From contig NZ_BBNN01000015.1 in the NCBI RefSeq assembly GCF_000829695.1, positions 372,001 to 436,000 of the forward strand: a stretch of 64,000 bases of DNA, in the 5' to 3' direction. Below are positions 1 through 64,000 of this stretch, in pieces. This DNA is from Streptomyces sp. NBRC 110035. GTDB taxonomy: Bacteria; Actinomycetota; Actinomycetes; Streptomycetales; Streptomycetaceae. Made by a program: the position numbers and the translations under genes. The notes under the pieces were generated by a model. It saw only the letters and a program-made list of their open reading frames with translations. It searched no databases and had not been told where the DNA came from. Numbering within the stretch: position 1 is the first letter of the stretch; every line of letters begins with the position of its first letter.

Positions 1-1271
1 ACCCGTGGAGCGACCTGGTGTGGGGCGGGGACAAGCCGGCCGAACAGCCACCGATCGCCTTCCTCATCGTGAAGTCCATGCTGCTGACCGGCTTCGACGC
101 CCCCATCGAACAGGCCCTGTACCTGGACCGGCCCATCCGTGACGCCGAACTGCTCCAGGCCATCGCCCGCGTCAACCGCATCGCCCGCCGCAAGACCGAG
201 GGGCTGGTCGTCGACTACTACGGCGTGCTGAACAACCTGGGCGTGACCCTGGCCGCCTACCGGGGGAACCCGCCCGCCCTGGACTCGCTGCACAGCATGG
301 AAGACGAGATTCCGGTGCTGGAGCGGACCGCGAAGGACTTCCGGGTGTTCCTAGGCCGCGTGGGCATCGACCCGGACGGCCTGACGACCCCCGCCGCCCT
401 CGCCCGTGCCGTCAGGGCCCTGGGACACCCGGAGCAGCGTGCCGGTTTCGACACCTCGCTCGGCGAGTTCCTGGACGCGGTGAACCGCGTGCTGCCTCAT
501 CAGGACGCCCTGGAGTACCTGCCGGACCTGCGGACGTGGAGCGTGCTGCAGATGCGGGTCCGCCGCCACTACCGGGACGACACCGGCGGCGGCTTCGCGA
601 TGCGCGGCTACGGCCGGAAGGTACGGGCGCTGATCGCCGATCACCTCCAGGCCCAGGAGGTGATCCAGAAGATCCCGCCGGTGTCGATTCTCGCCCCCGA
701 CTTCGACGAGGTGGTCGACAGCCTCCCGGTGCGCGAGGCCGCCGCCGAGCAGGTGCAGGCACTCCGCTACCACCTGGAGGAACGGCGTGCGGTGGAGGAC
801 CGGCCCGTCCACACCCAGCTCTCCAAGGAGCTGGAACGGGTGCTGGAGGAGTTCGCCGGACGCTGGGACGAGATCGGGAGCCGGCTCGGTCCCCTGGTCG
901 AGCGGGCCCGGGACGCGGAGCGGAGCGACCCCGCCGTGGCCGACCTGAGCCCGATGGAACAACGGCTGCACGCGCTGCTCCGCGAGAAGCTGGCGGAGAG
1001 CGAGATCCTGGGCGACCCCACCCCCGAGGACCTGCGCCGGCTCGTGGCCGAGGTGCACGACGAGATCACCAGCCGGGTCCGTCTGGCCTCCTTCGGAGGC
1101 GGCGAGGCACATGTGACGAAGCTGGAGTCACACCTGTACGAGCTCCTTCGCACGGCCGGATACCGCCTGCGGGGCGAGGGCCGCCAGGAGGTGAAACGAC
1201 TGGCCTCGACACTCGCCGGTTACGCCGTGGACCACCTGGAGGACTTCCGGTCGGAGGCCCGGCGAGAATAG
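1..1271 (+). CDS. hsdR: Type I restriction enzyme R subunit, C-terminal part (partial)
   Basis: This is the motor/nuclease subunit of a type I restriction-modification enzyme, which translocates DNA and cuts unmodified DNA. The reading frame is open from the first base of the window, so the gene begins upstream and the N-terminal nuclease and most of the helicase are not seen. What is visible starts near helicase motif V (LTGFDAP), then motif VI (QAIARVNRIARR) followed by GLVVDYYG, all typical of HsdR. A long helical C-terminal region of the kind that docks on HsdM follows. hsdM/hsdS are not in the window and would be expected upstream. The next gene starts 5 bp after the stop. Confidence 0.88.
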   Translation, partial: PWSDLVWGGDKPAEQPPIAFLIVKSMLLTGFDAPIEQALYLDRPIRDAELLQAIARVNRIARRKTEGLVVDYYGVLNNLGVTLAAYRGNPPALDSLHSMEDEIPVLERTAKDFRVFLGRVGIDPDGLTTPAALARAVRALGHPEQRAGFDTSLGEFLDAVNRVLPHQDALEYLPDLRTWSVLQMRVRRHYRDDTGGGFAMRGYGRKVRALIADHLQAQEVIQKIPPVSILAPDFDEVVDSLPVREAAAEQVQALRYHLEERRAVEDRPVHTQLSKELERVLEEFAGRWDEIGSRLGPLVERARDAERSDPAVADLSPMEQRLHALLREKLAESEILGDPTPEDLRRLVAEVHDEITSRVRLASFGGGEAHVTKLESHLYELLRTAGYRLRGEGRQEVKRLASTLAGYAVDHLEDFRSEARRE

Positions 1272-1275
1272 GACC

Positions 1276-2100
1276 GTGCCAGAGCATCCCGGTCCCTCCG
1301 AGAACCGCCCCGGTGAGCCGGTGCTCACCGAGGACGGCTCCCTCGTGGTGGACGGGCGTGAGCTGCGCGTGCGGATCAGTGCCAGGCGACGCCGTGTCGG
1401 CCTGACCGTGGAACGGGACAGGTCTCTCACCCTGCACGTCCCGCGCGGGTGCGAGGTCAGGCGGGTGGAGGACTTCGTACGCGGCAGCGGCGCCTGGATC
1501 CACGACAAGACACGGCTCAGCGAGGACCGTCGCCAGCTGCACCCGGTCCGTACGCTCCGGGACGGCGAGATCCACCGCTACCTGGGGCGGGACTACCGGC
1601 TGCTCGTCGTCGACGGGGAAGAGGGGTCCGGGCCGGGCCCGCGGCAGGGGAACGAAGCCGAAGTACCCGGGGTACGACTGGTCGCAGGGCGGTTGCGCGT
1701 CCACCGCTCGGTCGCCGGGGATCCGGCCCTCACCCGGCGGGCCCTCGCGCAGTGGTACACCCGGGCCGGGCAGCACTGGACGCGCGGACGCCTCCAGCCC
1801 TGGGCCGCCCGCATGGACGTTCCCGAACCGGAGGTCCGCGTGCGCGATCTCGGACACCGGTGGGGGAGCTACCGCGCCGGACCGGGGAACGGCACGATCG
1901 CCCTGCACTGGGCCGCCTTCCAGCTGCCCGTCCACCTGATCGACTACGTGATCGCGCACGAACTCGCCCACGTCAGGATCTCAGGACACGGCCCCGACTA
2001 CTGGAGGCTGCTGGGCCGGGCCCTGCCCGAGTGCCGCCGGGTGAAAGAGGAGCTGGACGAGCTGGGCAGACGCGTCTGGATGGGGGACCTCCCTCACTGA
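1276..2100 (+). CDS. YgjP/SprT-like zinc metallopeptidase (DUF45, M48-like)
   Basis: The 274-residue protein has a gluzincin core: H228-E-L-A-H232 with a third likely ligand H238 in SGHGPDYW, the arrangement of the YgjP (DUF45) family. The N-terminal part (about 20-110) is the usual beta-rich YgjP extension with RARRRRVGLTVE-like basic strands. The GTG start lies 5 bp after the hsdR stop, with AGGA overlapping that stop, so the two are probably cotranslated. YgjP-type peptidases are often annotated next to hsdR in type I restriction loci; their role there is unknown to me. Family assignment is firm, substrate unknown. Confidence 0.8.
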   Translation: MPEHPGPSENRPGEPVLTEDGSLVVDGRELRVRISARRRRVGLTVERDRSLTLHVPRGCEVRRVEDFVRGSGAWIHDKTRLSEDRRQLHPVRTLRDGEIHRYLGRDYRLLVVDGEEGSGPGPRQGNEAEVPGVRLVAGRLRVHRSVAGDPALTRRALAQWYTRAGQHWTRGRLQPWAARMDVPEPEVRVRDLGHRWGSYRAGPGNGTIALHWAAFQLPVHLIDYVIAHELAHVRISGHGPDYWRLLGRALPECRRVKEELDELGRRVWMGDLPH

Positions 2101-2112
2101 CTTCCGGCCGGC

Positions 2113-2808
2113 TCAGCTGAACACGATCATCGAGCCCTGGGCCAGGCTGCGGGTGGCCGCCGCGTGCAGGCCGAGCCAGACGTGGCGTTCGCGGGCGAAG
2201 GGGCTGGGGTCGTACGGGGCGGGGACGGCGGGTTCCTCCAGCTCGGTCGGCCCCTGCGGGGGCTCCGGAGCGGCCGGGGGGTTCGCCGGGTCGATGCCGA
2301 GGGCCGGGGCGACGACCTCCAGTTCCCGCAGCAGCGCGTGGGAGGAGCCCAGCGGGCCGCCGCCGGCGAGGAGCTCGTCGCTGGAGAGCGGGTGCGGGAA
2401 GTCCACGGGGACGTAGGCCCCGGCGTGGTCGTAGTGCCAGACCAGGTGCGACTGCTGCGCCGTCGTCTCGAACATCTCCAGCAACTGCTCGTAGTCGCCG
2501 CCCAGTTCGTCCACCGGGGTGACCGGCAGTCCGCACACCTGGAGCAGGTAGGCGCGCCGCAGGAAGTGCAGCGCGTCGTAGTCGAAGCCCGCGACCGGGG
2601 CGACCTCGCCGGACAGACCCGGCATGTACTGGTACACCGGCACCGGCGGCAGCCCGGCCTCGGCGAGCACCTTGTTGTACTGCGCGAGTTCCTCGGCGAA
2701 CGGATTGTCGGGGGTGTGGCACAACACGTCGACGAGCGGTACCAGCCACAGGTCACAGGCCAAAGAGGGCTCCTCGCATAGCACGTCCACCGCGTCCGGT
2801 ACGTCCAC
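2113..2808 (-). CDS. Conserved hypothetical protein, unrecognised
   Basis: A soluble acidic protein of 231 residues that I do not recognise as a named family, though it looks like a conserved Streptomyces protein. It has no signal peptide or membrane segment. The body (about 10-150) is rich in Leu, aromatic and acidic residues with motifs such as HLVWHYDHAGAYVPVDFP. Residues 160-200 are a Pro/Glu-rich linker and the tail is a conserved-looking hydrophobic helix. It ends 12 bp from the convergent YgjP-like gene. The GTG start has no clear ribosome binding site, so a start slightly further in is possible. Confidence 0.6.
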   Translation of the reverse strand: MDVPDAVDVLCEEPSLACDLWLVPLVDVLCHTPDNPFAEELAQYNKVLAEAGLPPVPVYQYMPGLSGEVAPVAGFDYDALHFLRRAYLLQVCGLPVTPVDELGGDYEQLLEMFETTAQQSHLVWHYDHAGAYVPVDFPHPLSSDELLAGGGPLGSSHALLRELEVVAPALGIDPANPPAAPEPPQGPTELEEPAVPAPYDPSPFARERHVWLGLHAAATRSLAQGSMIVFS

Positions 2809-2954
2809 TGCATCCGGGACGGCGGTCAGGGAAGGGTACCGGTGCGGCGCGAGGGTGACTCCCCTCGTGCAGGTCCTCTACCCATACGAACACAGACGAC
2901 GCGGGGCCCGGCCCCCGGGCTCCGGCTCGCGGTCGCCCGGGCCGTTCAGTCCGT

Positions 2955-3662
2955 TCAGTCCGTGGGAAGCTGTTCGACGAGGGCGAGGGAGTACGCGTCG
3001 TACGAGGCGACGACCGCGCGGGCGGAGTCGGTGTCACGGCGCACCAGCGCGTCGACCAGATCGGTGTGCTCGCACCACAGCCGCCCCCGCAGGTCGGGCA
3101 GCCGCCGCAGATGCTGCACCACGCACACCCAGGTCTGGACGCGGAGCCGGTGCAGGAAGGCGGTGAGGTGGGGGTTGCCGAACAGGGCGACGAGCTCGCG
3201 CCAGAAGCGCAGGTCGTAGCCGATCAGTACGGTGAGCTCCCCGGCGAGGGCCGAACGCTGGGCCTCCTCGCCGCGCCGCCGGACCCCGGCGAGCGCGGCG
3301 GCGACCCGGGGCTCCTCGGGGCGCAGACGGGCGAGGCGGCCGTCGGCGTCGGTCAGGGCGTGGAACATCCCGTCGATCACCAGCGTGCGGGCCTCGATCA
3401 TGCCGCGGAAGTCGTCGGCGGAGTACTGGTGCACCCGGAACCCCCGGTGCTGGTCGGCGTCGAGCAGCCCCTGTGCCGACAGGTCGACCAGCGCCTCCCG
3501 TACCGGGGTCGCGGACACCCCGTACTGGTCGGCGATCTCCTTGACGGTGAACTCCTGCCCCGGCTCCATCCGCCCGGCCAGCACCTCGTCACGGAGCGCG
3601 TCGGCGATCTGCTGCCGCAGCGTGCTGCGTGTCACCGCGCCGTTGCCGCCGATGCCGGGCAT
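2955..3662 (-). CDS. GntR-family transcriptional regulator, FCD subfamily
   Basis: The 235-residue protein has an N-terminal GntR winged helix (about 8-75: STLRQQIADALRDEVL, then VKEIADQYGVSATPVREAL) and a C-terminal all-helical FCD ligand domain (about 85-225). The FCD metal/ligand histidine region WCEHTDLVDALVRRDTDSA is present. FCD regulators usually sense carboxylic or amino acids and repress nearby catabolic genes. The likely target is the aminotransferase next door on the same strand, which has a 37-bp dyad in front of it (5250-5286). That regulatory link is inference. Confidence 0.88.
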   Translation of the reverse strand: MPGIGGNGAVTRSTLRQQIADALRDEVLAGRMEPGQEFTVKEIADQYGVSATPVREALVDLSAQGLLDADQHRGFRVHQYSADDFRGMIEARTLVIDGMFHALTDADGRLARLRPEEPRVAAALAGVRRRGEEAQRSALAGELTVLIGYDLRFWRELVALFGNPHLTAFLHRLRVQTWVCVVQHLRRLPDLRGRLWCEHTDLVDALVRRDTDSARAVVASYDAYSLALVEQLPTD

Positions 3663-3690
3663 GGTCGGGCGTCTCCCTCGTCGTGTTCGA

Positions 3691-3807
3691 GTGGCGTGAC
3701 CGTGCCACGCGCGGGGCGGTGCGCGGGTCCCACGCGCCGGCCGCCTGTATCCGGCCCGCGTGCCGGCCGCCTGCTCCGGCGCACGCGTCCGTCCACGGTC
3801 ACGCCAC
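3691..3807. repeat. 14-bp perfect inverted repeat with TGTTCGA direct repeats
   Basis: GTGGCGTGACCGTG at 3691-3704 is matched exactly, inverted, by CACGGTCACGCCAC at 3794-3807, in the gap upstream of the GntR gene. The 12-mer CGTGTTCGAGTG occurs at 3682-3693 and again at 3812-3823, and a third TGTTCGA copy lies at about 3833. The two arms sit about 30 and 135 bp upstream of the GntR start and could be looped operator sites for that regulator. This is inference from position only. Confidence 0.45.
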
Positions 3808-3839
3808 TTTACGTGTTCGAGTGCCCCACGCCTGTTCGA

Positions 3840-3852
3840 ATGACCGGGTCAT
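3840..3852. promoter_or_regulatory. 13-nt palindrome ATGACC-G-GGTCAT
   Basis: A perfect dyad lies 5 bp beyond the aminotransferase stop codon, in the gap between two genes on the minus strand. It could be an extra regulator half-site or part of a weak terminator. No T-rich tract follows. Confidence 0.3.
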
Positions 3853-3856
3853 CTCC

Positions 3857-5218
3857 TCACGGTCGGTCCGTGAACTCGTCCGCCGCCGACAGCGCCGAGT
3901 CCAGCGCGGTCAGGCCCTCCTTCAGTTCGGCCTCGCTCACGGTGCACGGCGGGACGACATGGGTGCGGTTCATGTTCACGAAGGGCCACAGTCCGTTCGC
4001 CTTCGCGACGGCGGCGAAGGCGGCCATGGGGGCGTTCGCCTCACCGGCCGCGTTGTAGGGGACCAGCGGCTCCCGGGTCTCCCGGTTCCGCACCAGTTCC
4101 AGCGCCCAGAACATGCCGACCCCGCGGACCTCGCCCACACTCGGGTGCCGCTGCGCCAGCGCGTGCAGCGCCGGCCCGGCGACGGACTCCCCGAGCCGCG
4201 CCGCGTTCTCGACGATGCCCTCCTCGGCCATGGCGTTGATCGTCGCGACGGCCGCGGCGCAGGCCAGCGGATGCCCGGAGTAGGTGAGCCCGCCCGGGTA
4301 CGGCCGCCTCCCGAACGTGTCCGCGATCGCGCCGGAGATCGCGACGCCGCCGAGTGGCACGTACCCGGAGTTCACGCCCTTCGCGAAGGTCATCAGGTCC
4401 GGCACGACGTCGTACAGGTCCGCCGCGAACCAGGTGCCGGTCCGGCCGAACCCGGCCATCACCTCGTCCAGGACGAAGACGATCCCGTGCCGGTCGCACA
4501 GCTCCCGCACTCCGGCGAGGTAACCGGGCGGGGGCGGCATGATGCCCGCGGTCCCCGGAATGGTCTCCAGGACGATCGCCGCGATCGTCGACGGCCCCTC
4601 GAAGGCGATCGTCGTCTCCAGGTGCTCGAGCGCCCGCGCACACTCCTGCTCCTGGGTTTCCGCGTAGAAGCGGGAGCGGTACAGGAACGGCGCCCAGAAG
4701 TGCACGACCCCGGCCGTGCCGCTGTCGGAGGCCCAGCGGCGCGGGTCGCCGGTGAGGTTCACTGCCTGCTGGGTGCCGCCGTGGTACGAGCGGTACGCGG
4801 AGAGCACCTTGGGCCGCCCGGTGTGCAGCCGTGCCATGCGCAGGGCGTGTTCGACGGCGTCCGCGCCCCCGTTGGTGAAGAAGACCTTGTCCAGGTCGCC
4901 CGGCGTCCGCTCGGCGATCAGCCGCGCCGCCTCCGACCGCGCCTCGACGGCGAACGCGGGCGCGAACGTCGCCATCCGCCCGGCCTGCTCCTGGATCGCG
5001 GCGACGACCTTGGGGTGCTGGTGGCCGACGTTGGTGAAGACGAGTCCGCTGGTGAAGTCGAGGTAGCGCCGGCCCTCGTAGTCCCAGAAGTACGACCCCT
5101 GGGCCCCGGCGACGGCGAGCGGGTCGATCAGCTCCTGCGCGGACCAGGAGTGGAAGACGTGGGCGCGGTCGGCGGCCTTCACGGTGGCCCCGGCCCCGGC
5201 GTTCGGCTGAGCAGTCAT
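3857..5218 (-). CDS. Class III PLP-dependent aminotransferase (aspartate aminotransferase family label)
   Basis: The 453-residue enzyme is of the omega-aminotransferase type, which moves an amino group from an amine or omega-amino acid to a keto acid using PLP. The sequence shows GSYFWDYEGRRYLDF at the N-terminus, FFTNGGADAVEHALRMARLHTGR in two adjoining stretches, SYHGGTQQAVNLTG, the Asp of FVLDEVMAGFGRTG and the PLP-lysine region LMTFAKGVNSGYVPLGG. I chose the ATG at 5218 because the family starts here; an upstream ATG would run into the 37-bp operator dyad. The true substrate cannot be told from sequence. The linked GntR and PfpI genes suggest an inducible amine or amino-acid pathway. Confidence 0.87.
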   Translation of the reverse strand: MTAQPNAGAGATVKAADRAHVFHSWSAQELIDPLAVAGAQGSYFWDYEGRRYLDFTSGLVFTNVGHQHPKVVAAIQEQAGRMATFAPAFAVEARSEAARLIAERTPGDLDKVFFTNGGADAVEHALRMARLHTGRPKVLSAYRSYHGGTQQAVNLTGDPRRWASDSGTAGVVHFWAPFLYRSRFYAETQEQECARALEHLETTIAFEGPSTIAAIVLETIPGTAGIMPPPPGYLAGVRELCDRHGIVFVLDEVMAGFGRTGTWFAADLYDVVPDLMTFAKGVNSGYVPLGGVAISGAIADTFGRRPYPGGLTYSGHPLACAAAVATINAMAEEGIVENAARLGESVAGPALHALAQRHPSVGEVRGVGMFWALELVRNRETREPLVPYNAAGEANAPMAAFAAVAKANGLWPFVNMNRTHVVPPCTVSEAELKEGLTALDSALSAADEFTDRP

Positions 5219-5249
5219 ACGGGCGAGCGTAAGTCGCCCCTCCGGTTCT

Positions 5250-5286
5250 TTGACAGTGTGCTGCATTTATGTCAGCATATTGTCAA
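5250..5286. promoter_or_regulatory. 37-bp imperfect palindrome, putative operator
   Basis: Arms TTGACAGTGTGCTG (5250-5263) and CAGCATATTGTCAA (5273-5286) match at 12 of 14 positions around a 9-bp AT-rich centre. The site lies 32 bp upstream of the aminotransferase ATG and about 100 bp upstream of the divergent PfpI gene. Each arm also supplies a TTGACA, a possible -35 element facing outward. It is a strong candidate binding site for the nearby GntR/FCD protein, by position only. Confidence 0.6.
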
Positions 5287-5345
5287 TAGGTGTTCGCCGG
5301 TGTCCGACCGGCACCCGACATCCGGCGGTCCTTGCCGGCACCCGT

Positions 5346-5367
5346 CGGTGGACACCGGTGTCCACCG
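5346..5367. promoter_or_regulatory. 22-nt perfect palindrome in the PfpI leader
   Basis: The half-site CGGTGGACACC is followed directly by its exact reverse complement, ending 20 bp before the PfpI ATG. A dyad of this size immediately before a PfpI-MarR operon is the kind of site a MarR dimer binds for autoregulation. A structured mRNA leader is the alternative. Confidence 0.5.
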
Positions 5368-5387
5368 GCGCACTCCAGGGAGCGGTC

Positions 5388-5993
5388 ATGACCCCTAAGC
5401 CCGTCCATCTCGCCGTCTACGACACCTTCGCCGACTGGGAGACCGGTCACGCCACCGCGCACCTCGCCCTCGCCGGGTACGAGGTCCGTACCGTCGCCCC
5501 CGCCGGGGCGCCCGTCACCAGCGTCGGCGGGCTGCGCGTGCTGCCCGACCTCGCGCTCGACGCGCTGCGGCCCGAGGACAGCTCGCTGCTGATCCTCACC
5601 GGCGCCGGCCACTGGGACGAGGGCGACGACCTCGCCCCCTTCGCCCGCAGGGCCCGCGCGTTCCTCGACGCCGGTGTTCCCGTCGCCGCCATCTGCGGCG
5701 CCACGGCCGGACTCGCCCGCGAGGGCCTGCTCGACGACCGGGCGCACACCGGCGCCGCCTCCTCGTACCTGGCCGCGACCGGCTACGCCGGCGGAGAGCG
5801 GTACGTCGAGGCCGACGCGGTCACCGACGGCGGACTCGTCACCGCCGGTCCCACCGAACCCGTCGCCTTCGCCCGCGAGGTCTTCCGGCTGCTCGGCGCC
5901 TACGACGCACCGGCGATCGACGCCTGGTACCGGCTCTTCCACGACTCCGACCCCCAGGCGTACGCCGAGCTCGAGGAGGCTCTGGCCCGGTGA
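5388..5993 (+). CDS. DJ-1/PfpI family protein
   Basis: The 201-residue protein is of the DJ-1/ThiJ/PfpI (class I glutamine-amidotransferase-like) superfamily. The nucleophile elbow is AAICGATAGLA with Cys103, and a Glu/Asp-rich strand precedes it (LLILTGAGHWDEG). Members act as glyoxalases, deglycases, isonitrile hydratases or stress proteins, and sequence alone does not decide. The ATG at 5388 is preceded by AGGGAG. It overlaps the downstream MarR gene by 4 bp, so the two form an operon. Confidence 0.85.
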   Translation: MTPKPVHLAVYDTFADWETGHATAHLALAGYEVRTVAPAGAPVTSVGGLRVLPDLALDALRPEDSSLLILTGAGHWDEGDDLAPFARRARAFLDAGVPVAAICGATAGLAREGLLDDRAHTGAASSYLAATGYAGGERYVEADAVTDGGLVTAGPTEPVAFAREVFRLLGAYDAPAIDAWYRLFHDSDPQAYAELEEALAR

Positions 5994-6481
5994 GCAGGGA
6001 ACAGCAGGATCTGCTCAGCCGCAGCGCGCTCGGCGCCTTCCGGCTGAACGGCGAGTTCCTCGCGGTCGCCGAGGAACTCGCCCGGCCCGCCGGACTGACC
6101 GCCGCCCGGTGGCAGGTGCTCGGCGCGGTCCTCCGCGAGCCCCTGCCGGTCTCCGGCATCGCCCGCGTCATGGGCATCACCCGGCAGAGCGTGCAGCGCA
6201 TCGCCGACCTGCTGGTCGACCGCGGTCTCGCCGAGTACCGGCCCAACCCGGCGCACCGCCGGGCCAAGCTCCTCGCCCCCACCGAGCGGGGGCACGCGGC
6301 CGTCGCGGGGATCGGCCCCGGCCACGCGGCCTTCGCGAAACGGCTCGCGGAGGCGTTCGGCGAGGCCGAACTCGCACAGGCGGTCCAGACGATGGAACGC
6401 CTGTGCGCCGTGCTCGACGACCTCGGCCCGCCCGTACCGCCCGCAGTGTCACCCGCTGCGCCGCCTGTTACGGAACCGTAG
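5990..6481 (+). CDS. MarR-family transcriptional regulator
   Basis: The 163-residue protein is a winged-helix MarR regulator. The recognition region is LPVSGIARVMGITRQSVQRIADLL (about 48-71), followed by the wing LAEYRPNPAHRRAKLLAPTE. The GTG start overlaps the PfpI stop (GTGA), so it is translationally coupled. It probably controls its own operon through the 22-nt palindrome at 5346-5367. The C-terminal tail is Pro-rich. Confidence 0.88.
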   Translation: MSREQQDLLSRSALGAFRLNGEFLAVAEELARPAGLTAARWQVLGAVLREPLPVSGIARVMGITRQSVQRIADLLVDRGLAEYRPNPAHRRAKLLAPTERGHAAVAGIGPGHAAFAKRLAEAFGEAELAQAVQTMERLCAVLDDLGPPVPPAVSPAAPPVTEP

Positions 6482-6557
6482 ACAACGCCCAGCTCACCCC
6501 CGCCCCTGTCCGGTTTATCCTCAGGCTGTTGCTCACGGCGGGGAAGGCGGCAGAGCG

Positions 6558-8525
6558 ATGGAGAAGCACGGGCCGGGGGGCGCGGCGGGGAATCCGGCGG
6601 GGGACCGGGGCGCCCGGCACCCGGGCAGGATCGGCGCGTACCGGCTGCTCGCGCGGCTCGGCTCCGGCGGCATGGGAGAGGTCCACCTCGCCCGTTCCGA
6701 CCGGGGACGCACCGTCGCCGTCAAACTGGTGCGCGAGGAGCTGGCCCGGCAGGAGGAGTTCCGGGCCCGCTTCCGCCAGGAGGTGCAGAACGCCCGGCAG
6801 GTCGGCGGCGACTGGGCCGCGCCGGTGCTGGACGCGGACACCGAGGCCCCGGTGCCCTGGGTCGCCACCGGGTACGTCGCCGGGCCCAGCCTCCAGCAGG
6901 TCGTCGGGCACGACCACGGGGCGCTGCCCGAGCGTTCGGTACGCGTCCTCGCCGCCGGTCTCGCACACGCGCTGAAGGACATCCACGCCGCCGGCATCGT
7001 GCACCGCGACCTCAAGCCGTCCAACGTGCTCGTCACCATCGACGGGCCGCGCGTCATCGACTTCGGGATCGCGCGGGCCCTGGAGACCGTGACCGACGGC
7101 GGTCTCACCCGGACCGGGGCGCTGGTCGGCTCGCCCGGGTTCATGGCGCCGGAGCAGGTGCGCGGCGACCGCATCACCCCCGCCTGCGACGTCTTCTGCC
7201 TCGGCTCGGTGCTCGCCTACGCCGCCACCGGCGAGCTGCCCTTCGGCACCGCCCACAGCGGGGTGCACGCCCTGATGTTCCGCATCGCCGAGGAGAAACC
7301 CGATCTCCGCCGGGTCCCCGAGGGCCTCGCGGACCTCGTGCAGGACTGCCTCGTGAAGGACCCCGCCCGGCGGCCCACCCTCGACCAGATCCTGCGGCGC
7401 ACCGGCGCCGAGGACACCGTCGCCGACGGCCGCTGCCGGGAGCCCTGGCTGCCGGGCGCCCTGGTCGCCCAGCTCGGCCGGCACGCCGTACGGCTCCTGG
7501 ACGCGGAGGATCCCCAGGCGCCGCCGCCCGGGCCGGACGGCCCGGCCCCCGCCGCCACTCCCGACCACGCCCCCGCCGCCGACGGCTCCGCCCCGCCCGC
7601 CCCGGGCGCGCCCCGTGACGGTGCGGTGGTCGGCCACCTGCCCACCCTGGTCACCGGCCCGAACGGCCCCGCCGCACCCCCGGTCCCGGCCCCGGGCGCC
7701 CCGGCGGCCGGACAGCCCCCCGCCGCGTACGGCCACCCCCAGCCGTACGCCCGGCAGCAGGCCCAGCCGCACCCTCAGCCCTCCGGCTACGGCTCCCCCC
7801 ACAACGGCTACGGGGCCGCCGGCGCCACCCCTGCCTACGGCCCGCCGCCCTTCGGCACGGCCCCGCCGCCGTACGGCCCGGCGCGGCCCCCGCGCGACCA
7901 CCGTTCCACCGCACTGCTCGTCGTGATCGCGCTGGTCGTCGCGCTCGCCGCGGGCGGCACGATGTACGCGCTGATGAACGGCGGCGCCGGCGACACCGCC
8001 GGCGGCAGCCCTTCGGGCACGCCGGGCGAGGGCACGTCCCAGGGCACCGACGGCACCGACGGCAGCGACCCGTCGCCCGACGGGAAGTCCTCGGCCGGGA
8101 CGGACGCGGCCGGCGGTACCGCCGGCACGGGCCGGCCGACCCCCTCGCCGGCCGCCGACGGGACGGTCCCGGCCGGATACCTCGGCACCTGGTCGACGAC
8201 CATCGACAACGCGAGCGGGCTGCACACCCGCACGCTGACCATCCAGCAGGGCGAGGCCGGTGACACGGTCATGTCCCTGGTCGCCGAGGGTCCCACCGGG
8301 AACGGCACCTACCACTGCGTGTTCGAGGGCGACCTCGCCGGCGCCCCGGGCCCCGGAGAGCAGCTGGAGATCGGCCCGACCACCGTGACGGTCGGCCGGC
8401 CGCGCAGCGCCTGCACACCGGGCGCCGCCACCGACATCACCCTCCTGCCCGACGGCACCCTCCGGCGCGTGAACACCGGCAACGGCGACCAGCTCACCTA
8501 CACGCGGGTGGACACGGGGCACTGA
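6558..8525 (+). CDS. Membrane-anchored Ser/Thr protein kinase (Hanks type)
   Basis: The 655-residue protein has a cytoplasmic kinase domain at about 15-285: glycine loop LGSGGMGEVHLAR, ATP lysine K56 in VAVKL, catalytic HRDLKPSN with D151, DFG as VIDFGIARAL, and GSPGFMAPEQ. A Pro/Ala/Tyr-rich linker (about 310-450) follows, then one membrane helix (about 451-472, LLVVIALVVALAAGG) and an exported C-terminal domain of about 175 residues after a Ser/Gly/Thr-rich stalk. There are no PASTA repeats, so the sensor is of another kind. All catalytic residues are present. Confidence 0.9.
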   Translation: MEKHGPGGAAGNPAGDRGARHPGRIGAYRLLARLGSGGMGEVHLARSDRGRTVAVKLVREELARQEEFRARFRQEVQNARQVGGDWAAPVLDADTEAPVPWVATGYVAGPSLQQVVGHDHGALPERSVRVLAAGLAHALKDIHAAGIVHRDLKPSNVLVTIDGPRVIDFGIARALETVTDGGLTRTGALVGSPGFMAPEQVRGDRITPACDVFCLGSVLAYAATGELPFGTAHSGVHALMFRIAEEKPDLRRVPEGLADLVQDCLVKDPARRPTLDQILRRTGAEDTVADGRCREPWLPGALVAQLGRHAVRLLDAEDPQAPPPGPDGPAPAATPDHAPAADGSAPPAPGAPRDGAVVGHLPTLVTGPNGPAAPPVPAPGAPAAGQPPAAYGHPQPYARQQAQPHPQPSGYGSPHNGYGAAGATPAYGPPPFGTAPPPYGPARPPRDHRSTALLVVIALVVALAAGGTMYALMNGGAGDTAGGSPSGTPGEGTSQGTDGTDGSDPSPDGKSSAGTDAAGGTAGTGRPTPSPAADGTVPAGYLGTWSTTIDNASGLHTRTLTIQQGEAGDTVMSLVAEGPTGNGTYHCVFEGDLAGAPGPGEQLEIGPTTVTVGRPRSACTPGAATDITLLPDGTLRRVNTGNGDQLTYTRVDTGH

Positions 8526-8685
8526 CCCAGGGGACCGGCACGCCCCTCCGCGCCGCACCGGCCGCGCACCCGGACCCCGCCGTCGACCGTGCGGAGGCGG
8601 GGGAGCGTCCACTGCCGCGCGTCGTCGGGGAGCCCTCTCGGCGGCGACGCGCGGGCGGCCGGGCCCACCGCCGGCCCGCCGTGCC

Positions 8686-9438
8686 TCACCTCGGCTCCGG
8701 CGGCCGCTGGCGGGGCATGTTCGGGCGGGTGGCCCCGGGCGCGGTCGCGAAGCGGCCGTGGGGCTGTCCGGGCGACTCGGGGCGGCCCGTGCCCGCCGGC
8801 GCCCCCTGGACGGCGGGCGGCACGCTCGCGCCCGTACGGAAGCCCATCATCCAGTCCGCCGTCTCGGCCCGCACCAGCTCGTCCACGTCCTCGGAGAACC
8901 GCCGCAGCACCGACAGGCACCGCTCGGCCGCCTCGCTCGCGGTGCCCTCGGCCGGGCCCAGCATTTCGCGGACGCACTCCGACGCCCAGTCGAACTGGAA
9001 CGCCTGGAGCCGCCGCTGCACGGCCTGCGCGGTCGCCACGTCCCGCATCCAGCCGGAGGTCATTCCGAAGAACCGGTCCGCGGCCACGCAGGCCGCCGCG
9101 AGCAGCAGCGCCATGTACCCCCAGGGGGCGGCTCCGTCGGTCGCTCCGGTCAGGTCCAGCAGCGGCAGCGCCGCCCCGGTGGCCGCCCCCGCCGCGGCCC
9201 CCGTACGCAGCGCCCGCGCGCACCGCCGCTTGTGGACCCGGACCGTGAGGTACCAGGCGGCGGTGTCCAGCGCCCCGCGCTCCACCCACCGGTACAGCTC
9301 GTCCAGCCGGGGCGCGGGTTCGCCCCAGTCCCCGAGCGGGAACACCCGCCCGGCCAGATCGCCCGGCCGCAGCCCGGCCGCCCCCTTGCCGAGCCCGTCC
9401 TGCGGACGGTCCTCGGGCTGCATCTCCGGCTGAACCAC
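8686..9438 (-). CDS. Membrane protein with two adjacent TM helices, SLATT-like
   Basis: A 250-residue protein. Residues about 60-130 hold a WYLTVRVHKRRC-like lead-in and two closely spaced hydrophobic helices (LRTGAAAGAATGAALPLLDL and GYMALLLAAACVAADRFFG). A predicted amphipathic helical region (about 140-210) follows, then a Pro/Arg-rich tail. Two TM helices followed by a cytoplasmic helix is the layout of SLATT domains, described as possible pore-forming parts of conflict systems. The assignment is from layout and general resemblance. It lies divergent to ybaB-recR and convergent to the kinase gene. Confidence 0.6.
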   Translation of the reverse strand: MVQPEMQPEDRPQDGLGKGAAGLRPGDLAGRVFPLGDWGEPAPRLDELYRWVERGALDTAAWYLTVRVHKRRCARALRTGAAAGAATGAALPLLDLTGATDGAAPWGYMALLLAAACVAADRFFGMTSGWMRDVATAQAVQRRLQAFQFDWASECVREMLGPAEGTASEAAERCLSVLRRFSEDVDELVRAETADWMMGFRTGASVPPAVQGAPAGTGRPESPGQPHGRFATAPGATRPNMPRQRPPEPR

Positions 9439-9826
9439 CCGGTACTCCCTACTGACCTTGGAGCCTGACCCCGAACCCGGACTCGGCCCTGCCCCGACCC
9501 CTGCTGGACTTCCTGGACCTCCACGGGACCCCTGCGGGCCCCTGCGCGACGCCCGCCCGGCGCCGGACGCCGGACACCGGCGCGGACGGCCGGCGCGGAC
9601 ATCGACGTGGACGTGGGCACGGACGTGCCGGCCCCCTTCCTACCGCCCAACGGGTGGCCGTGTCGGGGGTTCGGGCGCCGCTTCCGCCCGAAAGGGGGCT
9701 GTGATCAGGTATAGGGCGCGAGGGTGACTCACTCGAAAGAGTGCTGGGGCGACGGCCGCCCGGACCACGTAGGCTCGTGCCGAACGGGAAAATCCCGTAC
9801 GGACGGACCGACCAAGGAGCTGAATC
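9439..9826. promoter_or_regulatory. Divergent intergenic region with structured ybaB leader
   Basis: This gap of about 390 bp has no convincing gene. Three short perfect hairpins lie before ybaB: TTCGGGCG/CGCCCGAA (9670-9677 and 9685-9692), CACTC-gaaa-GAGTG (9730-9743, a GNRA-type loop) and ACGGGA-aaa-TCCCGT (9784-9798). A -10-like TATAGG lies at about 9710-9716. I looked for the SRP 4.5S RNA, which sits near ybaB-recR in some bacteria, and did not find its conserved loop. Confidence 0.35.
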
Positions 9827-10168
9827 GTGATCCCCGGTGGTGGCCAGCCCAACATGCAGCAGCTGCTCCAGCAGGCCCAGAAGATGCAGCAGGACCTGGC
9901 CCAGGCGCAGGAGGAACTCGCGCACATGGAGGTCGACGGCCAGGCGGGCGGCGGTCTGGTGACGGCCACCGTCACCGGCTCCGGCGAGCTCCGAGCCCTG
10001 AAGATCGACCCGAAGGCGGTGGACCCCGAGGACACCGAGACCCTCGCGGACCTCGTCGTCGCGGCCGTCCAGGCGGCCAACGAGAACGCGCAGACCCTCC
10101 AGCAGCAGAAGCTCGGCCCGCTGGCCCAGGGGCTGGGCGGCGGCGGCATCCCCGGTCTGCCCTTCTAA
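9827..10168 (+). CDS. YbaB/EbfC family nucleoid-associated protein
   Basis: A small protein of 113 residues that binds DNA as a dimer. The helix [19 protein letters not shown] at the N-terminus, then the core sheet [18 protein letters not shown] and the C-terminal helix are the standard YbaB layout. The tail is Gly-rich. It has a good AAGGAG ribosome site and lies 58 bp before recR, the usual pairing in bacteria. The ybaB-recR association suggests a role in DNA repair or nucleoid structure. Confidence 0.92.
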
Positions 10169-10226
10169 GACGGCCCGCGGGCCTCTACGGTACGTACTGA
10201 AGAAACACGGGAAGGACGGCAGTCCG

Positions 10227-10826
10227 TTGTACGAAGGCGTGGTGCAGGACCTCATCGACGAACTCGGGCGGCTGCCCGGCGTCGGTCCCAAGAGCGCCCA
10301 GCGGATCGCCTTCCACGTCCTGCAGGCGGAGCCGACGGACGTACGGCGGCTCGCCCACGCCCTGATGGAAGTCAAGGCGAAGGTCCGCTTCTGCGCGACC
10401 TGCGGCAACGTGGCGCAGGAGGAGCTGTGCGCCATCTGCCGCGACGCCCGCCGCGACATCGCCGTCATCTGTGTCGTGGAGGAGCCCAAGGACGTCGTCG
10501 CCATCGAGCGCACGCGCGAGTTCCGGGGCCGCTACCACGTCCTGGGCGGCGCGATCAGCCCGATCGACGGGGTGGGCCCCGACGACCTGCGTATTCGGGA
10601 GCTGCTGGCCCGGCTGGCCGACGGCGCGGTCACCGAGCTGATCCTGGCCACGGACCCGAACCTGGAGGGCGAGGCCACGGCCACGTACCTCGCCCGCATG
10701 ATCAAGCCCATGGGCCTGAAGGTCACCCGCCTGGCCAGTGGCCTCCCGGTGGGCGGAGACCTGGAATACGCGGACGAGGTCACCCTCGGCCGCGCCTTCG
10801 AGGGGAGACGACTCCTAGATGTCTGA
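10227..10826 (+). CDS. recR: Recombination mediator RecR
   Basis: RecR loads RecA at gaps together with RecF/RecO. The 199-residue protein shows the N-terminal HhH region [18 protein letters not shown], a four-cysteine zinc finger ([18 protein letters not shown]), a Toprim domain ([15 protein letters not shown]) and the [17 protein letters not shown] motif. It is of full family length. The start is TTG at 10227 with GGGAAGGAC upstream; no ATG or GTG is available near the conserved N-terminus. It overlaps the next gene by 8 bp. Confidence 0.95.
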
Positions 10827-11478
10827 CGCCACGCTGCACGCTACCGACCGGGACCCGGACGACTTCTCGGTCCAGATCGCGGATCAGATCGAGAGCTTCC
10901 TGGTCGCCGTCACGGAGGTCGCCAAGGGCGACGAGCCGGACTCGGCGGTCCCCTTCCTCCTGCTGGAGGTCTCCCAGCTCCTGCTGGCCGGCGGCCGGCT
11001 GGGCGCGCACGAGGACATCCTCCCCGACGAGCGCTACGAGCCCGATCCGGGCCCGGAGGCCGACGTGGACGCGCTCCGCGAGAACCTCGCCCGTCTCCTG
11101 GAGCCGGTCGACGTCTACTCCGAGGTCTTCGACCCCTACGAGCCCCGCAAGGCGCCCGTCCCGGCCCGGATCTCCGACGATCTCACCGACGTCGTCTCCG
11201 ACCTCCGCCACGGCATGGTCCACTACCGCGCCGGCCGCACCACGGAGGCGCTGTGGTGGTGGCAGTTCTCCTACTTCTCCAACTGGGGCTCCACCGCGTC
11301 CGCGACCCTGCGCGCACTCCAGTCGGTGGTGGCCCACGTCCGCCTCAACCAGCCCCTGGCCGCCCTGGACGGCCTCGACACCGACCAGGACGCGGGCGAC
11401 GACGCCCTGGAGATCGAGGCGGGCAGGGTCATGGCCGAGGAGATCGGCGTCCCGCTGGGCCTGCGCCCGGTCACGTGA
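10819..11478 (+). CDS. DUF5063 family protein
   Basis: A soluble helical acidic protein of 219 residues with no membrane segment. The conserved block [23 protein letters not shown] and the N-terminal [12 protein letters not shown] region fit DUF5063, a family found next to recR in actinomycetes. Function is unknown. The start lies inside the recR end (8-bp overlap), so it is cotranscribed with ybaB-recR. Confidence 0.75.
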
Positions 11479-12381
11479 CGGGTGTACGCCGGCAACGCGG
11501 GCAAAGGACGCGGCGCCGGACCGGGGCTGGATCCTCGGGCGCTTCAAGGACGCCGGTGATCCGCACCGCAGCGGGGCAGTGGAGATCAAACGGGGTGCCC
11601 ACCCCCGTGGCGGACAGCGATCGCAGTGGGTGAAGGGCGAGGAACGCACAGCTCTCTCCCGGTCCTCGTCAGCGGCCGTTCCAGCGTCCGCCGGCCCTCC
11701 GTGCCCGGCTGCGCGGTGACAGCGGACGGGGGCAGCCGACGAGCCGGTACAGCACCTGACGGAGGGGAAGCGCAGGCTCCGCGAGAGCCGGCCCGAGGTG
11801 ACCGACGCCGAGGGGGAGTCCCGCAAGCAGGCCGCACGTACGGCGACCGAGGCCCACGGGGCCGGATCCCCGAGCGGCGGGTGCGGCCCGGCCGGGGTGC
11901 GGAGCGGCGGGAGCGGCGCCCCGGGGGCCACGTGGGGTGCGGTCGGTGGCGGCGTGCCGGAGGAGCGGAGCGGCCGCGTGGTGCCGACCGGCGCCGGGAT
12001 GCCGAGGCGGGGGGACCGTACGGTCGCCCCGCCTGCCGAGCCGCTGCGCCCCGGGCGGCCGGTCGCACCGCTGCCCGGCCCCCGGCGGAAGCAGGAAGGA
12101 CACCCACCGCGCCCGCGCCGCCCCGGCCACGATCGGCCCGGCGTCCTCCTCGGCCGCCCCGCCCTCCACGTCCGCGACTCCACGTCCGGGACTCCACGGT
12201 GACCCCCGCGGGCCCCGGGCTCCGCTTCTCCGCCTCCGCCCGGCCGGCGTTCATCGCCGCAGTTCAGCCCGGAGCCTGAGCCCCGGGACCCGGGCTCCGT
12301 GCCCCGGGCTCTCCATCTGGTTCTTCTGGGTTTTCTCCGGTGTGGTCGAAATACCCAACCAACCCAGTCCGTAACGGGTGC
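11479..12381. other. Approximately 0.9-kb stretch without a convincing gene
   Basis: Several long open frames exist on both strands, but all are Arg/Gly/Pro-rich, none has a recognisable motif and none shows a protein-like composition, so I treat them as GC-rich artefacts. The right end runs into a VapC remnant and the left into the DUF5063 stop, so this may be decayed coding sequence from a lost insertion. Confidence 0.5.
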
Positions 12382-12585
12382 GAGGTGCTGCCGCTGACCG
12401 CTGCTTTGGCCAAGGCGGCCGCCGTGCTCTGTCAGAAGAACAAGACGTCCGACGTCATCGACGCGAGCGTCGTCCTCGCCTCCCTCGCCTACGACGAGGC
12501 GCCGATCCTCACCGACGACCTGGGGGACATCAGGGCGCTGGCCGCCTGCGCCGGCCGGGAGGGCATCCGCGTCGAGCGACCGTGA
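12382..12585 (+). pseudogene. C-terminal remnant of a PIN-domain (VapC-like) toxin
   Basis: The frame ending at 12585 encodes the last half of a PIN domain: LPLTAALAKAAAVLCQKNK, then TSDVIDASVVLASLAYDEAP with the conserved Asp, then ILTDDLGDIRAL and a VERP end. PIN proteins need about 130 residues with an N-terminal catalytic Asp, and that half is missing. No in-frame extension upstream restores it, and no VapB antitoxin is visible. This is a decayed toxin-antitoxin gene. Assignment rests on motif pattern. Confidence 0.65.
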
Positions 12586-12637
12586 GCCGTGAGCCGTGAG
12601 CCGTGAGCCGTGAAGGTGCGAGCCGTGAAGGTGCGAA
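12582..12637. repeat. Short tandem repeats GTGAGCC x4 and GTGAAGGTGCGA x2
   Basis: Starting at the VapC remnant's stop codon are four head-to-tail GTGAGCC units (12582-12609), then GTGAAGGTGCGAGCC and a second partial copy (12610-12637). These look like replication-slippage repeats between the remnant and the ask promoter region. Confidence 0.75.
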
Positions 12638-12836
12638 CGGGGGAGTATGTGACGCGGGGCACTTTTCCGAGTGGCCCGCGTCGCCCTGGGCAGGAGCCCT
12701 CCTGCGCGGGTGCCCGGAAGTCTCACGATGCGATATCGCGGAGGCGATTTTCGGGCGCTCGATAGAATGAGCCGACCACGCTGTGCACACATGTGCGCAA
12801 AACGTGGGACAACGACGGAATGAGCGAGGAGCGCAC

Positions 12837-14114
12837 GTGGGCCTTGTCGTGCAGAAGTACGGAGGCTCCTCCGTAGCCGATGCCGAGGGCATCAAGCGCG
12901 TCGCCAAGAGGGTCGTGGAAGCCAAGCAGAACGGCCACCAGGTGGTCGTCGTGGTTTCCGCGATGGGCGACACGACGGACGAGCTGATCGATCTCGCCGA
13001 GCAGGTATCCCCGATCCCTGCCGGGCGCGAACTCGACATGCTGCTGACCGCGGGAGAGCGGATCTCCATGGCGCTGCTGGCCATGGCGATCAAGAACCTG
13101 GGCCACAACGCCCAGAGCTTCACCGGCAGCCAGGCGGGTGTCATCACCGACTCGGTCCACAACAAAGCCCGCATCATCGACGTCACGCCCGGCCGGATCC
13201 AGGCCTCGGTGGACGACGGCAACATCGCCATCGTGGCCGGTTTCCAGGGGGTCAGCCAGCAGGGCAAGAACATCACCACGCTCGGCCGCGGCGGCTCCGA
13301 CACCACCGCGGTGGCTCTGGCGGCCGCCCTCGGCGCCGAGGTGTGCGAGATCTACACCGACGTCGACGGCGTGTTCACCGCCGACCCGCGTGTGGTGAAG
13401 AAGGCCCGGAAGATCGACTGGATCTCGACCGAGGACATGCTCGAACTGGCGGCCTCCGGGTCCAAGGTGCTGCTCCACCGCTGTGTGGAGTACGCCCGCC
13501 GGTACAACATCCCGATCCACGTCCGCTCGTCCTTCAGCGGACTGCGGGGCACGTGGGTCAGCAGTGAGCCGATTCAGCGAGGGGACAAGAAGGTGGAGCA
13601 GGCGCTCATCTCCGGTGTCGCGCACGACACCTCCGAGGCCAAGATCACGGTCGTCGGTGTGCCGGACAAGCCGGGCGAGGCGGCCTCGATCTTCCGCGCG
13701 ATCGCCGACGCCGAGATCAACATCGACATGGTCGTGCAGAACGTGTCCGCGGCCTCCACCGGCCTCACGGACATCTCGTTCACGCTGCCGAAGACCGACG
13801 GCCGCAGGGCCATCGACGCCCTGGAGAAGAACAAGGGCGCCATCGGCTTCGACTCCCTGCGCTACGACGACCAGATCGGCAAGATCTCCCTGGTCGGCGC
13901 CGGCATGAAGACCCACCCCGGAGTCACCGCGGACTTCTTCACGGCGCTGTCCGACGCGGGTGTGAACATCGAGCTGATCTCGACCTCCGAGATCCGCATC
14001 TCGGTCGTCACCCGCAAGGACGAAGTGGACGAGGCCGTCCGCGCCGTGCACACCGCCTTCGGGCTGGACTCCGACAGCGACGAGGCCGTCGTCTACGGGG
14101 GTACCGGCCGCTGA
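12837..14114 (+). CDS. ask: Aspartate kinase (aspartokinase)
   Basis: This enzyme phosphorylates L-aspartate, the first step to lysine, threonine, methionine and DAP. The 425-residue protein has the N-terminal [10 protein letters not shown] motif, catalytic domain to about 250 ([25 protein letters not shown]) and two ACT domains (about 265-415) for feedback control. The GTG at 12837 is preceded by GAGGAG and begins the conserved GLVVQKYGG; the upstream in-frame ATG would add 18 unconserved residues. A -10-like TAGAAT lies at 12763-12768. As in other actinomycetes a separate small beta subunit may start internally near 13592 (inference). It overlaps asd. Confidence 0.95.
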
Positions 14115-15190
14115 TGACGCGGTCCGGGCGACCGGCGCTCGCGGTCGTGGGAGCGACCGGAGCCGTCGGCACGGTACTGCTCCAGATCCTGTCCCAGCGG
14201 GCGGACGTCTGGGGCGAGATCAGACTGATCGCCTCCCCGCGCTCGGCCGGCCGCAAGCTGGCCGTGCGCGGCGAGGAGACCGAGGTCGTGGCGCTCACCG
14301 AGGAGGCCTTCGACGGGATCGACGTCGCGCTGTTCGACGTCCCCGACGGGGTCGCCGCGCGGTGGGCGCCCGTCGCCGTCGCGCGGGGCGCGGTGGTGGT
14401 CGACAACTCCGGCGCCTTCCGCATGGACCCCGAGGTGCCCCTCGTCGTCCCCGAGGTCAACCCGCACACCGTGCGGATGCGCCCGCGCGGGATCGTCGCC
14501 AACCCGAACTGCACCACCCTGTCGATGATCGTCGCCGTGGGTGCGCTGCACGCCGAGTTCGGGCTGCGCGAGCTGGTCGTCTCCTCCTACCAGGCGGTCA
14601 GCGGCGCCGGGCACGCCGGTGTGCGGACCCTGCGGGACCAGCTCTCCCTGGTCGCGGGCACGGAGCTGGGGACGGGCCCCGGTGACGTACGCCGGGTCGT
14701 GGGGGACGGCACCGGGCCGTTCACGGATCCGGTCGCGCTGAACGTCGTGCCGTGGGCGGGGTCGCTGCGCGAGGACGGCTGGTCCTCCGAGGAGATGAAG
14801 GTCCGCGACGAGTCCCGCAAGATCCTCGGCCTGCCCCGCCTGCCGGTCGCCGTGACCTGCGTCCGCGTGCCGGTGATCACCACGCACTCGCTCACCGTGC
14901 ACGCCCGGTTCGAGCACGAGGTCACCGTCGACGCGGCCCGCGAGATCCTCGCCACCGCGCCCGGCGTCGTGCTGTACGACAATCCCGCCGCGGGTGAGTT
15001 CCCCACGCCCGCCGACGTCGTCGGCACCGACCCGACCTGGGTGGGGCGGGTCCGCCGGGCCCTGGACGACCCGACGGCGCTCGAACTTTTCGTCTGCGGC
15101 GACAACCTCCGCAAGGGCGCCGCCCTCAACACCGCGCAGATCGCCGAGCTGGTGGCGGTGCCGGACCGGCCCCGGACGCCCGCACCGTAA
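14114..15190 (+). CDS. asd: Aspartate-semialdehyde dehydrogenase
   Basis: NADPH-dependent reduction of aspartyl phosphate to aspartate semialdehyde, the step after ask. The 358-residue protein has the Rossmann start [36 protein letters not shown], catalytic Cys133 in NPNCTT and SYQAVSGAG. It is of full length. The ATG overlaps the ask stop by one base (TGATG), so the pair is translationally coupled. Cytoplasmic. Confidence 0.95.
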
Positions 15191-15197
15191 ATAATGC

Positions 15198-15358
15198 TTG
15201 GTCACGGCATTCGCTTTGTAGGATCTGTGCAAGTGATGTGAACCGGTCATGATGCCCTGATCTCTTGATCCTGACCGGCGGGCAGTCAAGGATTTGCCTT
15301 CCGCCCCCACGCAACCGCGTGCCGGGCGTAGAACGTCTTTGCGGGCACCCCTTTTTTT
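15198..15358 (+). ncRNA. Candidate small RNA between asd and the sigma-factor gene
   Basis: The asd-sigma gap (15191-15573) holds no gene but has an unusual layout. A -35/-10-like pair TTGGTC (15198-15203) and TAGGAT (15219-15224) has a short 15-bp spacer. Strong stems follow (CCGGTCA paired with TGACCGG; GGCGG...AAGG/CCTT...CCGCC; ACGC-aacc-GCGT). The segment ends with GTGCC/GGCAC flanking about 20 nt and a run of seven T at 15352-15358, rare in DNA this GC-rich. This fits an independent transcript of about 130 nt. It could instead be only the asd terminator. I recognise no RNA family. Confidence 0.35.
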
Positions 15359-15573
15359 CGGGCGCGCCGGGGGCGAGGTGGTCTTTTCCGGGCGTGGGGA
15401 CGTCCGGAACCGGGCGTGGGGACGTCCGTTCATATGAGGCATAGGGGAAGAGCGGGACGCATGAGGGCATTCGGTGTGCTGTCGGTGGTGCTGCCCGGGG
15501 TGGACGGGGGACGGCGGATTCCGGGCGCCGCAACAAACGTGACGTCCGGCACGTACAACCCTCATGGGGGGAC

Positions 15574-16263
15574 GTGTGTCCAACTGGCGTGGCTGAGGTA
15601 CTCGACTTCGCAACGCCGCGCGGCCCGGCTCTGCGCCCGCCCCGCCAGGCACTCCGACCCCGTAGGGCCGGTGCGTCCGGTGGCATGCCGGTGATCGCGC
15701 CGATGCCCGCAGCGCGGCCCGCCCGCATACCCAGTCAGCGTGACGGCGGTGCCGACGGCGTAGTGGCGGCCGGCACGACCGTCGACCACCTCACCGAGAC
15801 CTACCGCGCGCACTACCGCTCGCTGCTGGGCCTCGCCGCGCTCCTCCTCGACGACACCGCCTCCTGCGAGGACGTCGTCCAGGAGGCGTTCATCCGTGTC
15901 CATTCCGCCCGCAAGCGCGTCCGGGACCCGGAGAAGACCCTGGCGTATCTGCGCCAGACGGTCGTCAACCTCTCCCGTTCCGCGCTGCGCCGCCGCATCC
16001 TCGGGCTGAAACTGCTCTCCAAGCCCATGCCCGACATGGCGAGTGCGGAGGAGGGCGCGTACGACCTGCTGGAACGCGACTCCCTCATCAAGGCGATGAA
16101 AGGGCTCCAGCGCCGTCAGCGCGAGGTACTGGTGCTGCGCTACTTCGCCGACATGACCGAGGCTCAGGTCGCGTCGACGCTCGGCATCTCGCTGGGTTCG
16201 GTGAAGGCCTACGGCTCGCGCGGGATCGCGGCGCTGAGGGTGGCCATGGAGGCACCGGTATGA
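15574..16263 (+). CDS. ECF-type RNA polymerase sigma factor (SigE family)
   Basis: A sigma-70 family factor with region 2 (about 70-135: YRAHYRSLLGLAALLLDD, EDVVQEAFIRVHSA, AYLRQTVVNLSRSALRRR) and region 4 (about 165-225: LQRRQREVLVLRYFADM, then EAQVASTLGISLGSVKAYGSR). The extra N-terminal 65 residues are low in conservation, so the true start may be the ATG at 15685; the GTG at 15574 has a G-rich site very close to it. It overlaps the following membrane-protein gene by 4 bp, the usual place for a regulatory partner. Confidence 0.85.
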   Translation: MCPTGVAEVLDFATPRGPALRPPRQALRPRRAGASGGMPVIAPMPAARPARIPSQRDGGADGVVAAGTTVDHLTETYRAHYRSLLGLAALLLDDTASCEDVVQEAFIRVHSARKRVRDPEKTLAYLRQTVVNLSRSALRRRILGLKLLSKPMPDMASAEEGAYDLLERDSLIKAMKGLQRRQREVLVLRYFADMTEAQVASTLGISLGSVKAYGSRGIAALRVAMEAPV

Positions 16264-17726
16264 GCGTCGGGAAGGACGCACGCGGCGAGGACGTGCGGGG
16301 TGAGGAGCGCGAACCGCAGGGGCCCGGGGCGGAGGAGGGCACGTCCGAGCCCGCCCCCGGGGGCGGGCAGCGCGAGCCCGAGGGCGACGAGCGGGAACCC
16401 GAGGAACGGGAACCTCGCGAGGGGGAGCCCCGGGAAGGGGACCCCCGGGGAGGGGACCCCCGGGGAGGGGAGGCCGACGTGCGTACGGCCGGGGAGCGCG
16501 AGCCCGGAGAGGGCTCGGCCGGGGAGCCCGCGGCCGCGGTGCCCGCGTTCGAGGCGCTCGCGTCCGACGGCCCGGGTTCGTCCGGCGGGGACGGTCTGCG
16601 CGTGCTGCGTGGGCTGGTGTCGCCGTCCGGGCAGCAGTCGAAGCAATCGCACGCTGGGAACGGAACTGTGAACGACGCCAACGCCGGCCCGGACGGACCG
16701 GGCCCCGACCGGCTCGGTCCGGACGAGCTGGAGCTGCGCAGCCTGCTGCACAGCTCGGTGCGCGTGGTGGAGCCGAGCGAGGGTTCGCTGGACTACCTGC
16801 GGCGAGCGGTCCCCGCCCGCCGGGCGCGCAAGCGGCAGATCCTCGTCGGTGCGGCGGCCGCCGCCCTCTTCGTCGGCACGGCCGTACCGGCTCTCGTGCA
16901 CATCTCCAGCTCCACCGGCCCCGACGCCAACCCGTCCGCCGTGGGCCATGCCTCGCAGGCACAGGGCGGTACCGGCGAGGGCGAGGGCCCCGGCGGGGGC
17001 GAGACCACCGCGGGCGGCACCTCGGACCGGGTCGAGGGGGACCGGAAGGACGACACGGAGGACGAGGAGAAGGCCACCGGCACCGGGGCGGGCACGGGCG
17101 TGACGGAGGGGGCCGACCCCTCGGCGAGCGCCACCGCGGGGTCACCCGTCTGTACGGGCGCGCAGCTCGGCCCGGCCGTCGCGAGCAGCGGCGCACCCGA
17201 CTCCACCGGCGCGGTCTACGGCTCCTTCCGGGTGGCCAACGTGTCCACCGCCGGCTGTACGGTCGGCGGTCCGGGAAGCCTGGAGGTGACGCCGCTGGGC
17301 GCGGCCGACGCCGCCGCGGTGGTCCCGGTCCGGCACACGGCGGGGGACGCGGCGGCGGGCCTGCCGGACCCGTCCCTGGAGGCCGGGCGACTGGTGCTCG
17401 AGCCGGGTGAGGCGTACGACGTGAAGTTCGCCTGGGTGCCCTCCGAGCCCTGCCCCACCAACGGCGGGGGCGGCGGCAGCGGCGGCAGCGTGGACCCCTC
17501 GCCCGACCCCAGCCCGTCCGAGAACCCGACGGCCGCCGACGGCACGTCCACGGGCGGCGACACGGGGACCGAGGCCCAGCTCCTCACGGAGGACGGCACG
17601 ACCGGCGGCAGCGTGACGGTGACGTACACCCCGGAGGGCGGAGCGGGCACGGCGACCGCCACGGTGCCCAACGCCTGCGCGGGGACCGTCTACTGGACGG
17701 GACTGCTGCCGACCACGGCGGGCTGA
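16260..17726 (+). CDS. Single-pass membrane protein paired with the sigma factor
   Basis: The 488-residue protein has a long charged, repetitive N-terminus (about 1-115, Glu/Arg/Pro/Gly; its DNA contains tandem GGGGACCCCCGGGGA-like units). A cytoplasmic stretch LDYLRRAVPARRARKRQ and one TM helix (about 193-215) come next, then a Gly/Thr-rich stalk and an exported domain with spaced cysteines (VCTGAQLG, AGCTVGGPG, PNACAG) resembling DUF4232-type domains. Position and topology suggest it modulates the sigma factor, but no zinc-binding anti-sigma motif (HxxxCxxC) is visible. The role is inference. Confidence 0.7.
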   Translation: MSVGKDARGEDVRGEEREPQGPGAEEGTSEPAPGGGQREPEGDEREPEEREPREGEPREGDPRGGDPRGGEADVRTAGEREPGEGSAGEPAAAVPAFEALASDGPGSSGGDGLRVLRGLVSPSGQQSKQSHAGNGTVNDANAGPDGPGPDRLGPDELELRSLLHSSVRVVEPSEGSLDYLRRAVPARRARKRQILVGAAAAALFVGTAVPALVHISSSTGPDANPSAVGHASQAQGGTGEGEGPGGGETTAGGTSDRVEGDRKDDTEDEEKATGTGAGTGVTEGADPSASATAGSPVCTGAQLGPAVASSGAPDSTGAVYGSFRVANVSTAGCTVGGPGSLEVTPLGAADAAAVVPVRHTAGDAAAGLPDPSLEAGRLVLEPGEAYDVKFAWVPSEPCPTNGGGGGSGGSVDPSPDPSPSENPTAADGTSTGGDTGTEAQLLTEDGTTGGSVTVTYTPEGGAGTATATVPNACAGTVYWTGLLPTTAG

Positions 17727-17735
17727 CGGCGACGG

Positions 17736-17756
17736 CGGGCCGACGAGGCCGGCCCG
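17736..17756. terminator. Hairpin between convergent genes
   Basis: CGGGCCG (17736-17742) and CGGCCCG (17750-17756) can form a GC-rich stem right at the SURF1 stop, between two convergent genes. There is no T tract, as is common for Streptomyces terminators. Confidence 0.45.
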
Positions 17757-18611
17757 TCACACCCCTGACGGGCTCGGCTGCTCCCGGCCCTGGTCCTGGT
17801 CCCGCTTCTGGTCCTCGTCCTGGCTCTGCTTCCGGTCCTGCGCGGGCCGCTCGTCCGGGACCAGGCCCAGTTCCGTGTCCCGGGCCAGTTCCGCCTCGCG
17901 GCGTACCAGGCGGAACCACATGAAGATCACGAAGCCCGCGAAGGCGAACCACTCGGCGGTGTAACCGAGGTTCTGGAAGGCCTTGAGGTCCAGGCCGGTA
18001 CCGCCGGGCGCGACCGCGGGCACCGGGCGCATCCCCGGGTCGCCCTCGTTGAGGGTGATCCACGCGTCGTACACGTCGTGGGGCACCAGGTTCACCAGGG
18101 ACGCCGAGCTGATCGCGCCGGTCTGGCCCTCGGGCAGGCCGCTGAGGGCGCCCACGCCGTTGCTGCCGGGTGTCTCGGACGCCTGGAGCGCCCCGGTGAC
18201 GGTGACCTCGCCAGCCGGCGGCGGGGGCGCGCCGGCCGGGTCCGGGTCGCCGGGCAGCCAGCCCCGTACGACGGGCAGAACCTTGCCGGTGTCGGTGTGC
18301 AGCAGGGTCAGGACGTAGTGGCCGGGCTCGCCGTCGAGGTCGCGGTCGGGCACGAGGAGCTGTTCCTCGTAGCGGCCGCTCGCGGTGGCCTGCTTGCCGG
18401 AGGTCGCCTTGGTCACCGGCAGCAGCGTGTCCAGCTGCCGGGCCTCCTCCTGCCGGCTGGAGGCGACCTGTTCCTCGGCGCCGCGGTGGTTCTCGACGCG
18501 GTCCTCGAACCGGCCCAGCTGCCATGACCCCATGAAGACGCAGAAGGGGATGGCGAGCAGCACGAAGACGTTGATCCCCCACCATCGGGGCGTCAGCAGA
18601 AACCGGTACAC
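17757..18611 (-). CDS. SURF1 family protein (cytochrome oxidase assembly)
   Basis: The 284-residue protein has an N-terminal TM helix (about 10-32, WWGINVFVLLAIPFCVFMGSWQLGR), a periplasm-side domain with TASGRYEEQLLVPDR, VLPVVRGWLPG and EVTVTGALQASETPG, and a second TM near 225-245 (FAFAGFVIFMWF). This two-helix, central-domain layout is that of SURF1, which helps assemble haem-copper oxidase subunit I. The C-terminal tail is a charged Gln/Asp/Glu-rich extension beyond the usual family length. Confidence 0.85.
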   Translation of the reverse strand: MYRFLLTPRWWGINVFVLLAIPFCVFMGSWQLGRFEDRVENHRGAEEQVASSRQEEARQLDTLLPVTKATSGKQATASGRYEEQLLVPDRDLDGEPGHYVLTLLHTDTGKVLPVVRGWLPGDPDPAGAPPPPAGEVTVTGALQASETPGSNGVGALSGLPEGQTGAISSASLVNLVPHDVYDAWITLNEGDPGMRPVPAVAPGGTGLDLKAFQNLGYTAEWFAFAGFVIFMWFRLVRREAELARDTELGLVPDERPAQDRKQSQDEDQKRDQDQGREQPSPSGV

Positions 18612-18682
18612 GCCCCCACCGTACGGTGCCGCGCCCGGGAATCGGCCCGCGGGGCCGCCTCGACGGTCCGTGGTCCCGCCGG

Positions 18683-18715
18683 TTGTCCACAGACTGGGGA
18701 TTCCGGTTGTCCACA
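18683..18715. promoter_or_regulatory. Two perfect DnaA boxes
   Basis: TTGTCCACA occurs at 18683-18691 and 18707-18715, same orientation, within a 14-bp direct repeat CCGGTTGTCCACAG with 24-bp period. TTGTCCACA is the preferred Streptomyces DnaA box. The pair lies between the divergent SURF1 and S9-peptidase genes, 52 bp upstream of the latter's ATG, and is not an oriC (no dnaA/dnaN, only two boxes). Confidence 0.7.
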
Positions 18716-18766
18716 GGTCGGGGACCTCGGCGGCGCGAACCCCGCCGGGGCGGGCAGTATGGGGTC

Positions 18767-20677
18767 ATGACTGAGAGCAACGGGTCCGGCGCACCGGCGC
18801 GGCGGACGGACCGGACCGAGCGAGTACATCAGGGCGAGCGGATGCCCGCCTGGGAGAAGCGCTTCCGGGCGCCGCGGGTGTCCCTGCCCGACTGGGCGGA
18901 GGACGCCCCCGACCGTTCCCTGTTCGTGTCGAACGCGACGGGGACGTACGAGCTGTATGCCTGGGACCGGTCGACGGGCGGGCAGCGCCAGGTGACGGAC
19001 CGGCCCAACGGCACCACGGACGGCGTGCTCTCGCCGGACGGCGAGTGGATCTGGTGGTTCGACGACAAGGACGGCGACGAGTTCGGGGTCTGGCGCCGCC
19101 AGCCGTTCGCGGGCGGTCCGGACGAGCTCGCCGCTCCGGGGCTCGACGCCTCGTACCCGGCCGGTCTCGCTCTCGGCCGGGACGGGAGCACGGCCGTCGT
19201 GGGCCGTTCCACGGACGAGGACGGTACGACGATCTACCTGGTGCGGGCGAGTGACGCGGCTGCGGCGCCGGTGGAGATCTACCGGCACCGTGAGTCGGCG
19301 GGCGTCGGGGACCTCTCGCACGACGGTTCGCTGATCGCCGTCGAGCACACCGAGCACGGCGACGCGATGCACTCCGCGCTGCGCGTGCTGCGCCCCGACG
19401 GCACCACGGTCGCCGAACTGGACGACACCAGGGGCGGTACCGAGGAGCTGGGCCTGGAGGTGCTGGGCTTCGCCCCCGTCGACGGTGACACGCGTCTGCT
19501 CATCGGCCATCAGCGGCGCGGCCGCTGGGAGCCCCTGGTGTGGGACGTGGCGACGGGCGAGGAGACGGACCTCTCCCTGGAGCTGCCGGGCGACGTGAGC
19601 GCCGAGTGGTTCCCGGACGGTACGGGTCTGCTCATCGCGCACAGCTTCGAGGCCCGCAGCGAGCTGTTCCGCTACGACCTGGCGGGCCCGGAGCTGGTGG
19701 AGATCGACACCCCGCCCGGCACCGTCTCGGGTGCGACGGCCCGGCCGGACGGCAGCGTGGAGTACCTGTGGTCGTCGTCGGCCCAGCCGTCGGCGGTGCG
19801 CTCCACGAGCGGCGGGGTCGTCCTGGACCCGCCGGGGATGCGCTCGCCCGGCTCGGTGCCGGTTCAGGACGTCTGGGTGGAGGGCCCCGGCGGCCGGATC
19901 CACGCCCTGGTCCAGAAGCCCGAGGGCGCGACCGGCCCGCTGCCCACCGTCTTCGACATCCACGGCGGCCCCACCTGGCACGACAGCGACTCCTTCGCCG
20001 CCGGCCCCGCCGCCTGGGTCGACCACGGGTACGCGGTGGTCCGCGTGAACTACCGGGGCTCCACCGGGTACGGCCGTGCCTGGACCGACGCGCTCAAGCA
20101 CCGGGTCGGACTGATCGAGCTGGAGGACATCGCCGCGGTCCGGGAGTGGGCGATCGGCTCGGGCCTCGCGGACCCGGACCGCCTGATCCTCACCGGTGGC
20201 TCCTGGGGCGGCTACCTCACCCTGCTCGGCCTGGGCGTCCAGCCCGACGCGTGGACGCTGGGCATCGCGGTGGTCCCGGTCGCCGACTACGTCACGGCGT
20301 ACCACGACGAGATGGAGGCGCTGAAGGCGATGGACCGCACGCTGCTCGGGGGCACGCCCGAGGAGGTGCCCGAGCGGTTCGAGGCGTCCTCCCCGATCAC
20401 CTACGTCGACCGGGTGAAGGCGCCGGTCTACATCTCGGCCGGGGTGAACGACCCGCGCTGCCCGATCCGGCAGATCGAGAACTACGTCCACCGCCTCCGG
20501 TCCCGCGAGGCCCCCCACGAGGTCTACCGCTACGACGCGGGACACGGCTCCCTGGTGGTCGACGAGCGGATCAAGCAGGTTCGTATGGAACTGGACTTCG
20601 CCGAAAGGTACTTGGGGTCGGCGACAGGGGCGACGACGGGGACGGCGACGGCGGAGGGGGAGGGGAGGCAGGGCTGA
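18767..20677 (+). CDS. S9 family (prolyl oligopeptidase type) serine peptidase
   Basis: The 636-residue cytoplasmic enzyme has an N-terminal beta-propeller (about 40-380, repeated SPDGEW/SHDGSL blades) and a C-terminal alpha/beta-hydrolase domain (about 385-630). The catalytic residues fit: Ser479 in GGSWGGY, Asp in NDPRCPI and His in DAGHGSL. The family cleaves short peptides, often after proline or acylated N-termini. I chose the ATG at 18767; an in-frame upstream extension would run across the DnaA boxes. Confidence 0.88.
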   Translation: MTESNGSGAPARRTDRTERVHQGERMPAWEKRFRAPRVSLPDWAEDAPDRSLFVSNATGTYELYAWDRSTGGQRQVTDRPNGTTDGVLSPDGEWIWWFDDKDGDEFGVWRRQPFAGGPDELAAPGLDASYPAGLALGRDGSTAVVGRSTDEDGTTIYLVRASDAAAAPVEIYRHRESAGVGDLSHDGSLIAVEHTEHGDAMHSALRVLRPDGTTVAELDDTRGGTEELGLEVLGFAPVDGDTRLLIGHQRRGRWEPLVWDVATGEETDLSLELPGDVSAEWFPDGTGLLIAHSFEARSELFRYDLAGPELVEIDTPPGTVSGATARPDGSVEYLWSSSAQPSAVRSTSGGVVLDPPGMRSPGSVPVQDVWVEGPGGRIHALVQKPEGATGPLPTVFDIHGGPTWHDSDSFAAGPAAWVDHGYAVVRVNYRGSTGYGRAWTDALKHRVGLIELEDIAAVREWAIGSGLADPDRLILTGGSWGGYLTLLGLGVQPDAWTLGIAVVPVADYVTAYHDEMEALKAMDRTLLGGTPEEVPERFEASSPITYVDRVKAPVYISAGVNDPRCPIRQIENYVHRLRSREAPHEVYRYDAGHGSLVVDERIKQVRMELDFAERYLGSATGATTGTATAEGEGRQG

Positions 20678-20683
20678 GGGATT

Positions 20684-20722
20684 CCGGTGCTTCCCGGGCG
20701 CCGGCCGCCCGGGAAGCACCGG
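20684..20722. terminator. Strong bidirectional terminator hairpin
   Basis: CCGGTGCTTCCCGGGCG (20684-20700) pairs perfectly with CGCCCGGGAAGCACCGG (20706-20722), a 17-bp stem with a 5-nt loop. It sits between the convergent S9 peptidase and TrkA genes and would serve both. Confidence 0.85.
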
Positions 20723-20726
20723 CAGG

Positions 20727-22751
20727 TCACCTTCCCGACCGTTCCCTCCCCCTGCGCCCGAGCAGTTCCGCCAGCCCCCGCCGGGTGGCGCCCAGCACCA
20801 CCCGGTCCTCGTTCCGCAGGACGTACGTGTCGGGCAGGTCCCACACCAGTCCCGTCGGCCCCGTCGGCTCACCGGCCGCCGGGGTGCCGCCGGTCGCGCT
20901 CCCGGCCCCGGCTCCCGGGCCGGCGGCGTTCCCGGAGCCGTGGCCGGAGCCGTTCCCGCCCGCGCCCGGCGTCGCCCGGGGCGCCGCCGTGTCCAGGGCG
21001 AGTACCCGCCACGCCCCGGCCCGGAACGCCTCGCCGACCGTCTTGCCCTCCAGCTGCGGATGCCCGCCCACGGTCAGCGCCGCGAACAGCAGCACCCGCC
21101 GCTCGACCGGGATGGCACCCAGGATCTGCCGGCCCATCATCGCCCCGGCGAAGGCGGGTGCGGCCAGGTGGGAGACGCTGCGGCTGCGGGTCACCGCGTC
21201 GGGGTGCGCGGCCCGCAGCGTGCGGTACACGGCCGTCGCGAACTCGTCGTCGTACAGCCGCAGGACGACCCGCAGGTCGGCGCGTACGGCCCGCGCGTAC
21301 AGCACGGCCTCCAGGTTGGTGGTGTCGACGCTGGTGAGTGCGAGGAACGCGTCGGCCCGGTGGATCTTCGCGGCCTCCAGCACGCCCTCCTGCGTGACGT
21401 CCCCGAGCACCACCGGTACGCCCAGCCGCCGTGCCGTGGCCATCCCCCGCGCCTCCGGGTCGGCCTCGACGCACACCACGGGGATGTGCAGTTCGCGCAG
21501 CCGGGTCAGCACCCGCGTACCGATCTTGCCGAGCCCGAGCAGCACCACGTGCCGGCTCAGCCCGCGCGGCGGCTTGCGCAGCGCCGAGACGATGCGGAAG
21601 GTGCCCAGCGCCTCCAGGACGGCCGCCAGCATCACCGGCAGCAGCAGCAACCCGACGAGTCCGGTGAGCAGTTGAAGTATCTGCCGGCCCATGGACTGGT
21701 TGTGCGCGGGCTCGTTGATCGCGAAGAGGTCGAGCAGGGTGACGTAGGTGGCGTGCAGCGGGTGGTCGTCCGTGACCAGGGCCAGCACGACCGCCAGGAC
21801 CACCACGGCCGCCGCGAGCCCCGCCAGCGACCACCGCAGCCGCTGCGAGAACAGTGAGGCGAACGGCGGCACCCCGGCCCGTACGGCGGGCAGCGGTGGC
21901 CCGGAGTACGACACCTGCTCCAGCACCATCGTGCCGCGGCCGGTCGCCGCCGCGACGGCCGCCGCGTCGGGCAGCATCTGCGGCCCCTGGTCACCGCTGT
22001 CCTCCGAACCGTCCGAGCCGGCCGGGTCGTTGCTCGTCGCGGACAGCAACGCCAGCGTGCACAGGCCGGGATCGGTGACCTCGCCGGGCCGCGGGGGCCG
22101 GCGTTCCACCGCGCGCAGCATCAGCCCGTCGGTGTCGACGATCTTGCTGGTGCCGACGAGCGCGGTGGCGACCAGGGCGGGAGCGGCCGTGTCGGCGTCG
22201 GACAGCACGGTGGTGGAGGCATCGCCCCTGGGGTGTCCACGCCCCTGCGTGTCGACGCCGGACAACTCCGCGGCCTGGTCGAGCAGGTCCTCGATGTGCC
22301 GGCCCAGGCGCCGGTTGTAGAGGCGCAGGACGAGGCGGATCCCGGGGTTGATCCTGCGGGCGTTGAGGGCGGCGCGGATGTTGGTCTCGTCGTCGTCGTA
22401 CACCAGGGCCAGTGCGGCGGCCTGTGCGACGCCCACTTCGGCGAGTACGGCGTCGGTGGGTTCGGCGGCCTCGACCAGAAGTTCGCCGGACGGGTCGTCC
22501 GAACCGCCGCCCGCGCCCGCGCGGTTGACGGTGGCGTTCACGAACCGGTCGAGCAGCGCGGCGGACGCGGCGCGGGCCCGTCCCACCACCGGTTCCCGTA
22601 CCCGGAGCCCGGAGGGCGGTACGACGAGGGTGACCTGTTCGCCGTAGACGCCCCGGAGTTCGGCGGCGAGCCGGTGCGCGAGTCCGTCGTCACCGCACAC
22701 CAGCATGTGCGCGGGGGGAACGCTCGGCGGGGTCTGATTCGGAAGGCTCAC
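20727..22751 (-). CDS. TrkA-N (RCK) ion-channel/conductance protein
   Basis: The 674-residue protein has two NAD-binding RCK modules flanking a membrane part. The first is MLVCGDDGLAHRLA..., about 15-210. Two TM helices around 285-370 (AGLAAAVVVLAVVLALV; LLTGLVGLLLLPVMLAAVLEA) have a short pore-like loop between them. The second RCK starts HVVLLGLGKIGTRVLTRL, with DVTQEGVLEAAKIHRADA, and a C-terminal TrkA-C-like part carries a Gly-rich insert. The family includes K+ and Castor/Pollux-like channels. The GTG start at 22751 has a poor ribosome site, so it may be leaderless; ATG 22706 is an alternative. Confidence 0.8.
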   Translation of the reverse strand: MSLPNQTPPSVPPAHMLVCGDDGLAHRLAAELRGVYGEQVTLVVPPSGLRVREPVVGRARAASAALLDRFVNATVNRAGAGGGSDDPSGELLVEAAEPTDAVLAEVGVAQAAALALVYDDDETNIRAALNARRINPGIRLVLRLYNRRLGRHIEDLLDQAAELSGVDTQGRGHPRGDASTTVLSDADTAAPALVATALVGTSKIVDTDGLMLRAVERRPPRPGEVTDPGLCTLALLSATSNDPAGSDGSEDSGDQGPQMLPDAAAVAAATGRGTMVLEQVSYSGPPLPAVRAGVPPFASLFSQRLRWSLAGLAAAVVVLAVVLALVTDDHPLHATYVTLLDLFAINEPAHNQSMGRQILQLLTGLVGLLLLPVMLAAVLEALGTFRIVSALRKPPRGLSRHVVLLGLGKIGTRVLTRLRELHIPVVCVEADPEARGMATARRLGVPVVLGDVTQEGVLEAAKIHRADAFLALTSVDTTNLEAVLYARAVRADLRVVLRLYDDEFATAVYRTLRAAHPDAVTRSRSVSHLAAPAFAGAMMGRQILGAIPVERRVLLFAALTVGGHPQLEGKTVGEAFRAGAWRVLALDTAAPRATPGAGGNGSGHGSGNAAGPGAGAGSATGGTPAAGEPTGPTGLVWDLPDTYVLRNEDRVVLGATRRGLAELLGRRGRERSGR

Positions 22752-22931
22752 CACGAGAGGAAAGACTGCCGTATACACGCAGACGGTTCCAGGGGTGCAC
22801 GACGGCCGGTGCCGAACGGTGCTGAACGGGCCCGCCCTCCGCTCCGTATCCATGGGAGGGGAGACGCGCGCCCCGCCCCGCACGACGTCCCTGCTCCCGC
22901 GCGCGAGTCCGGAGGTACCCGGCCCGTGGCC

Positions 22932-23963
22932 ATGACCAAGCCGGCCCCCCGCAGGAGGGCCGACGGTGACACGGGGCCCGGTGACGGCGGCGGTGGTGGG
23001 GCGGCCGAGGAGTCCCGGCACCTCGACTCCCCTCTCCTCCTCGTCCTGTTCCTGCTCTGTGCCGTGATGTTCCAGGACCCGATCCGCCGCGCCCTGGGCG
23101 CCCCGGTGATGCAGAGCTGGACGACGGTGTTCGTGGCGGTGATGGTCCAGGCGCTGCCCTTCCTGGTGCTCGGCGTCCTGCTGTCCGCGGCGATCGCGGT
23201 CTTCGTCCCGCCGTCCTTCTTCGCCCGCGCCCTGCCGAAGCGTCCGTCCCTGGCGGTCCCGGTCGCGGGCGCGGCGGGCGCGGTGCTCCCCGGCTGCGAG
23301 TGCGCGTCCGTCCCGGTGGCGGGGGCGCTGGTGCGCAGGGGAGTGGCCCCGGCGGCGGCGCTGGCGTTCCTGCTGTCCGCGCCCGCGATCAACCCGATCG
23401 TGCTGACGGCGACGGCGGTCGCCTTCCCGAACGATCCCATGATGGTCCTCGCCCGGTTCGTGGCGAGCCTGCTGGTGGCCTGCCTGATGGGCTGGCTGTG
23501 GCAGCGCCACGGCCGCGCCGACTGGCTGCGCCCGCCGTCGCGTTCGTCCTACGAGGGGCAGAGCCGGGGCGCGGCGTTCTGGGGGTCGGTCCGGCACGAC
23601 GTGATGCATGCCGGCGGCTTCCTGGTGGTCGGTGCGATGGCCGCGGCGACGCTGAAGGCGGTCGTCCCGGCCGCCTGGCTGCAACGGGCGGCCGACCACC
23701 CCGTGCTGTCGGTACTGGTCCTGGCGGCGCTGGCCGTCCTGCTGTCGATCTGCTCGGAGGCGGACGCGTTCGTCGCCGCGTCCCTGACCCAGTTCTCGCT
23801 GACGGCCCGGCTCACCTTCCTCGTGGTGGGCCCCATGATCGACCTCAAGCTCTTCGCCATGCAGGTCGGCACGTTCGGCCGCGGCTTCGCCCTGCGCTTC
23901 GCCCCGGCGACCCTCGTCCTGGCGATCGCGGTCTCGGCCCTGACGGGAGCGGTGCTGCTGTGA
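22932..23963 (+). CDS. UPF0718/YraQ-type permease
   Basis: The 343-residue integral membrane protein has about eight TM helices. The signature PGCECASVPVAGALVRRG and LLSAPAINPIVL are those of the UPF0718 (DUF318) permeases, proposed to move metal ions or small ligands. The ATG at 22932 follows an earlier in-frame GTG at 22926. It overlaps the next gene by 4 bp, the usual actinomycete permease/TIGR03943 pair. Confidence 0.85.
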   Translation: MTKPAPRRRADGDTGPGDGGGGGAAEESRHLDSPLLLVLFLLCAVMFQDPIRRALGAPVMQSWTTVFVAVMVQALPFLVLGVLLSAAIAVFVPPSFFARALPKRPSLAVPVAGAAGAVLPGCECASVPVAGALVRRGVAPAAALAFLLSAPAINPIVLTATAVAFPNDPMMVLARFVASLLVACLMGWLWQRHGRADWLRPPSRSSYEGQSRGAAFWGSVRHDVMHAGGFLVVGAMAAATLKAVVPAAWLQRAADHPVLSVLVLAALAVLLSICSEADAFVAASLTQFSLTARLTFLVVGPMIDLKLFAMQVGTFGRGFALRFAPATLVLAIAVSALTGAVLL

Positions 23964-24730
23964 ACCGGTTGCGTCGCCACCCGAGCCTGAACCTGAACCG
24001 GCAGGCGCAGGCGGCCCTGCTGTTCCTCCTGGGCGCGACCGTGCTGCACGCCGGGCTGACCGACCTCCATCTGCGCTACGTGAAGGCGGGCCTGCGCCCG
24101 CTGCTCCTGCTGTGCGGTGCCGTGCTCGTCGTGACGGCGTTGGCGACGGTCTGGTACGAGTGGCGCGGGGCCCGGGCGCCCCGCGTGAGCCGCGACGGCG
24201 GCCCCGGCGGTCACCAGGGGCATCACGAACCCCGCGTCTCCTGGCTCCTCGCCCTTCCCGTCCTCGCCCTGATCCTGGTGGCGCCGCCGGCCCTAGGCGC
24301 GTACAGCGCCACCCACACGGGCACGGCCCTGCAGAAGCCGTTCGGTTTCCCGGAACTCCCCGCCGGGGACACGCTGCGCCTGGGGGTGGGGGAGTACGCG
24401 GCCCGCGCGGTCTACGACGACGGCCGCGGCCTGGGCGACCGGCCCATCGAGATCACCGGCTTCGTCGCACTGGACCCGTCCGGCGCCCCCTACCTGGTCC
24501 GGATGTCCCTCAACTGCTGTGCCGCAGACGGTCAGCCGGTCAAGATCGCCCTGACCGGCGAGGTCCCCCCGGTCCTGCAGCCGGACGCCTGGCTGGAGGT
24601 CAGCGGCACCTACAGCCCGCGCCGGACGAAGGACCCGGTCAACGACGGGCCCGTCCCCTACTTCGAGGTCAGGTCCGCGAAGCCGGTCCCCACCCCGAGG
24701 GACCCGTACGACGAGGTCTGGAACGGCTGA
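23960..24730 (+). CDS. TIGR03943 family putative permease subunit
   Basis: The 256-residue protein has two or three N-terminal TM helices (about 16-120) and an exported beta-rich C-terminal half, with the conserved RPIEITGFV and MSLNCCAADGQPVKI region whose paired cysteines may bind metal. It starts with GTG overlapping the stop of the UPF0718 permease gene, with which it is always linked in this family, so the two likely act as a complex. The substrate is unknown to me. Confidence 0.85.
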   Translation: MNRLRRHPSLNLNRQAQAALLFLLGATVLHAGLTDLHLRYVKAGLRPLLLLCGAVLVVTALATVWYEWRGARAPRVSRDGGPGGHQGHHEPRVSWLLALPVLALILVAPPALGAYSATHTGTALQKPFGFPELPAGDTLRLGVGEYAARAVYDDGRGLGDRPIEITGFVALDPSGAPYLVRMSLNCCAADGQPVKIALTGEVPPVLQPDAWLEVSGTYSPRRTKDPVNDGPVPYFEVRSAKPVPTPRDPYDEVWNG

Positions 24731-24745
24731 GCGGGCTCGCCGGCG

Positions 24746-25075
24746 CTACCGCTGCTGCTGGGTGGGGCCGCCGTCGGCGGCCGTGTCCCGGGTGACGGTC
24801 TCCCCCCTGACGACGGTCTCGCCCTGGAGGACACGAGGGGCGTCCGGCTGCCGCGCCTGCTCCCCCTGGGGCGGGTGCGGCTGCTGAGAGGGCTGGGGCT
24901 GCTGTGCCTGGGCCCGTCGCTCGTCCTCCTGCGCCTCCGCCTTGGCCGCGCGGGCCTCGGCCTTGAGAATGCGGGCGGACTTGCCGGCCGAGCGGGCCAG
25001 CTCGGGCAGTTTTTTCACCGCGAGCACGGCTATGACGACGATGAGGATGATCGCGATTTCGCTCAGTCCGAACAT
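24746..25075 (-). CDS. TatA/TatE-like twin-arginine translocase protein
   Basis: The 109-residue protein has the TatA layout: MFGLSEIAIILIVVIAVLAV membrane helix, the hinge, then the amphipathic KKLPELARSAGKSARILKAE helix and a charged, Gln/Pro-rich tail. It has no TatB- or TatC-like neighbour, so it is probably a second TatA in addition to the main tatAC pair elsewhere. It is transcribed away from blaI across the BlaI-type operator. Confidence 0.8.
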   Translation of the reverse strand: MFGLSEIAIILIVVIAVLAVKKLPELARSAGKSARILKAEARAAKAEAQEDERRAQAQQPQPSQQPHPPQGEQARQPDAPRVLQGETVVRGETVTRDTAADGGPTQQQR

Positions 25076-25128
25076 GTGGGGGTCCGTCCGTCCTTCTCGT
25101 GAGCCGTTGCCGGATGCCGCCCGTAGAA

Positions 25129-25144
25129 TCTACAGCAATGTAGA
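25129..25144. promoter_or_regulatory. BlaI-type operator
   Basis: TCTACA-gcaa-TGTAGA is a perfect 6-bp dyad with the TACA/TGTA core of known BlaI/MecI sites. It lies between the divergent tatA-like gene (54 bp away) and blaI (73 bp away). A TTGACG lies just downstream at 25149-25154. BlaI probably represses its own operon and perhaps tatA from here. Confidence 0.65.
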
Positions 25145-25216
25145 GAATTTGACGGTGTCTGCTCGTCTATACGATGACTGCCCGGGAACGGGAAGGCGAC
25201 GGAAGGGAGACAGGCC

Positions 25217-25606
25217 GTGGTCGAACACAGCCGGCGTCACCGACGACGGGGACAGGGCGAGTTGGAGGCACTGGTGCTGTCGGCGCTGCGCGAGGCGGAC
25301 GGTCCGGCGACGGCGGGCCGGGTGCAGGAGCGCCTGGGCGAGGACCTCGCCTACACGACGGTCGTCACGATCCTCACCAGGCTGCTCGCGAAGGGCGCGG
25401 TCACCCGTGAACGCGCGGGCCGCTCCTTCGCCTGGACCTCCGCCTCCGACCACGCCGGCCTCGCCGCCCACCGGATGCGCAGGGTGCTGGACGCCGAGAG
25501 CGACCGGGAGGCGGTCCTGGCCAGCTTCGTCACCGGACTCGGCCCCGACGACGAACGACTCCTGCGGGAACTGCTGGGTCAGCCCCGGAGCGACGGGGAA
25601 GACTGA
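25217..25606 (+). CDS. BlaI/MecI/CopY family transcriptional repressor
   Basis: The 129-residue winged-helix protein has ELEALVLSALREADGPATAG, TTVVTILTRLLAKGAVTRER and the wing RSFAWTSASD, the BlaI pattern. The C-terminal helices (about 85-125) carry the dimerisation and cleavage part. The GTG start fits. The partner M56 peptidase starts 6 bp after its stop, giving the classical repressor/sensor-protease pair. The inducing signal is unknown. Confidence 0.9.
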   Translation: MVEHSRRHRRRGQGELEALVLSALREADGPATAGRVQERLGEDLAYTTVVTILTRLLAKGAVTRERAGRSFAWTSASDHAGLAAHRMRRVLDAESDREAVLASFVTGLGPDDERLLRELLGQPRSDGED

Positions 25607-25612
25607 AGCCTC

Positions 25613-26548
25613 ATGGGGGTGTTCGTCTTCCTGCCGCTCGTCCTGCCGCTGACGGCATGGCCGATCGCCCGGCTCGCCGCACAGCACCTGCACCCGCGGA
25701 CCGCGACGCGGATGCTGACCTGGGTCGCGGTGGTGATGGCGGTGTGCAGCACGGTGTGCCTGTGCCTGGTGATGGTGGTCGGCACCGCCACCCTGCCCGG
25801 CAACCCGCTGCCCGACGGCTGGTCGGACCCGGAGGTGCGGGAGGCGGTCCCGCACGACGAGGTCGTGGGGAAGGCCGCCATCCCGGCCCTGTGCGCGGTG
25901 CTGCTGGCCTGCTCCCGGACCCTGTGGCGGCACGTGCGCACCCGCCGCCGCGCCCACCGCGCCCTGGCCGGCCTGCCGGACACGGAGGTGGCGGTCCTGC
26001 CCGACGACGCCCCGTACGCGTACGCCCTCCCGGGCACCGGACCGCGCCGCGACCGGGTCGTGGTCACCACCGCCCTCCTGGGCCACCTGGCCCCTGCCGA
26101 ACGCCGCGCCCTGTTCGCGCACGAGCGCGCCCACCTCACCGCACGCCATCACCGGTTCCTGCTGGCCGTACGGCTGGCCGCGCACGCCAACCCGTTCCTG
26201 CGCCCCCTGCGGACGGCGGTGTCGTACGCGACGGAGCGCTGGGCGGACGAGGAGGCGGCCCGCACGGTCGGTGACCGCCGTACCGTCGCCACCGCCATCG
26301 GCAAGGCGGCCCTCGCCTCCCGGGCCGGCGGTCCGCCCCTGCTCGCGTTCGCGGCGCCGGGACCGGTCCCCCGCCGGGTGGCGGCGCTGCTCGCCCCGGC
26401 TCCGGCCACGGGGCCCTGGCCGGAGGTGTTCACCTCGGCGGGCCTGGCGGCCTGGGGAGCGGCCGCCGGTACGGCCGCGTCGGCGATGTCGTCCGCCAAC
26501 GCGGCGGTGACCCTCTTCTGGATCCTGCGCACGGCGACGCCGCTGTAA
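25613..26548 (+). CDS. M56 family membrane metallopeptidase (BlaR1-like)
   Basis: The 311-residue membrane protease has N-terminal TM helices (about 1-25, 34-60, 85-100), a cytoplasmic zincin domain with H170-E-R-A-H174 and downstream TERWADEEAARTVGD supplying the third ligand, and a C-terminal TM (about 275-305). Unlike BlaR1 it has no extracellular penicillin-binding sensor domain, so what triggers it is unknown. It likely cleaves the adjacent BlaI-type repressor. Confidence 0.87.
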   Translation: MGVFVFLPLVLPLTAWPIARLAAQHLHPRTATRMLTWVAVVMAVCSTVCLCLVMVVGTATLPGNPLPDGWSDPEVREAVPHDEVVGKAAIPALCAVLLACSRTLWRHVRTRRRAHRALAGLPDTEVAVLPDDAPYAYALPGTGPRRDRVVVTTALLGHLAPAERRALFAHERAHLTARHHRFLLAVRLAAHANPFLRPLRTAVSYATERWADEEAARTVGDRRTVATAIGKAALASRAGGPPLLAFAAPGPVPRRVAALLAPAPATGPWPEVFTSAGLAAWGAAAGTAASAMSSANAAVTLFWILRTATPL

Positions 26549-26590
26549 GGCGGATGCGGCGGGCAGCGCGGGTGCGGCGGGGCCGGACTC

Positions 26591-27448
26591 TCAGCCGATA
26601 CCCGGTCCGGAGTGCGGCCCCCCGTGTCCGTACGCGCTGTCGCTGCCGTACGCCTCCCGGTGCTCGACCAGTTCACGCACCCAGCCGTCGACCTCGGTGG
26701 CCCAGTCACGGGCGTCGTCGTGGCCGACGGTGAACCGGCTGAGCGCGTCGTGTCCGGTGTCCTCGTCGCCGCCCGCGCTCCCGCCGCCCCGCTTGTCGGC
26801 CTCCAGGACGACGTCGATTCCGCCCGGGTGGGTGAGGAAGGTCAGCTCGATCTCCTCCACCCGGTCCGCGTACGACGGGGCCGGAGTGAGCCCGATCTCC
26901 TGGTGGAAGGGCAGCCGCTGCCCGGTGCCGCCGATGCGGCCGTGCTCGAGACCGGCGGACCGCAGCCCGTACCCGAGCCGCCGGAACGCGCCGATGATCG
27001 CCTCCTGGGCGGGCAGCGGGCCGACACCGAGCGGATCGGGGCCGGGGCCGGCGTCCGGTTCCTGCGGCCCGGCCACCGCCAGCTCGGTCCGCACGCCGAG
27101 GCGGACGCCCAGTTCCCGGCCGTCCAGCTCGGTGACCGGTGTCTCCCAGGGCAGCGTCACCCCGAACGGCACGGTGCGCGCCTCGCCCTCGTCCAGCCGG
27201 AACCCGCCACCGATGGCGAAGCGCTCGAACGGCACGGCGACCCTGCTCCCGCCACTTCCGCCGCTCCCGCCCTCCACCCGGGCCACGAGCTCAAGGGCCA
27301 CCTGCTCGACGTCGAACGCGGTGTCGCCGCCCACGAGCCGCACCTGTCCGGCGAGCGTCCCGCCGGGCCGGACGGGTCCCGGCTCCAGAACCGTGTCGAC
27401 CGTGGGCCCGCCCGACCCCGGCGAGCCGAGCAGTCGCTTGAACACCAT
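26591..27448 (-). CDS. Spo0M (sporulation control protein M) family
   Basis: The 285-residue arrestin-fold protein has an N-terminal half MVFKRLLGS...VDTVLEPGPVRPGG with GGDTAFDVEQVALELVARVE and VPFGVTLPWETPVTEL. It has a second arrestin-like half and a C-terminal helical tail, as in Spo0M. The family affects sporulation in Bacillus; the Streptomyces role is not established here. A Gly/Ser-rich insert (about 60-70) is present. Single gene with its own promoter region. Confidence 0.87.
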   Translation of the reverse strand: MVFKRLLGSPGSGGPTVDTVLEPGPVRPGGTLAGQVRLVGGDTAFDVEQVALELVARVEGGSGGSGGSRVAVPFERFAIGGGFRLDEGEARTVPFGVTLPWETPVTELDGRELGVRLGVRTELAVAGPQEPDAGPGPDPLGVGPLPAQEAIIGAFRRLGYGLRSAGLEHGRIGGTGQRLPFHQEIGLTPAPSYADRVEEIELTFLTHPGGIDVVLEADKRGGGSAGGDEDTGHDALSRFTVGHDDARDWATEVDGWVRELVEHREAYGSDSAYGHGGPHSGPGIG

Positions 27449-27645
27449 CGAGGCATCCGCTCCTTATCTGCCACTTGACCTGTCGCGTGCGTACACCTGC
27501 CTGCATTTGCGCACAGGGAACAACCGCGTGGAGCATAGAGGGAGTGCCGGGTGGCGTCCTTGGCGGCCGGGCGGGGCGACCCGTATACGGGGCGGCGCGA
27601 CCGGAGAGGGGCCGGCCGGCGGAGGGCGGGGCCCGCCCCGCGGCT

Positions 27646-27948
27646 CTACTGCTGGTAAGGCTGCTGGTGTTGCTGGGGCGGCTGTCCGTACGGCCGGCCG
27701 TTGCCGGGGCCGCCCGCGTCCTGCGCCTGCAACTGCTCGGCCTGCTCCGAGGACACCTTCGACTCGGCGCCGCAGAAGGTGCACTGCGTCATGTACTTCG
27801 TCGAGACAGGGAACAGCGGCACGAAGAACAGCGTGAACTTCGTGACCCGCTTCCTGAGCGTGTGCGCGGAGGGATTCCCGCACTGTGTGCACACCAGCGT
27901 GAGTATCGCGAGCTGGTAGAGATATCCCTTGGTGCCCAAAATGATCAT
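27646..27948 (-). CDS. Small zinc-ribbon protein
   Basis: The 100-residue protein carries four cysteines in two pairs, CTQCG (about 20) and CTFCG (about 56), making a zinc ribbon interrupted by LFFVPLFPVSTKY, which looks membrane-associating. It ends in a Gln/Pro-rich tail. Such zinc-ribbon/hydrophobic proteins are common in actinomycetes and their function is unknown. The ATG at 27948 begins MIILGTKGYLYQ, typical of the group. Confidence 0.8.
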   Translation of the reverse strand: MIILGTKGYLYQLAILTLVCTQCGNPSAHTLRKRVTKFTLFFVPLFPVSTKYMTQCTFCGAESKVSSEQAEQLQAQDAGGPGNGRPYGQPPQQHQQPYQQ

Positions 27949-28147
27949 GTGATTGCCCCTTCCAGGCATGGCCGGCCGCTGCCTCTGAGGGTGCCACCAC
28001 CCACGCCACGAAAACCACTGTCCACCGGAACCGTGATGCGGGGCCTTTCGCGGTGAGTCAGGGGGAGCGGTCGGCAATGTGGCAGGCCGGAAGACTGCCG
28101 CACTGCGCACAGGCGGGCGCGGGCGTACGGCGGACAGGATTCCGGGC

Positions 28148-29728
28148 ATGAGCGATGCGCGGGAAGTGACCTGCCGGTCCCAGTGGTCGGGTGCCCTGTG
28201 GTTCCTCGTCGGATTCGGGGCGACAGGGGCGGCGTCGGCCGTGCTGCTCTGGGCTCTCATGGGCCTCGCCGTGTGGCCGGTCGCCGCGGTGCTCTCCGCC
28301 GTGGCCGCCGTCGCGGCGATGGACAGGGCCACCGCATGGGTCCGCGCCGACGCCCACGGTGTGCACTCCCGCACGCTCCTGCGCCGCCGGAGCGTGCGCT
28401 GGAACGACGTCGCCGATCTGCGCGTACGCCTGAAGTACGCGAACACGCCCCGGGCCCAGGACGTCCGCCGCATCGTCGTGGTACTGCGGGGCGGGAAGGA
28501 CGGGAAGGGCCAGGGGGGCGGGCGCAAGTGGACTCTGCCCCTGCCGGTGGGGCTGACCTCCCACGACCCGGACTTCGACGAGAAGCTGGAGGTGTTCCGT
28601 GCGCTGCACCGCCGGCACGGTACTCCGGAGTCGAGTCACCTCGCCGTCATCTCGTACCGCACCACGGGGCGCGGCTGGATCGGTTCCCTCGTCGTGAGCG
28701 TGCTGCTGCTGGCGCTCGCGGGCGCGGCCGCGGCGTTCGTCCCGGCCGTCGACGCGGATCTCCGGGCCTGGAAGTCGGCCGTGCCGTGCACCGCCGGGGC
28801 CTCTGCCGCGGAACGGGGGGAGACGTGCGTGACGACGATGCCGGCGGTGATCGGGCGCACCGAGGCGCATCACCCCAAGAAGGGCAGTTGGCTCTACTTC
28901 ACCGACGCCCGCCCGCTGGAGCGGCTGCAGGTGTCCGAGGAGGCCGCGCGGGCGTTCCGTGCCGGTGACGACGTCGAACTGACCGTCTGGCGCGGCAGCG
29001 TGAAGGAGGTCGCCGGGGAGCGTCACGTCTGGCGTGAGCACAACGTGACTCCCGGCAGTGTCGCGGTAGCCGCGGCCGCCGTGGCCCTCGTCGCGGGCTA
29101 CCCCGCCGCCCGGGTGCTGGTGCGGATGCGGCGCCGCCGACGCCCCGACGACGAGGTGCTGCCGTCGGTCCTCCCCTTCGTGGTGGTCCTCCTCGGTACG
29201 GCCCTGTGGCTGCTTCCGCTCTGCTCTCTGCACCCCACCACGCTGTTCACGTCACCGCTGACGACCGTCTGGCCGGTCGCGGGCGCACTGGTGTCGCTGG
29301 CCCTGTTCGCCTGGGCGTGGCGCGTCACCCGCTTCCGCGGGCCCGGGGAGAGCGGGCCCGGCGGGGCGACGCAGTCCGCCGGCCGCGACGACGAGGAGGA
29401 GATGTTCCTCCGTGCCCGCTTCCTGGAGGCCACCGACTACAACCCCCGACGCTTCGGCACCCACGTCGTCCTGGGTGGCGACGGCCCGCCCTCCGTCACC
29501 CCGCACCCCGGCCCGGGCCGCTTCGCGGCGCGGGCGATCCCGGTGGAACGCCTCGCCCTCAGGAAGGTCCGCCCGGTCCGGGGCAGCGACGACGACGGCG
29601 TCCCCGGTGCCTGGCACATCGCCGAACTCGACGACGCCGGCACCCCGGTCCGCCTGGCGGCGGCGCCGGCGGACCTGGGCCGGATCCTTCGGCACCTCGC
29701 GCCGGGGCAGGCGCCGGCATCGTCGTAG
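28148..29728 (+). CDS. Multi-pass membrane protein, PH-like domain
   Basis: The 526-residue membrane protein opens with two TM helices (about 17-62), then a stretch WVRADAHGVHSRTLLRRRSVRWNDV resembling bacterial PH-like (bPH) domains. Another TM lies near 180, an exported segment with paired cysteines (PCTAGASA, ETCVTTMP) at about 200-290, and further TM helices at about 300-395. The C-terminal domain is cytoplasmic. I recognise no specific function. I use the ATG at 28148 because upstream codons look non-coding. Confidence 0.65.
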   Translation: MSDAREVTCRSQWSGALWFLVGFGATGAASAVLLWALMGLAVWPVAAVLSAVAAVAAMDRATAWVRADAHGVHSRTLLRRRSVRWNDVADLRVRLKYANTPRAQDVRRIVVVLRGGKDGKGQGGGRKWTLPLPVGLTSHDPDFDEKLEVFRALHRRHGTPESSHLAVISYRTTGRGWIGSLVVSVLLLALAGAAAAFVPAVDADLRAWKSAVPCTAGASAAERGETCVTTMPAVIGRTEAHHPKKGSWLYFTDARPLERLQVSEEAARAFRAGDDVELTVWRGSVKEVAGERHVWREHNVTPGSVAVAAAAVALVAGYPAARVLVRMRRRRRPDDEVLPSVLPFVVVLLGTALWLLPLCSLHPTTLFTSPLTTVWPVAGALVSLALFAWAWRVTRFRGPGESGPGGATQSAGRDDEEEMFLRARFLEATDYNPRRFGTHVVLGGDGPPSVTPHPGPGRFAARAIPVERLALRKVRPVRGSDDDGVPGAWHIAELDDAGTPVRLAAAPADLGRILRHLAPGQAPASS

Positions 29729-29762
29729 GGGCCGTCGGTGGAGGCCGCCGCAGCCGGGCGGT

Positions 29763-31361
29763 TCACACCGTGAGCTTCACGGCCTCCAGCCAGACGTCGT
29801 TGTCGAGGGTGCCGCCGAAGGTGTAGGCGGGGCGGGCCTTGCTGCACGTCCGCTGCCCCCAGTCCCTCTGGCGCAGGCGGACGCTGTGGCAGATCTCGCC
29901 GCTGCCGACGTTGACGGCGAAGCCCAGCATGTTCGGGGCGCTCTGCTTCGCGCTGCCGATGTAGAAGTTCTTGCCGTCGCCGGTGATGGCCGTCCAGCTC
30001 GGCTGCCACTGGCCCCGGCCGTCGACCGGCTTCGACACCTGCCGGAACGCGTTGGCGGCCGAGCCGTCGACGCCGTGCACCGCGATGTTCAGGGCCTTGA
30101 TCGGCTTGTTCTGGCCCGCCGTACCCGCGATGGTGCCGTCGCACACCGGCTTCTGCCAGCCCTGCCCGGAGACGTACGCGCGGTAGCAGATGTGGCGTCC
30201 GGACGGGTCGCTCGCGGCGAGCCGTTTCACGGCACTGGCGGCGGTGTCCTGCGGGGGTTTCGCCGTGACGGTGGTGGTGTCCTTCGGAGGCGTCGCGGTC
30301 ACGGTGACGGTGACGCCCCCACCGCTCCCGGCCTCCGGGGTGTACGTCGGCTTCGGCCCGTTCTTGGCCTTGTCGTTCTTGTCGTCCTTGTCCTTCGGCT
30401 TGGCCGACGGTGAGGCGGACGTCGAACTGGGCGGGGGCGGGATCGGCCGCGGGGGCGTCCTGAGCGTCGGTGAGGCCTCGGCCGAGGGCGAGCTGCTCAC
30501 ACCGGCGGCGGCCTGTTCCTGGTTCCCGCCGCCGTCCGATCCGCCACTGCCCAGGATCACCAGCGGTATGACGACCAGCGCGGCCACACCGAGCGCCACC
30601 GGCCCGACGACCAGGGGCCTGCTGAGCAGTCCGGGGCCCTCGAACTCGTCGTCCGACTGCCGGGAGGCGGTCCTGCGTGCAGGCCTCGGCGGCGGTACGG
30701 GGCGGGCGGCCGACTCCGACCGGGATTCCGACCCGGAGCCCGAACCCCAGCCCAGTCCCGTGCCCAGACCCGAACCCGACCCGGCCCCGGGCTCCGACCC
30801 CGGTTCCGGGCCGCCGGACGGAGGCGGGGGCGGCGGCCCCTCGGGCTCGGGAAGCGCGTACGACGTCTCGTCGAAGTCGTCGTACGCGTCGTCGTCGGCA
30901 TCGATGCCCGGAGCGACCGCGGTACCGGTGGCACCGACGGGCCCGTCGTCGGCATCGTCGATGGCGTCCCCCTTCACGAGGGACGGTGCTGGTGCTGGTG
31001 CTGGTGCTGGTGCTGGTGCGGGTGTCGGTGGTGCTGCCTCCGGCTCCTGCTGCTGTTCCAGCAGCGAGCTCGAGCCGTCGGGGGAGACCTCGACGAACGC
31101 CACGTACCCCGCGGCGGGGTCGGAGATCGCCGCCGTGACGGTGACGTCCCGGTCGCGTGCGTGTCCGTGCAGGGTGTCGAGGATCGCGGCGTCGACCGTC
31201 TCCCCCTCCGCCACCGGCACGGGCTCACCGTTGATGACGGCGGAGCCGTCACCGGAGATGACCACCGTGAAGTGCGGGGACGGTTCGGAGGTCCCACCGG
31301 ACACGGCGTGTTCGCCTCCGGCGACCGGCTCGTCCGCCTCTTCTCCTTCGCCCCGGATCAT
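29763..31361 (-). CDS. Membrane-anchored ChW-repeat protein with shared N-terminal domain
   Basis: A 532-residue protein. Residues about 30-105 (FTVVISGDGSAVINGEPVPV to EVSPDGSSSLL) form a domain that recurs in the gene at 52845. A Pro/Ala/Ser linker, one TM helix (about 249-268) and a Ser/Pro/Lys stalk follow. The exported C-terminus (about 400-530) has two tryptophan-rich units (YRAYVSGQGWQKPVCDG, GTAGQNKPIKALNIAV; VRLRQRDWGQRTCS, LEAVKLTV) matching clostridial hydrophobic W (ChW) repeats, which are surface or wall ligands. The start has GAGAGGA upstream. Promoter motif site A (31431-31458) ties it to the secretion locus. Confidence 0.75.
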   Translation of the reverse strand: MIRGEGEEADEPVAGGEHAVSGGTSEPSPHFTVVISGDGSAVINGEPVPVAEGETVDAAILDTLHGHARDRDVTVTAAISDPAAGYVAFVEVSPDGSSSLLEQQQEPEAAPPTPAPAPAPAPAPAPSLVKGDAIDDADDGPVGATGTAVAPGIDADDDAYDDFDETSYALPEPEGPPPPPPSGGPEPGSEPGAGSGSGLGTGLGWGSGSGSESRSESAARPVPPPRPARRTASRQSDDEFEGPGLLSRPLVVGPVALGVAALVVIPLVILGSGGSDGGGNQEQAAAGVSSSPSAEASPTLRTPPRPIPPPPSSTSASPSAKPKDKDDKNDKAKNGPKPTYTPEAGSGGGVTVTVTATPPKDTTTVTAKPPQDTAASAVKRLAASDPSGRHICYRAYVSGQGWQKPVCDGTIAGTAGQNKPIKALNIAVHGVDGSAANAFRQVSKPVDGRGQWQPSWTAITGDGKNFYIGSAKQSAPNMLGFAVNVGSGEICHSVRLRQRDWGQRTCSKARPAYTFGGTLDNDVWLEAVKLTV

Positions 31362-31430
31362 AAGCGTTCCTCTCTGACGTTCCCGGCCGCATGGCACGGC
31401 CGGGTCCGTATCGGCGTTGCCCGCGTACCG

Positions 31431-31458
31431 CAACGGTCGCCGGATGAAAAAGGTTCAA
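31431..31458 (-). promoter_or_regulatory. Locus promoter motif, site A
   Basis: On the minus strand: TTGAACC (31458-31452), 15-bp spacer, CCGTTG (31436-31431), about 70 bp upstream of the ChW-protein start at 31361. It fits the motif shared by the T4SS-like locus (ECF-type -35 with AAC core and -10 with CGTT). Confidence 0.65.
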
Positions 31459-31566
31459 CTCCAGGGCGACAACCGGGATAACAGCGAAATCAGCGATGAC
31501 ACGGGACGGAATGGCACGTTCCGTCCAGGTGACGGTGGCGACTTCCCGTCCTACTAGAGTCCGAGG

Positions 31567-34500
31567 GTGGACCACTACGTGAATTCCGTTCGCTTCGCCG
31601 TGCTGGGCCCGGTCCGGGCATGGCGCGGGAAACGGGAACTGGACCTCGGCTCGCCCCAGCAGAGAGTTGTGCTGGCGCTGCTGCTGTTACGGCGTGGACG
31701 CCCCGTACCGCTCGGTGAACTCCTCGGCGCCGTCTGGGGGGAGGAGCCGCCCGCGGCTGCCGTGTCCGTCCTGCGGACCTACGTGTCGCGCCTGCGCAAG
31801 GTGCTGGAGCCCGGCCGTGACCGGGCCGCCGGGCAGCCCCGGGTGGTCGTCTCCGTCGGGGACGGATACGTGCTGCGGATCCCGGACGACGCCCTGGACC
31901 TCGCCGTGTTCCAGCGCCGGGTCGCCCGGGCGAAGAGGGCACGCGCCGCGGGCGACGTGTCCGGCGCCGCGGAACTGCTGCACGCCGCGCTCGGCGAGTG
32001 GCAGGGAGCCGCGCTGGCCGGACTCCCCGGCCCGCTGGCCGAGACGGTGCGCTCCTGGCTGGACGAGGAGTGGCTGACCGCGCTGGAGGCGCGGCTGGAC
32101 GTCGACGTCCAGCTCGGACGCCATCACGAGGTGATCGCCGAGCTGATCCCGCTCACCGGCAGGCACCCCCTGCGGGAGCAACTGTGCCGGCTGCTCATGC
32201 TGGCGCTGTACCGGTCCGGGCGGCAGGCCGAGGCACTGGCGGCGTACCGCGGGACACGGAGTGCCCTGGTCAGGGAGCTGGGTGTCGAGCCCGGTGCCTC
32301 GCTCCAGAACCTGCATGACCGCATCCTGGCGGCCGACCCGGCCCTGATGCCCGACCCGGCACCCGCTCCGCTCCGGCCCGCGTACCCGCTCAGGCAGCTC
32401 CGCCCGTCCGTGACGCCTGTGGCGTCCGAGCCGTCCGTCGTCGCATCGGCGGACGGGAGAGCGGGCGATGACACGGCAACCGGCGGCAGGACGGCGGACG
32501 AGCCGGCGTCGGACGACGGTCCGGCCGACCGGCCGACGGACGGGGCCGACCGTTGTGACCCGCACGGCACCCCGGAGGGGACCGCCCGCCCGGCGCAACT
32601 GCCCGCCGATCTGCCGACCTTCGCCGGACGGCACGCCGAACTCGAGCGGACCGAAGCCCTGTTGCCCGAGGACGGCAGCCCTCCGTCGACCGTCGTGATC
32701 AGCGCGATCGGCGGCATGGGCGGGATCGGCAAGTCCACTCTGGCCGTGCACTGGGCCCACCGGGTCGCCGACCGCTTCCCCGGCGGCCAGCTCTACATCA
32801 ACCTGCGCGGCTTCGACCCGACCGGCTCGGCGGTGACGCCGGACGACGCCGTGCGGATCTTCCTCGACGCGCTCGGCGTCCCCCCGATGCGCATACCCTC
32901 CGGTCTCGACGCGCAGGTGGCGCTGTACCGCAGCCTGCTCGCGCGGAGCAGGCTGCTGATCCTCCTCGACAACGCCCGCGACACCGAGCAGGTCCGCCCG
33001 CTGCTGCCCGGATCCCCGGGCTGCCTGGTCATCGTCACCAGTCGCAATCGGCTCACCGGCCTGGTCGCCGGCGAAGGGGCGCAGCCCCTGACGCTGGATC
33101 AGATGACCTCCGCCGAGGCACACGACCTGCTGGCCCGGCGCCTCGGCACCGACCGGCTGGCCGCGGAACCCGAGGCGGCGGACGAGATCATCGCGCGGTG
33201 CGGCCGGCTGCCGCTGGCGCTCGCCATCGTCGCCGCCCACGCCTGCGCCCACCCGGCCTTCCCGCTCAGCGCCATCGCCGACGAGGTGAGCGACAGCCAC
33301 GGCAGCCTGGACGCCTTCGCCGGCGGTGACGACATCACCACCGACGTGCGGGCCGTCTTCTCCTGGTCCTACAAGGCGCTGTCCGTCCCGGCGGCACGCC
33401 TGTTCCGGCTGCTGGGCCTGCACACCGGGCCGGACATCTCCGCGCCCGCGGCGGCCGCCCTCGCCGGGCTCCCCCCGCGTGAGGCCCGCGGCATCCTCGC
33501 CGAGCTGACCCGCGCCCACCTGCTCACCGAGCACTTCCCGGGCCGCTACACCCTGCACGACCTGCTGCGCGTGTACGCCGCCGAACGGGTGCGTGCCGAG
33601 GAGACACGGGAGGAGCGGGACCTCGCCGTCGAGCGACTGCTCTCCTGGTACCTGCACACCGCCGACGCGGCCTACCCGCACATCACCCCGAACCGCCGCC
33701 GTATTCCCCTGGAACCGCTGCCCGAGGGGTGCCGGCCGCTGGAGTTCACGACGCACGAGCAGGCGCTCGACTGGTGCGAGACCGAACGGCCCAACCTGGT
33801 CGTCGCGGTGCACCAGGCCGACCAGGCCGGGAAACCTGGCATCGCGTGGCGGCTGCCCGCCGTCCTGTGGGGGTTCTTCTACCTGCGCAGCCACACGCAC
33901 GACTGGCTCGACACCTCCCGTACGGGTCTCATCGCCGCCCGCACCGCCGGCGACCGGCAGGGCGAGGCCCAGGGGCTGTCCGACACGGCCGCCGCGCTGC
34001 GCAACGCCGGCAGGCTCGAGGAGGCCATCGTGCACCTGCACCGGGCGCTGGAACTGTGCCAGGAACTCGGGGACAGGAAGGCAAGGTCGACGGTGGTCGC
34101 CAACCTGGGCGACGTCTACCTGCACGTCGGCCGGCTCGGCAAGGCCGTCGAGTACATCCGAAGGGGGCTGGCCCTCGACCGCATCGAGGGCAGCGCCTGG
34201 GGAGAGGGCGTCGCCCTGTGCAACCTGGGCGACGCCTACCAGCGGCTCGGCCGGTACGACGACGCCCTCGGCTGCCTGGAGCGGGCACTGGTGGTGCTGC
34301 GCGCCGGCGACAACCGCTGGGTCGAGGGCGTCGCCCTCGACATCCTCGGCACGGTCCACCACCGGCTCGGCCGCTACGACGAGTCCGTCGAGTACTACCG
34401 TCAGGCACTCGCGACGCACCGGGACATCGGCAACCGGTGGGGCGAGGGCCACACGCTGGGCAATCTCGGGGACGTCCATCTCGACGCCGAGGAGCCGGAG

Positions 34501-34650
34501 GCCGCCCGGGCGAGCTGGCACCAAGCCCTCGCGATCTTCGCGGAGTTCGGTCATCCGGACGCCGAGAAGGTCCGCGCGCGGCTCGCCCGCCTGCAGGACG
34601 GCCCGGCCGACGCGCGTGCCCGAGGGGCTGCGCCGAAACGGACCGCCTGA
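31567..34650 (+). CDS. AfsR/SARP family regulator with NB-ARC and TPR domains
   Basis: A 1027-residue regulator. It has an OmpR-type DNA-binding domain (about 5-95, VRFAVLGPVRAWRG start) and a bacterial transcriptional activation domain (BTAD, about 100-250). A disordered linker is followed by an NB-ARC/STAND ATPase with P-loop GGMGGIGKST (K about 389) and LLILLDNA as Walker B. TPR repeats fill about 750-1010 (NLGDVYLHVGRLGKAVEYI, NLGDAYQRLGRYDDALGCL). AfsR-type proteins activate secondary metabolism and development. It has no copy of the locus motif upstream but sits inside the locus. A candidate leaderless -10 TACTAG lies just before the GTG start. Confidence 0.9.
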   Translation: MDHYVNSVRFAVLGPVRAWRGKRELDLGSPQQRVVLALLLLRRGRPVPLGELLGAVWGEEPPAAAVSVLRTYVSRLRKVLEPGRDRAAGQPRVVVSVGDGYVLRIPDDALDLAVFQRRVARAKRARAAGDVSGAAELLHAALGEWQGAALAGLPGPLAETVRSWLDEEWLTALEARLDVDVQLGRHHEVIAELIPLTGRHPLREQLCRLLMLALYRSGRQAEALAAYRGTRSALVRELGVEPGASLQNLHDRILAADPALMPDPAPAPLRPAYPLRQLRPSVTPVASEPSVVASADGRAGDDTATGGRTADEPASDDGPADRPTDGADRCDPHGTPEGTARPAQLPADLPTFAGRHAELERTEALLPEDGSPPSTVVISAIGGMGGIGKSTLAVHWAHRVADRFPGGQLYINLRGFDPTGSAVTPDDAVRIFLDALGVPPMRIPSGLDAQVALYRSLLARSRLLILLDNARDTEQVRPLLPGSPGCLVIVTSRNRLTGLVAGEGAQPLTLDQMTSAEAHDLLARRLGTDRLAAEPEAADEIIARCGRLPLALAIVAAHACAHPAFPLSAIADEVSDSHGSLDAFAGGDDITTDVRAVFSWSYKALSVPAARLFRLLGLHTGPDISAPAAAALAGLPPREARGILAELTRAHLLTEHFPGRYTLHDLLRVYAAERVRAEETREERDLAVERLLSWYLHTADAAYPHITPNRRRIPLEPLPEGCRPLEFTTHEQALDWCETERPNLVVAVHQADQAGKPGIAWRLPAVLWGFFYLRSHTHDWLDTSRTGLIAARTAGDRQGEAQGLSDTAAALRNAGRLEEAIVHLHRALELCQELGDRKARSTVVANLGDVYLHVGRLGKAVEYIRRGLALDRIEGSAWGEGVALCNLGDAYQRLGRYDDALGCLERALVVLRAGDNRWVEGVALDILGTVHHRLGRYDESVEYYRQALATHRDIGNRWGEGHTLGNLGDVHLDAEEPEAARASWHQALAIFAEFGHPDAEKVRARLARLQDGPADARARGAAPKRTA

Positions 34651-34705
34651 CATGGATCTCCTCCGATCGTGAGCCCCGTCGAGGAGTCGCCGGGGCACAC
34701 CCGAA

Positions 34706-34733
34706 CAACGGCCGCGGGGCGAGGACGGTTCAA
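34706..34733 (-). promoter_or_regulatory. Locus promoter motif, site H (orphan, antisense to AfsR)
   Basis: Minus strand: TTGAACC (34733-34727), 15-bp spacer, CCGTTG (34711-34706). It points toward the 3' end of the AfsR-like gene on the opposite strand. A GGAGGAG ribosome-site-like sequence (34664-34658) and an ATG at 34653 follow, opening a frame antisense to AfsR. No known gene uses it. Confidence 0.5.
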
Positions 34734-34778
34734 CCCCGGTGATCTTTTGGGAGCCGAACCGCCCTCGTGCCCGCGGCG

Positions 34779-34812
34779 GGTGCCTCGGTGTCTCAAGACG
34801 CCTCAAGGCACC
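34779..34812. terminator. Bidirectional terminator hairpin
   Basis: GGTGCCT (34779-34785) pairs with AGGCACC (34806-34812), and inside them GGTGTCT pairs with AGACGCC apart from one mismatch. The long hairpin lies between the convergent AfsR-like and glycosidase genes. Confidence 0.6.
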
Positions 34813-36465
34813 TCAGCGCACCTCGCGGTAGATACGCCCGCTCGCGTTGGCGACCGCCCCGTCGTAGAGACCCGTCCGGTGGGTCTCGGTGGACAGCACG
34901 AACCACGCGTAGCGCTCCAGGAAGTCCAGGCCGTTCAGCATCTCGGTCGAGGACCGGACGAAGGCGGTCTGCTCCTGTTCGCTCGGGTAGCGCGGGGTGC
35001 CCTGGGAGAAGTCGATCAGGGCGTACTCCGTGAGCCAGACCGGCTTGTTGTAGCGGTCGTGCACGGCCTGCAGATAGCCGCGCAGCTGGTTGACGGCGTC
35101 GGGGCCGAAGTCGGCGCCGTACCAGTGCAGGGGAATGAAGTCGACGCGCAGACCGCGCTGTTCGGCCCCCTTCATGAACCGGTCCAGCCAGCCGCCCTCG
35201 AGGTCACCGCCGGAGGCGACCGCGGGTGCGCCCAGGCGCAGACCGGTGGACTCCAGCCGGGGCCACAGGTCCAGCGCCTGTTCGGGCGACATGGTGGCCT
35301 GGCCCGGATGGTCCGGCTCGTTGAAGCCGAGCAGCACCTTCCCTTCCTTGGCGGCCTGGCCCAGTTGGGCGTCGGTGACCGAGTCGGGGCCCCAGATCAT
35401 CGGGACGTACTCGACGCCCTCCGGCCTGGTGACACCGTCGCTGGAGGAGGCCCAGTTGTAGAACCAGGACGAACCGGAGTCGGCCAGGGCCTCGGAGGCA
35501 CCCGCCACGGGGTTGAGGCTGATGCCCTTGCGGGAGGCGGCCGGGGTGTTGCCGCCCTCGCGGGGCTGCTCGGTGACCACGGGGGCCGGCGGGGGCGCGG
35601 CGTTGTTGTCGGGCGGGGCGGCGGCCTCGCCGGTGCCGTGGAAGGTGACGGTCATACCGGTGCACTGCCGGCACTGGTACACGACCTGGTTGCCCTGCTC
35701 GGTGTCGTGCTTGGACCAGCTGTAAGCGGTCGGGCACTTGCCGGCCAGCGCGTCGCTGTAGGGGGTCTTCGCGTCCCGGTTCGGGTTGACGCAGACCAGC
35801 GCCCGGCCGGTGGCCTCGTCCTTGACCAGGTTGTCGGCCGGGCAGGCGGCCAGCAGGTCCTCGACGCAGCCCGCCGACGTGCACTCGCCCGACTCGGGCG
35901 GTGTCACGCCGTCCGGCGTGATGGTGATCGGCGACGCGACGGCGTTGACATAGCTGACGTTGTACCAGGGCGCCAGGCTGTCCTTCGGGTCGAAGTTGAA
36001 CTCGGCCAGTCCGGTCGGCTGTTCACCGGTCGAGCACCGGTCGGAGTACGGACCGCAGTCGCCGACGGCGCAGTGGAACGTGCTGCCCTCCTCGCCGGTG
36101 CAGCCCTCGCGGGCGAAGAACTTGCCGCGCCAGTGTCCGGCGCCGGAGTTCTCGGGGATCGTGATGGTGGCCGACTGGCCCGGGTCCAGCGTCGGAAGCC
36201 CGGTGAGTTCGGCCGACCCGTCGGCGTTGACCGTGCTGCCGATCCAGATCCGCTGGCCCGTCGTGTTCTTGAAGGTGACGGTGTGCTCGCCGGCGTTGGC
36301 GGCCGGTGTGCCCGCGATGCTCACGTCGTCCGAGCGCTGGTTCTGGATCAGCAGGGCGGTGCCGGTGACCCCGACCGCGACCAGGAGCAGTGCCAGCAGG
36401 AACGAGGTGCGTCTGCGCAGGACGGGCCTGCGCAGGACGGGCCTGTGGATGAGGGGTCTACGCAT
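34813..36465 (-). CDS. Membrane-anchored thaumatin-like/GH128-type glycoside hydrolase fusion
   Basis: A 550-residue protein. A short basic N-terminus and one TM helix (about 21-40) are followed by a thaumatin-like domain (about 58-275: TVTFKNTTGQRIWIGS, FFAREGCTG, GLAEFNFDPKDSLAPWYNVS, CTSAGCVEDLLAACP, YSDALAGKCPTAYSWSKHD), rich in cysteines as thaumatins are. A Pro/Ala linker leads to an Asl1/GH128-type TIM-barrel (about 310-545) with GFNEPDHPGQ (acid/base Glu383), DFIPLHWYG and WLTEYALIDF (nucleophile Glu480). GH128 enzymes cut beta-1,3-glucan. An AGGAGG site supports the start. It is 30 bp after the preceding gene, so it reads from site B. Confidence 0.78.
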   Translation of the reverse strand: MRRPLIHRPVLRRPVLRRRTSFLLALLLVAVGVTGTALLIQNQRSDDVSIAGTPAANAGEHTVTFKNTTGQRIWIGSTVNADGSAELTGLPTLDPGQSATITIPENSGAGHWRGKFFAREGCTGEEGSTFHCAVGDCGPYSDRCSTGEQPTGLAEFNFDPKDSLAPWYNVSYVNAVASPITITPDGVTPPESGECTSAGCVEDLLAACPADNLVKDEATGRALVCVNPNRDAKTPYSDALAGKCPTAYSWSKHDTEQGNQVVYQCRQCTGMTVTFHGTGEAAAPPDNNAAPPPAPVVTEQPREGGNTPAASRKGISLNPVAGASEALADSGSSWFYNWASSSDGVTRPEGVEYVPMIWGPDSVTDAQLGQAAKEGKVLLGFNEPDHPGQATMSPEQALDLWPRLESTGLRLGAPAVASGGDLEGGWLDRFMKGAEQRGLRVDFIPLHWYGADFGPDAVNQLRGYLQAVHDRYNKPVWLTEYALIDFSQGTPRYPSEQEQTAFVRSSTEMLNGLDFLERYAWFVLSTETHRTGLYDGAVANASGRIYREVR

Positions 36466-36495
36466 GGATCACGCCTCCTGGTGGGGCGACGTATG

Positions 36496-37968
36496 TCATT
36501 TCCGTCCTCTCGGCTGGGAGTTCGTGCGTGTGGTGGTGTGGGCTCTGACGGGCGCCGGGCTGGAGGACCTCGTCGGTGAGTCGCTGCTGCCCGGGGCCGT
36601 GGGGGAGCGCAGGGGAGCGAGCGACTCGAGCGAGCTGCGCAGGGCCGCGTGCCCGTCGCCGCTGAGCAGGGACGGCAGGGTTGCGGACGGCGCCAGGGGC
36701 GCTACGGGGCTCGGGGGCGCGCTCGTGGGGGCGCTGTCCACCGGGCCGCCTGCGTGGGCGGCCCGCCCGGTCTGCTGAGCAGCCCGCTCGGCCGCGAGAA
36801 AGGCCTGTCCGTCGAAGGCGTCCTGGGCACTGGGGGTGGCGGTGGGGGTGGTGCCGAGGCGTTCCCATTGCGTCTGCTGGGCTGCTTGGAAGGCCTGGCC
36901 GTCGAAGGCGTCGGTGGGGCGCGGGGTGAGGGTGGGGGTGGTGCCGAGCTGCTCCCGTTGGGCTTGCTCGGCGGCGCGGAAGGCCTGTCCGTCGAAGGCG
37001 TCCTGGGCACTGGGGGTGGCGGTGGGGGTGGTGCCGAGGCGTTCCCATTGCGTCTGCTGGGCTGCTTGGAAGGCCTGGCCGTCGGCCATCTCGTTCTGGC
37101 GGAGCCCCTCGAAGCCGCTCCGGCCCTGCTCCACGACCGGTGCCACTGCCGGTGCGGCGTCCGACCGCTCCGGCGAAGCCGGACGCTCCCAGCGCTCGCG
37201 CAGCGCCGCGAACTGCTGTGCGTCGGCGGCCATGATCCGGTCCCGGGCGGCCTCCATGGCCTCGGTGGCGGTGAGGGTGGGGGCAGCAGTGTTCGTGCTC
37301 GTGTTCGCGTCTGTCTGCGTACTGCTGTCGGTGTAGGCGTTCGTGGCCGTGACCGGCGTGGTCCGCAGTGCGGTGTCCTGCGCCGGAGTCCTTTCCCGCT
37401 GAGGCGGGTCCACACCTTGGGACGTCTCCCGCAGCGACTCCCGCATGTACGCGTTGGCGGCGTACCGGGCGACGGTCGGCATGCTCTCGGGGGACTGCTC
37501 GAACGCCTTCTTCCGGTTCGCGTCGGTCCTGACCAGGTGGAGAACCGCGTCCTCGAAGGCCTCGTGCTGGAGCGTCGACAGCCGGCCGATCCTCTCCCCG
37601 AGGCGCGCCACGTCCGGGTGCGCCGATTGCACCGAGGACATCTCGGACGATTTCTCCGCCGGCCTCTGTGCCGGGACGGGCGGCCACGGGTCGGACCGGT
37701 CGGCCTCCCGTCCGCCGACGGACGCGTAGTCCCCGCCGGCCGGGGTCGCCGCCGACTGCGACCGGCCCGTCAGACGGTCCATGAGCCGGCGCAGCTCGGC
37801 CGCCAGACGGTTCCAGAGGCCCGCCGTGTCGGTCGGATCCCGCCCGTTGTCGCGACGCTCGTCCCGCAGGCGGTACTCGGTCTTGACCAGGTCACGCGCC
37901 AGTCCGACTTCGGGGCGCTCCTTGGTCAACCGGTTCCGGCTCGGGGAGGCCGCGTTGTCGTCCGCCAC
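36496..37968 (-). CDS. Repeat-containing hypothetical protein of the secretion locus
   Basis: A 490-residue hydrophilic protein with no signal peptide or TM helix and no family I recognise. The N-terminal half (about 1-190) is charged and helical (LWNRLAAELRRLMDRLTGR; HEAFEDAVLHLVRTDANRKK). Residues about 295-395 hold three and a half 30-residue repeats (DGQAFQAAQQTQWERLGTT, then PTATPSAQDAF), two of them encoded by identical DNA. A Ser/Pro-rich tail ends in basic residues. The GTG start has GAGGGGG upstream, and promoter site B lies 40-70 bp further up. It may be a substrate or scaffold of the machine (inference). Confidence 0.65.
   Translation of the reverse strand: MADDNAASPSRNRLTKERPEVGLARDLVKTEYRLRDERRDNGRDPTDTAGLWNRLAAELRRLMDRLTGRSQSAATPAGGDYASVGGREADRSDPWPPVPAQRPAEKSSEMSSVQSAHPDVARLGERIGRLSTLQHEAFEDAVLHLVRTDANRKKAFEQSPESMPTVARYAANAYMRESLRETSQGVDPPQRERTPAQDTALRTTPVTATNAYTDSSTQTDANTSTNTAAPTLTATEAMEAARDRIMAADAQQFAALRERWERPASPERSDAAPAVAPVVEQGRSGFEGLRQNEMADGQAFQAAQQTQWERLGTTPTATPSAQDAFDGQAFRAAEQAQREQLGTTPTLTPRPTDAFDGQAFQAAQQTQWERLGTTPTATPSAQDAFDGQAFLAAERAAQQTGRAAHAGGPVDSAPTSAPPSPVAPLAPSATLPSLLSGDGHAALRSSLESLAPLRSPTAPGSSDSPTRSSSPAPVRAHTTTRTNSQPRGRK
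36800..37084. repeat. 105-bp identical direct repeat within a 90-bp repeat array
   Basis: Bases 36800-36904 and 36980-37084 are identical over all 105 positions. The unit is 90 bp (30 codons); the middle unit (about 36905-36980) has diverged (EQAQREQLGTTPTLTPRPT). Exact identity of the first and third units suggests recent duplication or gene conversion. Confidence 0.9.
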
Positions 37969-38009
37969 GGTGCCCCCTCTCTCGGGTCGGAGGTTCGGAC
38001 ACGAAGCGA

Positions 38010-38038
38010 CAACGGGCGGGCCGGGGGCAACGGTTCAA
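38010..38038 (-). promoter_or_regulatory. Locus promoter motif, site B
   Basis: Minus strand: TTGAACC (38038-38032), 16-bp spacer, CCGTTG (38015-38010), 42 bp upstream of the GTG at 37968. It drives the repeat protein and probably the glycosidase fusion after it. Confidence 0.68.
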
Positions 38039-38062
38039 CGAGCGAAGCGTCCCGGCGGGTCA

Positions 38063-38109
38063 CGGCACGGCGGCCGCGCCTCCCCCAAGGACGCGGCCGC
38101 CCTGTGCCG
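38063..38109. terminator. Terminator hairpin
   Basis: GGCGGCCGCG (38069-38078) pairs perfectly with CGCGGCCGCC (38092-38101), with outer CGGCAC/GTGCCG arms (38063-38068, 38104-38109). It sits just past the end of the 38131-39018 gene and separates it from promoter B. Confidence 0.7.
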
Positions 38110-38130
38110 GGCCGGTACGGAGCGGTGCGG

Positions 38131-39018
38131 CTACTTGCGCCTCCGGCGTTCGGGCTTCTTGCCCTGAGCATTACTCGACAGCGGCTCCACCGGTGCCCTG
38201 CTGGTTCTCGTGGAGCTGCTGGGCGGGTCGAAGTTCCCGGCCGGAGCGTTGTTGGCCGGGGCCGGCAGGGACGACGTGGAGGACGGGGGCGGCGAGGCCG
38301 GGTTGTACCCGGGCGGGTACTGGCCCGGCTGGTTACCGAGAGGCGGGTTCCGGTGCATTCCGTACATCTCGTAACCGGGGTCCTGCGCCACCCGTTCGGG
38401 ACTGGTGTGGGCGTGGTGCATGATGTCGGTCATGGTCGCGCCGCCGGCCACCCAGGAGCCCGCTCCGCCGACCATCTTGGTGGTGTCGGACTCCTGGTCG
38501 CCCACAGCCGCGTACGTGTTCAGAGCCGTGGATGCCAGCCGGCCGAGGCTCGCGCCGATCTGGACCCCGTCGACGTGGCCGCCCGAGCGGTGCTGCTGGT
38601 ACTGGCCGTAGAGCTCATGGCCGGCCACCGCGCCCTGGGCGGCGATGCCGACGCCGTTGATGATCGTTCCCGCTCTGCCGGGGGCAAAGGTGGAGGCGCC
38701 CTGGATGAGGGTCGGGGAGACGTCGACCAGGGCCTTCACAATGCGGGACTTGTTCTCCGCGACCCACTTCGTCGCACTCTTGCTCCACCGCGCGACTTGG
38801 CTGCCCCGCGGGTTGTCCGGGTTGACCGCGTAGAACTGCTGGTTGGTCCGGTCGTACACGCCGGTTCCGGCCCCGGCGAACAGCGGAGGCGCGTTGTCCG
38901 GGGCAGGCTTGCTGGAGACCTCGGCCCGTGTCCCCCTTCTGTCCTCACTGATTCTGACGGACACGTAGGAACTGGCGTTGGAATTGGCGCTGTCGTCCGA
39001 GTGGGTGGATCCTGCCAT
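38131..39018 (-). CDS. Hypothetical protein of the secretion locus
   Basis: A 295-residue protein of no family I recognise. It has a Ser/Asn-rich N-terminus, then YDRTNQQFYAVNPDNPRGSQVARW and a helical, Ala/Gly-rich middle (about 85-205: KALVDVSPTLIQGASTF; GTIINGVGIAAQGAVAGHEL; VGGAGSWVAGGATM), weakly hydrophobic without a clear TM. The tail is Pro/Asn-rich and ends KKPERRRRK. The composition suggests a secreted or membrane-inserting partner. It has GGAAGGAAGG at the start and its own promoter motif (site C). Confidence 0.6.
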   Translation of the reverse strand: MAGSTHSDDSANSNASSYVSVRISEDRRGTRAEVSSKPAPDNAPPLFAGAGTGVYDRTNQQFYAVNPDNPRGSQVARWSKSATKWVAENKSRIVKALVDVSPTLIQGASTFAPGRAGTIINGVGIAAQGAVAGHELYGQYQQHRSGGHVDGVQIGASLGRLASTALNTYAAVGDQESDTTKMVGGAGSWVAGGATMTDIMHHAHTSPERVAQDPGYEMYGMHRNPPLGNQPGQYPPGYNPASPPPSSTSSLPAPANNAPAGNFDPPSSSTRTSRAPVEPLSSNAQGKKPERRRRK

Positions 39019-39115
39019 GTCACCCTTCCTTCCGGGAGGTGATCGCTCCGCACGGAGCCTGTGACGGTGCCGGGTCCGGCTCCGCCGACCGGATGCTTAC
39101 TCCGCTCTGCAACCA

Positions 39116-39143
39116 CAACGCGGCTGCCGAGGCAGACGGTTCA
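39116..39143 (-). promoter_or_regulatory. Locus promoter motif, site C
   Basis: Minus strand: TGAACC (39143-39138), 16-bp spacer, GCGTTG (39121-39116), about 100 bp upstream of the ATG at 39018. Confidence 0.6.
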
Positions 39144-39196
39144 TCACCTTCCGCCCGCACGTACCACCTGCCGGAGCGGTACCCCGCACGGCTCCG

Positions 39197-39718
39197 TCAG
39201 GACCACGGGGACGGCGGCGGCGGAGGGGGCGGCGGCCCGAAGGGGTCCATCGCCTCGACGACGGGTTTCTCCTTCGGGCGGTGCATGCCGGGCTTGCAGC
39301 CCGCGAACGGTCCCTGCGGGTCCCGAAGGGTGTCCATGACCGACGGCATGTAGTCGCGGTGCCAGATGGCGGGTCCGGTCATGTCGGAACCGGGGCCGGT
39401 GAGATCCCCCCAGGCGAGCCACAGACCGTGCAACTGGGCCACGGCCTCGGGGTGTTCCCACCACACGGAGCACCAGGGGGACTGGGAGGTGACCTCCCTG
39501 CCGTAGACCGGCAGCAGCACGTGGTGCGTCCACAGGGTCAGCTGGCGCAGCGTCTGCGCGTACGCGGGTCCGTCCAGGTAGAGGATGAAGCGGGGCGGGG
39601 CGGAGGGCTTCTCGCCGGGGGCCGGGGTCGCCGGACCGCTGCCGGCCCCCTGGGACGGCGCGGCGTCGGGTCGCCCGGCTGCGGAGACCTCGGAGTGGGC
39701 CGACTGGGTGGTGGACAT
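39197..39718 (-). CDS. DUF4913 domain protein
   Basis: The 173-residue protein has a central domain (about 45-140: FILYLDGPAYAQTLRQLTLW, WCSVWWEHPEAVAQLHGLWLAW, IWHRDYMPSVMDTLRDPQGPF) that matches the Trp-rich DUF4913 family. That family is frequently found beside T4SS-like and mobile genes in actinomycetes. The N-terminus is Ala/Pro-rich and the C-terminus is a proline run. No membrane segment. Function unknown. AGAAGGG lies before the ATG. Confidence 0.75.
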   Translation of the reverse strand: MSTTQSAHSEVSAAGRPDAAPSQGAGSGPATPAPGEKPSAPPRFILYLDGPAYAQTLRQLTLWTHHVLLPVYGREVTSQSPWCSVWWEHPEAVAQLHGLWLAWGDLTGPGSDMTGPAIWHRDYMPSVMDTLRDPQGPFAGCKPGMHRPKEKPVVEAMDPFGPPPPPPPPSPWS

Positions 39719-39795
39719 GGCGCCCTTCTGGTGATGCGTGGCGTGGCGGCTGGGAGATCGGTGCTCGGTGCCGGGGCGGCGGCCGGTGCGCGTTC

Positions 39796-39823
39796 CACGT
39801 GCTGTCCCCGGACGGAAGGTTCA
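39796..39823 (-). promoter_or_regulatory. Locus promoter motif, site D (weak)
   Basis: Minus strand: TGAACC (39823-39818), 16-bp spacer, then CACGTG (39801-39796), a poor match to the CCGTTG -10. It lies about 80 bp upstream of the DUF4913 gene, with the -35 overlapping the stop of the upstream NlpC/P60 gene. Confidence 0.35.
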
Positions 39824-40855
39824 CGCGTCGGGCCGCACCACCCCGAGGATCTCCAGCGACCCGGCCGGCGCCACCGTCACCGAGCGCCCCGGGCGCGGGG
39901 CGTGGATCATCCGGCCGTCGCCGATGTAGAGGGAGACGTGGGTGGCGTCGGCGTTGTAGATGATCAGGTCACCGGGGCGCATGTCCGCGACCGGGACGCG
40001 GTGGAGCAGGCGCCACTGATCCTGCGAGGTGCGCGGGATGGCCACGCCCGCCGCCAGCCATGCCTGCGAGGTGAGGCCGGAGCAGTCGTAGGAGTCGGGG
40101 CCCTCGGCGCCCCAGACGTAGGGCTTGCCGAGCTCACGGGTGGCGAAGGCGACGGCCTTGCTGCCCGCGCTGCTGCCCTCGGTGCCGGCAGTGTCGAGGA
40201 CGCCCGACTCCACCCACTTCGCCTGGGCCTCGTCGGCGGTCTCCCTTTCGAGCGCGGCCAGTTCACGGCGCTGCTTCTCCGCCAGCCGCGACTCCATCTT
40301 CTGTGCCTCGTCGATGCGGGCCTGGATCGTTGTGCGGTGGGAGTCCATGGATCTGCGGTTCTTGCGCAGCCGCTTCAGTTCGTCGTCCGCGTCGTCGCTG
40401 CGCGTGCGCAGCTCCTCCTGGGTCTTGGCCAGGGCCGTCATCACACGGTTCGTTCCCCGGTGCGCCTGGCGGGCCAGGGAGGCGTTGTCCAGGGCACGTT
40501 CGAAGTTGTCGGCGAGGACGAACTGAACCTCGGCGGGGACACCGCCACCGCGGTACTGGGTGCGGGCCGCCACCCCGGCCAGTTCGGTGAGGCGGGTCAG
40601 TTTCTTTTCCGTCGACATCACTTGGGCCTTGAGCGTGCTGACGCGCTTCTTCTGCCGGGTCACCTCGCCGTCGACGGCGTTGTACTTCTCCGTGGCGACC
40701 TCGGCGTCGTGGTAGAGGCGGTCGAGTTCGGCACGCACCTCGGGGAGGGTCGCCGGCTCGGCACTGGCGGGCTGGTGGAGCGCCGCCGTCAGAGCGAGAG
40801 CCGTCGTGACCACGGCCACCGTCCGGTGGCCGTGTGCGCGCGGGGTCCGTCTCAT
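39821..40855 (-). CDS. Secreted NlpC/P60 peptidoglycan endopeptidase
   Basis: The 344-residue protein has a signal peptide (about 1-32, cleavage near ASA-EP), a long coiled coil (about 35-215) and a C40 NlpC/P60 domain (about 225-340). Catalytic Cys258 lies in DCSGLTSQAW and the His in ATHVSLYIGDG. It cuts peptide stems in the cell wall. In this locus it probably makes room for the secretion apparatus or remodels the wall around it (inference). AAGGGAG is upstream of the ATG, with promoter site E further up. Confidence 0.9.
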   Translation of the reverse strand: MRRTPRAHGHRTVAVVTTALALTAALHQPASAEPATLPEVRAELDRLYHDAEVATEKYNAVDGEVTRQKKRVSTLKAQVMSTEKKLTRLTELAGVAARTQYRGGGVPAEVQFVLADNFERALDNASLARQAHRGTNRVMTALAKTQEELRTRSDDADDELKRLRKNRRSMDSHRTTIQARIDEAQKMESRLAEKQRRELAALERETADEAQAKWVESGVLDTAGTEGSSAGSKAVAFATRELGKPYVWGAEGPDSYDCSGLTSQAWLAAGVAIPRTSQDQWRLLHRVPVADMRPGDLIIYNADATHVSLYIGDGRMIHAPRPGRSVTVAPAGSLEILGVVRPDA

Positions 40856-40935
40856 GTGGGCTGTGGCTCCCTTCGTAGGCGCCGCATGGGCAGGGATGCA
40901 GGAACGCGGGGATGCGGGGGCATGGGTCGCCCATA

Positions 40936-40964
40936 CAACGGGGCCGGTCCGTCCGGAGGTTCAA
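40936..40964 (-). promoter_or_regulatory. Locus promoter motif, site E
   Basis: Minus strand: TTGAACC (40964-40958), 16-bp spacer, CCGTTG (40941-40936), about 80 bp upstream of the NlpC/P60 gene. It is back to back with site I. Confidence 0.68.
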
Positions 40965-40985
40965 AGCGGGCGGAACGCGACCGGA

Positions 40986-41013
40986 TGAACCGGGGCGACC
41001 TCGCCGGCCGTTG
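40986..41013 (+). promoter_or_regulatory. Locus promoter motif, site I
   Basis: Plus strand: TGAACC (40986-40991), 16-bp spacer, CCGTTG (41008-41013), 46 bp upstream of the DUF3592-like gene. The two -35 elements of sites E and I are only 21 bp apart. Confidence 0.68.
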
Positions 41014-41058
41014 TGCGCGCAGGGCACCGGACGGCAGGACCTGGGCGAAGGGATGGGT

Positions 41059-41451
41059 ATGAACGCGCAGTTGGTGCTTCTCGCGTTGTGTACGGGGCTC
41101 GGCCTCGGCTTTCTGCTGGCCGCGGTCCGGGCAGCGGCGACGGCCGCGGCCCTGTGGGCGCGCGGCCGGCGGGTGATGGGGTGGGTGACGCCGAGGAAGG
41201 CGGCCGACCGGCGGCGTGGCGGGCTCGTCATGTTCTCCGACCACCTCGGCAGAGACCTCGTCCTCGATCCGGGACGGTGCGGGCCGTTCTACGGAGTGCC
41301 CCCGGTCGGCGACAACGTGCCGGTCGTGTACGTACGGGAGCGTCCCACGCAGGCCAGGCTGTGGACGTCCAGGCATCTGCTGGCGTCGTCGTTCGGGTGG
41401 TTCCTGTCCGCCACCCTGGCGTTCGGCGCCGGGACCGTGATGGCTGGGTGA
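41059..41451 (+). CDS. Small membrane protein, DUF3592-like
   Basis: The 130-residue protein has an N-terminal TM helix (about 4-30), a small soluble domain (LVMFSDHLGRDLVLDPGRCG, VPVVYVRERPTQARLW) of DUF3592 type, and a C-terminal TM helix (about 107-128). The ATG at 41059 is 6 bp from a GAAGGG site. It overlaps the following DUF418 gene by 4 bp. Function unknown. Confidence 0.7.
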   Translation: MNAQLVLLALCTGLGLGFLLAAVRAAATAAALWARGRRVMGWVTPRKAADRRRGGLVMFSDHLGRDLVLDPGRCGPFYGVPPVGDNVPVVYVRERPTQARLWTSRHLLASSFGWFLSATLAFGAGTVMAG

Positions 41452-42776
41452 GGCCGGCCGGGCCCCCACCCGAATGCCCCCGGCGCGTCGGCGAACTCGA
41501 CGTGCTGCGCGGGTTCGCCCTGTTCGGCATCCTGGTGGTCAACGCCCAGTTGATGGCGGGCCCGTACACGGCCTTCGGCGGCGGGCCCGGCGCCTCGGCA
41601 CTGGACCGGGGTGCCGCGTGGGCGGTGACCGCGCTGGTCACGGCCAAGTTCTACGTCCTGTTCTCCTTCCTCTTCGGCTACGGCTTCGTCCTCCAGTCCC
41701 GGTCCGCCCGGGGGGCGGGCGTCGCCTTCGCCCCGCGCCATCTGCGGCGCGCCGCGGGCCTGTTCGTCCTGGGGGCCGCGCACGCCGTCCTCCTGTATCC
41801 CGGCGACATCCTGACCACGTACGCCGTCATCGCGCTGGTGCTGTACGGGCTGCGCGGCATCTCCGCACGGGCCGCGCTGTACCTCGCTGCCGGCCTGCTG
41901 GTGGTGCTGTCGGCGCTGCTGCTCGGGTACGGGCTGCTGACCGTCGCGCTGACCGAGCCGGTCACCGCCGTCGAGTACGCGCCCCGCGTCGCCGACACCG
42001 TCGCCGCGTACCGGGGCGACGCCGGGTCGGTGCTGGAGGCGCGTCTGCGCGGACTGCCGGCGGTGATCGCCACGGATCTGCTGTACGCGCCGGCCATGCT
42101 GGCCGCCGCCCTGGCAGGGCTCGCGGCGGCGAAGTCCCGGCTGGCCGAGCGGCGCGGCCGGGACCGGGTGTGGCTGCGGCGGGCCGTCGTACGCCTGCTG
42201 CCGCCCGGCCTCGCCGGCGGTGTGGCCGCCGCCTGCTGCGCGAGCGGGCCACTGGACAACCGCTGGTTCCTGGTCGGGCAGGCGGTGACGGTGCTGACCG
42301 CGCCGGCGCTCACGGCGTCGTACGCCTGCGGCCTGCTCCTGCTGCTCCTGCGGCGCGAGGCCCGCGTCCCGGCGGCGGCCGGTGTGCTCGCCGCCGCCGG
42401 ACGCATGGCACTCAGCCACTACCTCACCCAGTCGCTCGTCCTCGCCTGCGTGTTCACCGGGTACGGGCTAGGACTGTACGACCGGGCCGGCACGGTCGCC
42501 GTCCTCGCGGGGTGCGTACTGCTCTACGCCGTCCAGCTCGCCGTCAGCGTGCGGCTGATGGACCGGGTGCGGTACGGGCCGGCCGAGCTGGTCCTGCGTA
42601 CGATCGCACTGGGCCGCCGGCCCGGCACCTCCCCGCACCGGGTCAGTACACCGGCTTGGACAACGTCACCCCCGGGGCCCCCTGCGCGCCCGGCAGCCCC
42701 GGCACCCCCGCCGTCTCCGTCCCGCCCGGAGCATCCCCCAGCCCCGGCAGAAGACGGCGCGCGGCGCGCTCCGTGA
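41448..42776 (+). CDS. DUF418 multi-pass membrane protein
   Basis: The 442-residue membrane protein starts with VGELDVLRGFALFGILVVNA, the DUF418 N-terminal signature. It has about nine TM helices and the C-terminal RMALSHYLTQSLVLACVF block of the family. The GTG start overlaps the upstream stop. The last 45 or so residues are Pro/Ala-rich, unlike the family, and overlap by 134 bp the end of the convergent TraG gene, so the stop may be displaced. DUF418 proteins are thought to transport or acylate; the role here is unknown. Confidence 0.83.
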   Translation: MRPAGPPPECPRRVGELDVLRGFALFGILVVNAQLMAGPYTAFGGGPGASALDRGAAWAVTALVTAKFYVLFSFLFGYGFVLQSRSARGAGVAFAPRHLRRAAGLFVLGAAHAVLLYPGDILTTYAVIALVLYGLRGISARAALYLAAGLLVVLSALLLGYGLLTVALTEPVTAVEYAPRVADTVAAYRGDAGSVLEARLRGLPAVIATDLLYAPAMLAAALAGLAAAKSRLAERRGRDRVWLRRAVVRLLPPGLAGGVAAACCASGPLDNRWFLVGQAVTVLTAPALTASYACGLLLLLLRREARVPAAAGVLAAAGRMALSHYLTQSLVLACVFTGYGLGLYDRAGTVAVLAGCVLLYAVQLAVSVRLMDRVRYGPAELVLRTIALGRRPGTSPHRVSTPAWTTSPPGPPARPAAPAPPPSPSRPEHPPAPAEDGARRAP

Positions 42777-44487
42777 TGGCCGCCGTCTCCGCCTTCGCGG
42801 CCGCCGAGATCGCGCCGGCGCCGGGCTCCTTGTACCAGGGACGCAGCCGGATCAGCGCCGGCTTGACCCCGGTGGCCAGGAGCAGTGCCGTGCCCTTGGG
42901 GAGGGCGCGGATGCGGTCCGGCGGCAGGACGGACTCCTGGCGGTAGGAGTACGACCGTGAAGTCCCCTCCTTGCCGCGGGAGATGGTGGGTGTACGGACG
43001 TCGTGCTGGCCGACGAGCGTGGAGATCTTCTGCACGAAGTCGGCGTCGTCCAGGCCCGCGCCGAGGAGCTTGATCGTCGCCGCGCTCCACAGCGCGTCCA
43101 TGCCGATCTCGCCCCACACCCGGGCACCCTGCCGGTAACTCTGCAGAAGTGTCACGACGTTGATGCCGCGTGAGCCGAAGTGCGAGTACAGGTCGGGCAG
43201 ATCGGAGATGCGGCACACGTTGGCGGCCTCGTCGAGGACCGCCGTCAGCGGCGGGTCGAGCCGGCCGCCCATGCGCTCGGCGGCGACCACGCCCGCCCGC
43301 AGCGTCGCGTCGGCGAGCCCCGCGATGACGCCGGCGGCGGAGCCACCGCCGTCCTTGGAGAGCAGGTAGAGCGTGTCCTGGCCGAGGACGTGCAGGTCGG
43401 GACGGAACTCGGGCAGGTGGGGGTCGGGCGAGACCCAGGCGAGGATCTCCGGGTCGAGCAGGCAGGACACGGTCTGGCGGGCGGTCTCGTAGATGCCGTC
43501 CCGGGTCTCCACCGCACCGCGCACGGTGCCCTGCAACTGCTCGGCCATCGCGACGAGTCCGGCGTCGCGGAGCAGGTCGACCGGGGTGCGGTCGGCGGGA
43601 TCGGCGAGCCAGCCGAGCAGTTCGGTGATGGGGGTGCGGCTGCGGGCGGCGGCCAGGAAGAGGGCGGTGAGGGTGTTCTGGGCGGCCGAGATCCAGAAGT
43701 CCTTCTTCGCGGTGTCGTCGTTGACCGACGCCACGAAGTGACCGGCCATGCGGCGGGCACCCTCGATGGTGTGGCACTCGCCGAGCAGGTTCCACCACAT
43801 GGCGCGCGGGGTGTGCGCGATGCCCTGCGGGTCGAACGTCCAGACCGTGCCGGCCTTCTCGCGCTCGGCGCGGGTGACGGCGTACACGTCGGACTTGTTG
43901 GAGGTGAGCAGGACGGCGCCCTGGGCGCGCAGCACCCGGGGGACGGCGATGCCGGTGGACTTGCCGGCCCGGGGCGCCATGAGGTCCAGTTCCACGTCCT
44001 CATAACTGCTGCGCAGCTCGGGGCCCTTGGGGCTGAGGTCGCCGAGGAGGTTGCCGGTCTCGTCCGGGTGCACCCGGTCGCGGCCGTTGAGGCTGGGGCG
44101 CAGTTCGCGGGCGCGGGCCTCGATGCCCTTGGGGCACATGGCGGCGAGTTCGCGGCGCCCGGCCAGGCCCTTGGTGCGGCCGGACCGGCCCAGGGCGAGG
44201 CGCAGGACGAGGGCGACGGGCAGCGCGATGAGAGCCAGTAAGGCGAGCATGCCCCCGTAGACGGCGACGGCCGGAGCCCCGGGCCACAGGCCGGCCGGCC
44301 CGTCGGAGACCAGGTGCGACACGGTCGACATGGCGAACGGCGGGCCGGCCCAGCCGTTGCCGGACAGCCCGGATCCGAGGGTCCCGCCGGTCCAGACGAC
44401 GGTGAACATGGTCAGACCGGTGCCGGCGATCGCCACGATGGCCCACGGCAGCTGCTCGTGCAGGTCACCGGTGCCTGGAGCACTCAC
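42643..44487 (-). CDS. VirD4/TraG-type coupling ATPase
   Basis: The 614-residue type IV secretion coupling protein brings substrates to the channel. It has two N-terminal TM helices (about 14-35 and 65-95) and a soluble ATPase domain with P-loop APRAGKSTG (about 165), TSNKSDVYAVTR and GTVWTFDPQGI. The LTAVLDEAANVC Walker B and QSYRQGARVWGE follow. It starts GTG overlapping the VirB4-like gene stop (GTGA) and is the last gene of the long operon from 51847. The tail is Gly/Pro-rich. Confidence 0.88.
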   Translation of the reverse strand: MSAPGTGDLHEQLPWAIVAIAGTGLTMFTVVWTGGTLGSGLSGNGWAGPPFAMSTVSHLVSDGPAGLWPGAPAVAVYGGMLALLALIALPVALVLRLALGRSGRTKGLAGRRELAAMCPKGIEARARELRPSLNGRDRVHPDETGNLLGDLSPKGPELRSSYEDVELDLMAPRAGKSTGIAVPRVLRAQGAVLLTSNKSDVYAVTRAEREKAGTVWTFDPQGIAHTPRAMWWNLLGECHTIEGARRMAGHFVASVNDDTAKKDFWISAAQNTLTALFLAAARSRTPITELLGWLADPADRTPVDLLRDAGLVAMAEQLQGTVRGAVETRDGIYETARQTVSCLLDPEILAWVSPDPHLPEFRPDLHVLGQDTLYLLSKDGGGSAAGVIAGLADATLRAGVVAAERMGGRLDPPLTAVLDEAANVCRISDLPDLYSHFGSRGINVVTLLQSYRQGARVWGEIGMDALWSAATIKLLGAGLDDADFVQKISTLVGQHDVRTPTISRGKEGTSRSYSYRQESVLPPDRIRALPKGTALLLATGVKPALIRLRPWYKEPGAGAISAAAKAETAAITERAARRLLPGLGDAPGGTETAGVPGLPGAQGAPGVTLSKPVY

Positions 44488-46319
44488 GCGGACCACCTCC
44501 CGGCGGCGGCCCCGGCCCCCGGGCCGCCGGGGAACCCCGGAACGCCCGGCTCGCCGGGTCCACCAGGCATCGCGTACGCACCCTCCTGCGCGGCCCGTGC
44601 CACCTGCGCGGCGGTGTGGGCGAGCTCCTGCTCGACCGCCTGCTCGACGGCCTCCTCGTTCGGCGTCCACCGGGTGTTGGTGTTGTGCAGCCGGCGCTCG
44701 GCGTCGGTGATGGCGACCTTGATGGGGATGCCGGGGCGTCCGCCGACCTTGATGAGGAAGCGGCCCCGGCCGGGCGGCTCCCCATGGTCGCCGGAGACAC
44801 CCCAGCCGGGCGGCGAGGACCAGGAGGAGACGAGTTCGATCTCACGCCGGGACAGGCCCACCACCTTGCCGAGGTCCTCCATCTCCGCCTTCGGCAGCCC
44901 CGCGCACACCACCATCCCGGCCCGCTCGACGAAGCCGCGCGCCTTGGCCCGGTCGGCGTCGCTGCCGAGCGCCTCGGCGTCCTTGAGCGTGTGGGTGATC
45001 TTGGCGTCGCCGAGGCCGAGGGAACGGTTGAGGCGGGTCAGGGCGTCGATGCGGTCGACGATGCCGGAGGCGGCCCGCAGCGGGCGCCACAGCTCGTCGA
45101 GCACGGTGAAGAACCAGCGCCGGGGCTCGAGCCCGGAGTCCGCGAGAGCGTGCGAGGCTGCCACCGTGCCGAGCCCGTCGGACCAGGCGGCGAGCATCGC
45201 GGCGGCGGTCAGCTGGGTGTCGGCCTCACCGATGCCGGAGATGTCGATGCACACCGCCGGAGCGTCCGGGTTGATGCGGGTGGACGTCTCGGAGGCGAAG
45301 GTGTCGCCGAGCGGGCCGTCGAGAATGCCGAGCAGGGAGCGGTGCAGCGGGTCGACGGCGTCCCGGTAGCGGGCGTCGTCCCCCCGGTCGAGGGTGACCG
45401 CGCGCACCCGGTCGGGGCCCTCGGTGAGCACCCGGAGCACGTCCGGCAGCAGCACGGTCCGGCCGGGCGGGGTGCGTTCGCGCAGGTGGTGCAGGACGGC
45501 GGAGAGCACCGACTGCTCGTGGTCGTCCATCGGCCGGCCGCGCACGATGGTGATGAGCGCGGCCACCATGTTCAGCACCCGGCCGTGCGTCTCGGCCTTC
45601 AGCACCTCGCCCGCCTCGCCGCCGATCCTGGCCGCCGCCGCGCCCATGGCGCCCGGGTCGAGGACGTTGATGCCGCCCCGGCCGCGGCCGATGGAGATCA
45701 CCTGGCCGCCGAGGGCACGGACCGTGTCGGCGTAGTCGGGCTTGAGGTCGCCGAGGACCAGCGGGACGACACCGGTGGCGGAGAGCCCGATCAGCATGCG
45801 GTTGACGAGCGTGGACTTGCCCAGACCCGGCATGCCGAGCATGAACAGCGACGGGTTGGAGATGTACCGGGCCCGGGTGAACCAGTTCAGCGGGTCGCCG
45901 CAGACCGTGGCCCCGGTGAACAGGTGCTGCCCCAGCGGTACGCCCGTCATGGGTGAGCCGGAACCGGCCGCGAACGGCCACATGCCGCACGCCTGCACGG
46001 TGGTGGCCCGCCACATGGTCGGCGGATCCAGGTAGCCGACCCGCCCGCCCCCGGCCCCGTACCAGCCGCGTGGCGGCACGTACGGCTCGCGGGGGCGGGA
46101 AGCGGCCGTCTTCCCGCCCCCGCCCTGCCTGCCGCCGCCCTCGCCGAGCCCGGCCTTCTCCCGTTCCTTGCGCTCCGTACGGCTCACGCGGCCCTTGCGC
46201 CCGGCCTTCTCCGGCCGCGGGGACCCCGCCCCGGGACGCCTCGCCTCCAGCTCCGCGCGTGCCCGCTGCTCCGCCAGCCGGTCGGCCAGCTCGGCCTTCT
46301 TCTCGTCGCGGCGGCTCAC
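44484..46319 (-). CDS. VirB4-like secretion ATPase (C-terminal motor part)
   Basis: The 611-residue protein has a basic helical N-terminus (about 1-70) and an AAA-type ATPase domain with Walker A MPGLGKSTLVNRM (about 162), LVLGDLKPDYAD, AVCIDISGIGEADT and FTVLDELWRPLR as Walker B. It ends in a Gly/Pro-rich tail. With the SCO6880-family protein it looks like a VirB4 split over two genes: N-terminal half in the upstream gene, motor here. GTG start with AGGAGG; it overlaps both neighbours. Confidence 0.82.
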   Translation of the reverse strand: MSRRDEKKAELADRLAEQRARAELEARRPGAGSPRPEKAGRKGRVSRTERKEREKAGLGEGGGRQGGGGKTAASRPREPYVPPRGWYGAGGGRVGYLDPPTMWRATTVQACGMWPFAAGSGSPMTGVPLGQHLFTGATVCGDPLNWFTRARYISNPSLFMLGMPGLGKSTLVNRMLIGLSATGVVPLVLGDLKPDYADTVRALGGQVISIGRGRGGINVLDPGAMGAAAARIGGEAGEVLKAETHGRVLNMVAALITIVRGRPMDDHEQSVLSAVLHHLRERTPPGRTVLLPDVLRVLTEGPDRVRAVTLDRGDDARYRDAVDPLHRSLLGILDGPLGDTFASETSTRINPDAPAVCIDISGIGEADTQLTAAAMLAAWSDGLGTVAASHALADSGLEPRRWFFTVLDELWRPLRAASGIVDRIDALTRLNRSLGLGDAKITHTLKDAEALGSDADRAKARGFVERAGMVVCAGLPKAEMEDLGKVVGLSRREIELVSSWSSPPGWGVSGDHGEPPGRGRFLIKVGGRPGIPIKVAITDAERRLHNTNTRWTPNEEAVEQAVEQELAHTAAQVARAAQEGAYAMPGGPGEPGVPGFPGGPGAGAAAGRWSA

Positions 46320-47809
46320 AGCGCCTCCTGCAGTTCGTGCGGGATCAGGGTCTGCTCCCACGGGAGGATCCCGGCGGGCAGCGTGCAGCTGAACGCGGCC
46401 GCCTGCATCCGGTCCGCGGGCCGCATCAGCACCCGGGAGGCCGCGGTCAGGTTGCGCACCGTGACGCTCGCGTCGGCCAGTTGGTCCATGGTGTCGACGG
46501 TGACGGTCAGCATCAGCGAGAACTCCACGAGCCCCGCGCCCGACGCCTCCTCGGTAGCGGTCTGCTCCGCCGCCCGTATCTCGGAGGCCGCGCGGGCCTG
46601 CACCATGCCCCGGCCGGACGTCGCCATGAACTGGGCGCTGCGCCGGTCCGCCTCGACGATCCGGGCCGAGGTGGCCGGGTCGATCGGCCGGTACACCAGC
46701 GCGACCCGCTTGCGCCGCGTGCCGGGCGCCGCCTCCAGCATGCCCCGGAGCACCGAGGACCGTACGGTGCCGCGCGGTGCCAGCGTCATCAGCCAGGTCC
46801 GGGACACCCCCGAGTCGTGCTGGTAGCTGCCCACGGTCTCGACGGCGGCGGCCGGCCCGGCGTCGTCCCACTCCAGGCCCGTACCGCCCTGCTGGGCGCG
46901 GGCGTTGAGGACGTCGGCGGAGACGGCAGGGTCGTAGGCGACCCGCACGACCTCCGCGATCCGCTCCGCCGACAGCGGGTACGCGGCCCCGCCGCCGGCC
47001 GCGACCAGACCGCTGAGCAGGCCCGGGATGCGGATGGCGAGGTCGGTGATCACGTCCTCCTTCTTCCGCTTCTGGCCCGCGGGGACGCCGTAGGTGAGGC
47101 TGACGTACGTGTGCATCTCGGAGGACGCGGTGGGGTAGCGCTCGACGACCTCCTCCATCACGGCACGGGCGGCGGCCGGCGCGTCCGGCCGGATGCGGGG
47201 CAGCACCTCGTGGGCGAGCCGGGTGCCCGGGTCGGGGGCGGTCTCCACGATCACGGACGCGCCGCGCAGCCCGGGTTCGTGGGACAGGCGGGCCAGCCAC
47301 TCGCCCCACAGGGCGACCCACACGTCGACCTGGTCCGGGTCGACGAGCGAACCGCCGTCCGGGTCGCAGCCCAGGACGATCGTGTACAGGTTGCGGTTCG
47401 GATGGTGCAGCACGCCGAAGGGACGGTCGTAGGCGTCCCGGCCCTCGGTCGCGGAGACCTTGTTGAGCAGCCCCGGCGGACGGAACCGGCCGCCCGGCCG
47501 GGCGGACAGCGGCCCGGAGACGTACAGGTGCGCGCCCCTGGCCTTGCGCCGCCGCCAGCCGATGCGCAGGGCGATCAGCTGGTAGACGTTGCGGCCGTCC
47601 TGGGTGCGGATGGCGAGCGGGACCAGGAACACCGCGATGGGGACGAACACGACCATCGCCGCGTACAGCGAGATCAGGGACGCGAGCAGGGTGAGGACGA
47701 GCCCGCCGAAGACACCGAAGGTGCCGACGAGCCCGAGCGGACCGAGCCCCGGACGCCTTGGGCGGCGCCAGTTCCCGTAGGTCGGATGGGTGACGGCTTC
47801 CGTGGACAT
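46316..47809 (-). CDS. SCO6880 family T4SS-like membrane protein
   Basis: The 497-residue protein has two TM helices close to the N-terminus (about 22-70, PrgI/VirB3-like) and a large cytoplasmic part (about 100-490) with LHHPNRNLYTIVLGCDPDG, EMHTYVSLTYGVPAGQKRKKE split over a Ser-rich turn, and AALVYRPIDPATSARIVEADRR-like sequence. It is the standing partner of VirB4-like ATPases in actinomycete T4SS-like loci (SCO6880 family). It probably combines VirB3 and the VirB4 N-terminal domain. Confidence 0.82.
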   Translation of the reverse strand: MSTEAVTHPTYGNWRRPRRPGLGPLGLVGTFGVFGGLVLTLLASLISLYAAMVVFVPIAVFLVPLAIRTQDGRNVYQLIALRIGWRRRKARGAHLYVSGPLSARPGGRFRPPGLLNKVSATEGRDAYDRPFGVLHHPNRNLYTIVLGCDPDGGSLVDPDQVDVWVALWGEWLARLSHEPGLRGASVIVETAPDPGTRLAHEVLPRIRPDAPAAARAVMEEVVERYPTASSEMHTYVSLTYGVPAGQKRKKEDVITDLAIRIPGLLSGLVAAGGGAAYPLSAERIAEVVRVAYDPAVSADVLNARAQQGGTGLEWDDAGPAAAVETVGSYQHDSGVSRTWLMTLAPRGTVRSSVLRGMLEAAPGTRRKRVALVYRPIDPATSARIVEADRRSAQFMATSGRGMVQARAASEIRAAEQTATEEASGAGLVEFSLMLTVTVDTMDQLADASVTVRNLTAASRVLMRPADRMQAAAFSCTLPAGILPWEQTLIPHELQEAL

Positions 47810-47890
47810 GAGGGTCCGTTTTCCCTTCGTTCGGTGATCGGGTGACGGGGGCGGGGGTGGGCGGGGCGCGAGGGGGCGGGGGAGGAAAGC

Positions 47891-47931
47891 GGCCGCCGAA
47901 CTCCATCGGGGGGACGTGGAGTTCGGCGGCC
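47891..47931. terminator. 15-bp perfect hairpin inside the T4SS-like operon
   Basis: GGCCGCCGAACTCCA (47891-47905) and TGGAGTTCGGCGGCC (47917-47931) pair fully around an 11-nt G-rich loop. It sits in the only sizeable gap (47810-47974) of the operon, between the TrbL-like gene and the SCO6880 gene. It is likely a partial terminator or mRNA stabiliser that lowers expression of the ATPase genes relative to the pore genes. Confidence 0.65.
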
Positions 47932-47974
47932 GTTCAGGAGGCGGTGCGCCGGGTGCCCGTCCGGGCCGCCGGGG

Positions 47975-49246
47975 TCAGCGGTTGTGCCCCTGGTCGCCGT
48001 CGGCGCCCTCGAGGGAGCCGGAGGCGGTACGGCCGGCGACCTGCGCCGCCGTCACCGCCGCCCCGACAGCGACACCGACCGGGCCTCCCGCCGCCGCGGC
48101 GGCCCGGCCCGCACCGGCGGCCGCTCCGCCGCCGGCTCCTCCGCCGCCGGCGCCGGCTCCCGCCCCGGCACCCGGGGCTCCCGGCCGGCCCGCGCCGCCG
48201 TCGGTGCCGCCGAAACCGGAGGAGCCGGACATGCCGCCGGAACCGGAGGAGCCCTGCGAACCGCCCGAGCCGCCCGAACCGGACGCCCCCGACGCGCCGC
48301 GCGGACCGCTCTGCCCGCCGGCGCCACCGCTGCCGCTGCCGCCCCCGCTGCTGCCGCCGAGCGAACGGGCGCCGGACGCCAGGGAGCCGCCCACCGACGA
48401 CATCGCCCCGGACATCGCGGACGCCCCGCCGAGCGCGGCGGTGGCGGGGACGACGAGTTTCAGCAGGGCGGGCAGGGCGACGGCGGACAGCAGCATCACG
48501 CCGATACCGGCGATGCGTTCGTTGATGTCGCTGCCGCCGTCCTGACCCGAGCTGATCATGGCCGAGCCCGCGTACAGCACCAGGCCGGCCGCCGGTTTGT
48601 ACAACAGCCAGGCGATCATCCAGCCGAGGTGCTTGCGCCACCAGCCGCCGCCCCAGTTCGTCATGGAGGCGGCGGCGGCCAGCGGAAGGGTGCCCAGCAG
48701 CAGGATCATCACGCCGAGGCGGATGTAGAGCAGGATCGTGTGGATGATCCCGGCGATCAGCAGCAGGAAGGCGAGGATCAGCAGCAGGAAGGCCTCGATG
48801 CCGTTGCCGTCGGAGCAGGCGCCCACGGCGCTCAGCTGCTTCTCCGCGCCCGCGTTGAAGAGGTACGTGGAGTAGTCGTCGGAGAGGGTGGCGGCGGCCG
48901 TGACGACGGTGGTGGCGGCGCCCGAGACGAGGATGACCCGCATGATGCCCTTGAGCGCGGTCGTGCCGGCCTCCCCGCGCCGCTCGATGGCCATCCGGGC
49001 GGACGCGAACAGCAGCGAGCCGACCGCCAGATAGACCACGATCCACTGTGTCTGGCTGTTGATGTCCTGGGCCGTCGTGGTTCCCGAGAGGGTCGGGATG
49101 CTGGTGGTCAGCGCCCCGAACACCGCGATGGCGCCCGCGAGGACGGCGTTGGCGATGCCCTCGACGATGGTCCCGATGGGATCCCCGAGGAAGCTGAAGA
49201 ACCCCACCGCGATGTCGACGATGGGATTACCGGTCGGGCACGCCAT
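47975..49246 (-). CDS. VirB6/TrbL-like multi-pass membrane protein
   Basis: The 423-residue protein has about seven TM helices in residues 10-290 (TQWIVVYLAVGSLLFA; AFLLLILAFLLLIAGIIHTI; LGVMILLLGTLPLAAAASM; IGVMLLSAVALPALLKLV) and a 130-residue Gly/Ser/Ala-rich C-terminal tail. Size, topology and place in the operon fit the VirB6/TrbL inner-membrane channel component. It starts one base after the upstream gene's stop. Assigned by topology and context, not by strong motif. Confidence 0.72.
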   Translation of the reverse strand: MACPTGNPIVDIAVGFFSFLGDPIGTIVEGIANAVLAGAIAVFGALTTSIPTLSGTTTAQDINSQTQWIVVYLAVGSLLFASARMAIERRGEAGTTALKGIMRVILVSGAATTVVTAAATLSDDYSTYLFNAGAEKQLSAVGACSDGNGIEAFLLLILAFLLLIAGIIHTILLYIRLGVMILLLGTLPLAAAASMTNWGGGWWRKHLGWMIAWLLYKPAAGLVLYAGSAMISSGQDGGSDINERIAGIGVMLLSAVALPALLKLVVPATAALGGASAMSGAMSSVGGSLASGARSLGGSSGGGSGSGGAGGQSGPRGASGASGSGGSGGSQGSSGSGGMSGSSGFGGTDGGAGRPGAPGAGAGAGAGGGGAGGGAAAGAGRAAAAAGGPVGVAVGAAVTAAQVAGRTASGSLEGADGDQGHNR

Positions 49247-49247
49247 G

Positions 49248-50078
49248 TCAAACCCCCCAAAGGAGATGGCCGTTGGTTCCCTGGACCGCCTTCACCGGCG
49301 TGTGCAGGGCACCGTTGTCGGAGGGCTGGACCTTCCAGTCGCCGCCGCTCCAGCGCAGGGCGATGGAGGTCGTGGCGTAGCCCTGACTGGTCTTGAGCAG
49401 CAGTTCGACGGTCGCCGCCTCGCCGGAGTACGCGGGCACCGAGTATCCGGCGTAGGAGGCGACGGACGAACTGCCGGTCCCGGCACTCGCGCCGGAGCCG
49501 CCGGAGTCCGACCCGTCACCCGCCTCGGCACCGGAGCCGGATTCGGCGTCGTCCTGGACCGTGGAACGTTTGAAGACGAACAGGTCCCGGCCCCGGCCGG
49601 ACACGACCTGCTCCCGCGCGACGGTCCGCCAGTCGGGACCGCTCATCTGCGAGGGAATGATATGGGCGGCCAGCACGGCTCCGGTCGGCGTGTGCGCGAA
49701 GCACCACCACAGGGGCCCCTGGGTCAGGGCCGGCCCGGCGGAGGCCGAGACGGGCACACGTGTGACGTCGAGGGTGTGCCAGTCGACGTCGTCGGGCGGA
49801 GCCGTGGGCAGGGCGTCGCCGTCGCCGTCGTCCGTACGGCACCCTTCGGGCCGGCCGTCCTTCATGGCCGGGGTGCCGGACAGCGGCCCCTCGGCCGCCG
49901 GCGCGTTCCCGTTGTTCCCGTCGGTGTCCTGGTCGGCCGTCAGCGCGACGATCCCGCTCAGTACGACGACGACGGCGAGGAACCCCGCCGACACCTGCCA
50001 GCCGCGCTGCTTCCAGTACGGCCCCGACGGGTCCGACCGGTACCGGCGTGGCTCCCGGTACTCCCTACGTGTGAACAT
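49248..50078 (-). CDS. Single-pass membrane protein in VirB8 position
   Basis: The 276-residue protein has a basic cytoplasmic N-terminus, one TM helix (about 29-48, VSAGFLAVVVVLSGIVALTA) and an exported domain. The domain starts WHTLDVTRVPVSAS and ends with VELLLKTSQGYATTSIALRW and SGGDWKV, strand patterns like the NTF2-like fold of VirB8/TcpC/conjugal scaffold proteins. A Ser/Gly/Asp-rich insert (about 185-205) splits it. Assignment as a VirB8-like scaffold is inference from topology and gene order. Confidence 0.6.
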   Translation of the reverse strand: MFTRREYREPRRYRSDPSGPYWKQRGWQVSAGFLAVVVVLSGIVALTADQDTDGNNGNAPAAEGPLSGTPAMKDGRPEGCRTDDGDGDALPTAPPDDVDWHTLDVTRVPVSASAGPALTQGPLWWCFAHTPTGAVLAAHIIPSQMSGPDWRTVAREQVVSGRGRDLFVFKRSTVQDDAESGSGAEAGDGSDSGGSGASAGTGSSSVASYAGYSVPAYSGEAATVELLLKTSQGYATTSIALRWSGGDWKVQPSDNGALHTPVKAVQGTNGHLLWGV

Positions 50079-50101
50079 CCCGACCGTTCCCGTCCGCGGA
50101 C

Positions 50102-50386
50102 TCAGTTGAAGACGAACTGGACCAGCGGACCCGCGGTGGCGACCAGGACACAGCCGCCGATCACCATGCCGAGGCGGCTCATGTGCTCCGAACCCTCACC
50201 GCGCTTGAGGGAGACGGCCATCATCGTGCCGGTGATCAGCACTCCGGCGACGCCGGCGGCGGTCCCGGCCCAGGCCGCTATACCGAGCACGGTGGTGACC
50301 TTGGTGGTCAACTCGCCGGGCGCGTTGCTCACCGGCTGGGGCACGCCGGCGGCGAGTACGGCGGTGGCTTCGAGGAACAGGGACAT
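50102..50386 (-). CDS. Small two-TM protein, VirB2-like paralogue 2
   Basis: The 94-residue protein has two TM helices (about 31-55, LGIAAWAGTAAGVAGVLITG; about 70-90, MVIGGCVLVATAGPLVQFVF) separated by the basic loop SLKRGEG. It is a clear paralogue of the next upstream gene (common RGE loop and GC.LA.TAGPLV ending). Size and topology fit VirB2/TrbC-type pilin subunits. The ATG at 50386 has a GGAGA site. Confidence 0.68.
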   Translation of the reverse strand: MSLFLEATAVLAAGVPQPVSNAPGELTTKVTTVLGIAAWAGTAAGVAGVLITGTMMAVSLKRGEGSEHMSRLGMVIGGCVLVATAGPLVQFVFN

Positions 50387-50498
50387 GGAGAGTCTCCGAG
50401 AGGTCGGTCGGCGCCACGGGACGAGCGGTGGACGCGAGATGTGAACGGGATGCTGCCCAGAGGACTGGGACAAGGGGTACCGAAGAGGTGCGCGATCC

Positions 50499-50789
50499 TC
50501 AGAAGAGGGACAGGTCCCCCAGGAACGAGACGAGCGGTCCGGCCGTGGTGGCGAGCAGGCAGCCGAGGACGACGTAGAAGCCCCCGCGGAAGTACGTGGC
50601 GCCCTCTCCCATTTCGCCGCGGCGCAACTGCAATGCCATCTGCAGGCCGATGGCGATCATCCCGAAGACCCCCGCGGCCGAGACGCACCAGGAGAGGATG
50701 CCGAGAATGGTGTCCGCGTCGGAGGTCGGGGTGTAGCCGGCCAGCCGCTCCCCGAGAGGGAGGGCGGGGTGGCTGATGGAGGAGGTCAT
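50499..50789 (-). CDS. Small two-TM protein, VirB2-like paralogue 1
   Basis: The 96-residue protein has two TM helices (about 29-53, ILGILSWCVSAAGVFGMIAI; about 68-92, FYVVLGCLLATTAGPLVSFL) with the loop QLRRGEMGEG. It is paralogous to the gene at 50102-50386. The start overlaps the DUF6668 stop by 4 bp. It is likely a pilin-like or channel subunit; a hetero-oligomer of the two paralogues is possible. Confidence 0.68.
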   Translation of the reverse strand: MTSSISHPALPLGERLAGYTPTSDADTILGILSWCVSAAGVFGMIAIGLQMALQLRRGEMGEGATYFRGGFYVVLGCLLATTAGPLVSFLGDLSLF

Positions 50790-51847
50790 GAAACGGTTCT
50801 CTCGCCGTCGGTTCCGGGGCCCACCAGGTCGGCGAGCGCGCTGAGTTGTCGGGGCAGGTACGTGGGCTGACCGCCCACGCGCCAGGCCGGGATCCACGGC
50901 ACCCGGTGCACGTGGGTGACCGAGCGGACGACCCGGATGCGGCGCAGCAGGCTGAGCGGGAGCCGTCCGGGGGCGTCGGCGACGAGGACGACACCCAGCA
51001 GGTCGATCCCCTGCGGGGCCTTTCCGTCCTTCAGCGCACCCAACGCCCGTGACACGGAACGCAGTCCGCGCGCGCTGGTCCGGCCGACCAGCATGACCCG
51101 GCGCGGCTCGCCCCGCGCGGGCTCCGGCCAGCGGGCCCCCACGTCGACCCCGCCGAGAGCGTCGGCGAGCGAGGAGGCACCGGCTCCGCCGTGCGCCTTG
51201 ACCCACCCGATCTCGTCCCGCGACTTCCCGCGCAGGGGCACCCGCCGTCTGGGCTCACCCCAGGAGGGCTCGCCGTCGGGGGCGGGGGCCCTCTTGCGGG
51301 GGGCGGGGGAGGAGGGGCGGGATGTCCGGGCCGGGGCGGCGGCGGGCGCGGGGGCCGCCGCCTGCGTGGGCGGGGCGGATGCCGTCGGGTGCGCGGGCGG
51401 GGCGGGCGCGGCCGCGGGGGCCGCCGACGCGGACGGCGCGGGGAACACCGGAGCGGGTGCCGGGTGCACGGCTGTTCCGGCCTGGGTGTGCTGCCCCGGC
51501 GGGATGTGCTGTCCCGGCTGAGGGTGTTGCACCTGCTGAAGGTGCTGTTCCGGTTGGGGGTGCTGTCCCGATGCCCTGGGCTGGACCGGCGTCCCCGGCC
51601 GGACTGCCGTACCCGCGCCGTACCCCGTCGCCGGCCCGGTCCCCGGACCCGCAGCCGCCCCGGTTGCCGGAGCCCGGCCCGCACCGGAGGCCCCGCCGTC
51701 CGTGGCGGGCGGCGCGGCGGCCGGGGCCGTCGGCCGCGCGGGTTTCGGCCCTCGTACCCACGACTGCGGGCCCGACGGCGTTGCCGGAGGAGTGCCCATG
51801 TGCGCCCCGCCCCCTTCTCCGCTCGTGCTTCGGCTGCTCTGGCTCAT
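50786..51847 (-). CDS. DUF6668-like, degenerate ParA/MinD-like protein; first gene of T4SS-like operon
   Basis: The 353-residue protein has an Ala/Pro/Gln-rich disordered N-terminal half (about 1-205) and a compact C-terminal domain (about 215-350). That domain begins WVKAHGGAGASSLADALGG, a P-loop-like turn lacking the usual GK(S/T), then RRVMLVGRTSARGLRSVSRA and LLGVVLVADAPGRLP. It fits the DUF6668 family seen at the head of such loci. The function is probably regulatory or assembly-related. Promoter site G lies 70-97 bp upstream. Confidence 0.7.
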   Translation of the reverse strand: MSQSSRSTSGEGGGAHMGTPPATPSGPQSWVRGPKPARPTAPAAAPPATDGGASGAGRAPATGAAAGPGTGPATGYGAGTAVRPGTPVQPRASGQHPQPEQHLQQVQHPQPGQHIPPGQHTQAGTAVHPAPAPVFPAPSASAAPAAAPAPPAHPTASAPPTQAAAPAPAAAPARTSRPSSPAPRKRAPAPDGEPSWGEPRRRVPLRGKSRDEIGWVKAHGGAGASSLADALGGVDVGARWPEPARGEPRRVMLVGRTSARGLRSVSRALGALKDGKAPQGIDLLGVVLVADAPGRLPLSLLRRIRVVRSVTHVHRVPWIPAWRVGGQPTYLPRQLSALADLVGPGTDGERTVS

Positions 51848-51862
51848 CTGATTTCCACGGGT

Positions 51863-51890
51863 TTGAACTTATTCGCGCCGGGGCCCGTTT
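51863..51890 (+). promoter_or_regulatory. Locus promoter motif, site F
   Basis: Plus strand: TTGAACT (51863-51869), 15-bp spacer, CCGTTT (51885-51890), upstream of the SLT gene at 51970. One mismatch in each hexamer. It faces site G, so the divergent leaders overlap by about 10 bases. Confidence 0.5.
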
Positions 51891-51915
51891 GGATCTTTCG
51901 AGCCCGTCGACAGCA

Positions 51916-51944
51916 CAACGGGCCGTTCGGCCGTCGCGGTTCAA
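51916..51944 (-). promoter_or_regulatory. Locus promoter motif, site G
   Basis: Minus strand: TTGAACC (51944-51938), 16-bp spacer, CCGTTG (51921-51916), 69 bp upstream of the DUF6668-like gene. It would drive the main eight-gene operon down to 42643. Confidence 0.7.
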
Positions 51945-51969
51945 GGTGAGAGGAAGAAGGCGGGCACGC

Positions 51970-52818
51970 ATGAGCGCGGGCACGGGAGAGAGCGGGGAGG
52001 GCGGAACCTCCACCGCCGTCAGGAACACCATCGCCGCAGGCACCGGCTGCGGCTGCCTGCTGTCGCCGCTCGCCCTGCTCGGCGCCCTGGTCGTCGTCAT
52101 CATCATCGGCGGGTTCGGGGTGCTGCTGGCCCCGCTCATCGCGCTGATCCTGCTGTTCTCGGGTGGTGGCGGCGACGGAGGCTCCGCCAGTGAGGACGAC
52201 GCGGACGAGGTGATCGCCATCTTCAACGGCGACGGCCGGGGAGAGCTGGACACCTCGACGGTGCCCGAGGAGCTGGCCGACCCGATCGAGGAGGCCGGCG
52301 AACTGTGCGACGCGATCGGCCCGATCGTCATCGCCTCCCAGCTCGAGAGGGAGTCCGGCTTCAACGAGACGCTCGTCGGCGAGAACGGCGAGGAGGGCGT
52401 CTCGCAGCTGCCGCCCGAGATCTTCGACGAGTACGGCGAGGACGACGACGACAACGACGAGACCTCGGCGCTGGACGCGGAGGACTCGATCATGGCGCAG
52501 GGCCGTTACCTGTGCGATCTCGCCGAAGAGGCCCAGCAGATGATCGACGCGAACGAGGCCACCGGCAGCGTCCTGGACCTCGCCCTGGCCGGCTACCACG
52601 TGGGGATGGACGCCGTCCGCGCGGCCAGGGGGGTGCCGCAGACGAACGAGGCCCAGGGCTATGTCCTCGCCATCCGCGCCCAGTTCGCCAAGTACGAGGG
52701 CGTGGCCGCCCCGCCCGCCGGCTCCACCCCGGGTGTCACCCCGGGCATGGGCCCGGACCCGACGGGCTCGCCCTCCGCCTCCCCGTCGCCTTCCCCGTCC
52801 ACCACCCCCGCCGAATGA
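51970..52818 (+). CDS. Membrane-anchored lytic transglycosylase (SLT), VirB1-like
   Basis: The 282-residue protein has a hydrophobic N-terminal region (about 25-62, two closely spaced stretches ALLGALVVVIIIGGFGVLL and LIALILLFSGGG) and an SLT-type domain (about 95-250). ASQLERESGFNETL carries catalytic Glu128, with GVSQLPPEIFDEYGED in the usual G.xQ place, and LALAGYHVGMDAVRAARGVP follows. The tail is Ser/Pro-rich. VirB1-type transglycosylases open peptidoglycan for T4SS assembly. GAGGAAGAAGG lies before the ATG. Confidence 0.82.
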   Translation: MSAGTGESGEGGTSTAVRNTIAAGTGCGCLLSPLALLGALVVVIIIGGFGVLLAPLIALILLFSGGGGDGGSASEDDADEVIAIFNGDGRGELDTSTVPEELADPIEEAGELCDAIGPIVIASQLERESGFNETLVGENGEEGVSQLPPEIFDEYGEDDDDNDETSALDAEDSIMAQGRYLCDLAEEAQQMIDANEATGSVLDLALAGYHVGMDAVRAARGVPQTNEAQGYVLAIRAQFAKYEGVAAPPAGSTPGVTPGMGPDPTGSPSASPSPSPSTTPAE

Positions 52819-52844
52819 GAACAACGAGGAGGAGGACAGCAGCC

Positions 52845-53855
52845 ATGGCCCACTTCGAGGTGCGGATCTCGGGCGAAGGGCTCGCCGAGATCAACGGAGA
52901 GCCTCTGGTGCCCGCGCCGGGCCAGTCCGTGCACGAGGCCGTACTGGACCGGTTGCAGCAGTACGCGGAGCAGCGCGCGGCGGCGGTCGGGGCAACGGTG
53001 AACGACGGTCCGGGCGGGTCCCACTTCGTCCTGGAGGTGTCCCCCGACGGCTCCAGCCGGGTCCTCGACCCGACGGACCCCGCGCACCGGGCCCCTGAGC
53101 CGACGCCTCTCCCCGCGCCCACCTCTGCCCCCGCGCCCACCTCTGCCCCCGCGCCCACCTCTGCCCCTGTGCCCGCCCCTGCCCCCGCGCCCACCTCTGC
53201 CCCCGCGCCCGCCCCTGCCCCTGCCCTTGCCCCCGCGCCCGCTCCTGCCCCTGCCCTTGCCCCCGCGCCCGCTCCTGCCCCCGCCTCCGCCATAGCCCTG
53301 GCGGTCGCCCGGGCCCGAGCTGCCGCAACGGCACCCCCCGCCCCCGCCCCCGCTCCAGCCCCGGCACCACCCCCCGCCCCGGCGCCGCCTCCTCCCCCTC
53401 CGTCCCGCTCCCTCCCGGCGGAGCTGGCGGAGCAGATCACGCGCATCAACGCGCTGGCGACCACGGGCCGGCTGGAGGAGGCGTCGGCCGAGGCGACCGC
53501 GCTGCGCGAGCGTCTGACGAGTTCGGCGGGCACGGAGCACCCGGACGCGCTGGAGGCGCGGGCGATGGAGGCGTACCTGGCGCACCTGCGCGGGGACCAC
53601 CGGGAGGCCACGGTGCTGGCCCTGTCGGTGGCCCGCATCCTGTGCGGGGCCGGCGACCCGCAGGCACCGGCGGCGGTGGCGAGGGCGGCGGCCGCGTGGC
53701 AGCGGCTGGAGGACGACAGGGCGGCGGAGATCCACGGGAACGAACTGCTGCACATGTGGGGCAGGTTGCACAGCAGCGGCCGCCTCTCCGCCGCGGACGA
53801 GCAGCTGGCCCACCGGGTCCGCACCCAGATGGAGGATCTGTCGGCCTACGTCTGA
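52845..53855 (+). CDS. Protein with the locus-shared N-terminal domain and Pro-Ala rod
   Basis: A 336-residue protein. Residues about 3-80 (FEVRISGEGLAEINGEPLVP to FVLEVSPDGSSRVLDP) repeat the N-terminal domain of the ChW protein at 29763. A Pro/Ala rod (about 85-185, repeated APTSAPAPTSAPAP units) follows, then a soluble helical domain (about 190-335, LAEQITRINALATTGRLEEASAEATALRE) with TPR-like helices. No TM. It is 26 bp after the SLT gene, same operon, with a strong GAGGAGGAGG site. Likely an intracellular part of the same system. Family name unknown to me. Confidence 0.68.
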   Translation: MAHFEVRISGEGLAEINGEPLVPAPGQSVHEAVLDRLQQYAEQRAAAVGATVNDGPGGSHFVLEVSPDGSSRVLDPTDPAHRAPEPTPLPAPTSAPAPTSAPAPTSAPVPAPAPAPTSAPAPAPAPALAPAPAPAPALAPAPAPAPASAIALAVARARAAATAPPAPAPAPAPAPPPAPAPPPPPPSRSLPAELAEQITRINALATTGRLEEASAEATALRERLTSSAGTEHPDALEARAMEAYLAHLRGDHREATVLALSVARILCGAGDPQAPAAVARAAAAWQRLEDDRAAEIHGNELLHMWGRLHSSGRLSAADEQLAHRVRTQMEDLSAYV

Positions 53856-54060
53856 CCCGGGAACCGGCCCGCGAACCGGCCTGCCCCACCGCCCGGGCGA
53901 CCCCGTTCCACGGGGTGGCCCCACAGGCGTTGTACGAGCCGTAAATCGAACGTCAAACGAACATGGAACACCCCTAGGAACACTCCCTTCCCCGGAGGCC
54001 CCGGCTCCAATCCCCACGACTGGGGCCGGCCATCCCAAGGAGCAGGAGCGGGAGCACACC
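53856..54060. other. Intergenic region before the ECF sigma gene
   Basis: A short stem CCCCGT-tcc-ACGGGG (53901-53915) may end the SLT operon. Closer to the sigma gene GGAACAC occurs twice with a 12-bp period (53965-53971, 53977-53983), resembling ECF -35 elements. The locus motif TTGAACC...CCGTTG is absent here. Confidence 0.35.
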
Positions 54061-54606
54061 ATGAACGTGACGGTGATCGGGTCGGCGAGCGCGGTATCCC
54101 CCGAGGAACGGGCCCTGCGGGACCTCTACCTGGAGCACGGACCGGCCCTCTACTCGTACGTGCTGCGCATGCTGGGCGGAGACACCCACCGCACGGAGGA
54201 CGTCATCCAGGAGACGCTGCTGCGCTGCTGGAACAAGCAGAACCTGGCGGACAGCGAGGGGATGGCCGTGCGCCCCTGGATGTTCCGCGTCGCCCGCAAC
54301 ATCGTGATCGACGCACACCGTACGAAGATGGCCCGCCCGCTGGAGATAGGCGGCGCGACCTGGCTGACCGAACTGGGCGCCGAGGCCGACGACATCGAAC
54401 GGATGCTGTCGTCCATCGTCCTGCACGACGCCCTCCAGGCCCTGACCCCCGCACACCGTGAGGTCCTGGAGGCCACCTTCTTCGCCGACCGCACCACCCA
54501 GCAGGCGGCCGTCACCCTCGGCGTCCCCCAGGGCACGGTCAAGTCCCGCGTCTACTACGCCCTGCGCAGCCTGAAGACAGCCCTGGAGGAACGCGGCATG
54601 CGCTGA
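54061..54606 (+). CDS. ECF RNA polymerase sigma factor
   Basis: The 181-residue minimal ECF sigma factor has region 2 (about 20-95: LYLEHGPALYSYVLRMLGGD, TEDVIQETLLRCW, WMFRVARNIVIDAHR) and region 4 (about 125-178: LQALTPAHREVLEATFFADR, then VTLGVPQGTVKSRVYYALRSL). A typical AAGGAGCAGGAG site precedes it. No anti-sigma gene follows; the next gene is convergent. It borders the T4SS-like regulon and is the nearest candidate to recognise the locus promoter motif (inference). Confidence 0.9.
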   Translation: MNVTVIGSASAVSPEERALRDLYLEHGPALYSYVLRMLGGDTHRTEDVIQETLLRCWNKQNLADSEGMAVRPWMFRVARNIVIDAHRTKMARPLEIGGATWLTELGAEADDIERMLSSIVLHDALQALTPAHREVLEATFFADRTTQQAAVTLGVPQGTVKSRVYYALRSLKTALEERGMR

Positions 54607-54745
54607 ACGCTCCCCGGCATCCGTCTGCCCTCGTGAACAGGTCCACCGCCGGGCAGTCCTGTCCACCCCGGTACCGGTCAAGATCCCGGAACGCGCCACC
54701 GGGGTGCCGCGCGGTCACGGAGAACGGGCGGGGCAGGCCACGTGT

Positions 54746-54764
54746 CCTGAGCCGTCGGCTCAGG
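54746..54764. terminator. Hairpin at the winged-helix gene stop
   Basis: CCTGAGCC-gtc-GGCTCAGG forms a perfect 8-bp stem with a 3-nt loop, overlapping the stop codon of the minus-strand gene and lying between it and the convergent sigma gene. Confidence 0.55.
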
Positions 54765-55704
54765 CAGCGGCGGGCAGCCGCTCCTCGCGTCGTCGGCAGT
54801 CCCGGCAGTGTCCGGGCCCGGGTGCGCGGAAGGCGCGCTCGCAGCCGTCGCAGGTCTGGAAGGGCAGCACGGCCGGGCGTTCGACGACCGGTGGGAGCGG
54901 TGCCGGGGGCGGCGCGGGCAACGGCGTTTCCCGGAGGCGGAAGGCCAGGATGCTTGCCGGGCGGGCCCGGAAGGTGTCGGGGAGCCGTACGGTCAGCAGG
55001 TCGGTGATCTCGCGCGGCCCGACCCCGGCCGCCAGCCACGCGGCGACGGCCGGCGCCAGACGGGCGGCCTCCCGAACGGACAGGACGAGAAGGGGATCGA
55101 CGCGGCGCAGGGAGGTCAGCAGGGCGACCGCCTCCGGGTCGGCACCGGCGAGTGGGAGCGCCGGGTCGGCGTCCGTACCCGCGAGTGAGGAGGCCGGGTT
55201 TTCGGCCTCCTCGTGGCGGGGAGCGGGCACCGCCTCCCGCAGGGGCGTGGCAGTGGCCGAGGCCTCCGCGACGGCGGGCTGCTTCCAGGGCCGGGGGTGG
55301 GGCGGCTTCGGCGGCCCGGGAGGTCCCTCCGGGCCGTGGCCGCCGTGGTCGCCGCCGCCGGGTACGTCGTAGAAGTACGTCCGCGTGCGGATCTTCCCGG
55401 AGGGCAGGCGCTCGCGGCGGCGTTCCAGGTAGCCGGCCGCTTCGAGCTCCCTGAGTGCCCGCGAGATGAGGATCTCGCCCTCGCTGAAGTGCTTGCACAG
55501 GGCGGTGATGGTCACGGGGGTGCCGGTGGGCAGGGAGAGGATGTAGACCGCGACGCCGATGGTGACCGCGCTGCCGCGTCGCTGGGCGAGGGCGTTGGAG
55601 ATCACGGTGAAGTCGGCGGCGAGCCGGGTGCGCACGTGGATCACGCCGGAGACCGGAGCTCCGGCGTCGGCGCGCAGGCGCGCGTTGGCCTGCGAGTCGG
55701 CCAT
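54760..55704 (-). CDS. Winged-helix protein with C-terminal zinc ribbon
   Basis: The 314-residue protein has an N-terminal helix-turn-helix region (about 20-100: VRTRLAADFTVISNALAQRR, SAVTIGVAVYILSLPTG, FSEGEILISRALRELEAAGY, then the wing GKIRTRTYFYDVP). A Pro/Gly/Ala-rich linker follows, then a helical middle and a C-terminal CDGCERAF/CRDCRR four-cysteine ribbon (about 285-305). This type is widespread in Streptomyces, often many copies per genome. The target is unknown. The region 55705-55993 upstream holds no other gene. Confidence 0.75.
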   Translation of the reverse strand: MADSQANARLRADAGAPVSGVIHVRTRLAADFTVISNALAQRRGSAVTIGVAVYILSLPTGTPVTITALCKHFSEGEILISRALRELEAAGYLERRRERLPSGKIRTRTYFYDVPGGGDHGGHGPEGPPGPPKPPHPRPWKQPAVAEASATATPLREAVPAPRHEEAENPASSLAGTDADPALPLAGADPEAVALLTSLRRVDPLLVLSVREAARLAPAVAAWLAAGVGPREITDLLTVRLPDTFRARPASILAFRLRETPLPAPPPAPLPPVVERPAVLPFQTCDGCERAFRAPGPGHCRDCRRREERLPAAA

Positions 55705-55993
55705 TGGGAAAGACTGCTTCCTGATCGGTCAGGCCCTCGTCCGGGATGCCCGTCCCGATCGAGGGCCGTATCTGTTTGCGGTTGTCGCGCCGAACGCGCT
55801 TCTCGCGGTGAACGTAACCGCCCGTGTCCCGCCCCTGCAAGCCGGTCACCCGGACGAGTGAGGCGGGCCTTCCGGCAGGGTGGGCGGGTAGTTCTTTCCC
55901 ACGGTTCTTTGTGGAGGTCAGCGGCCCACCGGACCCTCGCGGACAAGGGCCCGGTGGCCCCGACGGACGGACATCGACCGGACCCCGGCCACC

Positions 55994-56215
55994 TCAGGGG
56001 CGGAGCTGCCCGCCGGCCTTCAGCTCGCTTGTGAACGCGGCCCAGGGGTCGTTTGCGAAGCGCAATGTCGGTCCGTGCGGGTCTTTGCTGTCACGGACGG
56101 GGACGAGGGTCCGGAACCCGTCGGCCACCTCCACGCAGTCGCCGCCGGCCTGGTTGCTGTAGCTGCTCTTGCGCCAGGCGGCGCCGGTCGGATCGGGACG
56201 GGACGTTCGCTCCAC
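55994..56215 (-). CDS. DUF397 domain protein
   Basis: The 73-residue protein has the DUF397 pattern AAWRKSSYSNQAGGDCVEVA, then VPVRDSKDPHGPTLRF and W-x-AF. DUF397 genes almost always follow an Scr1-type HTH/DUF5753 regulator, as here, and the pair works as an antitoxin-like regulatory module. It starts with GTG inside the end of the broken regulator gene. Confidence 0.87.
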   Translation of the reverse strand: MERTSRPDPTGAAWRKSSYSNQAGGDCVEVADGFRTLVPVRDSKDPHGPTLRFANDPWAAFTSELKAGGQLRP

Positions 56216-57034
56216 GGTGGTCGTCCTCCGTCACGGATCGGATCATGTCGAGTGACATGAGCGGGGGCAGAGCTGCCGCCCGCAGCCGATCGTAGGCCAG
56301 CGCCAAGTTCCTCACATCGTCCGGATTCTGGACGAGTCGGCCGTAATGCGCGCCTTCCGTGTAGGCGCTCTCCGAGCCGTCCGGCATACTGAGCACCGTG
56401 AGCGAGCCACCCATCACATCGTGCTCGCCCTGGTCGAACGGCAGCACCTGCACGGTGATGTGAGGTTCCTCCGAGGTCCCGAGCAGCCGCACCAACTGCT
56501 CACGCATCACCGCCCGGCCACCGATGGACGCCTGAGCACCGCCTTGTCGAGGACCACCCGCAAATCGGGCCGACTGGGTGTGCCGAGGCGTTCCTGCCGT
56601 CCCGTGCGAAGGGCGACCCGTTCTTCCAACTGGTCTTTGCTTCCCGGCGTTAGACCGACGCGCAGCACCGCCCGCGCGTAGTCCTCCGTCTGCAACAGGC
56701 CCGGCACCACATGGGCCGCGTACTGCCGGACGGCCAACGCCCGCCCCGAGTACTCCATGAACTTCCGTGACCAGTCCGGAAACGCCTCCCGGTACACGTA
56801 CGGCCACAACTCGACCAGCAGGTCGTCCCCGCCGAGGACGGCGTCCAGCGCACGGGCCAACTCCAGGGTCGGCTTCGCCCCGGACGCCCGCTCGATCTGC
56901 GTGATCCGGGTGCTCACCACGTGTGTCCTGGAGCCGAGTTCGGCCTGGGTCGGTCCGGCGGCCGTACGGAGCCTGCGCACCCGCGCTCCGAACAGGGCGG
57001 CCATCGACGCACTGGGGTCGATTGCGTTGGCCAA
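56091..57034 (-). pseudogene. Scr1-type HTH/DUF5753 regulator, frameshifted
   Basis: The first frame (57034-56507) gives an XRE helix-turn-helix (about 10-70) and the start of DUF5753 up to LRVVLDKAVLRRP. It then reads three more odd residues to a stop. The rest of DUF5753 (IGGRAVMREQLVRLLG, VQVLPFDQGEH, YDRLRAAALPP) continues at once in another frame, which runs to 56091 past the DUF397 start. Inserting one base near 56524-56530 would restore the normal join. Either a real inactivating frameshift or a sequence error. TTG start. Confidence 0.72.
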
Positions 57035-57204
57035 GGCGTCACTCTCTTTCTTTACGGACCCATACGTAATGCCGTGTCACCTTTCGAGCGTAGGGCGACG
57101 CCCCGATTCTTGGGTACGGAACGTGACAACTCGCGCACCGAGCGAGACCTCTCCGGTTCCGCCGAAGAAGAGCACCGCACCGACGTACACCGAAGGACAG
57201 GCCC

Positions 57205-57669
57205 GTGCTGACAGAGCCGACCAAGCCGACCGCCACCCCTCCGCCCGACGAACCCCGCACCCTGTCGGCGCAGTTCACGTCCTCACCGCGAGGTGCGCGG
57301 CAGGCCCGGTGCCGCACGGTACGGGCGATGGAGGAGTGGGGATTCCCGCCGGAGTCGGACCCGTCGTGCAGGCTCGCGCTCGTCGTGGCGGAACTCGCGG
57401 CGAACGCCGTACAGCACGCCCGCACCCCGGGGCGCGACTTCGCCGTCCGCCTCACCCTGGACGCGACGGCGGACGTGGTCCGCATCGAGGTGGCCGACGC
57501 CAACGCGACGAAACGACCCCCCGAGACCCCGCCCACCACGCCGCCGGAGGGCGAATCGGGCCGAGGCCTCCTCCTGGTCGACACCCTGGCCCAACGCTGG
57601 GGCACGGTCCCCCGCCACCCCGTCGGCAAGACGGTCTGGGCGGACGTCTCCCTGGACTGCTCCCGCTAG
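57205..57669 (+). CDS. HATPase (RsbW/anti-sigma-type) regulatory protein
   Basis: The 154-residue single-domain histidine-kinase-like ATPase has an N box LVVAELAANAVQHA, G1 box VRIEVADANA and G2 box SGRGLLLVDTLAQRW. Proteins like this act as anti-sigma or anti-anti-sigma kinases in actinomycetes and commonly sit divergent to Scr1/DUF397 modules. The GTG at 57205 starts the frame. Its stop overlaps that of the convergent DUF4291 gene by two bases. Confidence 0.85.
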   Translation: MLTEPTKPTATPPPDEPRTLSAQFTSSPRGARQARCRTVRAMEEWGFPPESDPSCRLALVVAELAANAVQHARTPGRDFAVRLTLDATADVVRIEVADANATKRPPETPPTTPPEGESGRGLLLVDTLAQRWGTVPRHPVGKTVWADVSLDCSR

Positions 57670-58154
57670 GAGGACGCCTCAACCGGTGACTGCGCTGGTG
57701 GACGCAGGTGATCCAGGAGACCGTCGGGCACGGGACAGGGGGTTTCCCGCGGAAGGAGCCGCCGCGCGGCCTCCAGGTCGCCGTCCTGCACGTGCCCGTG
57801 GATCTCGTGCGCGAGGCCGGTGACGTCGGTGATGGAGACCGTCCACTCATCCGCGTAGCGGCGGGCGGCCTCACCGGCGAGCCCGAGCTGGAGCGAACGC
57901 TGGGGAAGGGGCCGCAGGAGCAGATCGCGCTCGGGGTCCCACTGGACGCGGGCCGGGGCCCGCTGCAACTGCCGCTTCCAGGAGGCCCGGTCCGGGTGCA
58001 GCCCCCGCTCATAGTGGGACAGGCAGCCGTGGGCCAGTGCCCACTCGAAGCCCTCGCGGGTGATCTCGACGGCGAGAACGGTTTCCTGCCCCTCCTTGGT
58101 GCCCCACCCGCAGCGGTACATCATCCAGAGGAAGGACGGCTTGATCCATGTCAA
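57666..58154 (-). pseudogene. DUF4291 protein, N-terminally truncated
   Basis: The 162-residue frame contains TWIKPSFLWMMYRCGWGTKE, VLAVEITREGFEWALAHGCL and RVQWDPERDLLLRPLPQRSLQLGL, unmistakably DUF4291. Family members carry about 40-50 residues before TWIKPSF (the YRVYQAY...F region), absent here: the frame upstream of the TTG at 58154 reads only a few plausible codons before a stop. The break coincides with the start of the low-GC island, so the gene was probably cut by that insertion. An 8-bp inverted repeat AAGGCGCG/CGCGCCTT spans the junction (58153-58160, 58210-58217). Confidence 0.7.
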
Positions 58155-58338
58155 GGCGCGTTCACAGACCTTTTACCCGGGTGGTAGCGGGCTTTGATCA
58201 ACGCGATTTCGCGCCTTCCCCTCACTCGAAGCCTTGAGTCATCAAAACGACAGCACCGGTCTGCCACCACGCGTACCATGTCGGATGGTTGGCAACATAC
58301 GTCGCGGTGGCCCACATTGCTTCACCCGCCCCGGGACT

Positions 58339-59517
58339 ATGCCGGGATGCTGGGAGGGGTGTACGGCGCTGGGCGGCAAAACATGGTCCTCTGATGGGGG
58401 ACACCACGCCATCAAGGGCTTCGCTTTTCAGTTCGATGCATCATTGCTGCAAGTCCTGACGAACCCTGGTGTAGCCGTCGAGATCGAGGGCGCACAGGAT
58501 ATTGGCGTTCGCACCTTTCATATCCAGGTCAAACACAGAAGCACCTCTTATAGCCTTTCGCGGATCGCGCGGGCGGTGCGACAAATGATGAGCCAGTTCG
58601 CCACTGACAGTACACTCGGATTCGCGCTCTATGGACATTTCCCCGATCGGACCCCTGGCGAGACATTGCGAATCAACAGGGAAGAGTTAGAAACCGCACT
58701 CGGGAAATTTTCTGACGACTACAGTAATGACATCAAAGATTGGTTTACGAAATCTTTCGAGGTGATTTTTGCACCGGACTTCGTGTCACAATTCAGTTCA
58801 GTCCTTGATCATCTGAAGCGAACGCTTCGGGCACGGAGTGAAGCGGAAGCCCTTTGTTGGCATGCGGTAATCCATGGATACCTGCGTGATGTCATCCTGA
58901 AGCGACCACTAGGAGAGCGGAGCATCACTCTTCGCGACCTGAGAGATCTAGTACACCGGGCTCGCACGGCCGTCTTCGAGGCCAGTTACGCTCAGGTTTG
59001 TGGCCACGAAAAGTATTTGAGATTGATTCGCGAGGAGTACAAGAGCGTCACCGCACATGTGCCACCTCGAGAACGACTTATCCTCGTTGAATGCGACGAT
59101 CAGACTCACCCGCTGGACCTAGTCGACGTAGCAGTATGTCTCCAGCGTCGATACTTCGCCGGCGAGTCGCCAGCACCATATGTATGTTTCCGCGGCCCCA
59201 TTGGATTGCTCTCGATTAAGCATGCTCTTTGGCAGCAAAGAGTGCACTTCCATGACGGGTTTGACTATGGTGGTGCAGAGTTTAGCGTCCAAAGCCTTGT
59301 CTCCCCGCGCCTTCCTGGCCACGGAATCAAGCTGGTCGATCCCTTAGTTTTGGCGCAACTGGTCGGCCATGTGAAAATGAACGAAGTGCATGACTTCTAC
59401 CTCACTGAACCAACGGGGAATCTATCCCCTGATGCCAGGGTGCGGCATGTGATCGTTCAGTCACCTTCTGATCTGTGTGAAGTCTTCAAGAGCGGGGGTA
59501 GCGGTGTCAAGCGCTGA
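58339..59517 (+). CDS. DUF4297-type nuclease component of HerA defence system
   Basis: A protein of about 392 residues whose N-terminal domain (about 20-200) shows HHAIKGFAFQFDASLLQVL, then VEIEGAQDIGVRTFHIQVKH. This E...D...QVK arrangement is that of PD-(D/E)xK nucleases of the DUF4297/Cap4 group. The C-terminal part (about 200-390) is a helical plus alpha/beta region I do not recognise. It overlaps the HerA ATPase gene by 14 bp. DUF4297-HerA pairs are known anti-phage systems in which the nuclease rides on the HerA hexamer. The start is uncertain (TTG 58234 or ATG 58285 are in frame). Base composition is much lower in GC than neighbours. Confidence 0.72.
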   Translation: MPGCWEGCTALGGKTWSSDGGHHAIKGFAFQFDASLLQVLTNPGVAVEIEGAQDIGVRTFHIQVKHRSTSYSLSRIARAVRQMMSQFATDSTLGFALYGHFPDRTPGETLRINREELETALGKFSDDYSNDIKDWFTKSFEVIFAPDFVSQFSSVLDHLKRTLRARSEAEALCWHAVIHGYLRDVILKRPLGERSITLRDLRDLVHRARTAVFEASYAQVCGHEKYLRLIREEYKSVTAHVPPRERLILVECDDQTHPLDLVDVAVCLQRRYFAGESPAPYVCFRGPIGLLSIKHALWQQRVHFHDGFDYGGAEFSVQSLVSPRLPGHGIKLVDPLVLAQLVGHVKMNEVHDFYLTEPTGNLSPDARVRHVIVQSPSDLCEVFKSGGSGVKR

Positions 59518-61147
59518 GGTTGTAGGGGTTTACCCCGACCGCATCAAAATCGCTGTCACTGATATCAAGGAGCTTTCCGAGGGAGATCCCCTCAAGGTCG
59601 GCTCTTATTTGCGAGTATTTGATAGTGCTGATTGTTCCATCATTGCCATCATTGAAAACTTCTCGATCGAACTAAAGCCCATTGCTTCAGGGAATGGATC
59701 GGGCCCTTCGGAGTACCAGCGGGTGTACATTCTGGAAGCCTTGCCTCTCGGATTCCTCGACACGGACGGCAACTTCGAGCGGGGTGGAGGAAGTATCGCT
59801 ATTCCTCCTAAATCGGTTGAAGTGGCGACGCGCAGCGAGGTCCAAAAGGTGTACGACACCGTTCCGGATGAAAAGAAATTCCTGTTTGCTCGGCTAGCGC
59901 ACGAGCGTCACGTAGATGTCCCGGTTGACGGGGACAAGTTCTTTAACCGACACCTCGCGATTGTTGGCTCCACTGGATCTGGAAAGTCGCATGCGATGGC
60001 TAGGATCATCCAAACCGCGACTGGCATGAGAGATTCCCAGCATGGGGACTACCAGCTCAACAATACGCATATCGTAATTTTCGACATTCACTGTGAATAT
60101 CAGACCGCTTTTCCCGATGCGAACTTTCTAAATGTTCATCAGCTCACGCTACCCTTCTGGTTGCTGGATTCCGAAGAACTTCAGGATCTTTTGATCGAGA
60201 GTAGTGAGGAGCAGTCGCATAACCAAGTCGCCGTCTTGAAGCGCGCTGTAACCGACAGCCGGCGAGCGCATTTTGATGGCGAAGAGAAGCTAAAAGAGCG
60301 CATCCACTACGATTCGCCTCTTCGGTTTGATTTCGAGGATGTATTGACGGCAGTCCGCGGCAAGAATGAGGAGATGATCGACGGGGCCCGCGGCCCGAAG
60401 CAAGGGCAATTGCACGGGAAGCTGGATAATTTCCTCACCCGTCTGGAGAATCGCTTCAACGACCGCAGGCTTGACTTCTTGATGGGACAGCGAGCGAAAG
60501 AAACAACTCTTGAGGAGACTCTGAGGCAGTTCACTGGTTACACAACTGACTCCACATCCAATGTCACCGTGATCGACCTCAGTGGCGTCCCGTTTCAGGT
60601 CTTGAGTATCACCGTTTCACTCATTTCTCGGCTTCTCTTTGACTATGCGTATTACTACAAGAAGACGCATCCCGAAATGCGAACGGATACCCCGCTTTTG
60701 GTGGTGTACGAGGAGGCACACAAGTACGTTCCGAAGGGTGGGCCGGCGAAATTTAACGCCGCCCGCAAGGCGATCGAGCGGATCGCTAAAGAGGGCCGCA
60801 AGTACGGCATCACGGCTGCGATTGTCAGCCAAAGGCCATCAGAGATCTCCGAGACAATCTTCTCCCAATGCAGCAATTTCCTTGCAATGCGGTTGACGAA
60901 CCCTGAGGATCAGAACTATGTGAAGCGACTAATTCCTGACTCTCTCGGGCCGTTAACGCAGTCGCTTCCTATGCTTTCCTCGGGTGAGGCACTGCTCATC
61001 GGAGACGCCGCTGTCATGCCTTCACTCGTACGCTTGGAGGAAGCGCTGCCAGTGCCTTCTTCCAGCGACGTACGGTACCTTCAGGAATGGGTGCGCCCCT
61101 GGCATGATGTACTGTTTCCGCCAATCGTTGCTGATTGGGAACACTAA
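59504..61147 (+). CDS. HerA/DUF87-family DNA translocase ATPase
   Basis: The 547-residue protein starts with a HAS-barrel-like beta domain (about 1-110), then a RecA-type ATPase with Walker A GSTGSGKSHA (Lys161), HIVIFDIHCEYQTAF, Walker B LLVVYEEAHKYVP and sensor region GRKYGITAAIVSQRPSEI. The tail carries the SSGEALLIGDA strand typical of HerA. The GTG at 59504 is chosen for the GGGGG site 6 bp upstream. HerA hexamers pair with nucleases (NurA, DUF4297, Sir2). Here the partner is the overlapping upstream gene. Low-GC codon use. Confidence 0.9.
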   Translation: MSSAEVVGVYPDRIKIAVTDIKELSEGDPLKVGSYLRVFDSADCSIIAIIENFSIELKPIASGNGSGPSEYQRVYILEALPLGFLDTDGNFERGGGSIAIPPKSVEVATRSEVQKVYDTVPDEKKFLFARLAHERHVDVPVDGDKFFNRHLAIVGSTGSGKSHAMARIIQTATGMRDSQHGDYQLNNTHIVIFDIHCEYQTAFPDANFLNVHQLTLPFWLLDSEELQDLLIESSEEQSHNQVAVLKRAVTDSRRAHFDGEEKLKERIHYDSPLRFDFEDVLTAVRGKNEEMIDGARGPKQGQLHGKLDNFLTRLENRFNDRRLDFLMGQRAKETTLEETLRQFTGYTTDSTSNVTVIDLSGVPFQVLSITVSLISRLLFDYAYYYKKTHPEMRTDTPLLVVYEEAHKYVPKGGPAKFNAARKAIERIAKEGRKYGITAAIVSQRPSEISETIFSQCSNFLAMRLTNPEDQNYVKRLIPDSLGPLTQSLPMLSSGEALLIGDAAVMPSLVRLEEALPVPSSSDVRYLQEWVRPWHDVLFPPIVADWEH

Positions 61148-61216
61148 CCTCGACGCAGCCAAGAGAACGTCCTCTATGGGGTAGGCGAAGGTTACCAACC
61201 AGAAGGAGATACAGCA

Positions 61217-61396
61217 GTGAGCGGAAGATTCCCGGAAGTCGATTGGTTCTGCGACCGGTGCCACGAGCACCTGAATAATCAGTCCGGCTTCGACGACAGC
61301 AAATATACCTGGAAGTGCACAGACTGCGGCCACAAGAACAGCATTTCGAAAGACAATATATACGAATCCCATGAGAAATTCCTCGGATCTGAATAA
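61217..61396 (+). CDS. 59-residue zinc-ribbon protein of the defence island
   Basis: A short gene with a very strong AGAAGGAGAT site 6 bp before its GTG. It encodes two cysteine pairs (FCDRCHEH and KCTDCGHKN, 19 residues apart), with YTWKC and NSISKDNIYE conserved-looking segments. It resembles the small protein that annotation pipelines call Sec23/Sec24 zinc-finger-containing protein. It follows HerA by 69 bp and has the same low-GC codon use, so it belongs to the island. It may be an accessory or regulatory component. Confidence 0.75.
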   Translation: MSGRFPEVDWFCDRCHEHLNNQSGFDDSKYTWKCTDCGHKNSISKDNIYESHEKFLGSE

Positions 61397-61525
61397 CCTA
61401 TAGATCAGGTCACTCTCGTGTACGCGGGTTGTCCCGGGTACGGTCGTAGTCGTGTCTGGCGCACGCAGGGTTGGTCACCCGAAGCGTGCGCAGGGGATCG
61501 CGCGACTAGGGGAGCTGGTACGGGC

Positions 61526-62440
61526 ATGGCGGCTGATGCTGCTCGAACGCAAGAGGGGTTCACGTCGGCGAGGGCTACGCGGGTGATGGTTGGCGCGTGC
61601 CGGTCGGCGGGGCTGAATGACGGGGGCGCGGAGCTGATCCGGTTCGGGGAAAACGCTCTGTTTCGTCTGGCATCGGTGCCCGTGGTCGTACGGGTGGCTC
61701 GGGGCGAGGAGTGGCTGCCCAAGGCGCGTACCGAGGTGGCCGTGTCACAGTGGTTGGCGGGTGAGGGCTTCCCCGGGGCGCGCATCCTCGACGATCTCGA
61801 ACAGCCGCTCTTGATCGACGGACACCCGGTGACCTTCTGGCATCTCATCCGTGAAAGTGACCGTAAGGCAACCTATGGGGAGTTGGGCGGCATTCTTCGA
61901 GAGCTCCACTCGATGACGTTGCCGGCCGGGGTGGAGTTTCCCTCGTTTGATCCCTTCGGCAAGCAAGACTTGCGGATCGACCGGGCTCCGATTCCGGAGG
62001 ATGACCGGGTCTTCCTGCGGAAGCGCTGGCGTGAGTTGCGTGATCAGTTCGAAGAGCTGAGCTTCGAGACTCCCAAGGGGCCTGTCCACGGTGATGCTCA
62101 CGTGCAGAACCTCATGGTGGACGATCAAGGGCAAGTCATTTTGATCGACTTCGAGGCGTTCTGCTTCGATCACCCGGAATGGGACCTGATGGTCACGGCA
62201 ACGGAGCATCACAGCCTTGGGTGGCAGACGGGCGAGCAGTACGCCGACTTCGTGCGGGCGTATGGGCGGGACCTGTATGACTGGCCCGGCTACGACACGC
62301 TGCGTCGGCTTCAGGAGTTCGGCATGACGACGTGGCTCATGCAGAACGTGCGGGAGGACGAGGGGACAGCTGCCGAGTACCGCCGGCGCATCTCGGCGTT
62401 GCGTAACGATGATGCGCCTCGGGACTGGCGGCCGTGGTAG
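61526..62440 (+). CDS. APH-fold phosphotransferase family protein
   Basis: The 304-residue protein of the aminoglycoside phosphotransferase/choline-kinase-like fold has N-lobe VVVRVARGEEW, catalytic loop GPVHGDAHVQNLMV (HGD...N) and metal-binding LIDFEAFCFDHPEWD. The family includes antibiotic kinases, macrolide kinases and metabolite kinases; the substrate is not predictable. I chose the ATG at 61526; an earlier in-frame GTG (61418) adds unconserved residues. It ends 3 bp before the convergent HTH-TPR regulator. Confidence 0.85.
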   Translation: MAADAARTQEGFTSARATRVMVGACRSAGLNDGGAELIRFGENALFRLASVPVVVRVARGEEWLPKARTEVAVSQWLAGEGFPGARILDDLEQPLLIDGHPVTFWHLIRESDRKATYGELGGILRELHSMTLPAGVEFPSFDPFGKQDLRIDRAPIPEDDRVFLRKRWRELRDQFEELSFETPKGPVHGDAHVQNLMVDDQGQVILIDFEAFCFDHPEWDLMVTATEHHSLGWQTGEQYADFVRAYGRDLYDWPGYDTLRRLQEFGMTTWLMQNVREDEGTAAEYRRRISALRNDDAPRDWRPW

Positions 62441-62443
62441 CTG

Positions 62444-63817
62444 CTACTCGTCGTCGTCCAGACGGGCCATTGCCTCGCTCACCTTCTCGTTGAACGCGAC
62501 TACGGCGGGGTGGGCCGCGTGTGTGCTCACCTCGGCCTGGAAGTCGGTCACGTAGCGCTGGAAGCGGGAGGACTGGAGGGAGTCTCCGCCGTCGACGGCC
62601 AGGCTCGCGGTGGCGACCGCGGCTTCCAACTCGCCGTCTATGAGCTGGCTCTGGGCGAGCACCATGCGGCAGAAGCCGAGGGTGCGGGCGTATGCCGGGT
62701 CGGTGCTGTCGACGGCGCGCTGTGCCTGCTCGACGGCTTCGCGACGCATCCGCAGATCGCGGAAGCAGTGGCAGAACTCGCCCGTGAGTTCCGCCTCGTC
62801 GAAGTAGTTCAGCCATGCCGGGTCGTCTGCGCTGTCGGCGTGCTCGAAGTGGCGTTCCGCTTCGTTCATCGCGCGGGCCGCGCCGGCCTTCTCGCCTGCG
62901 TTGGAGAGGGCGCGGGCCTCCATGGCCCAGTAGTTGGACATAGCGCGTGGGGTGGCTCGGCCCTTGGCGCCCTCGACGGCGGCGCGGGCGAGTTGGACGG
63001 CTTGGGCGTGGTTGCCGAGGTAGTTCGCTTGGTGGCTGAGGTTGCCGAGGATGCGGGCGCCGAACATGCGGTCGTCGATGACCTGGGTAAGGCGGAGCGT
63101 GGACGACAGGTAGCGGTGGGCGAGTCGGTGGTTCCCGGTGTCGTACGCGGTCCACGCGAGGAGCTGGGAGACCTCGGCGGCGGCGCCGAATAATGCGGTG
63201 CCCACCTTCTCGCTGTAACTGACGTCCAACAGCGGCAGCACTTCGTGGCGGAAGTAGTGGCGTAACGCCTTGTGGCCGTGGCCTCCGCCGTACTTGAAGT
63301 CGAGTTGCATGAACATGCTGGCGGCGTCTCTGATCGCGCGTACGTCGCGCATGCCGACCCGTTGGCGTCCGGGACGGTCGGCCTGGATGCCGTCAGGGCG
63401 CGCGATCATCCATGAGAGGACAGCGGAGCTGAGGTCACCGTCCGCAACGATCAGCCGGTCGTCGACGGGTGTCCCCACGTTCTCGTCTGCAAGGCTGCCC
63501 AGCGTGGAGAGCACTTCGGGAACAGTGCTCGGGTAGCCGACCGGCTGAGGGGCGGCGGGCTGCGCGTGGTCGAAGAAGCCGAGATCGCCGGGCGTGATGC
63601 GGCGGCCGAGTTTGGTGCTCAGTACGTCCGCCATGATCGCTGCGGTCTGGGGCTGGATGCCTGTGCCGTCCCGCCATCGCTGTACGGATACGTGCGTCGT
63701 TCCCAGGTTGATACCGCGTGCGGCGGCGGTGTCCTTCATGCGCTTCGCAAGGCCCTTGTTCGAGACCTTGGCCTGCTCCATGACGGCAATCAACTGCGCG
63801 TTCGGCTCTCGGCTCAT
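62444..63817 (-). CDS. HTH-TPR transcriptional regulator
   Basis: The 457-residue protein has an N-terminal XRE-like helix-turn-helix (about 5-75: MEQAKVSNKGLAKRMKDTA, then TTHVSVQRWRDGTGIQPQTA). A long TPR-like helical region (about 170-440: AVQLARAAVEGAKGRATPRA, AMNEAERHFEHADSADDPAW) follows. Streptomyces carries several of these near mobile or defence genes. The GTTCA/TGAAC array upstream of its ATG suggests autoregulation. Confidence 0.83.
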   Translation of the reverse strand: MSREPNAQLIAVMEQAKVSNKGLAKRMKDTAAARGINLGTTHVSVQRWRDGTGIQPQTAAIMADVLSTKLGRRITPGDLGFFDHAQPAAPQPVGYPSTVPEVLSTLGSLADENVGTPVDDRLIVADGDLSSAVLSWMIARPDGIQADRPGRQRVGMRDVRAIRDAASMFMQLDFKYGGGHGHKALRHYFRHEVLPLLDVSYSEKVGTALFGAAAEVSQLLAWTAYDTGNHRLAHRYLSSTLRLTQVIDDRMFGARILGNLSHQANYLGNHAQAVQLARAAVEGAKGRATPRAMSNYWAMEARALSNAGEKAGAARAMNEAERHFEHADSADDPAWLNYFDEAELTGEFCHCFRDLRMRREAVEQAQRAVDSTDPAYARTLGFCRMVLAQSQLIDGELEAAVATASLAVDGGDSLQSSRFQRYVTDFQAEVSTHAAHPAVVAFNEKVSEAMARLDDDE

Positions 63818-63849
63818 GCTCCCCTGCCAACCCGAGAATGACGGCGAGT

Positions 63850-63939
63850 GTTCATCGTGTCACAGCAGTATCAGCCTCGGGGGTTCATTGGTGAACCCCC
63901 TTTGCCTTTGCCGGTGTTCACGTGAACCCCCTGGTGAAC
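63850..63939. promoter_or_regulatory. Array of GTTCA/TGAAC half-sites
   Basis: Six half-sites lie within 90 bp: GTTCA 63850; GGGGGTTCA-ttgg-TGAACCCCC (63879-63900, perfect 9-bp arms); GTTCACGTGAAC (63916-63927, perfect 12-mer); TGAAC 63935-63939. They sit 33-122 bp upstream of the HTH-TPR gene start and are likely its operators. Confidence 0.6.
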
Positions 63940-64000
63940 GCTCCCGGTCACGCCTGCTTCGCCGTGTACTGGCGTGCGTGAAGCAAGCGGTGCCTTGAGG

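Follow-up and report, generated by a model that had tools for sequence, protein, structure and literature searches.

An ECF-type promoter box almost confined to a T4SS-like locus of Streptomyces: a probable regulon of a SigL-like sigma factor

Introduction

The hrp box of Pseudomonas and Dickeya reads GGAACC/CCAC, and the -35 element of Mycobacterium tuberculosis SigL is TGAACC. According to the available part of the source, the ECF sigma factor HrpL drives a type III machine and its effectors via a short box that can be used for finding genes of the regulon (PMC2957411). SigL, in the portion available of its description, prefers CG and then T at -14 to -12 and G at -11 (PMC6372665). With regard to Streptomyces coelicolor, the accessible text reports that genes are alike between the clusters SCO6871-6884 and cmdA-F (SCO4126-4131), and that nulls of SCO6878 or SCO6881 lacked the defects in sporulation and pigment seen for cmd genes (PMC2782261). 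In Brucella (BcrS/AbcS), an ECF sigma factor influences T4SS expression, its direct target being an adjacent redox operon, as far as the available text goes (PMC8315932).

Here we describe a locus of Streptomyces sp. NBRC 110035 within a 64,000-nucleotide stretch of DNA (hereafter the window). The locus resembles the HrpL systems in that one box lies ahead of machine genes and of scattered candidate substrate genes, some of which are outside the locus in relatives; it differs in its T4SS-like machine, Gram-positive actinomycete setting, SigL-like sigma factor and box sequence. It has the SCO6880 protein family in common with both S. coelicolor loci. In Brucella the T4SS is affected along with other functions; here the sigma gene lies in the T4SS locus and marks it. 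We did not find such a regulon described in the literature searched, by title and abstract among the best matches listed, with subscription journals mostly outside the search.

Genes of the locus

An SCO6880-family protein is encoded in one operon with a VirB4-like ATPase (weak matches, under cut-off) and a VirD4-like ATPase, which is the combination of a T4SS of the SCO6880 kind. The genes are as follows.

29763-31361, minus: ChW-domain membrane protein, a recurrent regulon member
31567-34650, plus: AfsR-like SARP regulator (BTAD, NB-ARC and TPR domains)
34813-36465, minus: Thaumatin + Glyco_hydro_cc protein, following 36496-37968 and presumably on the same transcript
36496-37968, minus: predicted T4SS substrate, of a family with basic tails
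38131-39018, minus: predicted T4SS substrate with a basic C-terminal tail
39197-39718, minus: DUF4913 small protein 3' of the NlpC gene, probably co-transcribed
39821-40855, minus: NlpC/P60 peptidoglycan hydrolase
42643-44670, minus: VirD4/TraG-type coupling protein
44484-46319, minus: VirB4-like ATPase (NCBIfam)
46316-47809, minus: SCO6880-family protein
47975-49246, minus: conserved T4SS-operon gene, no Pfam family
50102-50473, minus: VirB2/TrbC-like small protein (weak match, under the Pfam cut-off)
50786-51847, minus: first gene of the T4SS operon, with a proline-rich N-terminus
51970-52818, plus: SLT-domain (lytic transglycosylase-like) protein, at the head of the presumed sigma operon
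52845-53855, plus: 336-aa protein between the SLT and sigma genes, no Pfam match
54061-54606, plus: SigL-like ECF sigma factor, the predicted reader of all sites

The 336-aa protein is partly alike to the ChW protein, both queries matching the same places in relatives. An ORF at 39144-39824, considered as the gene after NlpC, is in the wrong frame, and the DUF4913 gene is the correct one.

Boxes in the window and the genome

A previous, sequence-only reading of this DNA had listed nine promoter-like sites. Eight are present: five exact copies of TTGAACC-N15/16-CCGTTG, all on the minus strand (beginning at 31458, 34733, 38038, 40964 and 51944), and three near-exact ones (40985-41013, plus; 39144-39116, minus; 51863-51890, plus). 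They are listed here as putative promoters.

31431-31458, minus: promoter TTGAACC-15-CCGTTG of the ChW-domain membrane protein gene (gene start 31361)
34706-34733, minus: putative promoter TTGAACC-15-CCGTTG, directed antisense into the AfsR-like gene from its 3' end
38010-38038, minus: promoter TTGAACC-16-CCGTTG of the predicted substrate gene 36496-37968
39116-39144, minus: promoter ATGAACC-16-GCGTTG of the predicted substrate gene 38131-39018
40936-40964, minus: promoter TTGAACC-16-CCGTTG of the NlpC/P60 gene (gene start 40855; found in 29 loci)
40985-41013, plus: promoter ATGAACC-16-CCGTTG of a 130-aa membrane protein gene (gene start 41059; 28 loci)
51863-51890, plus: promoter TTGAACT-15-CCGTTT ahead of the SLT, 52845 and sigma genes, facing the promoter at the T4SS-operon head
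51916-51944, minus: T4SS-operon head promoter TTGAACC-16-CCGTTG (start codon 51847; head box in 31 of the related loci examined)

The ninth site (39823-39796, minus), already called weak, was rejected: it mismatches the consensus at 3 of 13 positions, its spacer is 17 nt long, it runs into the stop codon of the NlpC gene, and it is unconserved in the aligned relatives. A correctly oriented downstream gene, claimed for all but one of the nine, was confirmed at seven sites, where 41-97 nt separate the -10 end from the start codon; besides the spurious site, the box at 34706 has no supported gene. The 988-aa minus-strand ORF behind it is antisense to the AfsR-like gene, has a low coding score and was rejected. 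The same antisense arrangement of box and AfsR-like gene occurs in 14 loci.

The 7.5 Mb genome contains five copies of the strict form, every one inside the T4SS-like locus, and no copy of the reversed-pattern control. The form refined on relatives, TGAACC-N16/17-CGTTG, has seven of its nine genome copies inside the locus (reversed control, 0), while an even spread of the nine would predict ~0.025 per 20.5 kb. Could GC-rich Streptomyces DNA yield such matches anywhere, by chance or composition? The loose core TGAAC-N15-18-CGTT has 130 copies in this genome (reversed control, 20), and 54 of 121 Streptomyces genomes hold at least one strict match (spacers 14-17), mostly scattered. Against this stand the absence of control matches to the strict and refined forms, the restriction to the locus, and the spacing specificity and conservation described below; in the window, 100 shuffles gave no strict match and loose matches numbered 8 against 0.65 expected. 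We regard chance as refuted, its residual probability being negligible. Since the loose core is common genome-wide, it is not diagnostic by itself, and we dropped it as a genome-wide marker. The motif is real, and in this genome the two-part signature is found almost only at T4SS-like genes and their neighbours.

Form and conservation of the boxes in relatives

Comparison with orthologous loci, which the earlier reading had proposed, showed boxes conserved with fixed spacing in dozens of relatives. Specifically, 63 related loci contain 67 exact and 101 one-mismatch sites with spacers of 15/16, compared with 1 exact and 21 one-mismatch sites for fifteen other spacers within 8-24. In the 214 sites that carry no more than one mismatch, TGAAC and CGT reach a frequency of 1.00, the first T differs in 37% and TG follows the -10 in ~80% (frequencies pooled from loci with and without the sigma gene). 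In relatives G mostly comes next after the -35, and the -10 is extended to CCGTTGTG. A coding ORF with a Shine-Dalgarno sequence lies 8-160 nt downstream of 131/199 sites, compared with 347/1990 random positions. In a survey of 48 loci in 47 genomes, with close-clade loci on short contigs left out, exact sites were present in 22/22 close-clade genomes searched and in 1/25 others; 8 of these 25 have a diverged sigma factor, with the head box off the strict form in most of the 8. In this set of relatives, loci below 80% SCO6880 identity were split, a minority having a diverged sigma factor and box and most having neither. Some relatives also carry boxes outside the locus.

The boxes combine an AAC-type -35 and a CGT-type -10 at fixed spacing and point toward a gene, ahead of start codons, so that the earlier description of an ECF promoter form holds. 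Boxes of this kind might instead be bound by a classical activator or repressor, one example being the in-locus AfsR-like SARP, whose like is found in many relatives. Such a role is very unlikely in our judgement, given the two unlike half-sites, the fixed 15/16-nt spacing, the gene orientation and the lack of repeat symmetry, and given that most boxes are placed where a promoter must be.

The candidate sigma factor

The closest solved relative of the 54061 product is M. tuberculosis SigL (113 bits over nearly the full length; next, 60 bits), and the NCBIfam model NF007227 scores 196.1 bits, just under its cut-off of 202. When the box -10 is set against the SigL form, T(-12) G(-11) N C/A A G, the T at -12 and the upstream CG agree and the T at -11 does not. 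Because of this T in place of G, we name the product SigL-like rather than SigL; with the diverged specificity loop of the sigma factor, it also means that homology by itself is no proof of recognition. The system further differs from that of SigL in its extended -10 TG, in a regulon that is a secretion locus, and in that no RslA-type anti-sigma factor was found in the locus: no H-x3-C-x2-C ORF of 60-350 aa was seen in positions 44001-64000 of the window or in 21 kb of 7 relatives. An explanation of the T at -11 at residue level, via SigL Asp60, was dropped without a conclusion: orthologues retaining the box differ at the residue aligned to Asp60, while almost the entire close clade has Asp one position earlier.

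An in-locus sigma factor of at least 50% identity (a cut-off chosen after the table was seen) and the head site occurred together in 28 loci and were both missing in 17, with one locus of each mixed type, among 47 loci that share ancestry (p ~1e-10, uncorrected for relatedness); the table uses 47 of the 63 loci, as the DNA ends too near in the other 16. One exception (L070) has a 57% identical sigma factor encoded elsewhere in its genome, and the other (L076) has a 57% identical sigma factor and lacks the head box.

It is conceivable that another sigma factor reads the boxes and that the in-locus one serves otherwise. The most likely such protein is a paralog (C56), 52% identical and encoded elsewhere in this genome, whose presumed promoter shares TGAAC and CGT with the boxes. 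However, its upstream box is TGAACA...CGTACCCG in all four genomes read (this one and orthologues in three motif-less genomes), and a paralog of 49-52% identity is present in 14/15 searched genomes that have neither the in-locus type of sigma factor nor a strict box (the protein search covered 23 of the 47 genomes). Here the paralog adjoins an H-x3-C-x2-C protein, a candidate anti-sigma factor. We consider this alternative improbable. Since the paralog is preceded by a different box and probably has an anti-sigma partner, the 54061 product is the best candidate reader of the boxes; the earlier proposal of this sigma factor thus stands at that level, backed by its co-occurrence with head boxes and with recognition itself predicted.

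We think it likely that the boxes are promoters of this one SigL-like ECF sigma factor (54061-54606). It would read the TGAACC-N16/17-CGTTG boxes and switch on together the chromosomal T4SS-like machine, the wall hydrolases, its own operon and variable predicted substrates, probably autoregulating via the promoter at 51863. This promoter and the T4SS-head promoter are face to face in 30/31 loci, and with 25 bp between their -10 ends they are probably not occupied simultaneously. The idea of a single ECF regulon agrees with the form, near-restriction and conservation of the boxes and with sigma co-occurrence, and has to be qualified for one spurious site, one site lacking a gene, and off-locus boxes in relatives.

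Tagged cargo and basic tails

Many box-tagged proteins, mostly unrelated and in relatives sometimes encoded far from the locus, have Arg/Lys-rich ends. A tail charge of at least +3 in the last 15 residues was found in 21/31 cargo families compared with 62/651 other genes, where 13/44 clusters (machinery or small conserved proteins, judged by eye) were left out; with no cluster set aside the figure is 21/44. The clusters are from single-linkage BLASTP, which splits a few families (ChW). The tail is kept within families (20/24 and, for 36496-37968, 34/37 members, queries included). Not every tagged gene has one, as 3/11 exact off-locus sites clearly lead to tail-less proteins, and 12/72 untagged cargo-zone genes also have basic tails. 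For the 38131-39018 family, structure prediction reached a mean pLDDT of 43 and was set aside.

In Agrobacterium a basic C-terminal tail is a VirB/D4 substrate signal, and here the VirD4-like coupling protein may recognise the tail for export. Our reading is that the box is an hrp-box-like code for predicted T4SS substrates. The regulon could also be real while the basic-tailed proteins bind DNA or the wall, or while the machine moves DNA. Basic disordered tails are able to bind DNA or polyanions, and conjugal-transfer genes of plasmid SLP2 resemble related cmd genes, as the available part of PMC2782261 states. Such roles seem unlikely, though of all the alternatives they deserve the most weight: there are many tagged cargo families, most of them unrelated, and they vary between close relatives; one has a fold like that of effector glycosyltransferases (ordinary GT-A enzymes match too), another contains an inositol polyphosphate kinase domain; and no relaxase match was found among those window ORFs scanned by Pfam.

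Implications

Returning to the predicted substrates, a tentative proposal, to which we give somewhat less than even weight, is that a chromosomal Streptomyces T4SS injects hypervariable tailed effectors (glycosyltransferase-fold, inositol-polyphosphate-kinase-like) under one ECF box into neighbouring, possibly eukaryotic, cells. If true, a Gram-positive secretion system would possess an hrp-box-like code of its own, with a short basic C-terminal address on its effectors. A code that marks the machine and its candidate substrates would point directly to proteins worth testing, and the sigma factor would be the single gene by which to switch the system on.

Distribution of the box in the genome

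The promoter-like box in its strict form (TTGAACC-N15/16-CCGTTG) has five matches in the 7.5 Mb genome, and all five lie inside the 20.5-kb locus (reversed-pattern control, 0). The refined box (TGAACC-N16/17-CGTTG), which was derived from the sites of relatives, gave nine matches in the whole-genome pattern scan, seven of them in the locus (control, 0); the candidate starts behind the two outside matches are both weak. The sequence-only reading had noticed no boxes elsewhere in the 64 kb; the whole-genome counts of sites outside the locus are none strict and 2/9 refined. Eight of its nine boxes lie where it had placed them; the ninth, at 39823, is unconserved and overlaps a stop codon, and was dropped.

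Main features of the locus
51847 (-), start codon of the first gene of the T4SS-like operon (T4SS head)
51863-51944, pair of facing boxes
54061-54606 (+), ECF sigma gene
34648-34733, region of the exact box 34706, which reads antisense into an AfsR-like gene from its 3' end

Conservation in related loci

The box recurs in relatives (63 loci from a scan with the SCO6880-family protein) and is concentrated at two spacers. Among these loci, the named ones closest to the window's belong to Streptomyces. Spacers 15 and 16 had 67 exact and 101 one-mismatch sites, whereas fifteen other spacers (8 to 24) pooled had 1 and 21, a contrast that is weak once two mismatches are allowed. When 214 sites carrying no more than one mismatch were compared, TGAAC and CGT each had a frequency of 1.00, the first T differed in 37%, the base after the -35 was G in 67%, and TG followed the -10 in ~80%. 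Because the mismatch was permitted at any position, this uneven pattern is a sign of selection. Coding ORFs with a Shine-Dalgarno sequence lay 8-160 nt downstream of 131/199 sites, compared with 347/1990 random places. Every one of the 22 close-clade genomes searched had the strict box, as did 1/25 outside the clade, there as two tandem copies. In these 22 genomes, 79 of 90 sites were no more than 20 kb from the SCO6880 gene; 11 were elsewhere, three of them on short contigs from a single fragmented assembly.

Candidate sigma factor

The sigma factor encoded in the window best matched M. tuberculosis SigL (113 bits; runner-up 60). In the 47 loci with enough flank (sigma at ≥50% identity; head box TGAAC-N17/18-CGTT), in-locus sigma and T4SS-head box were both present in 28 and both absent in 17, three of the latter having an in-locus ECF gene at 36-42% identity. 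L076 alone had the sigma without the box, and L070 alone the box without the sigma, with a 57% sigma elsewhere in its genome. The association (p = 1e-10) is overstated by this value, since the loci share ancestry. Outside the close clade, 8/25 genomes had a sigma of 52-58% identity, and the head box in most of these departs from the strict form.

A less likely reader of the boxes is a SigL-like paralog encoded elsewhere in this genome (52% identical to the window sigma); such paralogs (49-53%) occurred in 19/23 genomes searched. Yet 14 of the 15 searched genomes that lack both box and in-locus-type sigma carry one, the paralog's own upstream box differs (TGAACA-N-CGTACCCG, in this genome and three motif-less genomes), and the ORF next to it here encodes an H-x3-C-x2-C protein, as would be expected of an anti-sigma factor. 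The in-locus sigma is therefore the better candidate. SigL prefers a -10 element reading CG, T and G over positions -14 to -11 (PMC6372665); CG and T are shared with the box, but the G is not matched.

Facing candidate promoters and an antisense box

Near the head box, 31 loci carry a second, looser box, mostly TGAACT, directed into the SLT gene, the gene for a 336-aa protein and then the sigma gene, so that the sigma would autoregulate. The two boxes stand face to face in 30/31 loci, ~80-90 bp from -35 to -35; in L070 they are back to back. In the window only 25 bp separate the -10 ends, so simultaneous occupation would hardly be possible. The pre-sigma gene (52845-53855) and the ChW protein (29763-31361) appear to have an N-terminal stretch in common, as both queries match identical places in relatives.

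The antisense arrangement of box 34706 occurs in 14 loci, the window included, and was absent by the same pattern from other loci with an AfsR-like gene (e.g., L038, L046, L047, L053). Downstream, 10/14 loci have a Shine-Dalgarno sequence plus ATGTCA; in the window this lies directly beside the AfsR stop codon and is preceded by a GC-rich sequence resembling a hairpin. A possible product of the box is a short or antisense RNA directed at the AfsR-like regulator. Four of the related loci have another AfsR-like gene on the sigma side, at 46-48% identity to that of the window, and an antisense box falls within its coding sequence (L042:2001, L046:2515, L051:2494, L054:2626, all (-)).

Proposed regulon members and candidate cargo

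The genes that follow 211 of the 212 boxes were grouped into clusters; many further tagged families each occurred in one or few genomes.

Recurrent box-tagged families
T4SS head: 33 loci
NlpC/P60 hydrolase: 29 loci
130-aa membrane protein: 28 loci
ChW protein: 20 loci, summed over split clusters
SLT: strict box in 4 loci
DUF4913 proteins: 8

Proteins encoded behind the 11 exact sites that lie outside the locus in relatives
Tail clearly basic: L130, L131, L134, L137 (4/11)
Arg end with +2: L136 (1/11)
ORF with a basic tail at a distance of 244 nt, no Shine-Dalgarno sequence: L135 (1/11)
ChW protein, and gene cut by contig end: L132 (2/11)
Without basic tail: L128, L129, L133 (3/11)

Tagged genes other than machinery (cargo) often end in a basic tail. 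A net charge of at least +3 in the last 15 residues was found in 21/31 cargo families of the sigma-bearing clade versus 62/651 other genes (p 9e-14), and a terminal Lys or Arg in 21/31 versus 88/651, with machinery clusters removed by eye; with no cluster removed, the values were 21/44 (p 8e-10) and 22/44 (p 4e-8). In the cargo zone, 27/63 tagged and 12/72 untagged genes had such tails, and several of the latter look like orthologues of tagged ones. Tails are retained while the protein bodies diverge: 34/37 members of the 36496-37968 family and 20/24 of a second kept theirs, queries counted.

Pfam matches above cut-off were obtained for 3/20 proteins scanned, one of the 20 having been translated in the wrong frame: aldo/keto reductase, DUF4913 and inositol polyphosphate kinase (the off-locus L136:2380-3498). 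A 479-aa cargo family has a confident predicted fold over residues 1-357; its structure matches are led by effector/toxin glycosyltransferases and also take in ordinary glycosyltransferases, Och1 among them (best E 3e-7, TM-scores <0.5). Neither this family nor the kinase-like protein is encoded in the window. The thaumatin plus Glyco_hydro_cc protein (34813-36465) comes after a box-tagged gene.

A proposed regulon for a T4SS-like machine

No description of the box or regulon was found in the titles and abstracts searched. The known relative is S. coelicolor SCO6871-6884, where SCO6878 or SCO6881 nulls had no cmd phenotype (PMC2782261). The window also contains a gene pair with a HerA/DUF87-type ATPase (58234-61147), possibly a defence system, and an APH-family kinase-like gene (61418-62440).

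One ECF regulon, as the sequence-only reading had claimed, is the simplest account of the boxes, their near-restriction to the locus, their conserved spacing and their co-occurrence with the sigma. Sigma-driven boxes would build the T4SS-like machine, NlpC/P60 and SLT would open the wall for it, and its predicted substrates would be made in the same regulon. The weakest step is taking the basic tails as export signals, by comparison with VirB/D4 substrates. A guess from the ChW protein and the thaumatin-glycosidase protein is that the targets are surface structures or glucans.
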